From: Buxus sempervirens
Taxonomy: Eukaryota > Streptophyta > Magnoliopsida > Buxales > Buxaceae
Assembly (NCBI GenBank): GCA_947561395.2
Contig: OX387190.1
Span: forward strand, 11,154,858-11,218,857
Direction: 5' to 3'
DNA: 64,000 nt
Shown here: in pieces, positions 1 through 64,000 of the stretch
Position numbering within the stretch: position 1 is the stretch's first letter
Layout of the letters: the number at the start of each line of letters is the position of its first letter
Translations under genes and position numbers: made by a program
The notes under the pieces: model-generated
What the model saw: the letters and a program-made list of their open reading frames with translations, nothing else
Databases searched by the model: none
What the model was told of the DNA's origin: nothing

Positions 1-681
1 TGTTGTAATTGATCTTTGATAAATTTCGGCATGATTGTGTCGGGCAGTTCACTTTGCCAATAAATTTCTTGGGTTGTTGTAGCATCGCTGACCACTCCCA
101 TAGTAAGCTACAAAATAAGATAGACAAAAAATTATCATTGCTTGCTTATTCTTGAAATCTTTAGAGAGAAAAAGGGGAAGAAAAAAGAAAATTTCTAGAA
201 TGGATTAAAGATACCAAAATGCAAGCGAGCATGGCCCAAAAAGGGGACTCCATTGAAGGTATTGCAAGCAACAGAAAGATTGAAATACTAAACTTGAGAG
301 CGGAATACGAGGCCAAAACCGAGCTTGCATGGATGATAAAGGCAATTCCTATTTATAACCACACAGGAGAGTGGCCTAGGCCGGTGAAAGGAACAGCATT
401 TCGGAATATGTGATGCTTCGGTTTGTCCTATCTTTAGGCAGGACGTGCCACACGAGGTAAGAACTTAGGCTTTGATGGTTGTTACATAGTTTCTTGTTAT
501 ATTGATTTTGTCGTTACAATATCCAGCAAAAAACTAGATGCCTTCTCTCGTTTTGTGTCTTTATGTTTTTGTCCATGTCCATTCGGTCGGATACCACAAT
601 CATAGTTAATAACGGTTTGGAGGTTTTGGTTTATGACGTTAAACACACACACAAATATCAATTTGACAATATGTCCTTTGT
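1..681. other. Left flank, no gene recognised
   Basis: AT-rich plant DNA without a recognisable gene. The only open stretch worth naming is a 64-codon plus-strand frame at 219-413 (starts MQASMAQKG, ends GTAFRNM). Its composition looks protein-like, but I recognise no domain and see no clear splice context, so it may be an exon remnant or chance. Confidence 0.3.
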
Positions 682-690
682 TTAGTTTTT

Positions 691-1068
691 GAGAAATTTA
701 CATTTACCTCACTTATGGTTCTAACAACTATAGATACCTCTCTTGAGGTTTCTGGAATGACATTTACCTCCCATCTATTTATGTTGTCTACTTAATATCC
801 CTTCCTTTTGTACAAATTTTATTATAACTTTGAATTTTTTTGACAATTTTACCCTTCTATAAGTACAAAAAGTGTAAGATTTTGAGACTTTTTATAATAA
901 AAATAAATTTTTGTTATCAATTTTTTCTTATTTAAAATAAAAATTGATAAGGGATAAAATGTTCGAATTACATTTTATAAGTCTGACAAGAGAAGTGTTA
1001 TTTTTGAAACCTCAGGGGAGATGACTATAGTTGTCAGAAACCATGAGGGAGGTAAGTGTAATTTACTC
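691..1068. mobile_element. Mutator-type MITE
   Basis: A 378-bp element with no coding capacity. Its ends are inverted repeats of about 60 bp: the left end reads GAGAAATTTACATTTACCTC and the right end, reversed, matches it at 17 of 20 positions. It is flanked by a perfect 9-bp direct repeat TTAGTTTTT at 682-690 and 1069-1077, the target duplication length typical of Mutator-like transposons. The AT-rich centre shows nothing else. Assignment to Mutator rests on the 9-bp duplication and long terminal repeats; no transposase source is present here. Confidence 0.75.
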
Positions 1069-1077
1069 TTAGTTTTT

Positions 1078-1898
1078 TGTGCATCACTGGGGGTGAAGTT
1101 GTTTGATCCTTAATTTGAATGGTATATCTTAATTTCTTTTATGATCTCATGACTCCTTGCATCTAAATGACATCGAATAATTCCAAGATGACCATCTTGA
1201 TTGTTGAGTCTTCTTAATGCATAAATATAGCTGATAATTAGGAAGGAAGAGTAAAAAACGAGTCCATTTCCTTTGGTACCACCATGGCGCTACAATCGTT
1301 GCCACATGATAGAAAAATATTCATCCCTTGCACACATTATAAGAGTTCTCTCTGTTTATGCTTCCCCTTCATCTCGGTTGAGTCCCACCCAATTTTAACA
1401 TCCTTCATCTAATTCTAGAGATACTCGTTTAGATTTCACAAGCAAACAAAGAAAAAAAACCAAAACAGTTATCAATACTTTGTGTTTTTCCCATTCTCGG
1501 TCATTCATTTACTTATTTATTTATTTTTATCATAGTTATGATAAGAAAATTATTTTTTCTTTAATTTTCCTTGAATTGACCAACTGTTCACAATCATACA
1601 TGACTAGTGCTATATTTTATGGGGAGAGATCTCTAATTTTAAAATTTTCTTTTATAATTGTCATCATTTGTGATCGATGTTCTCTATGAATCTCTTTATT
1701 TTATAACTTTCTATGCATTCCGATTTTCATATTATGTTAGAAATCTTTTTGTTTGTTTTGGAATAAACCTTGTCTATTACTATTATAAAGTCAACCATTT
1801 GTTTTTTAGCTGGCATTCGATACTCAAATTGCCCCACATTTTATTATTTATACTTTCATCTCCCCTTAACTAACTTACACTTATATAAGTTATAACTA
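1078..1898. other. Intergenic, nothing recognised
   Basis: AT-rich sequence up to the left end of the hAT transposon. Short open frames (for example 1480-1689) are low-complexity, phenylalanine and tyrosine rich translations of AT-rich DNA and look accidental. Confidence 0.4.
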
Positions 1899-1906
1899 CT
1901 TCATAC
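1899..1906. repeat. hAT target-site duplication, left copy
   Basis: CTTCATAC, identical to 47918-47925. It fits the hAT target preference nTnnnnAn (T at position 2, A at position 7). Confidence 0.75.
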
Positions 1907-2439
1907 TAGGCTGGCCCGGCACGGCCCAGGCACGTTTAGGGCGTGCCAGGCCGCGGCACACTCAGCCCATCGGCCATATACCGCGGCACGGCCCAACCTG
2001 CAGCACGCTCGAGGCTGGGCCGTGTCGTGCCAGGCCGAGGCCGGCAGGCCGCCGCCGGGCTAGACCCAATTTTTTTTAAAAAAAATCATGAAAAATACGA
2101 AAAAATGGTAAAAATACGAAAAAAATCATGAAAAATACGAAAAAATGGTAAAAATTTCTAAAACAATTCTAAAAAATATGTTTATTATTTACAAAATTGT
2201 CTTACACATAATGGGATAGATTTTGCTCAAAAAATGTAAATAAATTAATTATTACAAGTACAAGTACAACTTTGCAAATAATACATAATACACTTGCACA
2301 AATAATACTGCATCACTATAGTATGAGCACATCCCAACTAGGTTGGCACCCACTCATCTATCTTTCATTTGCAGTTTAAAAAAAAAAAAGATAGTAAAGT
2401 TCCTAAACTTTGATTACCAAAAATATAATAAAACTTGGA

Positions 2440-2915
2440 TTAATCTGAAAGACTAAATTCATCAAGATTCAAATCATCAAAGTCTCCAGCAAGTTGATCA
2501 TCCTCATATTCCTGATCTCTCAGTTCTGCCCTTAGCCAATCTGTCAGACAGACACATACTTGTACCATCTCCGGCGCTAATCTTCTCATATAGTCGTCTA
2601 TTGTTCGTCCACCTGCACTAAAAGCTGATTCCAATGCAACTGTGGACACTGGAACCGTTAGTAGATCACATGACATGGTGGAAAGCACAGGATAACTAAC
2701 TTGATTTTGTTTCCACCATGTCAAAATATCAAAAGAACTATGTTCATCCATAGTATGTAAAAGTAGTTGAGGGCTTTCTAAATAAATCCTTAACTCAGAT
2801 GATCCCCCACTACCAGATGCTGGTTGTTTTCCCCTTCTTCTCCCACTTAAAAAATTCCAGGGGGAATTATCTGGTAGTGTTTCTTGGGTCTGAGTCTGAT
2901 CATGTCTGTTGCTAT
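2440..2915 (-). pseudogene. hAT transposase, C-terminal part (hATC domain)
   Basis: Last part of the transposase of the hAT shell. Reading from 2915 downward there is a polar linker (QTQTQET, then SGSGGSSELRIYL) followed by the hAT dimerisation domain: SFDILTWWKQNQVSYPVLSTM, then the typical VSTVALESAFSAGGRTI segment, ending in an acidic tail before the stop at 2440-2442. This domain holds hAT transposase subunits together. The part is open, but the gene is cut at 2915 by solo LTR K1, and the N-terminal two thirds lie at 41,614-44,412. The family is clear; activity is excluded by the breaks. Confidence 0.88.
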
Positions 2916-3228
2916 TGTGAAATCCTGTTTCTTATAATGGATTCACTAACTGTTGACCTTTGATATGTAGGAGAGGAGGTCTAGTGAATGGCAAAGGTCA
3001 GCTTAGCTGGTGAAGTGGTAAGCCAACAGTCTTATTTATGTCATTGTTGTATGGTAAGAAATTTGTGTATTTGAAATTAATCAAGTGATAATTGTAAATA
3101 AATAAATAAATAAACCAGATTTGACGAGGTGAGCTCATGAGAAATGATCATCATTTATTATGGTTTAATTATAACTTTCACTGAACCAGTTTAATTAAAA
3201 GGGGACAACATTATGGGTTGATTGTATC

Positions 3229-3484
3229 ACTACAAAAAAGTCGAGTTTTCTACCGCCGGTAAAAGTCCCATTACCGCCGTTAAAGATTTAAGCGGCAGTA
3301 AATCCTCCCGCCGCTTAATACCGAGCCGCTAAACTAATCCGTGACGACCACAACGGCGGTAGGAATATTACCGCTGATATTTCGGAGAAATAGCCGACAC
3401 AGATTTCGCGGTGGTAATAACCGCCGTTAAAAGTAGTTTTGCCGATGGTTTCTACTGCCGCTTAATAAGAAACTTTTAACGGCG
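3229..3484 (+). mobile_element. CACTA (En/Spm) transposon end, truncated
   Basis: It begins with the CACTACAAAAAA terminus of plant CACTA elements and continues with repeated subterminal boxes in both orientations (ACCGCCGTTAAA, GCGGCAGTAAAT, CCGCCGCTTAAT). CACTA transposase binds such boxes. No matching TTTTTTGTAGTG right end follows within K1, so the rest was deleted when or after LTR S1 arrived. The 3 bases before it (TAT) may be one copy of the 3-bp target duplication. Confidence 0.65.
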
Positions 3485-6301
3485 GAAACATGGAAAATCA
3501 ATTTAATGACTTCCTAATCATTACACGGGATTCATTAAAACAAGGAGTCATCACCATTCTTTTTAGGTGTGAATAGACACCAAAATATCAAATAAAATAA
3601 AGGAGACAGAAATTAGAGTAAAAATAACTCTAATTTAAAATACAAAACAAAAACAACCAAAGATGGGTAAAGGGATTAGGTTATGAATAGGGGAAGGTGT
3701 TAGGCACCCCTATTCATCCACACAAGGTGGTTGTCAGGTATTGTTCATGTTAAAAATAAAGAAGGCTTGCCTAATAACAAAAAATCATAAAAGTAACAAA
3801 AGTGTATGGTTTTTCATATGAATAGCCCGATTAATTCAGAACCTTCAATATGATCACACCATTCTAAGGGTTTCATGATTGAAATAAAATTGAGATGAAA
3901 ATCAAAGAAAACCATCCTAAATTGAAATCTAACAAAAATTAGCTTTAGGCTAAACCATTAAAAGGTTGAAAACCCAGATTGAAATCAAATCTCTTGATTA
4001 AAAATTGAAAAAGAAAGCTCTTTAAGGTAAAGATCTGATCCAGATCTCTCATTCAACCCATGTTGATAAAAAAAAACATCAAAAGGGGGAGTTTAGACCC
4101 TAGGATCCTCTCCCCAAGATTAAAACAGCTTCAAAATCACATCATGAAACCCTATAGGTTACTTTCAGGCATTTGATTTTAGATCTACCATATAGATCAT
4201 GGTAGATCCAAAATCCTAGCCAAATATCACCAAAATCAAGAAAACAGTGAGGTAAGTGCAATGGTGTGAAAAATCCAAACTGTGGAAGGAAGTGGGGATT
4301 TCATGCTATAAACAGTATGGATTCATAGAATCCCTCCAGATTCAGAATAAAACACTTACATAACATCAACAGAGTAATAAAAATCACATATCTGTGAGAC
4401 ATGTGAAAAAATCACCGGAATGATCATCCCTCCGTCAACACACGGGATCAACGCAAAAACGGGAGAGTCGCCACCATTCATGATTTTGGGGTGAGAATGG
4501 ACACCAAAGAGTTCAAAATAAGCAAAAAGTGAAAAAAAGAAACATTCTAGGATAAAAATAACCCTACTTGAAAATCAAATCCAGAGATGGGTAAGGGGAT
4601 TAGATTATGAACGGGGGAAGGTGTTAGGCACCCCCATTCATCCACACGAAGTGGTTGCCAAAGTGTATGTTCATGCGAAAACAAAGTAAGAAAGCTTGCT
4701 AAAAATCATGAGAAACCTTGAAAAAGGTCAAATGTATGATATCTTCACATGAGAATCCAAATGAATTTTGGGTTCTCCTTTTATGTCAATATCATTTCTG
4801 GAACATTAAAGAGGTGGAAATCAAAGCACAAGTTGCTCAAAACCAAGTTAAATCGAATCCGGGAAGTTTGGTAAAAAGTATGCCATTTGTCTTGAAATCA
4901 TTCAAATACAATTTTAAATCAAATCAAACCAAATCCATTTGAAAGATTATAATAAATAAGAGTCTCATGCAAAATTTCACTTCATTCCGATGAAAATCAT
5001 AGGAGTTATGCTCCTTTGAAGTTGCTGCTGGGGATTTTTAAAAGTGGTAAGTGGGCAACTTTGGAAAATTGTCTAGAAAAATACACTACATAAAAGTCCA
5101 CGAAATTTGGTGTGATTGAAGTCTGTAGGGCCATCTTTCAAAAGAAACTAGCCTCATACAAAAATCCCTTCGGATGTGCCTTGGGTGGTCTCCCGAACAG
5201 GCCCCGAAGATCACAGATTTATCCAGAAAAGTACAAATGAACCGTTCTGAGTAAATCGGCTACCAATAATTCAAATGGAATCCAAAAATTATGAAACCAA
5301 CTGGATTTGAAAATAGACTCATAAAAGAGTACTCAGAAACAAAAATCACTGGAATCGGACTTAAAACGAACACATGGAGGTCCGTCGAAGTGACAAGTTC
5401 TATACTTGAACCTAAACTGTCCACTTAACTTCGACAGAGAGGTGTCAAACATCTGCTTGATGGAAATTCATGAAATTTGGTGGACATAAACTAGACAGCC
5501 TTACCTTTCCCATGGTTCTGGAATCACTCCAAAATTCATCCGGACGATGAAGTTATGGGCATCCGAAGTAAGGGTACAGGTGCTGTCCAGTTAGGCCACT
5601 TTTGAAGAAAATCAAATCCGAAAATTTATAAAGTGTGTGAGATTCGTGTGAGATGAATCCAAAACCTTTGAAAAACATTTAAAAACACTCCAGAATTTGA
5701 TTGAGGCCATTTATTGGAGATTTATCACAATGAATGTAATAAATCCCCAAATGTGAGCCTATTCACCAAAAAAGTGTAATATGTGTGCAAGAGTGAAAAA
5801 CCAAGCAAGATTAATACAACAACATATCATGCATATGGATTCAACAAAATAGGTTCTAGCATAGCCTAGGGTTCCATTCCATTATCGTTTCCCTCTGTTC
5901 TCTCTCCCCTTTAAACACGGATCTTCGAAATAATCAAGGGTACTTTGATTATGGAACGGTTTTCAAACATTCAAAAGCCTTATGCTACATGGGTTCTAGC
6001 ACTAGGGTCAATCCCCAGTCTCGTTTCTCCTAGATCCGCCTTCACGTTTTACGGCTAGGGGAGTCTTGAGATACTTTGAGCCGGGGAAGGATTTCCACAC
6101 ATACAAACAAGGCTTTACACTACAGAAAGGTAGAAGAAGAGATCTAGATCTAGGAATGTAAAGACAGAAAATAAAAAGAAAAGTTGAGGCTTACCTGAGT
6201 TCTGGAGGCGATTCCGCAGCGGTTTTCTTCTTCTCTTGGAGTTCTTCTTTGCGAGAATTCAAAACAAGAGTTGAGTGCCCTTTGCTCAAGGAGGAGGCTC
6301 C

Positions 6302-6309
6302 TATTCATA
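6302..6309 (-). promoter_or_regulatory. TATA-like box of TatM 3' LTR
   Basis: TATGAATA on the minus strand, in the position of the TATAAATA box of TatP LTRs (followed by the same GGAGGCTC-like segment). The other LTR has the same box at 37,141-37,148. It is probably the core promoter of the element. Confidence 0.55.
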
Positions 6310-6465
6310 GGCAAAGGCTAAGGTCATTGGTAGACACAACTTAATGTCTAGAACCCCTCCAACCTTAACCCTAAGGTCATTTCCGAGATTTCCCCTCATT
6401 TAATGAGGGACATGATGGTAACAAGTGATTTCTCTCGGAAAACCCTAATTTTGAGCAAACTTAAT

Positions 6466-6620
6466 GTATCCGGTATATCAGACCGGATAAAAAAGGGCCT
6501 TAAGGTATCCGGTACATGGTACCGGATACATGTACCGGATACACTAAGGCTCACATGTATCCGGTATGAGTATCCGGATACAGGAAGGAGTACTTGTATC
6601 CGGATTGAGTATCCGGATAC
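6466..6620. promoter_or_regulatory. Phased dyad array GTATCCGG/CCGGATAC in TatM U3
   Basis: GTATCCGG starts at 6466, 6505, 6557 and 6596. The partner CCGGATAC (first copy CCGGATAA) starts exactly 17 bp later each time. Dyads are 39 bp apart except for one gap of 52, caused by a 13-bp extra copy carrying an additional CCGGATAC at 6535. The array lies about 160-310 bp upstream of the TATA-like box. Confidence 0.85.
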
Positions 6621-6710
6621 AGGTAAAAGTTTATTTTCTTCAAATTCTGTGCTGGCTTTCAAGGAGATAATGATTTTTGATGATTGTTTGTGCAATTTGG
6701 GGTGTCTACA

Positions 6711-6723
6711 ACTGCCCCTCTTT
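6711..6723 (-). other. Polypurine tract of TatM
   Basis: On the minus strand AAAGAGGGGCAGT directly precedes the TGTAGACACC start of the 3' LTR. This is the plus-strand primer site of reverse transcription. TatP has the near-identical AAAGAGGGGGCAG. Confidence 0.85.
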
Positions 6724-7117
6724 GCGGGAGCTGCGAAGCAGTGAGCTGCAAAGAGTAGACAAGCCCAAATTGCATTCCCTTGAGCATGATTTGCTCGGGT
6801 CAATTCAATTTTGTAGAAAACAATTTCTGGGTGGAAATTTGCCAAAAAGCCCTAACTTTAAGGGGGGCATCTCTCCAATAATTCTTAAATTCCACTGAGC
6901 TCTCGTGGCTATGAAGTGGATTTTAAGCCCAAAAATAGGATTTTTTGAAAAACTGATTTTTTATCAAACCAAGTTGAAAATTGAGTGGATATCATCCTTT
7001 TGACCAGCACATTTCCCCAAGGTTGCCCTAAATTCCACCGAGCTCTCGTGGGTGTGAGGTGGATTTTAAGGCAAAATAGGATTTTTGTGAGAAAATAGTA
7101 AGAATTATAGCACAAGT
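6724..7117 (-). other. TatM 3' untranslated region with repeated CCACGAGAGCTC box
   Basis: No gene. Two direct copies of a roughly 60-bp segment (about 6886-6950 and 7031-7090) each contain CCACGAGAGCTC (minus strand, 6897-6908 and 7040-7051), flanked by a purine-rich, lariat-free context. The same box occurs twice in the TatP 3' region (29,280 and 29,605). Confidence 0.6.
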
Positions 7118-7333
7118 TTGCTCTTTTTCCTCTTTTTTTTTCTTCTCTTTTCCTTTTCCTTTTTTTCTTTTTTCTTTTTCTCTTTTTTTTCTATTTTCTT
7201 TTTCTTCTTCTTTTTTTTTTCTTTTTCTTTCTTGCTTTTTGGCTTTCTTTTTGCCTTTTTTGCTTTTTTCTTGCTTTTTATTATTATTATTATTATTTTT
7301 ACAATGTGCTGACATATCTCTCTTCCTTTGCAG
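7118..7333 (+). promoter_or_regulatory. Polypyrimidine tract and 3' splice site of the antisense gene
   Basis: From 7118 to 7275 the plus strand is almost pure T and C. Then come a TTATTATT run, a good branch-site match (TGCTGAC near 7306), a second pyrimidine stretch and TTTGCAG ending at 7333. Coding sequence begins in phase at the next base. This is a strong plant 3' splice site and shows that the antisense frame is an internal or last exon rather than a gene starting here. Confidence 0.65.
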
Positions 7334-8212
7334 CTTTGGCTACTTGATCATTTGAGCCAGATTGAAGAGATCAATCGACACTTCTTCCCGAGTCTAAAAG
7401 TCCCCTTCTTGATGAGCAACAGGGGGTGCCCCGATATTCCAGGGGAAAAACAGGGCTGGTTTACTTTCTTGGGCTCACTTCAGGAGGACCAGGTGAGATG
7501 GCCTGGCACTTATCAGCCCAATGCAGCGACAGTGATTAGCTTCCGTGACCGCAACTTTTTGATCCTAGCGGGCCTGAAGCATGCAGTGCTGTATCTTCCT
7601 CTGCGGGTCCTTCGTCAGTTCCGTGCGACCCAAGGGATTATCATCCCATGTGGATATGAGGATCGTCTTGGGCCCCTTTCTATGAAGCTGAATGCCTGGT
7701 TGATGAAGGAGTGGTCCTATGTCCGCTTCATGCATGGTCCAGTCTTCTCAGAAGCCCATGTGAAGGATTATCTCTTCTGGATCAAGGAACAGATACAGAC
7801 TCAGGCCCTAGTACCCGAAGATCCTCCTATAGTCTTGGCTCCCACCTATGAGGACATTCTAGAGTCTGAGCGGGCTTCTCATAAGCGGCTTCAGCAGATA
7901 TGGGTACGGGAGGCCCAGGAGCTCAGGATACAAGGCACTTATCTGGAGAGGCAGCTTGAGGAGCAGATCTCACGCCGTATTGCCGTGGAAGAGAAGCTGG
8001 AGGAGCAGAGGCAGGCCCGTCGCTTCGAGGTCCGTATGATCCGGCAGAAGTACCAGGATACTTTTGCCAGCCTTAGGAGTATGCGGATCAGGCAGGCCCT
8101 TTCAGATGAGGTCATTTCCTTCTTGAGTGATCCCGCTGCAGAGGGGGCTTCAGGAGTCATTGCAGCTCAGGCAGCTCGGATTCGGGAGCTTGAGGAGCGG
8201 CTAGGAGACTAG
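7334..8212 (+). CDS. Antisense exon in TatM: plant-mobile-domain-like protein with coiled coil
   Basis: About 292 codons, open to a TAG stop, on the strand opposite to gag-pol, between integrase and the 3' LTR. The first half (LWLLDHLSQIEEINRHFF ... YLPLRVLRQFRATQG ... PLSMKLNAWLMKEWSY) resembles the C-terminal half of the plant mobile domain (PMD/DUF7745-like) proteins found in plant transposons. I judge this from the LxLW and YLPxRxLRQF pattern, not from a search. Roughly residues 180-255 are a charged coiled coil (LERQLEEQISRRIAVEEKLEEQ). No ATG exists at the upstream end: the frame enters from the splice site at 7333, and the first in-frame ATG is at 7412. An upstream exon is not visible in 6711-7118, so it is missing or elsewhere. 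Antisense ORFs downstream of pol are known in Tat-type elements (Grande, Retand). Base composition is richer in GC than the flanks. It has no stops or frameshifts although the gag-pol beside it is wrecked. Confidence 0.7.
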   Translation, partial: LWLLDHLSQIEEINRHFFPSLKVPFLMSNRGCPDIPGEKQGWFTFLGSLQEDQVRWPGTYQPNAATVISFRDRNFLILAGLKHAVLYLPLRVLRQFRATQGIIIPCGYEDRLGPLSMKLNAWLMKEWSYVRFMHGPVFSEAHVKDYLFWIKEQIQTQALVPEDPPIVLAPTYEDILESERASHKRLQQIWVREAQELRIQGTYLERQLEEQISRRIAVEEKLEEQRQARRFEVRMIRQKYQDTFASLRSMRIRQALSDEVISFLSDPAAEGASGVIAAQAARIRELEERLGD

Positions 8213-9143
8213 CTTTATTTCCTGCACATTTTTCATACCTTTGTACAAAATTGAACTCCAATAGTGGAAATACAAAGGATTTAATTCAAAATAAAGTTTT
8301 TATATTATTGGCCTCAGAACGCTCAGATGCTTGTAAAAACAAAGGTTTTATGAAAAGTATTTGATTTATCATCACTGGCCAAAGTATAATTTTTCCTTTT
8401 TATATTTTTTTTTGTATTTTTTTGAAATTTGGTCCATGCACTTAATCACCTATAATTAAAGGAATTAAAACTAGGTTAAATAATGAAAAGGGTAGTCCAA
8501 AAAATCATGAGGGATCATAACCGTCCATCTTAGGACCTTTAGAGTCATCCCCAACTGCCAAAACTGTCCCATTTTGCTCATGCCAACTTTTCTTAAGGCT
8601 CAGATCCCCATGATCAACTCAACCTCTGATTTTCTTTCATTTTTCTTATTTTTTCTTTTTGCCTTTTTGCCAATATTGCCCCTAGCGCCAGTTACGGTTT
8701 TCACTAGGGCCGGCTTCTGAATTCCGTCATCACCCATCTTACTCTGATATTTGAATGAACAAACTAAGATCACCGAGGGCTTATCAATAGGACGAAATAA
8801 AGGCTAGGCTCAGTTTATGAAAGAAAGGGTATTAAAGGCCCAAAAATTCTCAAATGTGGACATAGGTCAACCGAACTTACAGTCATGATGAATTTAATCC
8901 TTTTTCCCCAAATTGCCCTTTTTGCATCTTTTTCACACTTGGCTTTCATTTGCCATTTTCATTGTTTTTCCTCTCTTTTTCTTTTTCTTTCCTCACTTTT
9001 GCCCCAATTTGACTGTAAATCCGGTTTGGGTTTATCAAAGAAACGAACAGGCTCAATTTGGCTAGACTAGGGATTTGAATTTTGAAGGAAATAAAGAAAA
9101 ATGGCCTCGGATCCTTTCCTAGAAATATTCACTCAAGGGAAAT
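8213..9143 (-). other. TatM region between integrase and the antisense gene
   Basis: Non-coding. It aligns by eye, reversed, with TatP 27,690-28,560 (shared motifs: the seven-base TTAATTA-rich block, CACTAGGGC, and GAATGAACAAACTAAGATCACCGAGGG). The alignment stops at the end of the antisense exon, so the exon is an insertion in TatM or a loss in TatP. Confidence 0.55.
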
Positions 9144-10215
9144 ACCTTTTTACCGCATCAGAGTTAATGGGCTCAGGAAACTGACCCATCCATTTCTGCT
9201 AAGATGAGTGCACCCCCTGATAGGACTTTCTTGACGACATAAGGCCTTTCCCAATTGGGCTTGAACTTACCACGAGGGTCTTCCAAAAATGGTAGAATTT
9301 TCTTTAGCACTAAGTTTCCTTCTTGGAAAGTTTTGGGCCTCACTTTCTTATTGTAAGCCCGGGCCATTCTCTTCTGGTACAACTGTCCATGGAAAAGCGC
9401 TTTCAACCGCTTTTCTTCTATCAGGTTAAGTTGATCATGTCTCGACTGGACCCATTCGGCTTCTTCTAGTTCTGCTTCCATGAGCACTCGGAGTGATGGG
9501 ATCTCTACTTCCACGGGCAAGACTGCTTCCATCCCATAGACTAGGGAGTATGGGGTTGCCCCAGTTGAAGTTCGGATCGAAGTTCTGTAGGCATGTAGAG
9601 TAAGTGGTAGCATTTCATGCCAATCTTTGTAACTCACTACCATCTTCTGAATGATTTTCTTTATATTTTTGTTTGCTGCTTCCACTGCCCCATTCATCTT
9701 TGGCCTGTACGGAGCTGACTTATGGTGGGTGATCTGAAACTGCTCACACATTTTCTTCATGTCCTTGTTCTTAATATTTGAAGCATTGTCTGATACTATG
9801 GCACTTGGCAGTCCATAGCGACAAATGATATTGTGCTTCAAAAATTTAATAACATGGTTGTTTGTGATATTTGCATATGAAGCTGCTTCCACCCACTTAG
9901 TGAAATAATCAATTGCCACCAAGATGAATCTGTGCCCGTTCGATGCCTTAGGGGAGATCATGCCGATGACATCTATGCCCCACATAGAGAAGGGCCAGTG
10001 TGATGTCATGTTGTGCAGCTCACCTGGGGGTGCATGCTTATTATCTGCATATATTTGACATTGGTGGCACCTCCTGACATGTATACAGCAATCATGCTCC
10101 ATGGTCGTCCAGTAATATCCCAGCCTCAGGATCTTCTTCGCCAACATGTGTCCACTCATATGGGGCCCACAGACTCCTCCATGTACAGTCTCAATCAGCC
10201 TTGGCAACACATCTT
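9144..10215 (-). pseudogene. TatM integrase
   Basis: Inserts element cDNA into the host genome. The zinc-binding HHCC part is at its start (ETVHGGVCG, then CCIHVRRCHQCQ). The DDE catalytic residues are visible in WGIDVIGM, VSDNASNI and KMNGAVEAANK. The C-terminal GPY module reads NWERPYVV, so the usual glycine is arginine. It is separated from the second RNase H by a 14-bp deletion relative to TatP near 10,210, which shifts the frame. At the other end a 2-bp loss near 9,180 shifts the frame again, so the last 15 or so residues of the family are out of frame. Neighbours and order are as in TatP. Confidence 0.9.
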
Positions 10216-10985
10216 AGCAGAATGTCGTTATGTGACCTCTTGTACACATGTCCACCACTTAGCAGAAATTGACCAGCCAATCTCTGTATTGTCCTCTTCT
10301 CAGTAGCAGTGGCATTTTCTGGCAAACTCCGATTATTCAAGAAGTTCTTGATATCCTGAAACCATGGTGCTTCTTCTTCTGGTGCTCCCTCTAGAACGAG
10401 ACAGTAAGCCGATTCATCTCTAACCTCAATTTCCAACGGTCTGATGTCTACTCCTTCTGGTATGCTGACCATTGAAGCCAAGGTTGCTAGAGCATCTGCA
10501 AACTGATTCTTGGCCCTTGGCATATAGTTGAAGGAAATTCGAGTGAAATTTGTGCTTATTTCTTCCAAATACTGGTGATAGGGGATCAATTTGTGATCCT
10601 TGGTTTTCCACTCACCAGTTGTTTGGAAGATGATAAGACTCGAATCCCCGTATACGTCAAGTTCCTCTACTCCATGATCCATGGCTGCTTGCAATCCAAT
10701 TATGCATGACTCATATTCTGCTATGTTATTGGTGCACTGGAATCTCAGCTTTACTGCAATTGGGATATGTGAACCATCTGGTTTAACCAAGACTGCCCCT
10801 ATTCCGTTCCCATTCATATTGGCGGCCCCATCAAAGAACATCTGCCAAGAACTCTCACTGTCCTCCTCTTCAGTGTACAGGATTGCCTCATCTGGGAAGT
10901 TGGTCTTCAAGGGTTGATATTCTGGCAGAGGATGTGCAGCCAGGTGATCAGCTATGGCTTGACCCTTGATCGCCTTCTGGGTGTG
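10216..10985 (-). pseudogene. TatM second (archaeal-type) RNase H
   Basis: Degrades RNA in RNA-DNA hybrids. All four acidic residues of the active site are visible: MFFDGAANMNG, NIAEYESC, VYGDSSLII and NQFADALATL. This extra RNase H between the Ty3-type RNase H and integrase is the hallmark of the Tat branch. A 1-bp deletion at about 10,985 puts it out of frame with the upstream part, and the 14-bp deletion near 10,210 separates it from integrase. The domain itself is undamaged. Confidence 0.9.
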
Positions 10986-12719
10986 TATGTGAGATCAAAT
11001 TTGGACAGTAGCAGTTGCCACTTTGCCGTCCTGCCAGTCAGTGCCGGTTTCTCAAATAAATATTTCAGCGGGTCCATCCGGGATATCAATAGTGTGGAGT
11101 GACTAAGGAAATAATGCCTTAGCCTCTGAGTGGCCCACACTAGAGCACAACAAGTCTTCTCCAATGATGAATACTTGGCTTCATATTCCGTGAATTTTTT
11201 ACTCAGATAGTAAATTGCCCTTTCTTTTCTACCAGTCTTATCATACTGCCCCAAGACACATCCCATCGACGTTTCCAACACTGACAAGTACAGGATCAGC
11301 GGTCTTCCTGGAGTTGGTGGCACTAGCACAGGTGGGTTCAGCAAATACCTCTTTATTGTGTCAAATGCCTGCTGGCAGTCCTTATTCCAGACCGTAGGGT
11401 TATCTTTCCTCAAAAGTTTGAAAATTGGTTCACAGATAGCAGTGAGCTGTGCTATGAACCGGCTTATGTATTGAATCCTTCCAAGAAAGCCCCTGACTTC
11501 CTTCTCGGTTCTGGGTGCTGGCATTTCAATTATGGCCTTGGCTTTAGCCGGGTCAATTTCAATTCCTCTTCGGCTCACTATAAACCCCAGTAACTTCCCT
11601 GATGTAGCCCCAAAGACGCATTTAGCCGGGTTAAGCCGTAGACTGTACTTCCTGAGCCGATCAAACACTTTCTTCAGATTGATCAAGTGGTCCTCCTCTT
11701 TGCATGATTTGGCAATCATATCGTCCACGTAGACCTCCATCTCCTTATGGATCATGTCATGAAATAGTGCAGTCATGGCCCGCTGGTATGTTGCCCCAGC
11801 GTTCTTATGCCCAAACGGCATGACTGTATAGTGGAATGTGCCCCAAGGTGTGATAAATGCTGTTTTCTCTTGATCCTCCTTAGCCATCTTGATCTGATTA
11901 TATCCTGAGAAACCATCCATGAAGGAAAATAGGCTATGTACCGCAGTATTATCGACCAGAATGTCGATGTGTGGAAGCGGAAAATCGTCCTTTGGGCTTG
12001 CCCTGTTCAAGTCTCTATAGTCCACGCACATTCGGACCTTCCCGTCCTTCTTTGGTACCGGCACTATGTTTGCGAGCCACTCCGGGTACGTAGAGACTGC
12101 CAAAAATCCAGCTTGGAACTGTTTGACCACTTCATCCTTGACCTTCAGAGTCCACTCAGGTTTCAATCTTCTCAGCTTCTGCTTAATCGGCTTAACCCCT
12201 GGCAAAATTGGCAACTTGTGCACCACCATGTCAGTGTCCAACCCCGGCATGTCCCGATACGACCAAGCAAACACATCCTTGTAATCTGCCAAGAACTGTG
12301 ACATTTCATTTTTCTGCACATCAGACAAGCATGACCCGATTTTAACAATTTTTGGGTCCTCTTTGGTCCCAAGATTTATGGATATGGTCTCCTCAATATT
12401 AGGTTGGACCCCCCTTTCATGACGTTCTAATTGGTATTCAATTTCTTTTGGAACGTCTTCTTCTTTGACCTCGGTCTCTTCTTCGACCCCCATGAGATCA
12501 AAGTCGAGCTCAAGGTCGAAGTCATATTCAACCTGGTCCAATTCGGTCTGATTATATGGTTCATAAGTGGTTTGGACCTTTTTGAAAAATTTAAATTTTC
12601 TAGAAAAAATAGAAAAATCTTTTTGTGTTTTTTGCGGGCCTTCTAAACATAATTCCCCTGAAGACGAAGGCCCATTAGAACCTTCAGGGAAATGGCATTC
12701 CACTATTGGAGTTTTTTTT
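10986..12719 (-). pseudogene. TatM reverse transcriptase and degenerate Ty3-type RNase H
   Basis: Copies element RNA into DNA. Seen in order: an acidic linker, VVHKLPILPGVKPIKQKLRR, the fingers and palm motifs VPVPKKDGKVRMCVDYRDLN, FSFMDGFSGYNQIKM, TVMPFGHKNAGATYQ (the usual PFGL leucine is histidine here), and the catalytic YVDDM near 11,725. The following RNase H has LYLSVLETSMGCVLG, where the first catalytic aspartate position holds serine; such loss is usual where the second RNase H has taken over. The frame opens just upstream of an eight-A run (12,712-12,719 as T on the plus strand), which separates it from the protease frame. Confidence 0.92.
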
Positions 12720-15391
12720 GGAAGCCGTGTCAGTTTGCCACACAGACGCTGCTTCAAAGGTAAGGGGAGTTTCCTCCCAATTGTTCAGTACAAAATTTTG
12801 GGGAGCAGGGGAAATAGGGAAAGCCTGCTCCTCAAGCCCAGCATCCAATGCCATCATCACCGGGTGGGTACTGCCCTTTTCTGCTGCGGGGCCCAGTCCA
12901 GATATAACCTCATCCGGAATCTTTATTGCGGCCCAATCAATAAACGGCAGTTCCATGTTTGCCCTTGTCTTTTCGCCTTCAGTCATGGCGAAGAATGCCC
13001 CAATATCCTCAGAGAAGTCCACCTGCTGCTCGGGCTGTGGTCCAGGCCTATCCACTGCTCCCAGTATTGGAGATGGGTTGTAGGGTTGCAGGGCCGAAAC
13101 AAAAGGCTTTTGAAATGGGTTAATGTTTCGGTATGGAGGCTTGGACTGGTCCATGGGAGGAGTTATTTGGATTATATAGGAGGGTTTTGGAAAGTTCACC
13201 CTCAGATGCGGGAGTTTTCCTTTGCTTCTGCTCTCCCTTTCTTCGTGCTTCATTCTCCTCCAACCTCTGGGCTTGAAGCCCAACCCTACTTTAGGGACCA
13301 GTTTCTTAGCCGTGATTGGCTCCACCATCCCCTGCAGATTGATCCCCAGGCCTTTCCCTGGGTGAAAGTGGTATTTCTCCATTACTTTCTTAACCATTTT
13401 TTCTGCAGTGGTCCCCTTTTCCTTCTTTTTCTCACACCCCCAGGTATGTAATTGACCGCCTCAAATTGGAATGAGTGGAATGCAATCTTGTCGACAGTTA
13501 GGTCCACATTGATCAAGGGTACATCAGGTGACACGATGGGCGGTACCAAGTTTTCGGCTAGGACTGTTATCACCCTTTGCCCTCTTATGTACTTCACTCT
13601 TTGGTGGAGTGTGGATGGTATTGCCCTAGCCGAGTGTATCCACGGCCTTCCTAGGAGCAGATTGAATGCTGCGGGTATATCCATCACTTCAAATGTGATG
13701 TTAAAGATATTCGGCCCAATTGTGACCGACAGTTCAATCTCCCCTAGGGAGTGGGTCTTGGAGCTATCAAAAGCCCTAAATATCCGCCCATTTCGTTTGA
13801 TCCTTGACTGGTCCAGACCCAGCTTGGTAAAAGTGATTAACGGGCAAACGTTTAACGCTGACCCGTTGTCAATTAAAACCCGTGCAATCATGCAGCCCTT
13901 ACAAAGCACAGTGATGTGCAAAGGGTCCACATGATAACACCCACCTGGGCTGATCTCACCCTCTGAGAAACTTATCACATTATGTGACAAGATTTGACCA
14001 ACCATTTTGCCAAGCTGGTTTGGATCAATTGTCTGGGATACGTGTGCACTCTGTAGCACCCTCAACAATGCATCCCTATGCTTTTCAGAATTCAGCAAGA
14101 GGCCCAGTATTGAAATCTGGGCCGGGACCTTGTTTAGCTGATCCACAAGATTGAATTCACTCTTTTTTATTATTTTTATGAGGTCGGCTGCCTCATTTTC
14201 TGCACCCTGGGGGGTGTCTTCTCCTACTTTATTTTTTCCCTTCTGTTTTCTTTTTTCATTTTCTTTTTCTATTTTTTCTTTTTCTGCTTCTGTCTCCTTT
14301 TCCTTCTCTTCACCCCATGCACATCTCCCTGACCTCGTCATGAGGTTCACCTCCTCCTGGTTCTGGTCCCTGACCATTAGAACCGTAGCCGTGATTCCCT
14401 TGCTGTAGTTCCATGGTACAGCGGCCTCTGAATAGACTAATTTAGGGATGTCAACCACTAGTGGCTGGAGTTTGGACCGGGATGTATGGGCCGGTTTAGG
14501 GATAGTTTGGGCTGGCTGAACATTCACAACCAAGGGTTGAAGTTTGGAATTTGTGGGGACAGAAGAAGTGATGGAAGCAGTGGTGGGGTCAAGGTTGATG
14601 ACCAGTGGAGCCTTAGATGGCTTGGATGGTGAGCAAATGGGTGGACTGCAATTGAAGACCAATGGAGGCCTTGCAGTATTTATCTGGGCCATCAGAGAAG
14701 AGACCCGGTTTAAGGAGGAGCTTATGTCCTCAGCAGCAAGATTATTTTTTTGGGAGACCATGTTGATCTCCTCTTCGTCCTCCTCTTGGAAGAAATGGAC
14801 CTGGACTGTGGTCCCCACGGGTGCTATAAGCTGAGATGGGTCAAAAGCCCTTCTCGTGGTGGATATGGCCGTGATGGAGTTGGATGGGCCTGCCCCATTG
14901 TGGTACGGCAGAGGGTTCTGCCCAATAACATTTCCTGACGGGGCGGGTGCAGCCGTGTTAAAGACCAAAGCCTTCTGGTCCAACAGGTCCTGGACCGCAT
15001 GCTTCAGCACCCAGCAGTTATCTGTAGAGTGCCCTGGTGCACCCATGTGGAAGTCACAGGTGGCTGCCGGATCATAATTCCTCCCCTTCGGGGCATTTGG
15101 GTTAGGCTCCTTCAGAGTCAAGTATTCCCCTTTCAGCAGGGTTGGCAGTAGTTGGGACAGAGATATCGGGAGAGGAGTGAAGACTCGGTTCTTCCTTGCT
15201 GCGAACCAGGCATCCCGCTCCTCCTTAGTAAAGGTCCTCCTTGTGTTAGCTGGCACAGAGGGAGAGAAGTTGACATTCAGCGGGGTTTGGTACGACTTCT
15301 GGGCCTGCTGGGCCTGTTGTGGTGCCGAGATGTTCACATGAAGTGGCTTCTTGGCTGGAGGAGCCTGGACCAGGTTCACCTCCCCTTCTTT
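12720..15391 (-). pseudogene. TatM gag C-terminus, aspartic protease and G-patch
   Basis: The gag tail contains the zinc knuckle CDFHMGAPGHSTDNC. The protease follows with VLIDNGSALNVCPL (DNG in place of DTG/DSG, usual in Tat elements) and the LLGRPWIHSARA flap-to-C-terminal stretch. Next is a glycine-rich G-patch (KYHFHPGKGLGINLQG, then VGLGFKPRGW), an RNA-binding type module between protease and reverse transcriptase. A one-base gain in the C-run at 13,437-13,441 (plus strand) breaks the frame between protease and G-patch. The linker to pol ends at the homopolymer at 12,712-12,719. Confidence 0.88.
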
Positions 15392-16078
15392 TCAGGCCCC
15401 CGTCTTTTTAAATCCGGCCCCTTTCTTTTGGGCCATGGAGGCCGAGGAATCAGACTGCCCAGTCAAAGTAGAGTAGTCTATCAGCCTTCCTGACCTGACC
15501 CCTTCCTCGATCCGGTCCGCCACTTGTACCAAGGCAGCAAAGTTGGTGGTGATCTGGCCCACCAGATGGTTGTAAAAAGGCTGCCCCAGTGTGCCCATAA
15601 ATGTGGAGATCATCTCCGGCTCTTGCATAGGTGGCCTGACCTGGGAGGCGGCCTCTCTCCACCTCTTGGCGTATTGTCGTACTGGCTCATCTTTGCCCTT
15701 GGTCATCCTCATCATGTCGTACCGGTCTGGCACAATCTCCGAGTTGAACTTGTACTGGTCCAACAAAGCATCGGCCAGGTCCTTCCACCTCCTGATCCTT
15801 CCATGGTCCACTGTAGCGAACCACCGAAGGGCTGACCCGGTCAGACTCCTCTGGAAGAGCCGGATCAGTATGCCATCATCCCGGCCAAATTGGCATAGGG
15901 CCCCGCAGTATAGTTTCAAATGGCTTAATGGGCAGCCCGTGCCATCAAATTTGTCGAAGTCTGGGCACCTGAACTTAGCCGGTAGACAGACGTCCGGGTA
16001 CATGCACAGGTCTTCGAAGGTGGTGCCTGCATGGCTGCCTTCCCCCTTCACTTCCTTCAGCTCTGCCTGGATCATCTC
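15392..16078 (-). pseudogene. TatM gag, central part
   Basis: Capsid part of gag: YPDVCLPAKFRCPDFDKFDG, then LKLYCGALCQFGRDDGI, LFQRSLTGSALRWFATVDHG and VRQYAKRWREAASQVRPP, the retrotransposon gag domain that builds the particle shell. It ends at an in-frame TGA (15,392-15,394); the next codons continue the same frame into the protease section, so this is a single nonsense change or, less likely, a readthrough stop. At 16,078 the coding sequence is cut by TatP, and the N-terminal piece continues at 31,608. Confidence 0.92.
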
Positions 16079-16179
16079 TGTAGACACCCCAAATTGCACT
16101 AAAAATGAGAAAATAATTGAAAATATTAATTGGAATTTAAAACAGGCCAAAATTCATGAACATCAATAATTTAAGCCTG

Positions 16180-16284
16180 GACCGTAGTATATCTACCGGC
16201 TAAGCGCGCCCGAATTTTGAATACGGGCACGCAGCGCCCGTAATACATATACGGACATCGTGGGACCGTAAATCATTTACGGGC
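16180..16284. promoter_or_regulatory. Phased half-site array in TatP U3
   Basis: Eight 7-bp half-sites start at 16180, 16194, 16208, 16222, 16236, 16250, 16264 and 16278. Spacing is exactly 14 bp and orientation alternates (GACCGTA or GCCCGTA, then TACGGGC or TACGGAC), giving four dyads of 7-7-7 at a 28-bp period. It lies about 200 bp upstream of the TATA box. The second half-site is mutated (TACCGGC) but is TACGGGC in the 3' LTR (array 29,923-30,027). Confidence 0.88.
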
Positions 16285-16484
16285 ATTCTAGACTCGTGCG
16301 AGTTTTATTCTTCTCTCGATTTCTGAGCCTTATCTTTAGCCCAATATCCCTTTAAATGAGCGAATTATATATTTTATTCGTGCGAAATATCTTTGTGGAT
16401 AAAGGATAGGCATTATCTTGTATTTAACTCAAACTGAAACTCTATCTTGCCAAACCTTGGACCAACCATACCCCTGTGCTTGCC

Positions 16485-16492
16485 TATAAATA
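16485..16492 (+). promoter_or_regulatory. TATA box of TatP 5' LTR
   Basis: TATAAATA in the context TGCCTATAAATAGAGGCTCT, a near-ideal plant TATA box; the 3' LTR has the same at 30,228-30,235. The transcript would start about 30 bp downstream, near 16,520. Confidence 0.75.
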
Positions 16493-16586
16493 GAGGCTCT
16501 CTCCTCTAGCTAAGGGCCACGAAATTTTGAAGAATCAAAAGCTCCAAGAGAAGGAAAGGAATCCCTGCTGCTCTGCCTGCTCAATC

Positions 16587-16595
16587 CAGGTAAGT
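16587..16595 (+). promoter_or_regulatory. Conserved splice donor in the LTR
   Basis: CAG/GTAAGT, a perfect plant 5' splice site about 100 bp after the TATA box. It is present at the same place in the TatP 3' LTR (30,330), S1 (near 37,910), S2 (near 60,818) and, as CAG/GTAAG, in both TatM LTRs. A possible acceptor lies just before gag at 20,428. Confidence 0.55.
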
Positions 16596-17876
16596 CCCCT
16601 ATCCTTTTTTATTTTCTGTCTTCAATTCTAGAAGTAATAGGATCATCTCTATTGCTGTAGAATAAGGCCATATCTGTTTTGTATTCCTAAACCTGCCTCC
16701 AAGTACCTCAAGGGTCTCTCTAGCCGTAAAACGTGAAGAGAGAACTAAGGGAAAGGGGAACAGGTGGATCCCTAGAATAGAACCCCATATCTGTTTTTTC
16801 ATAGAATAAGGCCTTTGATTGTGTTTGTGTAACCAAACCTATCTCCAAGTACCTCAAGAGTCTCTCTAGCCGTAAAACGTGAAGAGAGAACTAGGGAAAA
16901 GGGGAACAGGTGGATCCGTAGGGTAGACCCCCATGTGTTCTAACTTGTGAGATGTGGTTGTTTTAAATATCCTGATCATGTTTTAATGCTTTTTATGATG
17001 AATCTGAATGACTAACATGAATCTATGATGTTTATAGCATGAGATCCCCTCTTTTTGACAAAATTTGGATTTTTGCCACTTTTGCACCTACAGCACTGTT
17101 TTCGTGATTTTTGTGATTTTAGGCTAGGATCTTGGATTTATCATGATCAATATGGTAGATCTGAATCCAGAAGCCTGAAAATAAATTCTAGGATTTCATG
17201 ATATGGTTTTTAAATTGTTTTTCATTATTAAGAGAAGACCTTACGGTCTAAATTCTCCCCTTTTGGTGTTCTTCATCAACGTGGGTATTTTTGGTTTTTA
17301 TTTTCTGATTTAACGTGAAATTTGGGCTTTATCTATATCCTGGACTATTCAAGTTCAATTTTGAAATATTTTATAAAATTCATATTTTTCTAGATTTCTA
17401 GAATTTAACTTGAAGCCAGATTTTTGGATTTTTCACTTTAAATTGATTTTATTTGATTTTATCTTAATTTTGTTTTGATCATGAAACCCTAGGAATGGTA
17501 TGATCATGTTTGATAGTTCTGGATCAATCAGACTATTCATATGAAAAAACCATATATTTTTGCCTTTTTTGTGATTTTGTGTGATTTTTATAGCAAGCTT
17601 TTTCCTTTATTTTAACATGAACAAATACCTGGCAACCACCTTTTGTGGATGAATAGGGGTGCCTAACACCTTCCCCTGTTCATAACTTAATCCCCTTACC
17701 CATCTCTGGTTGTTTTTTTAGGAGGGATATTTTGCCCTAAAATTTGCCTTTTGTGCTTATTTAATATTTTGGTGTCCATTCACACCTAAATTGAATGGTG
17801 GCGACTCTTTGTTTTATTTAATCCCGTGTGATGATTGAGGAAACCATTAAATTGATTTTTTTCCATGTCTCACAAC

Positions 17877-17895
17877 TGGCGACTCTGCTGGGGAC
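17877..17895 (+). other. Primer binding site of TatP
   Basis: TGGCGACTCTGCTGGGGAC, two bases after the LTR. This type of site is used by Tat/Ogre elements and is probably complementary to the 3' end of a tRNA-Arg; the tRNA was not checked. TatM has the identical site. Confidence 0.85.
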
Positions 17896-19095
17896 TTGTG
17901 GATTTGAGCCTTTTGGTGTTTAGTTCATGTTTTTGATTTTTTTGATTTGCTTGCTATTTTGTGTTCTTAAGCATGTTGAATATGTTTTAAATCTGAATTA
18001 TTGCTTAGGAATTCATGGGGGTAGAAACATGCTTAATTGTGATTTATAGGATTATTTCTACAAACATGCGTAGGGGAGGTCCGTTTTGCTAAACCATGCT
18101 TATTTCTTGCTATATTTTTATGATAGCATGTTTTAATTTTCAGCATGATCTCCATGATGATTTTGGGTGTATAACATGATCATATGTTTGCATGATAGAT
18201 GATTTTTTTATGAGCATGTTTTAGGTGCTATAGGATTGCTTTATTTACTTGTTTATTTTAAATATGCTTTCCTATTATGCCTTGGTTTGTTTATGCATGG
18301 CTGCGAAAAGAGTGGCAAGGGTTTGGGACGTTGTGAATGCACCCTATTTTTACAATGCACTGTGCACCTTTTACTTTTACACAGCCTACCCTTAACCTAT
18401 AGGAAGTTGAACCCGAATGTGTGTAGCTTGGCGCAACGAGGTTGATACTTCGGAAAGCGAAAGTGAAAACATTCACCTTAGAACTTTGAGCTAATGATGT
18501 GATGATAACGTGGATCTGGGATTCTGGTCATCACTAGGCTTGAGTGCTAAGTTGCCATTAAGCCAAAACCCAAAACCCCTACGCTTGAAGGTGGAGTTAC
18601 ACGTTTTTGGCTAAAGTATACAATTACGTGGGGATATGGGTTTGTATGATTGTGGGAAGACCGTGTGCATGGCTTACAAACCAGGGCATAATGCGGATAC
18701 CATATTGAAGGTAAACAAGGTAACAAGGTAATCCTATTGTTTTGCATTATTTTCATGTCATAGGGGTGTCATGGTACCTATTGGTTCGGGATAAAATTGG
18801 TCCCAAAATTTACATGTTTTTAAAATTGGTGCAGCCCATAGGAAGAGTCTCTAACTCTGTTTAGAATCAATCCTACTCGATGTTCATACAAGATTCAACC
18901 AAAGGGTACCAAATTCTTGAGTATGGTGTCAATTTGGAGGGTACATGTGCCCTCCCAAACATGGGTTTTAGTAAAAAGGCCAAGGTCCACTTTGGGACAG
19001 TTTAGAAGCTCTGTACTGGGTGAACCGTATGTTTGGATGAGCAATTAAAGTGATCAAACCACTAAAAACTGGAAAAATATAACAGGGTTCCGTAA
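17896..19095 (+). other. TatP leader, first part, with conserved non-coding block
   Basis: No open frame is shared with TatM, yet about 320 bp (18,408-18,725) is closely similar to the TatM leader (33,845-34,185, minus strand). The best-kept core is GTGTAGCTTGGCGCA and then CTTCGGAAAGCGAAAGTG. It also contains the line GCCAAAACCCAAAA and a CGCTTGAAGGTGGAG box. Conservation without coding suggests an RNA or DNA signal such as packaging, dimerisation or translation. Confidence 0.6.
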
Positions 19096-19228
19096 AACCG
19101 CATTTAGTACACGGGCTGGGCTTGCCCGTATTGGTTATACGGGCTAGGCTCGCCCGTGGATTGCATACGGTCACAGCTTGCTCGTAATTTGAATACGGGC
19201 AGGGCTGGACCGTACTGTGTATACGGTT
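19096..19228. promoter_or_regulatory. Phased half-site array in TatP leader
   Basis: Five dyads with first arms at 19096, 19124, 19152, 19180 and 19208 and second arms 14 bp later, the same 28-bp period and consensus (GCCCGTA-N7-TACGGGC) as in the LTR. The spacer sequences differ from those in the LTR, so this is not a simple recent copy of the U3 segment. Confidence 0.88.
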
Positions 19229-19399
19229 TTCTCTGAATATTCAACTTTAATCAGTTTTTTTTTTACTAAAATCTTCCTTTAAACCTGAAATAATGATGAA
19301 GGGAAACAAGTTTGAATAAAATGCTTCAAAAAAAAAAAACAAACAAACAAACAAACAAACAAAATAATTAAAAGAAAAAAAAATGTGAGAGAAAGGTTC

Positions 19400-20240
19400 C
19401 TAGGGCTTCTGCAAGCCTTTGAATTTCAGATTTTTTCAAAAACTCCTGGGCCCCTGAAAGCCTTTGAATTTCAGATTTTTCAAAATATCCCTGGGCCTCT
19501 GAAAGCCTTTGAATTTCAGATTTTTCAAAAAAATCCTCGGGCCTCTGAAAGCCTTTGAATTTCAGATTTTTCAAAAAAATCCTCGGGCCTCTGAAAGCCT
19601 TTGAATTTCAGATTTTTCAAAAAAATCCTTGGGCCTCTGAAAGCCTTTGAATTTCAGAACTTTTTGGCCTCTGAAAGCCTTTGAATTTCAGACTTTTTTC
19701 TTTTGGGCCTCTGAAAGCCTTTGAATTTCAGAACTTTTCCTTTTGGGCCTCTGAAAGTCTTTGAATTTCAGAACTTTTCCTTTTGGGCCTCTGAAAGCCT
19801 TTGAATTTCAGAACTTTTCCTTTTGGGCCTCTGAAAGCCTTTGAATTTCAGAACTTTTCCTTTTGGGCCTCTGAAAGCCTTTGAATTTCAGAACTTTTCC
19901 TTTTGGGCCTCTGAAAGCCTTTGAATTTCAGATCTTTTGGGCCTCTGAAAGCCTTTGAATTTCAGAACTTTTGGGCCTCTGAAAGCCTTTGAATTTCAGA
20001 CTTTTTTTCAAAATATCCCTGGGCCTCTGAAAGCCTTTGAATTTCAGACTTTCATCAAACTTCTGGGCCTCTGAAAGCCTCTGAATTTCAGACCTTTTCC
20101 AAAAACCCCCCGGGCCTCTGAAAGCCTCTGAATTTCAGACCTTTTCCAAAAACCCCCCGGGCCTCTGGAAGCCCTTGAATTTCAGACCTTTTTCAAAAAC
20201 CCCCCGGGCCTCTGAAAGCCTTTGAATTTCAGATCTTTCT
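19400..20240 (+). repeat. Minisatellite in TatP leader, about 20 copies
   Basis: Units of about 32-48 bp share GGGCCTCTGAAAGCCTTTGAATTTCAGA (split here: GGGCCTCTGAAAG, then CCTTTGAATTTCAGA). The core CTGAAA ... TTTCAG is an inverted repeat and could form a small hairpin in each unit. Unit length varies through T and A runs between cores. One copy of the sequence that forms the TatM array (GGAAGCCCTAGAATATTCC) lies directly after it at about 20,260. Confidence 0.9.
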
Positions 20241-20391
20241 CTCTTTTGTGGGACCTGTCGGAAGCCCTAGAATATTCCAACGATTCAAAAAAAAAAAAAA
20301 AAAAGGGAAGCAAATAAAGAAAAGAAACAAATCCAAACTCGTGTTCACCCAGCTTGCACATAGGCATTCTTAGGCATGTGAATGAGATTAA

Positions 20392-22122
20392 ATGGACACT
20401 GATATTTTTTCCTTTACCTTGTCGCCAGGTACTAATACACTTGCAATCATAGCTCCTGTAACCAGATCAAGAGCTCGAGCCATGAATCCCATTGAAGATG
20501 AAGTTGACGCTCCTCATCCAGATGTTGTTCTACTCCAAGAACAAGTGGCAGGACTAGCCCGAATGCTAGAGAACATACTGTCAGTACAGGCCCAACAAGT
20601 GCAGGCCCAACAAATGCAGGCCCAGAACCAGGCATCCACATCCAACCCTGCACCTCCACCCCAAGTCAACGTCCCACCTCCAGTGCAACCAACTCCTGAA
20701 CCCGTCTATGAACCCACCCCTGAACCTATACTGACCAGGGATGAGACAACTGAATCAAACAAGGAAAAGGAAAGGATAAGGGAAGAGGTTGAAAGAAAGT
20801 TCATGCATAAGCTAGAAATGATCCAAGATGAACTAAGGGAAGTCAAAGGGGTAAACAACTTTGGAGGCACCAATTTTGAAGACCTGTGCCTATACCCCAA
20901 TGTTAACCTGCCGGTTAAGTTTAAGTGCCCAGACTTGGACAAGTATGATGGCACTGGTTGCCCCATGAGCCACCTAAAGTTGTATTGCGGTGCCCTATGC
21001 CAGTTCGGGCAGGATGAAGGTATTTTGATCCAACTTTTTCAAAGGAGCCTGACTGGAACCGCATTAAGATGGTTCGCCACTCTGGACCATGGAAAGATCA
21101 AAAGATGGAAGGACCTAGCCGATGCCTTCCTGGCTCAATACCGATTCAATTCAGAGATCATGCCAGATAGGTACGACGTCATGAGAATGAGCAAAGGAAG
21201 GGAAGAGACTGTCAGGCAATATGCCAAGAGGTGGAGGGAGACGGCCTCCCAGGTCAGGCCACCCATGCTAGAACAGGAAATGATTTCTACTTTCATAAGC
21301 ACTTTGGGTCAACCATTCTACAGCCACTTGGTGGGTCAGACCACCACTAATTTTGCAGCTTTGGTTCAGGTGGCTGACCGAATTGAGGATGGAATAAGGT
21401 CAGGTAAGATAATTGACCACTCTGCCATGGTTAGCCAGCAGGACCCCAACCTAAAGAAAGGAAGCGGGACAAAAAAGAATGGGAACAAGAAGGAGGGTGA
21501 AGTAAACATGGTACAGCCACCATCTGGCCCTAACAAGCCCATACAAATCAACGTACCTGCACATTTTCCTACCCCACCAGCGTCATCCCAGGCCCCCATG
21601 AGGGTTAATGTTCCAGCAGCACCTTCAGACCAAAGAAGGGTTTTTACCAAAGAGGAAAAGGATGCCTATTTTGCAGCAAGAAGAAATAGGGTTTTCACCC
21701 CTATTCCAATGACTCCCTCTCAATTGCTGCCCACTTTATTGCAAGGAGGGTATATCACCTTAAGAGAACCTAATCCGAATGCATCTAAGGGGAGAAATTT
21801 TGACCCCTCCACCACTTGTGATTACCATATGGGTGCACCTGGGCACCCTACAGACAAGTGCTGGCCTTTGAAACATGCCATTCAAGACCTACTAGACCAG
21901 AATACCTTGTCTTTCAATACAGGGGCTCCCAATCCTCCAAGAACCGATATTGGACAAAACCCACTGCCCCAGCATCACGGGGCAGGCCCATCTAATGTCA
22001 TAGGAATCATCTCTTCTGACAAAATAACCTTTGACCCATCCCAATTAATTGCTCCCATAGGGACAACGGTCAAAGTATACTTTGACAGGAGAAGTGAAGG
22101 CAAAGAAATAAATATGATTTAA
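20392..22122 (+). CDS. TatP gag polyprotein
   Basis: Forms the virus-like particle. The frame is open from 20,392, but I prefer the ATG at 20,482, the one kept in TatM (31,942) and the first after the candidate splice acceptor. A Gln/Pro-rich N-terminus (QAQQVQAQQMQAQ) and a charged helix are followed by the gag capsid domain (LKLYCGALCQFGQDEGI, LFQRSLTGTALRWFATLDHG, VRQYAKRWRETASQV; about residues 185-300 of the open frame) and a zinc knuckle CDYHMGAPGHPTDKC (about residues 475-489). It ends at a TAA (22,120-22,122). The same frame continues beyond it with sequence homologous to TatM, where no stop exists here, so the TAA is a nonsense mutation and not the natural gag end. Confidence 0.9.
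   Translation: MDTDIFSFTLSPGTNTLAIIAPVTRSRARAMNPIEDEVDAPHPDVVLLQEQVAGLARMLENILSVQAQQVQAQQMQAQNQASTSNPAPPPQVNVPPPVQPTPEPVYEPTPEPILTRDETTESNKEKERIREEVERKFMHKLEMIQDELREVKGVNNFGGTNFEDLCLYPNVNLPVKFKCPDLDKYDGTGCPMSHLKLYCGALCQFGQDEGILIQLFQRSLTGTALRWFATLDHGKIKRWKDLADAFLAQYRFNSEIMPDRYDVMRMSKGREETVRQYAKRWRETASQVRPPMLEQEMISTFISTLGQPFYSHLVGQTTTNFAALVQVADRIEDGIRSGKIIDHSAMVSQQDPNLKKGSGTKKNGNKKEGEVNMVQPPSGPNKPIQINVPAHFPTPPASSQAPMRVNVPAAPSDQRRVFTKEEKDAYFAARRNRVFTPIPMTPSQLLPTLLQGGYITLREPNPNASKGRNFDPSTTCDYHMGAPGHPTDKCWPLKHAIQDLLDQNTLSFNTGAPNPPRTDIGQNPLPQHHGAGPSNVIGIISSDKITFDPSQLIAPIGTTVKVYFDRRSEGKEINMI
20421..20430 (+). promoter_or_regulatory. Candidate splice acceptor before TatP gag
   Basis: TTTTTTCCTTTACCTTGTCGCCAG ends at 20,428 (pyrimidine-rich, then CAG), 53 bp before the conserved gag ATG at 20,482. 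TatM has CAACCCAG at the aligned place. With the LTR donor it would define an intron of about 3.8 kb that removes primer site, leader dyads and minisatellite. The acceptor is only moderately good. Confidence 0.35.
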
Positions 22123-24102
22123 AAGGGGAATGATAGTGCTGCAAAGAACATTAGCTCATCTTTGGACCGGGTCTCATCCCTCATGGCCCAGATGAACATC
22201 GCCAAGCCACCTTTGGTCATTAATTACAATCCATCCACTTTTACTCCGCCCGTTCAGTCTAAGCCACCATTGGTCATAAATTGTGACCCCTTTAGTGCCT
22301 CTGTCACTTCTGCAAACCCCCAACCAAAACAACTTCCTCCATTGGTTGTTAATATTCCTATTACTCAGACTTCCATCGCCAAGCCCAAACTTCCCCCATT
22401 GGTGGTGAATGTCCCCAAGCCTTCCTACTCTGAATCGGCTGTACCATGGAACTACAGTGAGACGTTTACCACTACATGCCCTGCAGCTGAAAGCAAGGAA
22501 GAAGTGAACCTCATGATGAGGTCAGGAAAATGTGTAGGGGTGGAAGAAAAACAAAAAGAAACAGAGAAGGGGAAAGAAGAAGAAAAAAATAAAGGAAAGG
22601 CCAAGGTAGGGGAAGAAGTCCCTCAGGTAACTAACAGTGAGGCTGCTGACCTCATTAAGGTAATAAAAAAGAGTGAGTTCAATGTCATTGAGCAGTTGAA
22701 CAAAGTCCCTGCCCAGATCTCAATATTGGGCCTATTGTTAAATTCAGAAAAACATAGGGACTCCTTGTTAAGGATACTCCAGGGGGCCCATGTGCCTAAA
22801 AACATTGAACCAGACCAATTAGGCTGGATGGTTGGTCAAATTTTATCTCATAATGTCATAACCTTTTCTGAAACTGAAATTAGTCCGGCAGGGTACCATC
22901 ATGTGGATCCTTTGCACATTGCTGTACTCAGTCAGGGTTGCATGATAGCCCGAGTCTTGATTGACAATGGGTCGGCCCTCAATGTCTGCCCTTTAGTAAC
23001 CTTTGTTAAGCTCAATCTGGAGCGAAACAAAATAAAACAAAACGAAAGAATTATAAGAGCATTTGACAGCTCTAAAACACACTCCCTAGGGGAGGTTGAA
23101 CTGCCGGTCACAATTGGACCGTATATTTTCAAAATCACATTTGAAGTGATGGATATACCTGCAGCCTTCAACCTACTCCTAGGAAGGCCGTGGATTCATA
23201 CAGCTAGGGCTATACCATCTACCCTCCACCAAAGAGTCAAGTACATTAGAGGGCAAAAGGTGATTACCGTCCTGGCCGAAAACTTGGTTCCCCCTATGTG
23301 GTCCCCTGATGTACCCTGTATTAACACGGAAATGACGGCAGATAAGATGGCATTTCACTCTTTTCAATTTGAAGCTGTGAATTATATACCTGGGGGGTAT
23401 CAGCAAAAAGAAGGAAAGTGGACCTGTGCTGAGAGAATGGTCAAGAATGTGCTAGAAAAGTACCATTTTCACCCTGGAAAAGGTCTGGGGGTTAACCTAC
23501 AAAGAAGGATAGAACCAGTACAGGTTAAGAAGATGGTTCACAGAGCAGGATTGGGGTCTAAGCCAAGGAAATGGAGAAGACAGGGGCAGATAGAAGCTAT
23601 GAAATTCCCGCACATCAGGGAAACTTTTCATAAGCTGTCTCACATGATTCAGCTGTCTCCTCCTGAGGATCAGGCCAAACCCCCATACTACAATGTTAAC
23701 CCATTCCAGAAACCTAAATCCTCAACCATACAACCATATGTACCACCTCCTCAAGCATCTGGTGGGCCTGGGCCACAGACAGAACAAAAGCAGGATTTTT
23801 CTGAGGACGTAGGGGCATTCTTTGCCATGACAGAAGGCAACCAAGAAAAAGTAGCGGAGGAGCTACCTTTTATTGATTGGGCTGCAGTAGAAGTTCCATC
23901 TGGAACTGGCCCTACAAAAGAAACAGGCGATGCAACTCACCCAGTACTGGTGATCTCTGATGCAGACCATGAGTTTGAAGAGCAGGCTTGTATCCCTGCC
24001 CCAGATTCTTTCATTTTGAATAATTGGGAGGAAACTCCCCTTACTTTTGAAGCCGCGTTTGTTTGGCAAACAGACATGGCTTCCAAAAAAAAACTCCATT
24101 AG
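22123..24102 (+). CDS. TatP aspartic protease and G-patch region
   Basis: In-frame continuation of gag after the TAA; the first ATG is at 22,162. It contains a Pro-rich spacer, a basic and Glu/Lys-rich segment, the protease core MIARVLIDNGSALNVCPL (Asp codon at 22,963) and LLGRPWIHTARAIPST, then a G-patch (KYHFHPGKGLGVNLQ, 23,461-23,520, and GLGSKPRKW). The protease cleaves the polyprotein; the role of the G-patch in plant elements is unknown, though G-patch modules elsewhere bind RNA. It ends ten bases after an A9 run (24,085-24,093). The pol frame overlaps it by 40 bases in the -1 phase. Confidence 0.9.
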   Translation, partial: KGNDSAAKNISSSLDRVSSLMAQMNIAKPPLVINYNPSTFTPPVQSKPPLVINCDPFSASVTSANPQPKQLPPLVVNIPITQTSIAKPKLPPLVVNVPKPSYSESAVPWNYSETFTTTCPAAESKEEVNLMMRSGKCVGVEEKQKETEKGKEEEKNKGKAKVGEEVPQVTNSEAADLIKVIKKSEFNVIEQLNKVPAQISILGLLLNSEKHRDSLLRILQGAHVPKNIEPDQLGWMVGQILSHNVITFSETEISPAGYHHVDPLHIAVLSQGCMIARVLIDNGSALNVCPLVTFVKLNLERNKIKQNERIIRAFDSSKTHSLGEVELPVTIGPYIFKITFEVMDIPAAFNLLLGRPWIHTARAIPSTLHQRVKYIRGQKVITVLAENLVPPMWSPDVPCINTEMTADKMAFHSFQFEAVNYIPGGYQQKEGKWTCAERMVKNVLEKYHFHPGKGLGVNLQRRIEPVQVKKMVHRAGLGSKPRKWRRQGQIEAMKFPHIRETFHKLSHMIQLSPPEDQAKPPYYNVNPFQKPKSSTIQPYVPPPQASGGPGPQTEQKQDFSEDVGAFFAMTEGNQEKVAEELPFIDWAAVEVPSGTGPTKETGDATHPVLVISDADHEFEEQACIPAPDSFILNNWEETPLTFEAAFVWQTDMASKKKLH

Positions 24103-25466
24103 TGGAATGCCCTTTTCCTGAAGGTTTTAATGAGCCTTCGTCTTTAGGGAAAGATTTTGTAGAAGGCTCTCAAATAACACAAAAAGATTTTTCAGTTTTT
24201 TTTAGAAAAGATAAAGTTTTCAAAAAGGTCCAAACCATTTATGAACCATATAAGCAAACGGAATTGGATCAGGATGAATATGACTTCGACCTTGAGCTCG
24301 ACTTTGACCTAATGGGGGTTGAAGAAGAGACCGAGGACGAAGAAGACGACGTTCCAAAAGAAATCACATATCAATTAGAGCGTCATGAAAAGGGGGTCCA
24401 ACCCAATATTGAAGAGACCATATCAATCAACCTAGGGACCGAAGATGACCCAAAAATAGTGAAGATTGGGGTATGCCTATCTGAGGTATAGCGGGATGAA
24501 ATGATACGATTTTTGGCTGATTATGAAGATGTGTTTGCATGGTCGTATCGGGATATGCCAGGGTTAGAAACAGATATGGTGGTGCACAGGCTACCCATTC
24601 TACCAGATGCCAAGCCAGTTAAGCAGAAACTGAGAAGGTTAAAACCTGAATGGACGCTAAAGGTCAAAGATGAAGTGGTTAAGCAATTCCAAGCCGGATT
24701 CTTAGCAGTTTCCACATACCCCGAATGGCTTGCAAATATAGTGCCAGTGCCAAAGAAGGATGGAAAGGTCAGAATGTGCGTAGATTATAGAGATTTGAAT
24801 AAGGCAAGTCCAAAGGATGATTTTCCACTTCCACATATAGACATCTTGGTGGATAACACCGCAATACATAGCCTGTTCTCATTCATGGACGGGTTTTCTG
24901 GGCACAATCAGATTAAGATGGCTAAGGAAAACCAAGAGAAGACAGCCTTTATCACACCTTGGGGTACCTTCCACTACACTGTCATGCCATTTGGACTTAA
25001 GAACGCTGGGGCAACCTACCAGAGGGCCATGACAGCCTTATTCCATGATATGATCCATAAGGAGATGGAGGTTTATGTGGATGATATGATAGCCAAATCA
25101 TGTGAAGAAGAAGACCACTTGATCAACTTGAAGAAGGTATTTGACCGGCTTAGGAAATACAGTCTAAGGCTTAACCCTGCGAAATGTGTCTTTGGGGCCA
25201 CATCAGGAAAATTGTTGGGCTTTATAGTAAGCAGAAGGGGAATTGAGATTGACCCAGCTAAAGCTAAAGCCATCATTGAAATGCCATCACCTAGAACCGA
25301 GAGGGAAGTTCGGGGTTTTCTTGGAAGGATTCAGTACATAAGCCGGTTCATAGCACAGCTCACCGCTATCTGTGAACCAATTTTCAAACTTCTAAGAAAG
25401 AATAACCCGACAGTCTGGAATAATGATTGCCAAGAAGCCTTTGACACAATAAAGGAGTATTATTGA
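24063..25466 (+). pseudogene. TatP reverse transcriptase and start of RNase H
   Basis: The pol frame enters across the A9 run in the -1 phase relative to protease. An acidic stretch (DLELDFDLMGVEEETEDEEDD) leads to a TAG at 24,489-24,491, where the same frame resumes at once. Polymerase motifs: VPVPKKDGKVRMCVDYRDLN, FSFMDGFSGHNQIKM, TVMPFGLKNAGATYQ, catalytic YVDDM (25,074-25,088). The frame is lost by a single-base deletion near 25,461, just before the NPPVLVPPTP joint to RNase H. Apart from these two lesions all motifs are intact, including the PFGL that is altered in TatM. Confidence 0.92.
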
Positions 25467-27688
25467 ACCCACCTGTGTTAGTACCACCCACTCCAGGAAG
25501 ACCATTGATTCTATACTTGTCAGTTTTGGAGACATCAATGGGGTGTGTCTTAGGACAGTATGACGATACAGGCAGAAAGGAGAGGGCGATTTACTACCTG
25601 AGTAAGAAATTTACAGAATATGAAGCAAAATATTCCCCTCTAGAAAAGACTTGTTGTGCTTTAGTATGGGCAACTCAGAGACTAAGGCACTATTTCCTTA
25701 GTCATTCTACCTTATTGATATCCCGCATGGACCCTTTGAAGTATCTATTTGAGAAACTGGCTTTAACTGGCAGAACAGCAAAGTGGCAGTTGTTACTCTC
25801 TGAATTTGACCTCACCTATATCACACAGAAGGCCATTAAGGGTCAAGCCATTGCAGATCACTTGGCTGCACACCCTTTACCAGAATACCAACCCTTAAAG
25901 ACCAACTTCCCTGATGAGGCAATCCTATTTGCTGAAGAGGAAGAAGGTGAAAGCTCATGGCAAATGTTTTTTGATGGGGCCGCCAATATGAATGGAAATG
26001 GAATAGGGGCTGTATTGATCAAGCCAGATGGGGCACATATCCCAATCGCAGTGAAGTTAAGGTTTCAATGCACGAACAATATAGCAGAGTATGAAGCATG
26101 CATAATTGGGTTGCAAGCAGCCTTAGACCATGAAGTAGAGGAACTTGACGTATATGGGGATTCGAGTCTTATCATCTTCCAAACAACTGGTGAATGGAAA
26201 ACCAAGGATCACAAATTGATCCCCTATCACCAGTATTTGGAAGAAATAAGCAATAAATTTACTCGAATTTCCTTCAATTATATGCCAAGGGCCAAAAATC
26301 AGTTTGCAGATGCTCTAGCAACATTGGCTTCAATGGTCAGTATGCCAGAAGGTGTTGATATTAGACCATTGGAAATTGAAGTCAGAGATGAACCAGCTTA
26401 CTGCCTTGTTCTAGAAGAAACCCCAGAAGAAGAAGTACCATGGTTTCAAGACATTAAGAATTTCCTAAATGATCGGAGCTTACCAGAAAATGTCACCTCT
26501 ACAGAGAAAAGAACAATACAGAGGCTGGCAGGACAATTCTTACTAAGTGGTGGGCAGTTGTACAAAAGATCACACAATGATATACTACTTAGATGTGTTG
26601 CAAAGACTGAGTCAGAAAGGATAGTTGAAACGGTACATGGAGGAGTGTGTGGACCCCATATGAATGGGCATATGCTTGCCAAGAAGATTCTGCGATTGGG
26701 ATATTACTGGTCGACTATGGAGCATGATTGCTATATGCACGTTAAAAGGTGTCATTTATGCCAAGTGTATGCGGATAACAAGAATGCACCCCCAAGTGAA
26801 TTACACAGTATGACATCTCCGTGGCCTTTTTCTATGTGGGGTATAGATGTCATTGGAATGATCTCTCCAAAGGCATCAAATGGACATAGGTTTATACTTG
26901 TAGCAATTGATTACTTCACCAAGTGGGTAGAGGCAGCTTCATATGCAAACATTACAAGTAGCCATGTTCTTAAGTTTTTAAAGCACAACATCATTTGTCG
27001 CTATGGTTTGCCAAGTGCCATAGTAACAGACAATGCTTCAAACCTTAAGAACAAAGACATGAGGAAGATGTGTGAACAATTTCAGATTACCCACCACAAG
27101 TCAGCGCCTTACAGACCAAAGATGAATGGGGCAGTGGAAGCAGCGAATAAGAATATAAAGAAGATTATTCAAAAAATGGTAGTGAGTTTTAAAGATTGGC
27201 ATGAAATGCTGCCACTTGCTCTACATGCTTACAGAACCTCAATACGGACTTCTACAGGGGCAACCCCATACTCCTTAGTCTATGGAATGGAAGCAGTTCT
27301 ACCAGTGGAAGTGGAAATACCTTCACTAAGAGTGCTAATGGAAGCTGAATTAGAAGAAGCTGAATGGATACAATCAAGACATGATCAACTCAATTTAATA
27401 GAAGAAAAACGTTTGAAGGCACTTAGTCATGGCCAATTATATCGAAAGAGGATGGCCAGGGCTTACAATAAAAAGGTGAAGCCCAGAACTTTCCAAGAAG
27501 GAAATTTGGTATTAAAGAAGATTTTACCCTTTTTGGAAGACCCTCGTGGAAAATTCAAACCAAATTGGGAAGGACCTTATGTGGTCAAGAAAGTCCTATC
27601 AGGGGGTGCTCTCATCTTAACAGAAATGGATGGGAAGGATTTTCCTGAGCCAATTAACTCTGATGCAGTAAAGAGATATTTTCCATGA
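25463..27688 (+). CDS. TatP RNase H, second RNase H and integrase
   Basis: One open frame of 741 codons. Order: Ty3-type RNase H (LYLSVLETSMGCVLGQYD, with serine in place of the first catalytic aspartate, and EKTCCALVWATQRLRHYF); connector; archaeal-type RNase H with all four acids (MFFDGAANMNG, NIAEYEAC, VYGDSSLII, NQFADALATL; about 25,960-26,330). Integrase follows, with HHCC zinc finger (26,635-26,780), DDE residues in WGIDVIGM, VTDNASNL and KMNGAVEAANK, and the GPY module (NWEGPYVVKKV). It ends NSDAVKRYFP before a TGA. The first residues belong to the reverse transcriptase joint and are read from an incidental ATG; the real protein is a continuation of the frame before the 1-bp deletion. 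Confidence 0.92.
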   Translation: MNPPVLVPPTPGRPLILYLSVLETSMGCVLGQYDDTGRKERAIYYLSKKFTEYEAKYSPLEKTCCALVWATQRLRHYFLSHSTLLISRMDPLKYLFEKLALTGRTAKWQLLLSEFDLTYITQKAIKGQAIADHLAAHPLPEYQPLKTNFPDEAILFAEEEEGESSWQMFFDGAANMNGNGIGAVLIKPDGAHIPIAVKLRFQCTNNIAEYEACIIGLQAALDHEVEELDVYGDSSLIIFQTTGEWKTKDHKLIPYHQYLEEISNKFTRISFNYMPRAKNQFADALATLASMVSMPEGVDIRPLEIEVRDEPAYCLVLEETPEEEVPWFQDIKNFLNDRSLPENVTSTEKRTIQRLAGQFLLSGGQLYKRSHNDILLRCVAKTESERIVETVHGGVCGPHMNGHMLAKKILRLGYYWSTMEHDCYMHVKRCHLCQVYADNKNAPPSELHSMTSPWPFSMWGIDVIGMISPKASNGHRFILVAIDYFTKWVEAASYANITSSHVLKFLKHNIICRYGLPSAIVTDNASNLKNKDMRKMCEQFQITHHKSAPYRPKMNGAVEAANKNIKKIIQKMVVSFKDWHEMLPLALHAYRTSIRTSTGATPYSLVYGMEAVLPVEVEIPSLRVLMEAELEEAEWIQSRHDQLNLIEEKRLKALSHGQLYRKRMARAYNKKVKPRTFQEGNLVLKKILPFLEDPRGKFKPNWEGPYVVKKVLSGGALILTEMDGKDFPEPINSDAVKRYFP

Positions 27689-28637
27689 ATGAATACTACT
27701 AGGAAATGATCTGAGGCCATTGTTCCTTATATCCCAAAATTTGAATCCCTAGTCAAACCAATTTGAGCCTGTTCGTCTTTTTTGTTAAACCCAAACTGGA
27801 CTTACAGCCTTATATTGGGGCAAAGCCAATAAGGGCAAGGCCAATAGGGGCAAAAAGAAAAAAATTTTTGAGAAAAAAAAAAAGAAAAGAAAAAAATAGG
27901 GGCAAATAAAAGCCAAATACAAAAGAAGAGGAATGGGATTGAATTCACCATGACTGTAAGTCCAGTTGACCCATTTTTTACACTTAGAAAATTTTGAGCC
28001 TTTAATACCTTCTCTTTCATTAACCAAGCCTAGCCTTTGTTTCGTCCTATTATTAAGCCCTCGGTGATTTTAGTATATTCATTCAACTTTCAGAGTAAGA
28101 TTGGTGATGACGGAATACAGAGGCCAACCCTAGTGAAAACCGTAATTGGCACTAGGGGCAAGAAGGGCAAAAGAAAAAAAAAGAAAAAAAAAAGAGAAAA
28201 AGAAAAAAAAAGAAAGAGAAAAGAATCAAAGGTTGAGTTGATCATGTGGTCTAAGGTTCAAATCAGCATGAGCACTGAAAACTGAGCAGATTAGCAGGGT
28301 CCATCATGAAGGTAGAATCATTAGGGGATGATTCTAAAGGTCGGGTAGACAAATTTGGTCTCTCCCTATTGCTGGGACTACCCTTTTCATTATTCAACCT
28401 GATTTTAATTCCTTTAATTATATGTGATTAAGTGTTTTGGATCAGCTTTCAAAAAAAAAAAAACTATACTTTGGCCTATGATGAGAATCTATATCTTTTC
28501 ATAAAACATTGGTTTTGCAAGCATTAGAGAATTCTGAGGCCACTAGTATAAAACATATTTTCTTATGTTTGCATTTGCATTCTTCTATTAGGTTTTCTTT
28601 TTGGCAAAGAAAAAAAAAGAAAAAGAAAGAAAAAAGA

Positions 28638-28671
<34 letters not shown>

Positions 28672-29807
28672 GAGAAAAAGGAAAAAAGATGATCATCTCT
28701 GCTGAAGGGCAAGTATTTCTTCAAGCAACCAAAGCTGGGGCATGCTCAGCGTCTTTCTTTCTGGGTTTTCATTGGAATGAATTATAACATCTGGAAGAAG
28801 CTGTCAACTTTAGTCTTCGAATTTGAAAGAAAAAAAAGGCTTCGAAGCAATGGCATGTTTTCTTCATTAAACAAGGGTTCCCAATTCTTCAATTATGAAG
28901 AAGGATTTTACTGGGGCAGCAAGCAGGCGTGAAAGACAAATCATGGGTTGTAAAGGCATGAGATTAGATCAACAGATCATGATCCATCAATCAAGATGAG
29001 GGCATTCACTTGGGCAATTAAAAAGTATAAAGACAGGTTATGCGCAGTAAGGGCACATACATCGTTATTGAGAGAGCAAGAAGATAAAGAAGCAAGAGCA
29101 AGTTGCAGAATATTCAAGCACAGGTTCGGGCATCAAATGACACCCAGGTATATCAAATAAGAAAATCAATCAGGAAAATTCAAAAAAGTGAAAAACATCA
29201 AAATCAATTGAGTTTGCAGTGGTCAATCTTAAATCCACATTCTTTTCAAAATTTGCTTGTCTCAGATTTCTTTTCATAGCCACGAGAGCTCCAAGAAATC
29301 TGAGATAAGGAAGAGACGCCACCCCACTTCAAGCAGGGGTTTCATTGGCTATCTTCGAATCCATGTTTTTATCATTTCTTTGTTTGACCAAAGCAAGTTC
29401 AATTAATGAGATGTTTTTCAAATTTGTAATTTTGAGTTGTGCCTATTCATTGTGCTACACCTGCAAGCCACCCAGAAACATTGTCTTTTTTATTATTTTC
29501 TCTACACTTTTCAGGAGGTTAATGTTTATATTAGCTGTAAGTTGCAAGGATTGCCACCATACTCACTTTTGTTTAAAAATTTTGTCTCAAATCTCACTTC
29601 ATAGCCACGAGAGCTCAGTGAGAGGAGAGAGGAGGATTTGGCCCTTAAGCTGAGGGATTTCTTAGCAAATCTTCCACAATCAATTCTTTTTTTATAAAAT
29701 CATCCATTTAATCCTTGCAAAGTGCAATTGGTTAGACAAAGGTCTCAGAAAGTGCAATTGGTGGGTCTTTTTTTGCTCTTTGCTTGTAATTGGTTCCAAT
29801 TACCAGC
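27689..29807 (+). other. TatP 3' untranslated region
   Basis: About 2.1 kb without a gene. The first 870 bp match, reversed, the TatM region 8,213-9,143. From 28,560 the match ends where TatM has its antisense gene, and no trace of that gene is seen. Instead there are A/G-rich tracts (28,170-28,230; 28,610-28,690) and unique sequence. The CCACGAGAGCTC box occurs at 29,280-29,291 and 29,605-29,616. Confidence 0.6.
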
Positions 29808-29821
29808 AAAGAGGGGGCAGC
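29808..29821 (+). other. Polypurine tract of TatP
   Basis: AAAGAGGGGGCAGC immediately before the 3' LTR start at 29,822; primer for plus-strand DNA synthesis. Confidence 0.88.
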
Positions 29822-31607
29822 TATAGACACCCCAAATTGCACTAAAAATGAGAAAATAATTGAAAATATTAATTGGAATTTAAAACAGGCCAAAATTCAT
29901 GAACATCAATAATTTAAGCCTGGACCGTAGTATATCTACGGGCTAAGCGCGCCCGAATTTTGAATACGGGCACGCAGCGCCCGTAATACATATACGGACA
30001 TCGTGGGACCGTAAATCATTTACGGGCATTCTAGACTCGTGCGAGTTTTATTCTTCTCTCGATTTCTGAGCCTTATCTTTAGCCCAATATCCCTTTAAAT
30101 GAGCGAATTATATATTTTATTCGTGCGAAATATCTTTGTGGATAAAAGATAGGCATTATCTTGTATTTAACTCAAACTGAAACTCTATCTTGCCAAACCT
30201 TGGACCAACCATACCCCTGTGCTTGCCTATAAATAGAGGCTCTCTCCTCTAGCTAAGGGCCACGAAATTTTGAAGAATCAAAAGCTCCAAGAGAAGGAAA
30301 GGAATCCCTGCTGCTCTGCCTGCTCAATCCAGGTAAGTCCCCTATCCTTTTTTTATTTTCTGTCTTCAATTCTAGAAGTAATAGGATCATCTCTATTGCT
30401 GTAGAATAAGGCCATATCTATTTTGTATTCCTAAACCTGCCTCCAAGTACCTCAAGGGTCTCTCTAGCCGTAAAACGTGAAGAGAGAACTAAGGGAAAGG
30501 GGAACAGGTGGATCCCTAGAATAGAACCCCATATCTGTTTTTTCATAGAATAAGGCCTTTGATTGTGTTTGTGTAACCAAACCTATCTCCAAGTACCTCA
30601 AGAGTCTCTCTAGCCGTAAAACGTGAAGAGAGAACTAGGGAAAAGGGGAACAGGTGGATCCGTAGGGTAGACCCCCATGTGCTCTAACTTGTGAGATGTG
30701 GTTGTTTTAAATATCCTGATCATGTTTTAATGCTTTTTATGATGAATCTGAATGAATAACATGAATCTATGATGTTTATAGCATGAGATCCCCTCTTTTT
30801 GACAAAATTTGGATTTTTGCCACTTTTGCACCTACAACACTGTTTTCGTGATTTTTGTGATTTTAGGCTAGGATCTTGGATTTATCATGATCAATATGGT
30901 AGATCTGAATCCAGAAGCCTGAAAATAAATTCTAGGATTTCATGATATGGTTTTTAAATTGTTTTTCATTATTGAGAGAAGACCCTACGGTCTAAATTCT
31001 CCCCTTTTGGTGTTCTTCATCAACGTGGGTATTTTTGGTTTTTATTTTCTGATTTAACGTGAAATTTGGGCTTTATCTATATCCTGGACTATTCAAATTC
31101 AATTTTGAAATATTTTATAAAATTCATATTTTTCTAGATTTCTAGAATTTGACTTGAAGCCAGATTTTTGGATTTTTCACTTTAAATTGATTTTATTTGA
31201 TTTTATCTTAATTTTGTTTTGATCATGAAACCCTAGGAATGTTATGATCATGTTTGATAGTTCTGGATCAATCAGACTATTCATATGAAAAAACCTTTTT
31301 TTTTTCCTTTTTTGTGATTTTTATAGCAAGCTTTTTCCTTTATTTTAACATGAACAAATACCTGGCAACCACCTTGTGTGGATGAATAGGGGTGCCTAAC
31401 ACCTTCCCCTGTTCATAACTTAATCCCCTTACCCATCTCTGGTTGTTTTTTTAGGAGGGATATTTTGCCCTAAAATTTGCCTTTTGTGCTTATTTAATAT
31501 TTTGGTGTCCATTCACACCTAAATTGAATGGTGGCGACTCTTTGTTTTATTTAATCCCGTGTGATGATTGAGGAAACCATTAAATTGATTTTTTTCCAGG
31601 TCTCACA
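29822..31607 (+). repeat. TatP 3' LTR
   Basis: 1786 bp, nearly identical to 16079-17874. It starts TATAGACACC, so the terminal TG is changed to TA. The half-site array is at 29,923-30,027, TATAAATA at 30,228-30,235 and the splice donor at 30,330. A short deletion in the T-rich stretch near 31,300 accounts for most of the length difference. Confidence 0.92.
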
Positions 31608-31942
31608 CTCTCTATCCTCAGCAGCATTTTCTTTTCCATCTCGTCCCTAGCCTTTTCTTTTTCCAGTTCTTTCTCAGATTCCGCTATATTTTCCCTGATC
31701 AGAATGGGTTCAGGGACTGGTTCAGAAATGGGCTCAGGCATGGGCTGAGCCGGAGGCGGAATGTAGGCCTGAGGTGGTGGTGCTTGATGGGAAGTAGATA
31801 CCTGGTTCTGGGCCTGGGCCTGCTGGGCCTGAGCCGCCAGTAAGTCTCCCAGCATTTTGGCCAGACCGGCCACTTGCTCCTGCAGCTGAGTAAAGTCCTG
31901 AGCGGGGACAGTAGCTTAGGCTTGGTTCTTTTCAGTATTCAT
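31608..31942 (-). pseudogene. TatM gag, N-terminal piece
   Basis: The part of TatM gag beyond the TatP insertion. From the conserved ATG (31,942-31,940), eight codons lead to an in-frame TAA (31,918-31,916). The frame then continues with LQEQVAGLAKMLGDLLAAQ, a Gln/Ala and Pro-rich stretch (QAQQAQAQNQVS, PPPQAYIPPPAQP) and a charged helix (EKELEKEKARDEMEKKMLLRIE) that joins the piece at 16,078. It matches the N-terminus of TatP gag in layout. Confidence 0.85.
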
Positions 31943-32172
31943 GGCTCTTGCTTTGGATCTGGTCACGGGAGCAATGACTGCAAATAAGTGCACCTGGGTT
32001 GAAAGTAAATGTACCTGACGAAAAAATGAACAGAACATGTTAGTTTCCATTTAACTTGAGTCACACCCCTATATATGTAAACCAGTAGGTTAGGTGAACA
32101 CCAATCCAGATTTTTTTTTGTTTTTTTTGTTTTTTTTTGTTTTTGTTTTTTTTGTTGTTTTGATTTTGTGTT

Positions 32173-33238
32173 GGAATATTCTAGGGCTTCCAAGGGTCCC
32201 AAATTTTTTTTTTGATTTGATTGATAAAAATAATCAACCAAGGTTTTCATGGAATATTCTAGGGCTTCCAAGGGTCCCAATTTTTTTTGATTTGATTGAT
32301 AAAAATAACCAACCAAGGTTTTCATGGAATATTCTAGGGCTTCCAAGGGTCCCAATTTTTTTTTTGATTTGATTGATAAAAATAACCAACCAAGGTTTTC
32401 ATGGAATATTCTAGGGCTTCCAAGTATCCCACAAATGTTTTGATTTGATTGATAAAAATAACCAACCAAAGGTTTCTTGGAATATTCTAGGGCTTCCAAG
32501 TATCCCACAAATGTTTTGATTTGATTGATAAAAATAACCAACCAAAGGTTTCTTGGAATATTCTAGGGCTTCCAAGTATCCCACAAATGTTTTGATTTGA
32601 TTGATAAAAATAACCAACCAAAGGTTTCTTGGAATATTCTAGGGCTTCCAAGTGTCCCACAAATGTTTTGATTTGATTGATAAAAATAACCAACCAAAGG
32701 TTTCTCGGAATATTCTAGGGCTTCCAAGTGTCCCACAAATGTTTTGATTTGATTGATAAAAATAACCAACCAAAGGTTTCTTGGAATATTCTAGGGCTTC
32801 CAAGTATCCCACAAATGTTTTGATTTGATTGATAAAAATAACCAACCAAAGGTTTCTTGGAATATTCTAGGGCTTCCAAGTGTCCCACAAATGTTTTGAT
32901 TTGATTGATAAAAATAACCAACCAAAGGTTTCTCGGAATATTCTATGGCTTCCAAGTGTCCCACAAATGTTTTGATTTGATTGATAAAAATAACCAACCA
33001 AAGGTTTCTTGGAATATTCTAGGGCTTCCAAGTATCCCACAAATGTTTTGATTTGATTGATAAAAATAACCAACCAAAGGTTTCTTGGAATATTCTAGGG
33101 CTTCCAAGTATCCCACAAATGTTTTGATTTGATTGATAAAAATAACCAACCAAAGGTTTCTTGGAATATTCTAGGGCTTCCAAGTGTCCCACAAATGTTT
33201 TGATTTGATTGATAAAAATAACCAACCAAAGGTTTCTT
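32173..33238 (-). repeat. 76-bp minisatellite in TatM leader, 14 copies
   Basis: Copies of GGAATATTCTAGGGCTTCC (plus strand) start at 32173, 32251, 32326, 32403, 32479 and then every 76 bp to 33163. The copies nearest gag have CAAGGGTCCC and variable T runs; the other copies have CAAGTATCCC or CAAGTGTCCC. Within these, a three-unit (228-bp) pattern of variants appears twice between 32,555 and 33,010. Since 76 is not a multiple of 3, the short open frames seen across it are artefacts. Confidence 0.93.
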
Positions 33239-33553
33239 TTTTTTTATTTTTCTTCCTTCAAATTTGCTGAATTTTATCAGTTTTCAAGTTCCAAAGTTTG
33301 ACTGACACATGTTTGAGTTGAGTTGGTGTCAAAAAATATGACACCTTGGTTTCCTCTTTGATTTTCAAACTTAGGTTAAATCCTGAAAGAATATTTTATT
33401 TTATTCTTTTTTTATTATTTTTTTGTTTTTGATTTTGTATTTTTGGGAACATTTCTTATGTTCTTTTCGGGGTGCCTAAGGATTATCCATAGTGTTTTAG
33501 GCATTTTATTCTGAAAATTTGGGCTGAAAAGCCAATTTGTGCATTTTTTGAAT

Positions 33554-33695
33554 GTATCCGGTATACTATACCGGATAAGAATATGTCTTATTGTATCCGG
33601 TCACCCTAACCGGATATACGCATATGCCTTTGTATCCGGAAATACATACCGGATATGAATAGAATTGTTATTAACCGGCCTGAGTTGCCGGTTAT
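33554..33695. promoter_or_regulatory. Phased dyad array in TatM leader
   Basis: GTATCCGG starts at 33554, 33593 and 33632, with CCGGATAA or CCGGATAT exactly 17 bp later each time. A diverged fourth dyad (TTAACCGG at 33671, CCGGTTAT at 33688) keeps the 39-bp period and 17-bp arm distance. The pattern is the same as in the TatM LTR, but spacer sequences differ. Confidence 0.88.
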
Positions 33696-35209
33696 TGCCG
33701 AAACGGCCCTTTTTGGCTCATTTTTTTCACCCGATTAGTTTTTTTTCATTCCCAATTAATGTTCACCTTAATTTGTCCTTCAAAACTTGCCCCAAATTGG
33801 GCTTGGACATCATACTTGCAAAATTCTCTAAATTTAGGAAAAGAACATGGCTTTACCTTGCCCCCTTGTATTACCTTCATTCAATATGGTATTCACATTA
33901 TACCTTGGCCTGTAAAACATGCAAACGGCCTTCCCACATTTACACCCAATTCCCCAAACGCAATTGTGTGCTTTTAGCCGAAAACGTGTTTCTCCACCTT
34001 CAAGCGTATGGTTTTTGGGTTTTGGCTTAATTGGCAACTTAGAACTCAAGTCTAGTGATGCCCGGAATCGAATCACAGATCCCATTGTCATCACATCATT
34101 GACCCAAATTCTAAGGTAAATGTTTTCACTTTCGCTTTCCGAAGTCACGACCTCGGTGCGCCAAGCTACACACATTCATAGTTCAACTTCCTAATAGGTA
34201 AAGGGTAGGCTGTACAAATTGTTTCAAGTGCTCAAGTGCAATTTTAAATTGTGGTAACATTCACAACGTCCCAGCCCCTTGCCACTCTTTTTCGTAGCCA
34301 TGCATTCAATTTCAAGCCAAGGTACATATGACAAAAATAATGAAGCTAAATACAAGCAAGCAAGCACCAAAACAACTAAATATGCACAAAAAATATTACA
34401 TGCCCAAAAAGTGGTATACAAAACATGTTATTTGTACAAACAACAATTAAACCATGGAAGCATGCTTGAAACCCAAAAGCATTCCCAAAATTCCAGATTT
34501 TCATGTTCTTTTTCATGCTCAAAGTGTACCATTTCTACCCAAATTGAAGCCTAAAATTTTAGCACTACTTGGCATGGTTCAAAAGTGTTTCAATGAGGTT
34601 AAACATGCTTAAAAACCCCCAAATATACACTGAAATTTCCAGATTTTTTTTCCTTCAATTGGATGCTCAAGTGACATGGTTTTATGCCCAAATCCAAGCC
34701 TAAAACCCAGAAGCTAACAATATGACATAAAAAGCTTTTAGCTTGGGAAACATATGCTTGAAAATCCCCAAAATTCCCACTAAGCATTTCAGATTTTTTT
34801 TTTCATTGTTTTCATGCTCAACTTATGTCATTCCATACCCCCAAGTTCAAATCATGGCCCAAAACAACCATTAAGCACAAAAAGTATTATTCATGGGAAA
34901 CATGCTTGAATACTCAAAATTTACACCAATTTTTCAGATTTTGAAAATTTCTTTTTCATGGCATAACAACTTAAATCAAAGCATGTCATCACAAAACACA
35001 TCCAAATCATGTTTCAAAATAGGCTTCTTCTAGACACATTTCTAGCCAACATCAAGCCACACATACATGCTTTTGATCCATACAAATTTCTAAGCATCCT
35101 AATCTGATTTGAAATATAACAATATGCACAAACGAAGTAAACAAAATAGCAAGCATTCAAAAGTAGAGAAAAGCATGAACAATTAAACAAAAATGGCTTA
35201 AATCCACAA
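33696..35209 (-). other. TatM leader with conserved non-coding block
   Basis: 33,845-34,185 corresponds to TatP 18,408-18,725 (core GTGTAGCTTGGCGCA and CTTCGGAAAGCGAAAGTG on the minus strand). The rest is AT-rich, with several dispersed, diverged copies of a segment containing TTTCAGATTTT and GGGAAACATGCTTGAA (34,440-34,960). No shared open frame. Confidence 0.55.
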
Positions 35210-35228
35210 GTCCCCAGCAGAGTCGCCA
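35210..35228 (-). other. Primer binding site of TatM
   Basis: On the minus strand TGGCGACTCTGCTGGGGAC, the same 19 bases as in TatP, two bases from the LTR edge. Confidence 0.88.
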
Positions 35229-35230
35229 GT

Positions 35231-37536
35231 TGTGAGACATGGGAAAAAATCACCGGAATGATCATCCCTCCGTCAACACATGGGTTCAACGCAAAAACAG
35301 GAGAGTCGCCACCATTCATGATTTTGGGGTGAGAATGGACACCAAAGAGTTCAAAATAAGTAAAAAGTGAAAAAAAGAAACATTCTAGGATAAAAATAAC
35401 CCTACTTGAAAATCAAATCCAGAGATGGGTAAGGGGATTAGATTATGAACGGGGGAAGGTGTTAGGCACCCCCATTCATCCACACGAAGTGGTTGCCAAA
35501 GTGTATGTTCATGCGAAAACAAAGTAAGAAAGCTTGCTAAAAATCATGAGAAACCTTGAAAAAGGTCAAATGTATGATATCTTCACATGAGAATCCAAAT
35601 GAATTTTGGGTTCTCCTTTTATGTCAATATCATTTCTGAAACATTAAAGAGGTGGAAATCAAAGCACAAGTTGCTCAAAACCAAGTTAAATCGAATCCGG
35701 GAAGTTTGGTAAAAAGTATGCCATTTGTCTTGAAATCATTCAAATACAATTTTAAATCAAATCAAACCAAATCCATTTGAAAGATTATAATAAATAAGAG
35801 TCTCATGCAAAATTTCACTTCATTCCGATGAAAATCATAGGAGTTATGCTCCTTTGAAGTTGCTGCTGGGGATTTTTAAAAGTGGTAAGTGGGCAATTTT
35901 GGAAAATTGTCTAGAAAAATACACTACATAAAAGTCCACGAAATTTGGTGTGATTGAAGTCTGTAGAGCCATATTTCAAAAGAAACTAGCCTCATATAAA
36001 AATTCCTTCGGATGTGCCTTGGGTGGTCTCCCGAACAGGCCCTGAAGATCACAGATTTATCCAGAAAAGTACAAATGAACCGTTCTGAGTAAATCGGCTA
36101 CCAATAATTCAAATGGAATCCAAAAATTATGAAATCAGCTGGATTTGAAAATAGACTCATAAAGGAGTACTCAGAAACAAAAATCACTCGAATCGGACTT
36201 AAAACGAACACATGGCGGTCCGTCGAAGTGACAAGTTCTATACTTGAACCTAAACTGTCTACTTAACTTCAACAGAGAGGTGTCTAAAATCTGCTCGATG
36301 GAAATTCATGAAATTTGGTGGACATAAACTAGACAGCCTCACCTTTCCCATGGTTTTAAAATTACTCCAAAATTCATCCGGACGATGAAGTTATGGGCGT
36401 CCGAAGTAAGGGTACAGGTGCTGTCCAGTTAGGCCCACTTTTGAAGAAAATCAAATCCGAAAATTTATAAAGTGTGTGAGATTCATGTGAGATGAATCCA
36501 AAACCTTTGAAAAACATTTAAAAACACTCCAGAATTTGATTTAGGCCATTTATTGGAGATTTATCACAATGAATGTAATAAATCCCCAAATGTGAGCCTA
36601 TTCACCAAAAAAGTGTAATATGTGTGCAAGAGTGAAAAACCAAGCAAGATTAATACAACAACATATCATGCATATGGATTCAACAAAATAGGTTCTAGCA
36701 TAGCCTAGGGTTCCGTTCCATTATCGTTTCCCTCTGTTCTCTCTCCCCGTTAAACATGGATATTCGAAATAATCAAGGGTACTTTGATTATGGAACGGTT
36801 TTCAAACATTTAAAAGCCTTATGCTACATGGGTTCTAGCACTAGGGTCAATCCCCAGTCTCGTTTCTCCTAGATCCGCCTTCACGTTTTACGGCTAGGGG
36901 AGTCTTGAGATACTTTGAGCCGGGGAAGGATTTCCACACATACAAACAAGGCTTTACACTACAGAAAGGTAGAAGAAGAGATCTAGATCTAGGAATGTAA
37001 AGACAGAAAATAAAAAGAAAAGTTGAGGCTTACCTGAGTTCTGGAGGCGATTCCGCAGCGGTTTTCTTCTTCTCTTGGAGTTCTTCTTTGCGAGAATTCA
37101 AAACAAGAGTTGAGTGCCCTTTGCTCAAGGAGGAGGCTCCTATTCATAGGCAAAGGCTAAGGTCATTGGTAGACACAACTTAATGTCTAGAACCCCTCCA
37201 ACCTTAACCCTAAGGTCATTTCCGAGATTTCCCCTCATTTAATGAGGGACATGATGGTAACAAGTGATTTCTCTCGGAAAACCCTAATTTTGAGCAAACT
37301 TAATGTATCCGGTATATCAGACCGGATAAAAAAGGGTCTTAAGGTATCCGGTACATGGTACCGGATACACTAAGGCTCACATGTATCCGGTATGAGTATC
37401 CGGATACAGGAAGGAGTACTTGTATCCGGATTGAGTATCCGGATACAGGTAAAAGTTTATTTTCTTCAAATTCTGTGCTGGCTTTCAAGGAGATAATGAT
37501 TTTTGATGATTGTTTGTGCAATTTGGGGTGTCTACA
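35231..37536 (-). repeat. TatM 5' LTR
   Basis: 2306 bp, the partner of 4393-6710. It contains the clean version of the dyad array (GTATCCGG at 37305, 37344, 37383 and 37422; partner arms 17 bp later; strict 39-bp period), a TATGAATA box (37,141-37,148) and a CAG/GTAAG donor near 37,031. It ends exactly at the ATATC duplication (37537-37541). Confidence 0.92.
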
Positions 37537-38444
37537 ATATCACAGATTATAGCACATGGGGGTCTACCTTATGGATCCACCTATTCTCTTTTCCCCTAGC
37601 TCTCTCTTCACGTTTTATGGCTAAAGAGGAATCTTGAGGTACTTGGAGGTAGGTTTGGGAATACAAACACAAACAAGAGGCCGTATTCTACAAAAAAAAG
37701 AAGAACAGATTATAGGGTTCTATTCTAAGAATCCACCTGTTCCCCTTTCCCCTAGCTCTCTCTTCACGTTTTACGGCTAGAGAGGGGTCTTGAGGTACTT
37801 AGAGGCAGGTTTGGGGATGCAAAAATAAGAAGGCCTTATTCTACAGCAATGGAGAAAATTAGACTATTTTTGAAATTAAAAACAGAAAATAAAAGAGAAA
37901 AGAGACTTACCTGGATTGAGAAAGCAGAAAAGCAGGGATTCCCTTCTTCACTTGGAGCTCTTCAGGCTTCAGATTTGTAGCCCTTTGCTTGAGGAGAGGC
38001 CCTCTATTTATAGGCAAACCCAGGGGCATGGTTGGTCCAAGGGATATGCCAAGATAGAGTTCCAGAAGATTCCAGATTGAGTTAAAAACAGAGATAATGC
38101 CAATCCATTGAACCATAGAGGATAAACAAGAGGATTTGAATGGATAAACAAGAGGATTTGAATCTCCCAAAGAGAGATTTGAGTACAGATAAGGCTCAGA
38201 AATCGAGAAAGGATAAATTCGCTCAAAAAACCCACGCCCGTATATGAATTACGGTCGTGCCGTGACCGTATTAATAATACGGGCACAGCATGACCGTATA
38301 TGCATTACGGGCAAAACTGGACCGTAGATAAATTACGGGCACTTCATGTTTGACCAGAATTTTCACCTTTTTGACTTGTTTCACATCCCAATTACATATT
38401 TTCAGTTATCTTCTCATTTTGTAGTGCAATTTGGGGTGTCTACA
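37537..38444 (-). repeat. Upper part of solo LTR S1
   Basis: U3, promoter and first U5 part of S1: the LTR start lies at 38,444, phased half-sites start at 38236, 38250, 38264, 38278, 38292, 38306, 38320 and 38334, TATAAATA lies at 38,005-38,012 (minus), the donor near 37,910, and two CTAGCCGTAAAACGTGAAG-type boxes at about 37,610 and 37,780. Confidence 0.85.
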
Positions 38445-40351
38445 ACAGTTTAGGGGCTTTATACAATGATAAAATTTGAGTTTGATAGGTTAATTATAGA
38501 TTAAGTGGTGTTGGTTTAGAAGGTTGGAGGTGATTAGTGAATTAGAATTCTTATGGTTTAGTTAAGGCAAGCCTATGAACCGGGTTTCATTTTATAGTCT
38601 AAGTGTATAACACTTGCACTATTTAATTGGGAAAGGATATACTGTTAATGATGGATGTTTAGAGGGCTAATAAGAGGTTTAATGAGGTTTTAATTAAGGC
38701 TAATGAAATAGGTTAAATGCTGGTTGTAATAATAACCCAAAGGTTTATGGTCTGGTTTAAGTGAACCCATGGTTCACTTGGTTTTGGTTCATATATATTT
38801 GGAACCCTTAGTCTCTCTTCATATTTTTTTGCTCCATACGTGTGAGAAGGATTTCATGGCTGAAGTGAGTCAAGGTGGAAAGGGAAGAAATCGAAGGGGA
38901 ATTGAAGCCTAAGGTGAGGGCTTTCGTAGTTCATGGTTAGGAGAGGCTAAAGGGCATAGTTTGGTGAGTTGGGTGTTGAAATTGGTGGAGGCTGAAGCTG
39001 CTAGGTGATCTCCAAGCCAAAATCCAACTGTGCTAAAGAGGTTTCTTGCTCATTGAGTTTCAAACAAAGTGATTTAGGTAGGTAGTAACCTTGGTAAAGA
39101 TTTTTATCGAAAATACTTTGGTTTTGTCAAGATTTAGTGCTGTTTTGGCTGAATTTTCCCTTGTATCCAAATTTCTATTTTATGTCTTGGTTGTATGGTT
39201 TCATTTAGCATCTGAGATGCTAGTTTTTAGAACCATGAATGTTAGGTTGTGAATTATTTATAGCATGTTTCAAGCACAGTGATGTTCAGCCATGGTTTAG
39301 TTGTAAAATTGTTGTGTTTCATTGTTTTTGGTACATTGATGTTGAAAGTTTATATTGGTATGATTTGGCTTTGTGTATGAAGCAATTTAGTTAATGTATA
39401 AAGCAATTTAGTCTTCTGGGTTGTTAAGAAACATTAGTGTTGATTGTGCTTTAAAATATACAGCTCATGTTATAACTGTTAATTGCACAGATCTGATTTT
39501 TGACCCTCCAAAAACGAGCTAAACTTGGTCCAAACTGTATAGAATTAGCCTACACGCTATATACCTTTGGAAAGCTATAAGAGTTTATTTTCCAACGCAT
39601 CAAACGATGCTCAATTTCTAGTTTTCTAGAAAAAGTTATGACAATTTTACTAAATGTGGTTTAACATTACTGTTTGTGAACGAATTTCATGTTTTTGAAC
39701 AAAATATTCTTTTCATATCATGGTTCATCACTATTTGAGTTAAAAATATATCAAAAGTGATTTTTGGGATTGATATATCATGTCTTAAAAAACTTAAAAA
39801 TTTTATCTTTAAAATTTTACAAGTGGTTTAAGATTCTTGAAATAGAATTTAAAGTGTTTGGAGCTGTGCTTTATTTAAATCATTTTCAAATTGTTGTAGT
39901 AAATTATACTTTTGGGTTTACCAAATGAATTGGATTTCTTGTAATTATTTCAAGCGGATTTTCTGGTTTTGTGTTATAGAATCCCATCATTTAATATAAA
40001 AAGTAGATTTTCATTAGTTGACATCATTTTCAGCAAATGTAAATTTGATTTAATATAGCTTGGTTTGTTTTATTTTAACCAAACAAAAGAATTGCTTTGT
40101 TTTCTACAATGCATACAACATTGGTATTTCGAGATAGTGGACTCTATTAAACCCTTACCTAGATTTATATTTTAACAAGATTTTACATAGCTACATAATT
40201 TCTTTTCTTTCCAAAGAATTTCTAACCTAACTAAATGATTGTATTTGATTTTAAAGAAATTCTTAAACATATAATAAGGATAAATACTTTTGTTTCTACC
40301 ATATAATATGATCATTCAAGTATAGAAATGGATCCTTTGTGATGGATATGG

Positions 40352-40405
<54 letters not shown>

Positions 40406-41613
40406 TGGCCATGTGATTGGCATGATGTTAAAATGATGAGGCTTCAGCCTATGAGATATGCTTGTGACTTACTATGTTACTGTGAATGTAGAATTCCATT
40501 AGTTGTGATATGATGAATGGGACAACAGTATTCAGTATTTTCCTGTCCTTGTTATGTTTTCTTAGTGTCTTTGGTTTATTGTGGTCTAGTAGGCATAAAT
40601 GGGGTATGGATCCATTCCTAGGCTAGTAAATGTTATGGTATTGGCTTGTCAGGTTAACACTTAAGTCCAATCACTATAAGCGGCAACCTTGTTAGGATGA
40701 GGTAACACAAGCCCAGTGTGGCTCCCTCATCGGATATGATATTGGAATGAGGTACATAGACCTAGCGTGGTTCCCTCATCAAGTTTGACATGAGATTGGT
40801 ACTGGATCAATGTTGTATTTGGGTTGTACTTGCCAACCCCAAGGAGGGGGTACTCCGTAGGAAGATTGCGATGCTTTCTTCTAGTAAATCGTGAGGTGGC
40901 AAAAGCTGGACTTGTTTCTTAATCTGATTTATAGACTTGCCAAAGACATGAGCCCTACTTGCTATGTTAGACTGTTCTTGCTTTATTTGCATTTCTTTGA
41001 ACTGCATACATGGTGTATATGTTATTTTAATTGCCTGTTTTTATTCTATATAGCATGCTTATGATAAGGATGCTCACTTGTGGATTTAGCATAGTTTTCT
41101 GATAAAACTTATATCTTGTTGTATTTCAAACTGCACAACATGGTTTAGCATAATACTGTATTTTGCATATTACTTCCTATTAAGATTATTTCTCACGTGT
41201 GTTTTTCCCTGTTTATTCGGTGTTTTGTTTTTAGCACAAGGAGAGCGACCTAGGGATATACGTGAGGGAGATCAAGCATATAGACCAAAGGAATATTATC
41301 GTCCCTGATGTCATGGATGTATTTTGGATGTCTGTATATGAATGCTGTGATAGATAGTGAGAGATAGATAACCCATTTTGATCATGCTTTTGGTGGATAA
41401 AATGATGTTGATATATAACTGTGATAAATCAGGTGTTAGAGTCTTCATACAACCTTGCTATTACAGCCGTTATATAGCTGTTTTTATATTAATTTAGGTT
41501 TATAATTGTTTTAGATTGTTTCTTAAGGTGACTTATCATGCTTTGGGTCCTAAATTAGCGCTCGGAAGCCAGTCTGAACCTTAACCGGGTGGACCTGGTT
41601 TCAGGGTGCTACA
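38445..41613 (+). repeat. Main part of solo LTR K1
   Basis: No open frame of note. TATA-like ATATATATTT lies near 38,791 with a transcript-like leader after it. A (TA)25 microsatellite lies at 40,353-40,402. Two copies of a GATGAGGTAACACAAGCCCAG-like segment (40,690-40,790, ending CCCTCATC) resemble the internal repeats in the other large LTRs. The end is GGTTTCAGGGTGCTACA at 41,613. Confidence 0.55.
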
Positions 41614-42006
41614 ACTATTGCTAGTATCATATTAAAAAAAAAAGTCTTTGTAATAGGTCTTTTATTTTACGTATATCTATTTGAAAAGAAGATCTCATAT
41701 TATCATTTATTCCTTCTATTAAATCTTCCACTCCTAGTTTAATCCTATGATCCATTGTACTAGCTAAACAATATAAATTAGGCATATCTTGTCAATATTT
41801 TAAAATTTTAGCTTCCATTGCAGGGAAAATATCCTTAGCAATGGGCATGTCTCTATATTGTTTAAAGCAAATACTTATTTGATATAGTATATTTAAAATA
41901 TTTGAGGATGTTGGGTAATAAACCCCTGATAAGAATCTTGTTGCATCATAAAAAACTTTTAAAAAATATCTTAAAATTTCTACTATTTGCAAGTCAAGTT
42001 CTATTA

Positions 42007-42742
42007 GGGCCCAATTGGTTCGCGGAATTAGGGGTTGGAATTGGGGTAAGAATTGGAATTGGGTTTCCAATTCCAATTCTTTTGATTGGTTAAATATTTG
42101 GAATTTGGAATTGGAATTAAGGCCCAATTCCATAGAAATAGCTTATAGGCTATTTTTGAAGTTACCTAATTCCCTACTAAATCGAGAAGAATTGGGGATA
42201 CGCGGTAGAGAATTAGAAGCACGATATATGCCCGACAAATAGAGCTAGAAAAATGCGACCCAACCCGACACGAGTTAAACAGGTTTGGGTTGACCTGTTT
42301 ATTAATTGGGTTGGGGTTTCCCCAACCCGCCAGTAATCTGGTCAATCCAATTATGACCCAGCAACCCGACGAGTAACCCAATTTTTTTAAAAAATTGACA
42401 AAAGTGCTCTATCCCAACCCAATTAACCCCAAACCCGACCCAAACACGGTACAACCCGATCCAATTAACCCCAACCCTGTTTTAATCATATTTTTTGAAA
42501 AATAAAAATAAAAAATAATAAGAAACGGGTTGGCAGGTTGGGTTTGGGTTCGGGGGTTTTCCAACCCGCCTTAATTTAGTTTAACCCGAACCCGACCCAA
42601 TTAACCCCAACCCGATTATGACCCGACCCTGAACCCGACCCAAACCGACCCTTTGCAAGCTCTACCAATAAAGAAACTACCAAATCTCATTCTCCTCTTC
42701 CTCGCTGGTGTTGCAGGGACTAGTACGTATCTTCTCTATTCT

Positions 42743-42777
<35 letters not shown>

Positions 42778-43204
42778 TGTTTCCTCTCTCTCCTTCTTCT
42801 ATATTTCTCTCTCTTCTGTTTCCACTTGCTTTGACCTATCGAATTGATCATAATCATCTGGTCTTACATGGAGGACCTGATTAAGACAAAAATATTATTA
42901 AAACCCAGTAGTGTTGTTTTGGTTTTGGTTGCAGAGAATGGATTATTGGAATTCATATGTCATGATAATCAGTCATTTGTGTTATTATTAACATGGGAAT
43001 GATACAAATCAATTCTTCATAAGTTCATCCAATCAATGGAATTGGATTTTAAATCAATTCTTCATGGAATCGTAATTCCAAATTTCAATTCTCTTGCCAT
43101 CCAATCACAATAATTTCAATTCTACCCAATTCCAATTCTTGATGAATTAGAATTGGAATTATAATTCTTAATTCCAATTCTAATTCATTGAACCAATCGG
43201 GGCC
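42007..43204. mobile_element. PIF/Harbinger-like non-autonomous element
   Basis: The terminal inverted repeats are GGGCCCAATTGGTTC at the left and GGCCCCGATTGGTTC (reversed right end); both sides are flanked by TTA (42,004-42,006 and 43,205-43,207). TTA duplication and GGGCC ends suit PIF/Harbinger. The subterminal parts are full of the inverted box GGAATTGGAATT. No transposase. It interrupts hAT transposase codons, which continue on both sides. It contains a second element (42,240-42,664) and a CT microsatellite (42,744-42,769). Confidence 0.65.
42240..42664. mobile_element. hAT-type MITE inside the Harbinger-like element
   Basis: The ends TAGAGCTAGAAAAATGCGACC and, reversed, TAGAGCTTGCAAAGGGTCGG are inverted repeats. 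The flanks CCGACAAA (42,232-42,239) and CCAATAAA (42,665-42,672) form an 8-bp duplication with two mismatches. The body is dense in AACCCGACCC-like boxes in both orientations, common in small plant hAT derivatives. Confidence 0.6.
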
Positions 43205-44414
43205 TTAGTTCACTTTGAGGCACTTTTGTTTTATAAAATAGTATAAGTTCTTGTTTTAATTCTAGTGCAGCTTCTAGTATTAAATATGTTGAATTCCACC
43301 TATGTTCAATATCTAGGGTAATTTTTTTAGGTTGCCTTCCCAAACTTGCACAATAATTTTTAAATTCTCTAGCAGTTGTGCTAGATTGCTTTAAATATCT
43401 TACTGCATCTCTAATATTCGTTAAATGAAATTAGACAATTTTTAAGCCATCCTGCACAACTAAATTTAGGATGTGACAAGCACATCTAACATGAAATAAA
43501 CATCCCTCTACATTTAAGTTTAAGTGTTGTTTTAATATGTCTATTGCAACATTATTACACTTGCATTATCAAGTGCTACAGCCATTACTTTATTTTGTAT
43601 TTTATATTTTCTTATATTATATGCTATAGCGTTTGCTATAGCTGGTCCAGAATGTCTAAAATCTAGTGCTTGAAAAGTTAGTATTCTTTTTTCCATACTC
43701 CAATTCTCATCTATATAATGTGCAGTTATAGCTAAATAACTTATTTGTTGTCTATTTGTCCAAATATCTAAGGTTAAAGCTACCTTAAAGTTATTGTTTG
43801 AAAAAGTTTCTATTAATCCGGTTTTCATTTTTTCGTATAATGTTATAGCAGTCTTTCTTAAAGTGTGGTATAAGAGGGTCTATATGCTGGTGCTAAATAT
43901 TTAGTTATTAGATGGCTAAATCTTTTAGATTCTATTAATCTAAAGGGTAATTCTTCTTGCATTACCCACTTTACAATTTCAAGCATAGTTTCTTCTTGAT
44001 TAAAAAGAAAATTGCTATAATTAACACTACTGTTGGAAATTTGGGCTTGCCTAGGGTCTATTTGGCCATGTCTTGGAAGGCATTTCTGCAAATGCCGTTG
44101 CAAGTGGCATGTACCACTTTTTCCTTTACAACTAAAATTTCTTTTGCAATGGTTACAAACTGCCCTCTCTTCACTCCCTATAGTTTCAATTGTAAAATTT
44201 ATCCAAACACCGGAGGTTCTACTCCTCTTGGTGCTCCTAGGTGGTAGGGAAGATGATCCCATCTCTTGAGAAGGAAACTCAGAATCATGATCTTGGATGG
44301 GAGGGTCACCATATGGGGATTGGGTTACATCATCAAAAAAAGTTAGGTCAGAATTGGGTCTAAGAAATTCCCTTTCCTCAATGTTAAATAACATAGATTG
44401 CCTGGGGTCCATTA

Positions 44415-47143
44415 TGTAACGCCCCGGTTCGGGGTCAATTTTTCCAGACCCGAGTTATTGAAGGTGGCCAAAGCAACTAAAAATATAGAATAATTTAAAA
44501 CTTTTTCTAAATTCATTATCAAAGTTATGTGCAGAAACATGAAATAATGATCATTAACAATTAAGGTTTAACATCTACAAATTTTTCTCAAACTCATAAA
44601 CTATTCTACGACTAAAAGTACTACCCCTTTTACACACTAGTCCAAAGCTTGTCGTCCTCGCCAAGAGTACCTAAAAATGAGGAAAACTGAAGTGAGAATA
44701 AATCTCAACAAGTAACAATGTGCATGCAGTAAAACAGTCCATAATTTTTTACAAAATAAGTCATGAGGTGAAACAATAAAACAAAATCACGATAATATAT
44801 CCAAGGCAATCATCAAACCAAACCACGCATGAGTGACATGACAGGACTCATGAACTGAAACCACTAAATAAGTTACTCCTGTGCCCAAGTTCGCCACCTC
44901 ATGGCTTACATGATAATGGGGCCGAGATACACAGTCATCCATTCCTCCGTCAACCATCAATGTGGATCACCCCCGAGATACACGGATAGACTGGCGCATA
45001 CAATCCAATCAACTGCAAATATGTAATCAGGGGAATACCAATCCAGTTATAGATATATGGATCGTCGACAAACACAGCTAATACCAGTGCATGTACAAGT
45101 CACAAGTGAACTACAAGCACAGCCAAAATATAGCTCTCATGTGCAAGTCACAAGTAAACTAAAATATGACCAAAGCACGGTAAGCCGATGTCTCATTAAA
45201 GCACACGGTGGTAATCCAAATAAACTAATGCCGAGATACACGGCTAAATACCAGGTTGAGATACACAACGGGTCTGGATTGCTGCCCTCGTCAAGATACA
45301 CGACGAAATGCATAAATGGAAAACAGGTTTAACTTACCAAACAATTTCATTTCACTTCCTAACTAAGCTATGGATCCACACTAAGCATTACCCGCTAGAC
45401 ACAACTCACAACCAAAAATATTCAATAATAACTCATCTCAAAATAGAATATGCTCAAATGATGATATAATTTCTCAGTTAACAATAAACATCTCTTCCCA
45501 AGATACATAGGAGAAGAAATTAACCACTCTGAGATACACGGAGGAAAACCAATGACTCTACCCTCTTACCGATGAAATCATATGCAAATAATCAGGAATA
45601 TAATATGGAAAGTAAGAAATTGTTCAGATCTGGAAATAAATAGATATCACAAATCTAAATCTTGAAACCATGCCATCTTTACTAAATTATGCCCTATTCA
45701 TTAATTAATTGTCTAAACAGTAATTTATTGATGTGAACCCCCTTAATTTACCCATATGAAAGTGTTAGATAATTTGCCAAATCAGTATCTTATGATTCCC
45801 TAAAATTCATCCCCTAGTTGGTTGTTATTCTAGATATTCACTAAAGAATACCCAAAGTTCCCCTTTAAAGAACCTAAGGTATCAAAACTTATTAACTTTG
45901 ATATTTAACCCTTCCAGAGGTAAATTTAGGTATGAGGTGAAGTTTAGGGATAGGTGATGCTGCCCAAAATCAAGTCTAATTAAGTTAAGTTCTTTTTTTC
46001 CTCAAAGCATCTCTATAAAATCCATCTTTACATTCATCGTCCCAAATTACTATCCTTTAATCCAAATTTAATTCCACCACTTCCTACATCTCATATTAAC
46101 CTAATTACAGGTGTTGCAACTTTCAAATTTTCAGAAAAACCATTAAAAATGAATTTGGGCTCTAATCTCAAAAATCTGGAAATTCTGACAGAGGCCGCTC
46201 GACTAGGCGCTCGAGCTGTCTATCGGGCGTTCTCTACTAGTAAGTTTCTTCTTAGGCCGCTCGCAATGGCGCTCGAGCGATAATATGGGCGTTGGGTTTT
46301 CAAGTTCTATTTCAAATACACAAGCAGAGCGCCTGCATTTACGCTCGAGCGGTCTATCGAGCGCTCGGCCATTTTCAGTGTTTTCTGGGTTTTTCTGATT
46401 TTCCGAACTTTCATAAATTTCAATGGTTTTGAATTGTTTCTAATCTCCTTATTTTCATTCCAAATTGCTTCTAAGATAATCCTAGCCTCATCTCAGTGAC
46501 TAAAAATTTATTTAAGTTTTTCCCAGTAATTTAATCTCCTATAATTAATACTTTCCTAGATTATTAAAGAGAGTTTAAAAGCAAAATCAAATTTATAAAT
46601 CACCCAACTTTTCAAACGAAATCTAAATCAAATTAAACCATGATCAAACATCTTAACACATGAAAATCATGCAGGTTCTCCAATTTTCAAAGGGGTTTGC
46701 TACTTGCCTCATTGCATGAACTCAAATCTGCCGAAATCCCTAACTGTCCACCAATTTTTTAAGCTCGATCGCACCCCTTTAGACTTCTCCAAATCCAATC
46801 TCCACCGTTCAGATTGAAGTTCCCCAGTAATTTGCTCTGCATAATTTGAAATTTTAAAACTTAAATATTAGTTCTTGCACTTCTCCTTTATAATATAAAT
46901 TAAATTCCTATTTTTCCTTTCTAGTTACCTTTACAACTAAATCTCTCTAATTTATTCTTTAATTATTTATTTATTTTATTTTTGGAAAAATCTAGGGTTT
47001 TACTCATTATTAAATTTAAAAAAAAAAGTTGTAAATAAATAATATAATAGTAAATTATTGGTGATACACTACCTATAGTAAAATGAGGAATAATGTACGC
47101 AAAAATCCAGTAGGAAAATTCTCAAGTAACTGGAGGGGTTACA
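44415..47143 (-). mobile_element. Solo LTR K2 (large Ty3-type)
   Basis: In plus-strand reading it starts TGTAACGCCCCGG and ends GGAGGGGTTACA (TG...CA). No gag or pol. It contains three CGCTCGA triads (46,196-46,363), seven copies of a GAGATACACGG box (44,930-45,540), and a segment (GTCGTCCTCGCCAAGAGTACCT) typical of Del/Tekay-like LTRs. It begins two bases beyond the hAT transposase ATG. No 5-bp duplication is visible (CATTA against AACGG), so one edge may have been altered. Confidence 0.6.
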
Positions 47144-47917
47144 AACGGTCCGGCTTAAAACCCAGTTTCCTTAGGCAATTATCTCATCCTTTGTGACAAA
47201 ACTTTCCTAGACATGCACTTAGTTGCACAGTAGTCACCAATTATACCAGGTTTTAAAATAATAAGAAAGGTAGAAGGAGAGACTTACTTATATATATAAT
47301 ATTTATACTAATTTTAAAATCAGAAAATTAAATAGAAGAATTCCTCTTTAGAATGAAGCTTGAACTTTGCAGTTGAAGCCTTCAACTTCCAGAGTCCAAC
47401 TTCCCACTTTTGATGCTTGAACAATTTAAAGAATGTAACTATTTCTTGAACTTCCCACTTATAAAAGAGAGTAAGAGATTGTAGAAGAGGTGTGGTTTGG
47501 AGTGTGAAGGGTTAGGCTATTTATAGAAAGCCAAAAGTGGCTATTTACCACCTCTACCCTCCAATATGACTGTTATTTGCCAGTTGGAAGGGTGGAAATT
47601 GTCATTTACAGTTAATTGTAAGCATACCCCCTAATATGGTTATTATATAGCTGTTGAGGGGTAAAACAGTCAAAAAAGGGGGAAAACACTTCTGGAGGGT
47701 TATTTGGGGCTAGTCGTAGCCAAACGACTAGCCCCTTGGCAGGCCACGCGGGTGGCCCACCGGCCCACGCCAAGCGCGGGTTGTGCCGCCCGCATACCGA
47801 ACGGGCCGCGTGCCTAACAAGCCGCGTGCCCAAAGGGCCACGTGCCCAGATATATGGGCACGACACGACACAGCTACAGTGGTGGACCGTGCCGGCATGG
47901 CCCGATAAACATCCCTA
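47144..47917 (-). promoter_or_regulatory. hAT 5' end: terminal repeat, promoter and leader
   Basis: Minus strand from 47,917: GC-rich terminal and subterminal repeats (GCCGGCACGG, GGGCACGTGGCCC), then TATA box CTATAAATAG (47,517-47,526), a leader without ATG pressure and a GTAAGTCTCTCC-like splice donor near 47,285. A 5' intron probably followed, now holding LTR K2. Confidence 0.5.
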
Positions 47918-47925
47918 CTTCATAC
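47918..47925. repeat. hAT target-site duplication, right copy
   Basis: CTTCATAC, identical to 1899-1906. Confidence 0.75.
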
Positions 47926-48108
47926 TAACCAAAATGCCCTTTACTTTTAATTCTATTTTTCTTTATATCCTTACACATATAATTACTTATATTCCCCAAA
48001 ACATCCTTCAATTTATTCATTTTTTTTTGTCTCCCAATTAATTGCATCCAATAATTTAGTTCTTTTGCTACGCAAATAGCGTGTGCATTTCCCCCAGTCT
48101 TTTAAACC

Positions 48109-48148
<40 letters not shown>

Positions 48149-49047
48149 GTGTGTGTGTGTGTGTATGGCTATGCGTGTAAGCAAATAATAGCAATTAGAA
48201 AATGCTATAAAACATTTTACATACCTTTCATCAATAGGATTAAGTATTATTTGTAGCGGAAATCTATAGGATTCTTAAGTGCATAAGCCAAGTGGTTTCT
48301 GATTTAGATCTTAATTGGATGATCCAGACAGATGGGATCTAGGCTTCTTGTGATTTTCAGTAAACAAATAAAAATAATTAAATATGGATAGCTGGAAAGT
48401 TAATGATTTCATTTGAAGAAAATAGGGAGATTAGATCAAAATTTGGATATCTGGGGATTTGTGCATTCATTTGGAAAGCTCGATTCAATTAAAAATATCA
48501 TGGAGAATAAATCTATAAATGTTGGAAGAGATCCAAAGATTAGATATGGAATTATAAAAGAAAAGAGTATTTTAGACTTTTCCCATTTAGCCAACTTATT
48601 ATTATGATTAGTAAATTAATTAGATAATTATTGGATTAGAAAATTTAAATTTGACCTAAGTTTGGTTTGGTTTGAGTATAAATAGCAAGATTTATAGCCT
48701 AATAAGTGAAAGAAGGGCCTACTCAGTAATTATGTTTAATTAGGAGACTTAATTTGGGAAATATAGGAGATTATGAGGTGTTTATGTAATATCTAAAAAT
48801 AGGGATGATAAATAGCACGAAAATTCACTAAATAAGGAGTTTATTTTGTATGAGACTCATGAAAGAGGAACTAGAAAGGAGAGTTAAGATAAGATAGGCA
48901 AGTGGATTAGTTGGGAAGTTTCCTAATTCAATTAGGACTTCTAATTTGATGAGCCTATAACAAGGAGGCGTTAGGGAAGATTAGGGTTTCCAATTAATTC
49001 AAACGTGTAGAGAAAAGAGGAGAAAAAGGGCTTTTACACATCTCTAA

Positions 49048-49107
<60 letters not shown>

Positions 49108-49258
49108 CAAGAGACTTTAAGAGAAGAAGATGCTGCAGAAATCTTCTGACTAGCAGCCATCAAAGTTTGAACTGGAGATGATCCACCGTTGGATCGGCCT
49201 CAAATTTCAAGGTTATGTTCATGATTAATAGGGCTTCAATCTAAACAGTGGAGATAGT
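47926..49258. other. Intergenic or LTR-derived DNA with microsatellites
   Basis: No gene. (CT)n then (GT)n at 48,111-48,164 and (GA)n at 49,051-49,104. The part from about 48,650 has a TATA-like TATAAATAGC (48,678) and a leader-like GA-rich stretch, and may be the beginning of the LTR whose end is K4 (to 51,310). Confidence 0.35.
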
Positions 49259-50502
49259 GGCTCCGTTTGGTAACGCTTTTGCTTTCTTGCTTTTGAAAGC
49301 AAAAAAGTACTTTTCTGCTTTTCAAAAGATCTTTTGTTGAAGCAAAGCTGTTTGGTAAATTTTGCTTTGTTGCTAAAAAGAAAAAAAACATGTTTGGTAA
49401 CTACAGTTGCATATAAATTGCTTTTATATTATCATATAAAACTACCGTAAACAATTGATGCATTCTACTTAAAAATATACTCGAAGTATATTGTAATGGG
49501 TGCGCAATAATCGGGTCGATTCAAGTTGAATCTATTTATTGGTAGATTGGGAAAACCCAAAACCAAACCCAACTCGCTAATAATCGAGTTCAACCCACCA
49601 ACCCGATTAAAATTTTTTAATTATAAAAAATATACCAATAGAAAAATAACGTGAATTAATGATACAATTTAGGGTTAAACGGGTCATTATCAAGTTAAAT
49701 GGGCCATTGTCCGAGTTAAATGGGTCATTATCAGGTTAAACGGATCATTATTGGGTTAAGCAGGTCATTATCAGGTTAAACGAGTCATTATTTGGTTAAA
49801 TGGGTCATTATCATGTTAAACAGGCCATTATTGTGTTAAACGGGTTATTATCGGGTTGAACGGATCATTATTGTGTTAAGCGGGTCATTATCGGGTTAAA
49901 CGGGTCATTATCAGGTTGAACGGATCATTATCGATTTAAACGGGTCATTATTGGGTTAAACATGTCATTATCTAGTTTAACGGGTTAGTATCGGGTTGAA
50001 TGGATCATTATCGGGTTAAACATTTCATTATCGAGTTTAATGGGCCAATATCGAGTTGAATGGATTATTATTGGGTTGAGCGGGTCATTATCGGGTTGAA
50101 CAGATAATTATTGGTTTAACGGGTCATTATCGGGTTATACGGGTCATTGTCGGGTTTAACGGGTCATTATCGGGCTAGATTCGAGTTGATCCGAATAGGA
50201 ACGGGTTACTAATTTTCCAACAGGTCAACGCGAACCCATTTATTCGGGTTGGATTGGACATGATGGGTCAATTTTTTCCCGATTTAGTTTTGTATCATAG
50301 GTTTTAGAAGCAAGAAAGCAAATTTATGATTAGAATGAGAAGCAACATTTCTATGCTTCTTTTGAAAAGCAATGAAATTGCTTTTTTGCTTCTTATAAAT
50401 TGCTTCATGTGTGCATAACCAAACAGCACTTTTGCTTTCGAAAGCAATTTTTTGCTTTCAAAAGCAAAAAAGCACTTCTGAAAAGCGTTACCAAACGGTA
50501 CC
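49259..50502. mobile_element. TIR transposon, non-autonomous, superfamily unclear
   Basis: The left end GGCTCCGTTTGGTAACGCTT and the reversed right end GGTACCGTTTGGTAACGCTT match at 18 of 20 bases. A 3-bp AGT flanks both sides (49,256-49,258; 50,503-50,505). The arms carry repeated CTTTTGAAAGCAAAAA boxes. The centre holds the 20-bp array and no transposase. The short duplication fits PIF/Harbinger or CACTA, but the end sequence is diagnostic of neither. Confidence 0.6.
49672..50175. repeat. 20-bp tandem array, about 25 copies
   Basis: Unit consensus AACGGGTCATTATCGGGTTA, with drift among copies (CGGATC, AGGTTG, TTGGGT). It sits in the middle of the TIR element and is bordered by GGGTT-rich sequence like that of the hAT MITE at 42,240. 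Confidence 0.85.
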
Positions 50503-50505
50503 AGT

Positions 50506-51562
50506 GTTTGGAGATCTCTAGAGTGGTGCAAAAATCACTGCAACATAGATGTACCTTGAGGTTTATTGAAAAAGAGGATTTCGTTAGATCAAAGAGAAGA
50601 AGGAACCTTTGCTGTGTTTGTTTGGATTTGCAAGAGGATAATATCTAGATCTTTTGGAGCAAATTTAATCAAAGTAATGCAAGTAGTCCCGTCAAACTTG
50701 CATTAAAAACAGATTTTTGGATTTCTTGGGATCCATGTTTACACACATGATTTATTGGAGTTTTTATGATTAAATCCTTGTATGTTGTGATTTATTTGCT
50801 TTGGATTGATTTGGCACATTTTAGAAGTGATATTAGATGTTTTATTGGAAGCATGATCTTTAGTTTTAGTTTTGAAATTCAGAAGTTCTAAAAAATCCTG
50901 GAAAAATTAGCAATTTGCACAGTCGCCCACTCAGACGCCCTTTCGTATTTGTTTAATTTGCTTAGAGCACCCAATTCACATCGAGCACTCGAACGAGTGC
51001 CCCGCCTATGCTTTATTTGGATTTTGGAACCCATGAGCAGAATTTAGAAAATTGTACGAGCGCCTGACCCATCGCTCAAATGCCATAGTATGCACCCAAA
51101 TTCAAAAAACCCAAAAAATAGTCGCCCAATACGATGCCTGAGCACCACCTTGAGCGACCAAGTAAAGTTATGATTTAAGCCAAACGCTCAATAGGCCGCT
51201 CGACATTGAACGCTCATAGTCAGATTTTCCTATTTAGAGATTTTGATCTAGTTTTCGATTCGATACTTGTTTTTTAGAGATTCCAACTCATATACCAACT
51301 AGATTAGGTGTAAGACCCTGAATTTTTAGATAATAATTAAGGCATAAATAAATAAAAGAAAATATGGATATGAATAAAGTGAAAATAAAAGCGTGGAAAT
51401 TTAGAGTATTAATAATTTAAATAAATAATAATTTTAAAATAAAAGAGAATTTTGAAAAGAAATCAATTTAGGAGGATAAAAGAGTATTTTAGTAAATTCC
51501 AAGAAGACAAATTAAATCATTAAATAATTAATAGAAATGGCAATTAGAAATTAAAGTTTAGT
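50506..51562 (+). repeat. LTR fragment K4 and start of another LTR
   Basis: 50,506-51,310 continues the leader-like sequence left of 49,258 and carries a diverged cluster of GCTCGA-type half-sites (50,930-51,240) like K2 and K3, in the opposite orientation. At 51,311 TGTAAGACCCTGAATTTTTA looks like the first bases of a further Ty3-type LTR, which is lost after 250 bp where K3 begins. The boundaries are uncertain. Confidence 0.4.
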
Positions 51563-54323
51563 TGTCACGCCCCAGAACCAGATCTGCCTCTCCAAGGCAT
51601 CCCCCAGTCCCAGGCTGTGACGAGTGGATCATTGTACTTGATAAAATGCGGAGGTTTTAAAACTTTTTTCTAACAAGTGCAAGTGATAAACAATTTATAC
51701 TTGTGCATATCACAAGTGTGTATATATATAAGAAATATAAACATGCTGACTATAAGTTAGTTACAAAAAGACGGATGACTAATCACTCCTTTCAGAGTAT
51801 AGGTTTTACAATCCAAAAGAAACTATACATGTACGACAGAATAAAATCCTAAGGCCTATAATAGTCTTCCTCTCTATACCCAATGGCATTTTCCTTGCCT
51901 CTATCGCCAACCCGGTCCTTCACACCGGACGTCGATGGATCTGAAAAATAAGATAATAAACAACTGTGAAACGAATGTCTCAGTAAGCAACACATGCATG
52001 ATCGGTGAAACCACAGTTTATGCAGATAATATTCGATAAACCATGACATGCGAGTAGTTCTAATACTATAAAATCCACAGCATCTTAATGTCATACAAAT
52101 AGTGCATGCATGTGCCTCAGTGTACAGGTAATCCATTTAATAGCAAATCATATATTCAATCTTATCACTTGTTATCTAGGATGTTATATATGATATGCAT
52201 GGCCCCATCTAGCTTCACCGATTACACATGGTAGTTAGGCATCTACGCCGATTGCCCTTAACGTACATACATCAATTTCCAATTACCCGTGGCAAATGGG
52301 CATCAGCCACCGATGTTGCTGGTGCCGAGATGATACAACAATATAGAACCAAACAACAGTAACTTAGCCATGCCATACATATATAGACAATCCTAGTTAA
52401 GTCTATGGATCCATATCTTAAAGGTTCATTATACTGATGTGTCCATTTATCAAATTCACAGCAAATATAACAATAGAGAACATAAACAATAACACTTCAA
52501 ATGTCCAAGCTTGTGTGAAGGATGCTAGTTCTCTATCTTCAAGCTAGGATGGACAATGGTCCACTACCCCAACTGAAATGAACCGCACAAACTACCCACA
52601 AAGACTTACTATTCAATTATTCATAACAGTACCACATGCACACTTGCATGGAAAATGCTCAAGGGCAGCCCATGGCCTTACCCGAGTCAATCTTGGGCCA
52701 AGCCCACTTTCATTTCTCATGGATTCTGGGCCACTGCCCTCAATACAATATGTCAATGATCAATGGCCACTACCCTTTTATTCAATGTATCAATATCATT
52801 GGGCCACTACCATTTCATCTCATATTAACAAGTAATAGGCCAATGCCCTTAATATCATGAAATTAAAACGGGCCAATGCCCTTCATCTTATGTGCCAAAT
52901 TTAGGACCGAAGCCCTTCATATCATGTATTGTGTATTCATAATGAAATTCAATGATAAATGATAAGTTTTCCATAAATTTCTACATTTCATAACTCATTT
53001 GGGCAACCTATGCCTCAACTCTTTCGATACTTGTACAACTTGGTTTTGGTTCTTGATTTCTACTTCTAAGGGTTATTTGAAAAGTGCTCGAAGTGACGGA
53101 ATCAAATTATCCTACTTCTATAGGAATCTGGGATAAAAACTCTTTGTAAGACCTTCTTTGGTAAAACGTACCCAAAATCCTTGTTATTTGGAATTTTGAG
53201 ATACTTCCAGTTGCAGCACTTCCTAGATACCTAACTCTCACTTATACATAGGTTAGATTTGAATAAAAATAATTGGTAGTTTAATCTGGACTAAAAACTC
53301 AAAATTTGAAAAATCTGTACAGGGCGCCGATGGGTCGCTCGAATCTGCTTTGAGCGGCTGGAAAATAGCTCTCAGGTTCTCTGTTTCAGGCAGGTCGCTC
53401 AAATAATCGCTCTAACGGCCATGCCTTAAGTTTTTACCTAAAAAGGGCGTCCGATACCGTGCTCGAGTGGTATCTCAGGCGACTAGGTTTCTCAGCAGTT
53501 CACGAAATCCGAACTTTTGGGATTTAGGGTTTTTTTTTTCAAATCTCACTTTTTTTTTTTTTTTTTTTTTTGTGTTTTTGGGTTCTAAATTGCTTCTAGC
53601 ATGTAGGGAAATCTATTTCCTATAAAACCCCCCAAGAAATTTCTCTCTTATTTGCACTAACAATGATTTTCACATTCAAACCCTAACATCTCCGCATGGC
53701 ATACGAATTTGGCCAAAGCAAGAAATACAGGTAATGGTGGTATTGCTTACCTCTTGCAATCACTCAAGTAAATCTTCTTGCTTCCTTTGCAACCCACGAA
53801 TTAGCACCCCTTGGCTCTTTGGAGATTTCTCCAAGCTTCCAAGCCTCCAAACAAAAATGGTTTCTTCTCCTTGCAAGGGTTTCCTCAAATGGGTTTAGAA
53901 GTGTATGGGGGCGATGAGGGAGAGATGAGGGAGAGAAAATGAGAAGAAGAAGACGAAGAATGAGTGTGGGAGAGAAGATGAAGAATGAAGAAGGTTAGGA
54001 GAGGAGAAGAAGGGATCAGGTGTATGCTCATACAAATGGGGTTTGGGTTCTCCCCCTTTTTTTTCTTCACTTAAGCAACTCCCACAAACAGATTTTACAA
54101 GTTTGTCACTCTCCTCTTATTACACACAACACTAACACTTAGCCATTTTCTCACTTAATATCCAACCTTATTCAATAAACTAGAGATTGCTCGCATTCAT
54201 AGGCCACTGTCGAGCCGGGGCTTAGCCACTTTGCTGGCTTCAAGCTTGGGCTTCTCCAACTTCACCTACACAATAAGTCCACCAATTAGGGTGTGCCAAG
54301 GGTATTGGAACTGGGGTTTCACA
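51563..54323 (-). mobile_element. Solo LTR K3 (large Ty3-type)
   Basis: Plus-strand reading runs TGTCACGCCCCAG to GGGGTTTCACA, 2761 bp, no coding region. Like K2 it has CGCTCGA triads (53,325-53,481), an internal degenerate tandem repeat (GGGCCACTGCCCTT-like, 52,725-52,925, about six copies), and GCATGTGTTGCTTACTGAGAC (minus) at the place where K2 has TGCATGCACATTGTTACTTG. A 20-T run lies near 53,552. No clear duplication at its ends. Confidence 0.6.
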
Positions 54324-56974
54324 CCCTATTTCAAGAAAAAGCGCACTTGAATAATAATAATAACATTGTCAACAATACTAAAATTATAACAACCAAAATA
54401 ATAATAATGAGAACAAGAATAAGAACAAAATTCTCAACCTACAAGAAAATGAATTGAAATGACAGATTTCTCTAAAGCATATCATAAGAAAGCAAAATAA
54501 CTGCTTCAAATCCAAAATACAATTCTTCTTTATAGTTGGCATTCATAATTTGGCCTGACGTTTCAAGGACTCTTCTCGTTTCAAGGACTCTTCTCCATCA
54601 GATGCAACATCATCCTTGGACTCACATCCACCACAAATGAAACTATTCTTGTTCCTCTTCGCTACCTCTTATTTGCCAGTTTCTCATCTGCCCCGCCACA
54701 ATTAATGTTTGAGTGTCCCCTGATGACTAGACCTATTAAAATGTTTTGTATGAAACTAAGCAACCAAAGAAAATATTTTATATATTATCGTGTGAATGAC
54801 AATCTCCAAGGCCTATCTAGAATGCAGCCATTTTAGTTGAAAATTTAATACCTTACGGGATCACACTGATATGTAGTTTTGTCTTGCAAATCAGTGAGTC
54901 CAAAAGGATTTATGGGTTTCTAAATAAAAGCTACATTTTAGTGGATCCATTCAAGAAAAAGGACAAGCCCAATGGCCAAGCACTATAATCATAAAGGAGG
55001 GCTAAAGTACGGCAATACTTCTTGTTTTATCCTTAAATTCACAACCATTAACACTTCAGTCCCTAAAAATAGGGGTATTCACGAATTACATATTAGGAAG
55101 CTATTCCCCTATTATGTTCTTGGTAAGTTCTATACAGCATATGCAAAGTTTCTTTGGTTCTCTTACATCACGCCCACTATTGCATTTCCAAATTAAAGCC
55201 ATATTATAATGGATCCATTCAAGAAAAAAGGCCAGCTCAATGGCCAAACACTATAATCAGAAACAATGGTTAGATTGCACAAAGACCTTAGTTATGTCCT
55301 TAAATTAACAATCATTAACAAGAAACCATTCCCTAAAGACAGGACTATTCACCAGTTACATATTAAGAAGTCATTCCCCCATTACGTTCTTGTTAAGTGC
55401 TATATGCAAAGTTGCTTGGTTCTCTATACATCATGCCTACTGCTAAGCAGACTTTTTCCATAATCAGGCAAGCTCTCTACAACTGATTCAAAAATTTAAT
55501 TCTTCTATTCTTAAAATTGGGTTCATCTGAAGCAAGGGGAACTACTCCATGCTTATTTCGCAAAGTCTGTTGGATCATATGCACCAATTTCTACATTGAG
55601 GAGATGCAATTAAATAGGGTGATATGAGCAGTTTATGGCATCTTAATCGACTTCAGTTTCTACATTGATAATATACAATTAAATAGCATGATATCAGCTG
55701 TTTATGGCATAATCAACAACTTTAGCTTATGGTTTGACATTAAATACAATAATTTTCTTCATCTTTTAACAATACAGATATCCATTGATACATTCCAGCT
55801 CTCCATCTCACTCAATCAAAATAAAACTTGGACTCTTTTTAAAAGTGTTCTATAAAACCTTCTCCATCCCTATAATGTTGTCAAGAGATTATCTAGGTTG
55901 GATCAAGAACCAATTACTGAAGCTGCTTAGTATCTATCAGAACCAAACTGGATATAACCTACACCGAAACACATGGTGCAGTAGTTTATGCAATCTCCTT
56001 ATACCATACTTCTAAGAGAGGTTAACTGAAACATGTCTACCTTAAAGGCAGAAGTAGCCTTGGATACCAATTGTTGTTCATGTTTCTCCTCATGATGGTT
56101 TCCCAATGCTTCTAGTGTCACATCATATGTTAGGGCACCATAAAATTTCAATATGCACAAACATTTACTTTCACCACAAACATAAGATCTGAAATCCTAC
56201 CGGGGAACAATTTCAAGATTCAAGGGTTCCCTTAATTATTTTATTTTCATCGAGTGCAATGGGACTGAACTCAGTTTTTGAATTCACAGCCCTTTTCCAA
56301 TGTAATCGCTTAAAAAATTGTGATATACAAAACATTAACATGAAAAAGGCTAACTGACTCCTCAATACAGATAGAATAGGAGAGACCCAGCAACATGAGT
56401 AACATTCATGGCTTCAAAATATAATAGAGGTACCTGCTACTACTTCAGACAAAATAGTCCCATTTAAAAGTGAAAGAACATATTGTACTGAATGATGGAC
56501 TTTTCATACATGGAAATTCAATGCCATTTAGACCATTTAACTATAGAACTTTTCTACTGGTGTTCTATATTGTGGATTTTCATCTATCGCAGCAATCATT
56601 CACTTGAAAGTCATTCATCAAATTGATCTTTAGAGTACAAGGTGAACTGGATTTTGGTTCTGCACCAGTTATTCACCTTCTTACAATTTAAGGATAATAG
56701 ACATCCTGAACTAATAACTTAACGAAAACAATATAGTTATTATCTGGGCCTTTTCAGCTTATACTTAGATCCAAATGCTTACAGATTCAATGGGAAGTCA
56801 AGAGTTTTCTAATCTTGCTCTACTCTCACAATCATAGTTTTTAGAAACTTCTAGTGCAATAACTATTTCAATCAAATAAATTTGATTAAAAAAATGTCCC
56901 AAAACTAGTAATAAAACCATAATGTTGAGATATATCAGAATTTAATGCCATCAAATGAAAGATTTTTCACCTAC
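54324..56974. other. Flank below the fimbrin remnant, with a 268-bp tandem duplication
   Basis: No fimbrin exon 8 or later exon could be found on the minus strand here. Two diverged direct copies of about 265 bp lie at 54,926-55,193 and 55,194-55,455 (both contain GGATCCATTCAAGAAAAA and TACATATTA.GAAG). On the minus strand at about 54,730-54,540 a short stretch (GHSNINCGGADEKLANKR, then after a stop NSFICGGCESKDDVASDG) looks coding-like, but I cannot assign it. Confidence 0.4.
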
Positions 56975-59013
56975 CTTTACATCAGCAGAGAAATTTGTAA
57001 CTGCTTTCTTGTATCCTGCTTTCTTCAATTGAAAGTTCATCCACCGCAGTAAAAGCTTCTCTGGAGGTAGGCTCATCAGCTCCTCGATATCCTGTAAATT
57101 TTAAGATTAAAGTGATGAGACAACAGAGATATTGTTTAACACACAGTCCCTTCAAACATGTCAATGAAGACAATCAGAACATCTAAAGGAAAAAAGAACT
57201 GTTTCACCTTACTATCATCAACCAATTCCACCAACTGTGGTGTTTTCTTCAAGTTGACATCCGCTAATAGTTGTATCTGAGAACAAAGTCATCACCAATA
57301 GGAATGATCAGCTACATGAGTATTGAAGTGTACGCATATAAACTGTTAAGAATTAATTAATTCTCTATAAATGATCAGTGTGTAAAACACAACCTTACCT
57401 TGATAATTTGAGAAATCAATCCAAGAACAAGATGGCGCTGAAAGTGAAATTATTTAATATATTAGTTTCTCACAACAACATAGCAAGTGGCATCAACTAA
57501 ACTAGAAAGTTAAATGTTAATGAACAAATAAACCATAATTTAGCCATCTCAAACTAATCCAATAACAATTCAACAGGGTGGGTCGAAGGAAATAGAACAA
57601 GTAAAGCAGCAGAGAATAGAATGCTGCTTCATGTGCAGGACATATCATGTGGCATCTAAGAAAAGACAGGTGACAATAAAACAAATCATAATATTTCATT
57701 AGCTCTAAATGATTAAAGCTCCAACTGCATAATAATTTCATGCCAAACAGAACAATTGACACACTATTGACACATTTAAGAGTAAATGTTGTGCAAAGAT
57801 ATTAAGACACTGTTATCTTTTGTATTTTCGAATGGAACACAATGATTCCAAGCTGATCAAATAGAACACCAGAAGGACTCAACCAAACGTCATTCAAGAC
57901 ATTGAAAATACACACCAGAACAGAGGAACGGCAACTGATATGAAATATAAATTTACCCTTCCCTCAATGAAGTCCTCAGTTCCAATATTGACTACTGTAC
58001 ATCCAATAGCTTTGGCTAAATTAAGGCAGAGTGTATGGTTTTCATTCCTTTCCCATGGATTAAGTACTCTTTTAGTGTTGATGGCTCTTTCATCAATTGT
58101 CCCTGGAACTGCCACATTGATAAGCTTACTGCAACAAGGAATTTCACTTCTCATTATTGAACCCAAATATGCAAAATGATTAATTCAGCATAAAACAATA
58201 GAGTTGACCACAATACCAGAGAAGAACCCCATCCTTTGCAATCTCAAAGAGATCATTCGTCGACGGATCTATTGGAAAATATTTCTTCAAAAACTCATCT
58301 TCTCCAAGGTAGCTATTGATATGCGCAACATATGATGCCTTCTCGGATTAACTAATGGTGTGAAGCAATGTAGTAGTGGCAGCCTTAAGGAAAGCTGATG
58401 AGTTCTTTGCACCAGTACCCACTCTAGCACTCGCATGAGCTTGCAGTTTCAAATAAACCTGCCACAATTTTAACAGAAATCCCATTATGAGTAAAAATTC
58501 TGAAAACCCGATCCCTGTTAGCCAGTGAAACACGTCACAAATCATCTATCAGAAACAGTTCCAACTAATTAGACCTTTAAAATCCCAAATCATCAGTGAC
58601 AACTAAATTCAAAATTCTCATGATCCATTCATCAAAAGAACAGATCTTCGAAGCACGTAAATTACCCTAAGAAAGAGCTCAAAATCGACCTCCTCGTCCA
58701 TGTCTTTATACTATCCGAGTAGAAACGAGGCTCTCTCTTCCTCAGTGAGATTCTCTCCAACAACTTTCAGTTTCAACATTCTCGAAGGCAAGTCCAAGAG
58801 AGTGACACGACCGAGCTCTCTCCTCGTTGAGAGGAACTACAGAACCCTCGTCATTGTCAATAAAATTCGTAACGGGAAAAGAAGAAAGCCAAAGGAGATC
58901 AAAGAAGAGTTGAGGAGTGTCACTTACATTGGATTCAAGCTTCGAAGCTCCACCTGAGTGAACTGGTTCTGAAGCCATGGATCAAAGACCAAGATTCCAC
59001 CGTAACCAGCCAT
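56975..59013 (-). pseudogene. FIM: Fimbrin (plastin-like actin-bundling protein), truncated pseudogene
   Basis: Seven exons with GT-AG introns: 58928-59013, 58666-58836, 58217-58458, 57957-58128, 57399-57437, 57208-57276, 56975-57091. They encode the N-terminus [20 protein letters not shown], the EF-hand-like region (LTEEERASFLLG, DEEVDFELFLR) and most of the first calponin-homology domain ([61 protein letters not shown]), then [19 protein letters not shown]. Fimbrin cross-links actin filaments in the cytoplasm through four such domains; here only the first and the start of the second remain (about 260 of 650-700 residues). Lesions: a 1-bp deletion at the end of exon 1, TAG at 58,713-58,711 in exon 2 and TAA at 58,350-58,348 in exon 3. 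Exons 4-7 are clean. Because introns are kept, this is a duplicated, decayed gene and not a retrocopy. Confidence 0.88.
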
Positions 59014-59163
59014 TTGCAGACGATTCTGTCGAAGGAAGGAAGGAGAGAGCGAGAGAGAGAGAGAGAGAGAGAGGGATTTTGGAAAAGGAGAAAAACGGAT
59101 TCTCTCTCTCACACAGCTTTGAGAGCCTAACAGCACAGGTTTCTGTCCGGAGGGATTTAACAA
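59014..59163 (-). other. 5' leader of the fimbrin remnant with GA microsatellite
   Basis: Upstream of the fimbrin ATG on the minus strand: a CT-rich leader with a (CT)13 run (59,049-59,074). Pyrimidine-rich 5' leaders are common in plant genes. No clear TATA box was identified. Confidence 0.4.
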
Positions 59164-60422
59164 TTCAAAAGATGACGAAATTAGCCCTGAAACCGCGATT
59201 TTATTTTAAATGGATGAATAATCGCGTTATGAGGAGTGATACTGTACAGCCACACCACCATTGTTCCGTAAACTTCCCGGCGAATTTTTTTTGTTTTTTT
59301 TTCAATTCTCCCCTATATAGTTTCATCATGAGGGAAGCTTCTTGACATTTAAACAGAAAAAAAAAAAAAAAAAAGCTTTTTTTTGAAGAAAATTTTACCG
59401 TTTCATGATTTCTTCATTGAAAATATACAAAAATTCACATTAATGGTCATCGTGCTTTTTCCCATATAAGTTTCGCCATCTCTAAAATAACGTAGAAAAA
59501 TTGTGAAACTTTTTTCAAACTTAGTAATACTTGTGTTTTCCTTACACCCCTGCTATGATTGGTACACACTTTAAAAGACATTTGATGGGAGAAGAACGCT
59601 TGTGAAATATATTTTTTTAATATGTCTACGCCAATCATATCATTGGTGCCGGGACATGATTTTGGGTTTATATGGTATTTATCATTACAAGTAAAGCATT
59701 CTATCAAATTCCTTGCCATTGTGTTTTGCCTTGGAGCTAGCCCTTCAATCCAATCTTTAATTAGTTAAATGAAGCTGGTGGCAATAGTGAAAGAAGGTTG
59801 AAATATTTTGCTATGTTTATCGGGATGGGTCCCAGTTGTGGCCGTGAGATGCTACCATGTGGACATCTCACAAACGTGTCTTTTCATGTGGACACACTTA
59901 AAACATTTATAATAATGAAAAATTCAAAAAATACTGATTGTAAGATGCTCCATATGGTAACATCTCACAATCACAATAAGGACATAAACATAATAAAAGA
60001 TTTCATCCAAGTGAAAGAAAGACCACATACCAAACTTCTGCTGAGTGCATGTCGTAAGGATGCATCCTATTTTTCATTTTTTGTTCGAAATAAAAAACAA
60101 GTACACATCGATTTCATACATAAACATTTACACATATTTCATTATTTGGAACAAGGAATGAAACATGCAATGCTTAAAACCATATGTAGTGCGACAAAAT
60201 CATCCACATTTTAAGGCTACACTAGAGAACAACCCATGAATAATATTTCCTTTTTCTTTTTTCTTTTTTTCTTTTGTAAATGTTTAACGTGCGGCCCACT
60301 TGTAAAAAAAAAAGAAAAACATTGTCGAAAAATCCTCCTTCAAGAGCAGGAACCAATGCAGCCTAAAATTGGAGACGTTTTCATCCCATTTGTAAATTAA
60401 TCACCTACACATAGCGGCCAAC
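59164..60422. other. Intergenic; one unassigned open frame
   Basis: AT-rich. A 138-codon plus-strand frame at 59,798-60,214 (MKYFAMFIGMG ... ICSATKSSTF) is open but shows no motif I recognise and no strong start context; it may be chance. An A17 run near 59,360 and T-rich tracts near 60,250 are present. Confidence 0.3.
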
Positions 60423-62111
60423 TGTATACACCCCAAATTGCACTACAAAATGAGAAAATAATGAAAACATGTAATTGGGATTTAAAACAGACCAAAAATG
60501 CATGAAATCCAATAATTTAAGCTTTGCCCGTATTGTATCTATGGGTTGGTCGCACCCGGATTTTGTATACGGGCAGGCAACGCCCATAATGCAAATACGG
60601 ACACGACTTGCCCGTAATACATTTACGGGCGCATTAGATTTGTGCGAATTTTATCCTCTCTCAATTTCTGAGCTTTATCTTCAGTCTAATATCTCTTTAA
60701 ATGAGCGAATTATATCTTTTATTCGTTCGGATTATCCTTGTTGGCCATGGATGGGCATTATCCTTGTGTTTAATTCAATCTGAAACTCTATCTTGCCAAA
60801 CTCTGCTTGCTCAATCCAGGTAAGTCCCTTTTCCCTTTTATTTTCTGTCTTCAATTCTAGAAGTAATAGGATCTTCTCCATTGCTGTAGAATAAGGCCTC
60901 CTTTTATCTTGTATTCCTAAACTTGTCTCTAAGTGCCTCAAGAGTCTCTCTAGCCGTAAAACATAAAGAGAGCTAGGGGAAAGGGGAACAGGTGGATCCC
61001 TAGAATAGAATCCCATAATCTGTTTTTCTCCTTTTTTTTGTAGAATGAGGCCTTTGATTGTGTTTGTATCATCAAACCTATCTCCAAGTACCTCAAGAAT
61101 CCTCTCTAGCCGTAAAACGTGAAGAGAGAGCTAGGGGAAAAGAGAACAGGTGGATCCATAGGGTAGACCCCCATGTGCTCTAATCTGTGAGATGTGGTTG
61201 CTTTGAATATCCTGATCATGTTTTAATTGTTTTTATGTTGAATCTGAATGAATCATATGAATCCATGATGTTTATAACATGAGATCCCCACTTTTTGCTA
61301 AATTTTGGATTTTCACCACTTTTGCACCTACAGCACTGTTTTCGTGATTTTTGTGATATTAGGCTAAGATCCTGGATCTATCATGATCTATATGATAGAT
61401 CTAGATTCAGAAGCCTGAAAATAACTTCTAGGGTTTCATGAAATGGTTTTTGAGTTGTTTTTCACTTTTGAGAGAAGACCCTACGGTCTAAGTTCTCCCC
61501 TTTTGATGTTCTTCATCAACGTGGGTATTTTTTGTTTTGATTTCTTGATTTAATGTGAAATTTGGGCTATATATATGTCCTGGATTGTTCAAGTTCAATT
61601 CTGCAATATTTCATAAAAATCATATTTTCTAGACTTCTAGAATTTAACTTGAAGCCAGATTTTTTAAGTTTTCACTTTATTTTGGTTTTATTTGATTTCA
61701 TCTCAATTTTGTTTTGATCATGAAACCCTAGGAATGGTATGATCATATTTGAAAGTTCTGAATCAATCAGGCTATTCGTATGAAAAAACCATACACTTTT
61801 GTCTTTTTTGTGATTTTTCATGAATTTTATAGCAAGCATTTTTCATTTGAAAAACATGAACAATACCTGGCAACCACCTTGTGTGGATGAATAGGGGTAC
61901 CTAACACCTTCCCCTATTCATAACCTAATCCCCTTACCTATCTCTGGTTGTTTTTTTAATAGGGTTATTTTTATCCTAAATTTGCCTTTTGAGCTTATTT
62001 GATATTTTGGTGCCCATTCACACCTAAACAGAATGGTGGTGATTCTTTGTTTTTAACTAATCCCGTGTAACGATCAAGAAGTCATTGAATTGATTTTTCC
62101 CATGTCTCACA
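60423..62111 (+). mobile_element. Solo LTR S2 of the TatP family, promoter segment deleted
   Basis: 1689 bp, TGTATACACCCC to TCTCACA. The eight half-sites keep the exact 14-bp phase (starts 60526, 60540, 60554, 60568, 60582, 60596, 60610, 60624). Relative to TatP, about 110 bp is missing at 60,799/60,800, which removes the TATA box and start region; the splice donor CAG/GTAAGT (near 60,818), the duplicated CTAGCCGTAAAAC box and the GGTGCCTAACACC-like box (here GGTACCTAACACC) remain. No primer site, polypurine tract or target duplication adjoins it (CCAAC against CTAGC). Confidence 0.85.
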
Positions 62112-63052
62112 CTAGCACAAGCACAACAGGGACCAACAATAAAAACCTTTAGGAAAGGAGCTCGAGGTAGCAAGGAATTGTGGCGCTTGAGGCAGGCGAT
62201 TGACTGTGGGAGGTAGTCATCGTCCCCAGATTGTGATCTGGGTTTTGGTTTAGATTCTTCCAATAATCCGATCAACTCCGGCAATTCTGTCCAACTCCCC
62301 TTCTCATTTTCTCTTTGGAGTCTTCTGCTATCGCTGCTTTCTCCTTGAGGCATCTAAACCGCGCTTGTAATTTCCCTTGGTAGGAGTTCGACCCCCCACT
62401 GATGGACTCGGTTGAAGCTGAATCCGACAATTTTGAAGGGGACGACAATGGGGGTTACCACCGGCTTTCTTTGGCAAGAAAGCCGATTTTGGGTACCCCC
62501 TTTTCTAGTTTAGTTTCCCTTTCTTGGTTAAAGTTTATCTGTGTCTATGTATGTATCTTGTGTTAGGTCCTACTGGTGTTGTGTTGTTGTTTTTTGTTGT
62601 TGTCGATAATGGTTTTGAAGGTCGGGTTTTGTCTCTGTTTGTGTTTTTTGTCTCTTGGAACAGGGTTGCCATGGTCAAACCCTATCGCCTATGTCTCTTT
62701 GTGTGGCTGAGGTCTGGCTCACTGGTTCCTCGTCAACTTTTTCTCTCATTGCCCTTGGCGATGGTTTCCTTCCCTCCGTTAGGAGCTTTTTGTTTAATTC
62801 GCTCAGGTGTGGACCCTTCGTCAGAACAAACCGCTGATTTCCAGCCGGTTTCTGTGGCTCTTGTCGCCGATCTGACATTTTCTTTCCGAGACGTAGGTGA
62901 TCGGGTTGATGCTATGGTGGTCTTGTTTCTTAAGTATTTTGTTGGTCCCATCGTTCTCTTGTTCTTCCGGTAGGTTGTTGTCTCTGTAATTTGGCTTTTG
63001 TTTAATGAATGTACGTAGGCTTTGCCTTTCACCCAAAAAAAAAAAAAACAAA
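62112..63052 (+). other. Possible poly(A)-tailed retroposon remnant
   Basis: The plus strand ends in an A14 run (63,033-63,046) after TTTAATGAATGTACGTAGGC and CTTTGCCTTTCACCC, a tail that resembles plant LINE 3' ends. Upstream there is GT-rich sequence with open frames (62,524-62,973) in which no reverse transcriptase or endonuclease motif is visible. It could be a 5'-truncated LINE or a processed sequence; evidence is weak. Confidence 0.3.
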
Positions 63053-63472
63053 GTAAATAGGGTGTTTTCATCATTTCACAATAATAGGGTTTTGTCGACA
63101 AATTTTTAATTGTGAAGGGTACACATGGGCAATGCGTGCTTTTTGGAAAAGTTTCGATAAAGGAGGGATGCTTTGGTGTAGCGTCGTGTTCAAACTTTGA
63201 AAAGCCAAGGCTGATAGTGATAGTGAAAGGAGGCGAGGAGTTTGCATCTGGTGGATCCTTTATCTGGATTTGTTGTATAGGTACCACGGTGATGTGCGAC
63301 GCGTGGACTGGTTGGCTTGAACCTACGCCCACAGCCAAACGCAGTTCTCGCCCAAATCGACCCCAGCCAAAATCAAAAAGCTTCCCCAAAATGTTTTGGC
63401 ACCAGCCCCATTAATCAACCCGACGAAATCAAAAACCTTCCCCAACTCAGATTGCGAACTAGGATCCAGCTC

Positions 63473-63626
63473 TTCCCCAAATCACCACAGCCAAATCATC
63501 TTCCCCAACTCACCACAACGAAATCATCTTCCCCAAATCACCACAGCCAAATCGTGAGTTTGAAATCGTTTTCCCCAAATCAACACAGCCAAATCGTCTT
63601 CCCCGAATCACCACAGCTAAATCGTC
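63473..63626. repeat. 28-bp tandem repeat, five copies
   Basis: Unit TTCCCCAAATCACCACAGCC followed by AAATCATC or AAATCGTC. Copies start at 63473, 63501, 63529, 63571 and 63599; the third is lengthened by 14 bp. The unit is not a multiple of three, so the proline-rich frames across it are probably incidental. Confidence 0.8.
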
Positions 63627-63726
63627 TTCCCCAAACCTGTGGTCTACGTGCGGCTGATTCAAGACCAACGTGCGGCTGATTCGAGGGTTTTGTGAGAGCA
63701 TTTGGTCTTCCTTCTTTGTGGTATCC

Positions 63727-64000
63727 TGTGAGACATGGGAAAAATCACCGAGATGATTTCCCTCCGTCAGTACACGGGCTCAACGTAAAAATGGGAGAGT
63801 CGCCACCATTCAGATTTTTGGGTGTGAATGGACACCAAAAGATTCAAAATAAGCAAAAATAGCTAAAAGGCAAATTCTAGAGTAAAAATAACTCTACTTG
63901 AAAATCAAATCCAGAGATGGGTAAGGGGATTAGATTATGAATGGGGGAAGGTGTTAGGCACCCCCATTCACCCACACAAGGTGGTTGCCAAGTGTTTATT
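63727..64000 (-). mobile_element. TatM-family LTR, cut by the window end
   Basis: Plus-strand reading starts TGTGAGACATGGGAAAAATC and follows TatM 35,231-35,510 closely (GGGAGAGTCGCCACCATTCA, GGTGTTAGGCACCCCCATTC). Only the 3' end of the LTR is inside the window. The base before it is not a primer site (TGGTATCC), so it is either a 3' end next to other DNA or a solo LTR. Confidence 0.85.

Follow-up and report, generated by a model that had tools for sequence, protein, structure and literature searches.

A window of 64,000 nucleotides from Buxus sempervirens (contig OX387190.1), the whole stretch of DNA analysed here, contains LTR retrotransposons in which short half-sites recur in rows, in alternating orientation and at regular steps. 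What are these rows for, and what reads them? They lie upstream of the promoter and again in the leader. Conservation of half-site letters and spacing, in contrast to the DNA in between, points to a protein that would recognise these elements, and from the sequence evidence we consider it likely that the arrays are cis-regulatory rows of dimer sites, belonging to LTR retrotransposons of the Ogre/Tat type, for a sequence-specific DNA-binding protein. A limited search of the open literature (titles and the starts of abstracts) found no description of such arrays in LTR retrotransposons.

Elements and arrays of the window

Two elements, P and the enclosing element Q, provide the framework:

16078..17874, forward strand: 5' LTR of P
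20392..27688, forward strand: gag-pol frames of P (gag, a G-patch-bearing frame, RT, RNase H, RVT_3, integrase)
29821..31607, forward strand: 3' LTR of P, 98.4% identical to its 5' LTR
35231..37537, reverse strand: 5' LTR of Q
4393..6711, reverse strand: 3' LTR of Q, 97.8% identical to its 5' LTR

The domains of P run in the order RVT_1, RT_RNaseH, a second RNase H-like domain (RVT_3) and integrase. Elements of the Ty3/gypsy Tat clade, Ogre or Retand subclade, have RT, RNase H and then, ahead of the integrase, a further RNase H of archaeal type (available text of PMC6317226), an order that the frames of P show; a possible further likeness to Ogre/Retand is an extra ORF in Q and its relatives.

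The arrays of P and of two related LTRs, S1 and S2, share one half-site, and Q has its own motif, TGTATCCGG-9-CCGGATACA-12, in both U3s and in the leader:

16180..16284, forward strand: U3 array of the P 5' LTR, eight alternating half-sites at a step of 14 bp
29923..30027, forward strand: U3 array of the P 3' LTR
19096..19228, forward strand: leader array of P, ten half-sites at a step of 14 bp
38236..38340, reverse strand: U3 array of S1, at the start of a related LTR
60526..60630, forward strand: U3 array of S2, in a related, solo-like LTR
37304..37447, reverse strand: U3 array of the Q 5' LTR, TGTATCCGG-9-CCGGATACA-12, four dyads, period 39
6465..6621, reverse strand: U3 array of the Q 3' LTR, lengthened by a single 13-bp tandem duplication
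33553..33657, reverse strand: leader array of Q, three dyads with the 9/12 spacing of the Q U3

The initial annotation had reported five arrays of GCCCGTA and TACGGGC. All five were found where it placed them, with orientation flipping at every half-site and a step of 14 bp, so that the U3 array of the P 5' LTR consists of four 7-7-7 dyads with a period of 28. Scored against a template of eight half-sites, they match at 49-52 of 56 letters, whereas 60 simulated 64-kb sequences from an order-2 Markov model scored 31 at best. The arms of S1 had been described as diverged, but S1 scores 52/56, the same as the P 3' LTR (S2 scores 50/56). The outermost two half-sites of the P leader array are weak, eight of the ten passing with one mismatch, and this array possibly lies inside an intron of the 5' leader, judging from splice-like signals.

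The promoters lie downstream of the U3 arrays:

16484..16492, forward strand: TATA box of P, CTATAAATA, with the U3 array about 200 bp upstream
37141..37149, reverse strand: TATA-like motif of Q, CTATGAATA, with the U3 array about 150 bp upstream

Counted from the LTR start, the TATA box is at about position 406 in P, 389 in Q and 799 in the R LTR family, with the U3 arrays upstream in each case, as they also are in the T and U families. The U3 arrays are located upstream of the core promoter, as U3 enhancer arrays are. An antisense reading of the TATA box of R was ruled out on reading the sense strand.

Spacing and conservation across copies

The genome from which the window comes (676 Mb) was searched with exact arms, with the reversed motif as control. 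GCCCGTA-N7-TACGGGC occurs 11,266 times and its reversed control 0 times. The same arms separated by N8-38 gave 7,913 matches (control 49), and N35, the next register, accounted for 47/50 among the matches listed; N8-34 alone gave 261 (control 49). Among the matches listed for N8-34, 36/50 were one base short of the N35 register, the base having been lost between dyads in 32, within a dyad in three and with a tie in one, and some of these 36 places are identical copies. For Q, GTATCCGG-N0-30-CCGGATAC occurs 20,703 times (control 2), with N9 in 48/50 among the matches listed, and N10-30 only 238 times, one overlap form making up 41/50 among the matches listed; about 20,500 exact Q dyads thus fall within N0-9. 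When the gap was left free, it was 9 bp in 57/57 Q dyads and 7 bp in 52/53 P dyads, at loci preselected by an exact dyad and with ties settled towards the expected gap. Fetched copies come nearly all from one chromosome (C1). Of 50 listed exact P dyads 47 were fetched, and for 32 of these the fetched stretch contains, upstream of the dyad, an LTR start belonging to these families (six were paired with the wrong LTR start, yet align as R); a further 10 align as R LTRs, four have the R spacing pattern and one is unassigned. Dyads in 70 stretches of viral contigs, each with a single dyad place, were taken for chance, and the integrase/RNase H frame of P was not found in the viral contigs.

Forty LTR starts were also picked irrespective of arrays. 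Dyads were present by rule in 37/40, the other three looking like two decayed members and one variant, and a TATA motif lies downstream of the dyads or array region in 35/40. The gap within dyads was 7 in 24/24 P dyads and 9 in 89/91 Q dyads, and the core TATCCG was kept at 167-175 of 176 per position, in 22/23 copies. The full register was seen in three of seven P-type LTRs; four of the seven (L133, L134, L135 and L153) have one dyad step of 27 bp, that of L134 being read off a 55-bp double step. The 14-bp step, said to be unvarying, holds in the five arrays of the window, but some other copies contain one 13-bp step. Free spacing, which the initial annotation had named as a sign of repeats without function, was not what we found: spacing is constrained genome-wide and in the unselected LTRs, though not absolutely.

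The suggested comparison of substitution in arms and spacers showed the arms to be far more conserved in copies of P and Q. Diversity in P was 0.138 in arms, 0.451 in spacers and 0.298 in flanks (11/14 copies), with position 2 of the half-site varying freely; in Q it was 0.108 in arms against 0.42-0.51 in spacers (six copies), and 0.128 against 0.30-0.34 in a further comparison. Indels per 100 bp per pair amounted to 0.42 in the array, 1.85 upstream and 1.67 downstream, column tests and indel counts not being independent because family copies share descent. Arms retained 67/72 CpGs and the rest of the LTR 113/160 (nine LTRs), which is consistent with constraint on the arms. Dyads also occur in the T family, though at irregular intervals, and the diversity of its 7-bp arms (0.171) is only modestly below that of its spacers (0.246) and of the rest (0.258).

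The arrays had also been called family-specific. Half-sites of Q, T and V do differ, but the R LTR family, with no match of at least 300 bp to the LTRs of the window, has the P half-site. In two relatives of Q, position 9 of the half-site has changed from G to A in 6/8 and 7/8 half-sites. These comparisons show that the half-sites of an array change together from one family to the next, with the dyad geometry preserved.

Candidate readers and rival explanations

If a protein binds these rows, a dimer would read each dyad, and one dimer per dyad is suggested because spacing within dyads is stricter than between them. Neighbouring dimers would probably cooperate, and binding may set or protect transcription of the element. 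The reader could be a host factor or the protein of the element's own extra ORF, for which Q supplies a candidate:

7313..8212, forward strand: extra ORF of Q, antisense to the element, 299 codons stop to stop, candidate array reader

Judged by its sequence, the Q extra ORF is distantly related to the DUF7745/plant mobile domain proteins. Its own DUF7745 match is weak (E 0.06), and the protein database held no relative at E 0.001; an ORF downstream of an R-type LTR, at a distance of about 2 kb and on the same strand, matches DUF7745 at 1.7e-9 and the plant mobile domain at 1.7e-8 (34.5 bits, just below the cutoff of 34.9). Transposase_28 was absent from the domain matches of both. Identity between the ORFs of R-type and Q is 32-34%, although R has the P motif, and the ORFs of Q and of a P-type copy (L088) are 72% identical, although their motifs differ; dN/dS in the latter two is about 0.06, a figure made rough by the saturation of dS. 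No extra ORF was detected by tblastn in P in the window, and 4/4 further copies had no extra-ORF match at the expected place. A single-sequence structure model of the Q ORF is poor (mean pLDDT 50.4) and useful only for a long helix, which could have a role in dimerisation. For the extra ORFs of this group, a plant mobile domain is reported in 57% of Ogre and Transposase_28 in 23% of Retand (PMC6317226; PMC11963269), and the available text of PMC11963269 and PMC5418596 calls the function of these ORFs and of the domain unknown.

A resident dimeric plant factor might bind the arrays and drive LTR transcription, as in other plant LTRs, a reading that we regard as a serious possibility though somewhat short of probable; differences between families could, with similar plausibility, reflect the use of different host factors. 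That the TATA box follows the U3 array in P, Q, R, T and U agrees with this, as do the P half-site common to two dissimilar LTR families with only distantly related extra ORFs, and the four further copies that lack an ORF match at the expected place. However, host promoters do not usually contain strictly phased rows of such long half-sites, and the fetched exact P dyads sit in these elements (1/47 unassigned), in a set drawn from the listed dyad places. Were a host factor the reader, the arrays would still show how a plant retrotransposon group preserves a recognisable promoter in an otherwise fast-evolving U3. It is a more tentative proposition that the extra ORF, through its DUF7745/plant mobile domain, binds the arrays of its own family and activates or protects the element, in the manner of VANC at VANDAL or TnpA at CACTA elements. 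The domain matches of the R-type ORF, to which the Q ORF is up to 34% identical, argue for it together with the low dN/dS and the putative dimerisation helix, and a set of genes of which 25/26 have a promoter motif requires the plant mobile domain proteins MAIN and MAIL1 for its expression (PMC7156037). ORF similarity nevertheless does not track the motif, as the two pairs above illustrate, P in the window has no ORF match, and the four further copies have none at the expected place. A stricter form, in which the plant-mobile-domain protein that the extra ORF of each family encodes binds, as a dimer, its own U3 and leader array and activates or protects that family, which would make it a VANC-like system of LTR retrotransposons, strikes us as rather unlikely. 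Copies without the ORF would then use a reader supplied in trans, half-site and reader would change together and so split the families into separate recognition groups, and related host plant-mobile-domain proteins would gain a DNA-reading ancestry.

The initial annotation left open a DNA-binding protein or a row of RNA hairpins, and the evidence favours DNA half-sites. That the genomic RNA folds into hairpins which serve its dimerisation, packaging or processing is highly improbable, even though the arms are complementary and the genomic RNA includes U3 and leader. There are weak signs of pairing: the pairing score was reached by 31/500 shuffles and the covariation score by 30/500, and position 2 agrees in 57/100 distinct dyads (expected 46.8, p 0.019). 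Set against these, the position-2 pair is unpaired in 16/36 sequence cells, stem cells are paired in 86.5% of cases versus 85.2% in shuffles, and changes on both sides occurred in two pairs versus a shuffled mean of 1.7, so that compensatory change was not evident. Agreement at position 2 was 36/71 in P-type dyads (expected 31, p 0.13) and 21/29 in R-type dyads (expected 21.8), and the leader array may be intronic. Decaying tandem repeats without function are scarcely credible: whole 28-bp units have been gained or lost (L083, L089) and Q has its 13-bp duplication, but arms, spacing and CpGs are conserved, and since the units of the P array share arms and not spacers, homogenisation alone cannot explain the arms.

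Relation to known systems

Rows of sites for a DNA-binding protein had been likened to the motifs of VANC proteins and VANDAL transposons, a parallel that serves as an analogy only. VANDAL elements likewise have dense arrays of short motifs in non-coding parts, and related subfamilies have motif variants at many sites together; however, the target motifs of VANC21 in Arabidopsis are described as sharing one orientation within their arrays, and the element is a MULE-type DNA transposon (PMC5735166). The present dyads alternate, at near-fixed spacing, in elements with LTRs, gag, RT and integrase, and their reader is putative. The subterminal repeats of CACTA (En/Spm) elements, recognised by the DNA-binding TNPA, also differ between families, some being described as stem-loops, but they lie at the ends of transposons with terminal repeats and a transposase (PMC2613891), unlike these U3 and leader arrays. 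The structure found here is that of a retroelement, with LTRs and RT, and not that of a CACTA element. As for the Ogre/Retand extra ORFs, the available text of PMC6317226 and PMC11963269 names no DNA target, and the present arrays are a candidate for one: they would offer extra-ORF and plant-mobile-domain proteins abundant and precisely defined targets.

Plant LTR retrotransposons such as Tnt1 carry U3 enhancer repeats upstream of the LTR core promoter. The present arrays resemble them as repeated motifs in that position, but are inverted dyads at near-constant spacing, are repeated in the leader, and have half-sites that change in concert between families.

Inverted arrays in the nested elements of the window

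The window contains two LTR retrotransposons of Ogre/Tat type, P and Q, together with two related LTRs, S1 and S2. P sits within the gag region of Q, which itself sits within S1. The domains of P run gag, RT, RNase H, second RNase H-like domain and integrase, an order consistent with membership in the Ogre or Retand subclade of Tat in the available text of PMC6317226 and one that implies a plant host.

LTRs of the elements in the window
16078-17874 and 29821-31607, plus strand: LTR pair of P, 98.4% mutual identity
37537-35231 and 6711-4393, minus strand: LTR pair of Q, 97.8% mutual identity
60423-62111: S2, a related solo-like LTR

The end of another related LTR lies on the minus strand at 63727-64000 and in stretch L095; its start was not seen within 3 kb past the window.

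The initial annotation placed rows of inverted half-sites (GCCCGTA, then TACGGGC) at five positions, and all five are present there, with alternating half-sites at a step of 14 bp. They match 49-52 of 56 template letters, against a maximum of 31 among 60 simulated sequences. Q carries an array of the form TGTATCCGG-9-CCGGATACA-12, with a period of 39, in both U3 regions and in the leader. Array onset is approximately 100 bp (P) and 90 bp (Q) from the LTR start, which is nearly identical in the two elements. The 3' LTR of Q alone has a 13-bp tandem duplication of a half-site (6522-6543), where the LTR pair is unlike.

Array types and spacing across the genome

The shared LTR start has at least 8,721 exact copies, both strands summed. 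Forty LTR starts, all on chromosome C1, were hand-picked along the list of matches without regard to arrays, apart from the exclusion of most loci already sampled. By rule, 23 carried Q-type dyads (inverted half-site pairs), seven P-type, seven dyads of a further type, T, and three none; on inspection, two of these three (L142 and L157) resemble decayed T-type and the third, L150, carries an array of its own type, V, described below. The arrays are genuine, a general feature of the LTR group as far as it was sampled, and constrained as dyads. With gaps left free, the gap was 7 bp in 24/24 P dyads and 9 bp in 89/91 Q dyads. T dyads with 5-bp arms (n = 29) had a gap of 11 in 23 cases and 12 in six, equivalent to 7-7-7 or 7-8-7, and showed no regular phasing in the sample.

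Exact arms were searched in 676.5 Mb of genome, window included, and all counts are lower bounds. GCCCGTA-N7-TACGGGC occurs in at least 11,266 places, against none for the reversed control. Gaps of N8-38 gave at least 7,913 places (control 49), N35, the next register, accounting for 47 of 50 among the matches listed; gaps of N8-34 gave at least 261 (control 49). Among 50 listed matches of the latter, 36 missed the next register by a single base and three by two bases, the remaining 11 being of other kinds. Of the 36, some of which are identical copies of each other, 32 have lost the base between dyads and three inside a dyad, with one undecided. The Q arms, GTATCCGG-N0-30-CCGGATAC, occur in at least 20,703 places (control 2), with N9 in 48 of 50 among the matches listed; gaps of N10-30 gave at least 238, the overlap form of neighbouring dyads making up 41 of 50 listed. 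At loci preselected by an exact dyad, a free-gap search returned gap 9 in 57/57 Q dyads and gap 7 in 52/53 P dyads, with ties going to the expected gap and 6/16 P loci coming from the off-register list. The 14-bp phasing first proposed is not absolute: one shortened step was found in 4/7 sampled P-type LTRs; this step is 27 bp or, in L134, 55 bp for two steps.

The half-sites have changed in concert. Q relatives in L089 and L076 carry TGTATCCGA in 6/8 and 7/8 half-sites (judged by position 9) with the 9/12 spacing kept. P (GNCCGTA), V (GACCGCA) and T (AACCGCA) form a graded series with a 21-bp dyad common to all three; V is the type of L150, whose array has a 28-bp period and matches 48/56 letters with GACCGCA, against 39 for GCCCGTA. 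The P half-site also occurs in the LTR family R, although R and the window LTRs share no match as long as 300 bp.

In L134 (1-621) a P-type LTR contains another LTR start, 268 bp in, with a Q array after it, which brings the two array types next to each other. In L088 a P-type LTR has internal sequence on both sides, a tandem LTR arrangement. Several pairs of Q-type LTR starts are approximately 20 kb apart (e.g. C1:3441494-3462059) and have identical array spacers, which suggests very long elements.

Constraint on the half-sites

Arms are conserved above spacers in P, Q and the P leader. Among 11 P-type U3 copies (14 minus three near-duplicates), per-site difference was 0.138 in arms, 0.451 in spacers and 0.298 in flanks (p 7e-9 and 7e-6, by columns); position 2 of the half-site is free (0.48) and the remaining six lie at 0.05-0.14. 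Six Q-type copies gave 0.108 in arms against 0.42 and 0.51 in spacers, with TATCC invariant in 48/48 half-sites, and 22 of the 23 sampled Q-type copies gave 0.128, with spacers at 0.34 and 0.30. Four P leader arrays gave 0.063 versus 0.158. The contrast is weaker in T (10 copies: arms 0.171, outer 5 bp 0.121, spacers 0.246, other 0.258). CpG was retained at 67/72 arm, 113/160 other LTR and 14/36 spacer sites in nine LTRs. Indels, many of them common by descent, are approximately four times rarer inside the array than beside it, and two of four array indels are whole 28-bp units.

A row of RNA hairpins had been offered as an alternative to DNA sites, but stem pairing reached 86.5% of cells against 85.2% in shuffled data, with shuffles as high in 31/500, and both-sided pair changes numbered 2/28 against a shuffled mean of 1.7. 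At position 2 the two arms agree in 36/71 P-type dyads, against an expectation of 31 (p 0.13); when the 100 distinct dyads are taken together the excess is weak (57 versus 46.8 expected, p 0.019). That one position in each arm varies freely suits the reading of half-sites better than pairing.

Promoter position, leader and candidate reader

A TATA box lies downstream of the U3 array at LTR positions ~406 (P), ~389 (Q) and ~799 (R), likewise follows it in the T and U LTRs, and was found as a motif downstream of the dyads in 35/40 hand-picked LTR starts. Both P and Q have a CAG|GTAAG-like donor approximately 110 bp past the TATA box, and gag of Q is preceded by an acceptor-like signal, which suggests that the leader array may be intronic. 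The most likely mechanism is that a specific protein would bind as a dimer at the promoter and leader arrays.

One candidate for this reader is the protein of an extra ORF. That of Q is antisense (7313-8212) and matches DUF7745 weakly; the P-type copy L088 holds a relative, 72% identical with two stops and a dN/dS of ~0.06 at saturated dS. In L075 an R-type LTR is followed after approximately 2 kb by an ORF of like orientation that matches DUF7745 and the plant mobile domain and is 34% identical to the Q ORF; we infer that this ORF belongs to the R-type element. Gypsy elements encode one clade of plant mobile domains, the function of the domain being called undetermined in the available text of PMC5418596, and MAIN/MAIL1 are required for genes carrying a promoter motif, direct action being left open in the available text of PMC7156037 and PMC9899485. 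Against this candidate, ORF similarity is out of step with motif type, and 4/4 further elements (one P-type, three Q-type) had no ORF match (E 1e-5) at the expected place; the data therefore do not decide between a reader of the element and one of the host. The suggested parallel with VANC proteins of VANDAL transposons survives as an analogy: VANDAL is a MULE element with same-orientation motifs, and the window arrays have neither feature.

The P leader (19398-20238) has tandem repeats with periods of 40, 47 and 92 bp containing the inverted pair TCTGAAA...TTTCAGA, and the Q leader (32171-33238) has 14 copies of a 76-bp unit holding TTGGAA...TTCCAA. The R LTR (L090:4800-5004) has two sub-arrays approximately 100 bp apart, with other GC-rich palindromes, such as GGGACACGCGTCCC, in the gap. 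The P LTR has a block (positions ~637-811) with CTCTCTAGCCGTAAAACGTGAAGAGAG present twice, among its slower-evolving parts; similar text is found in the Q and T LTRs, and S1 has a 142-bp duplication at a block of this type (37531-37828).
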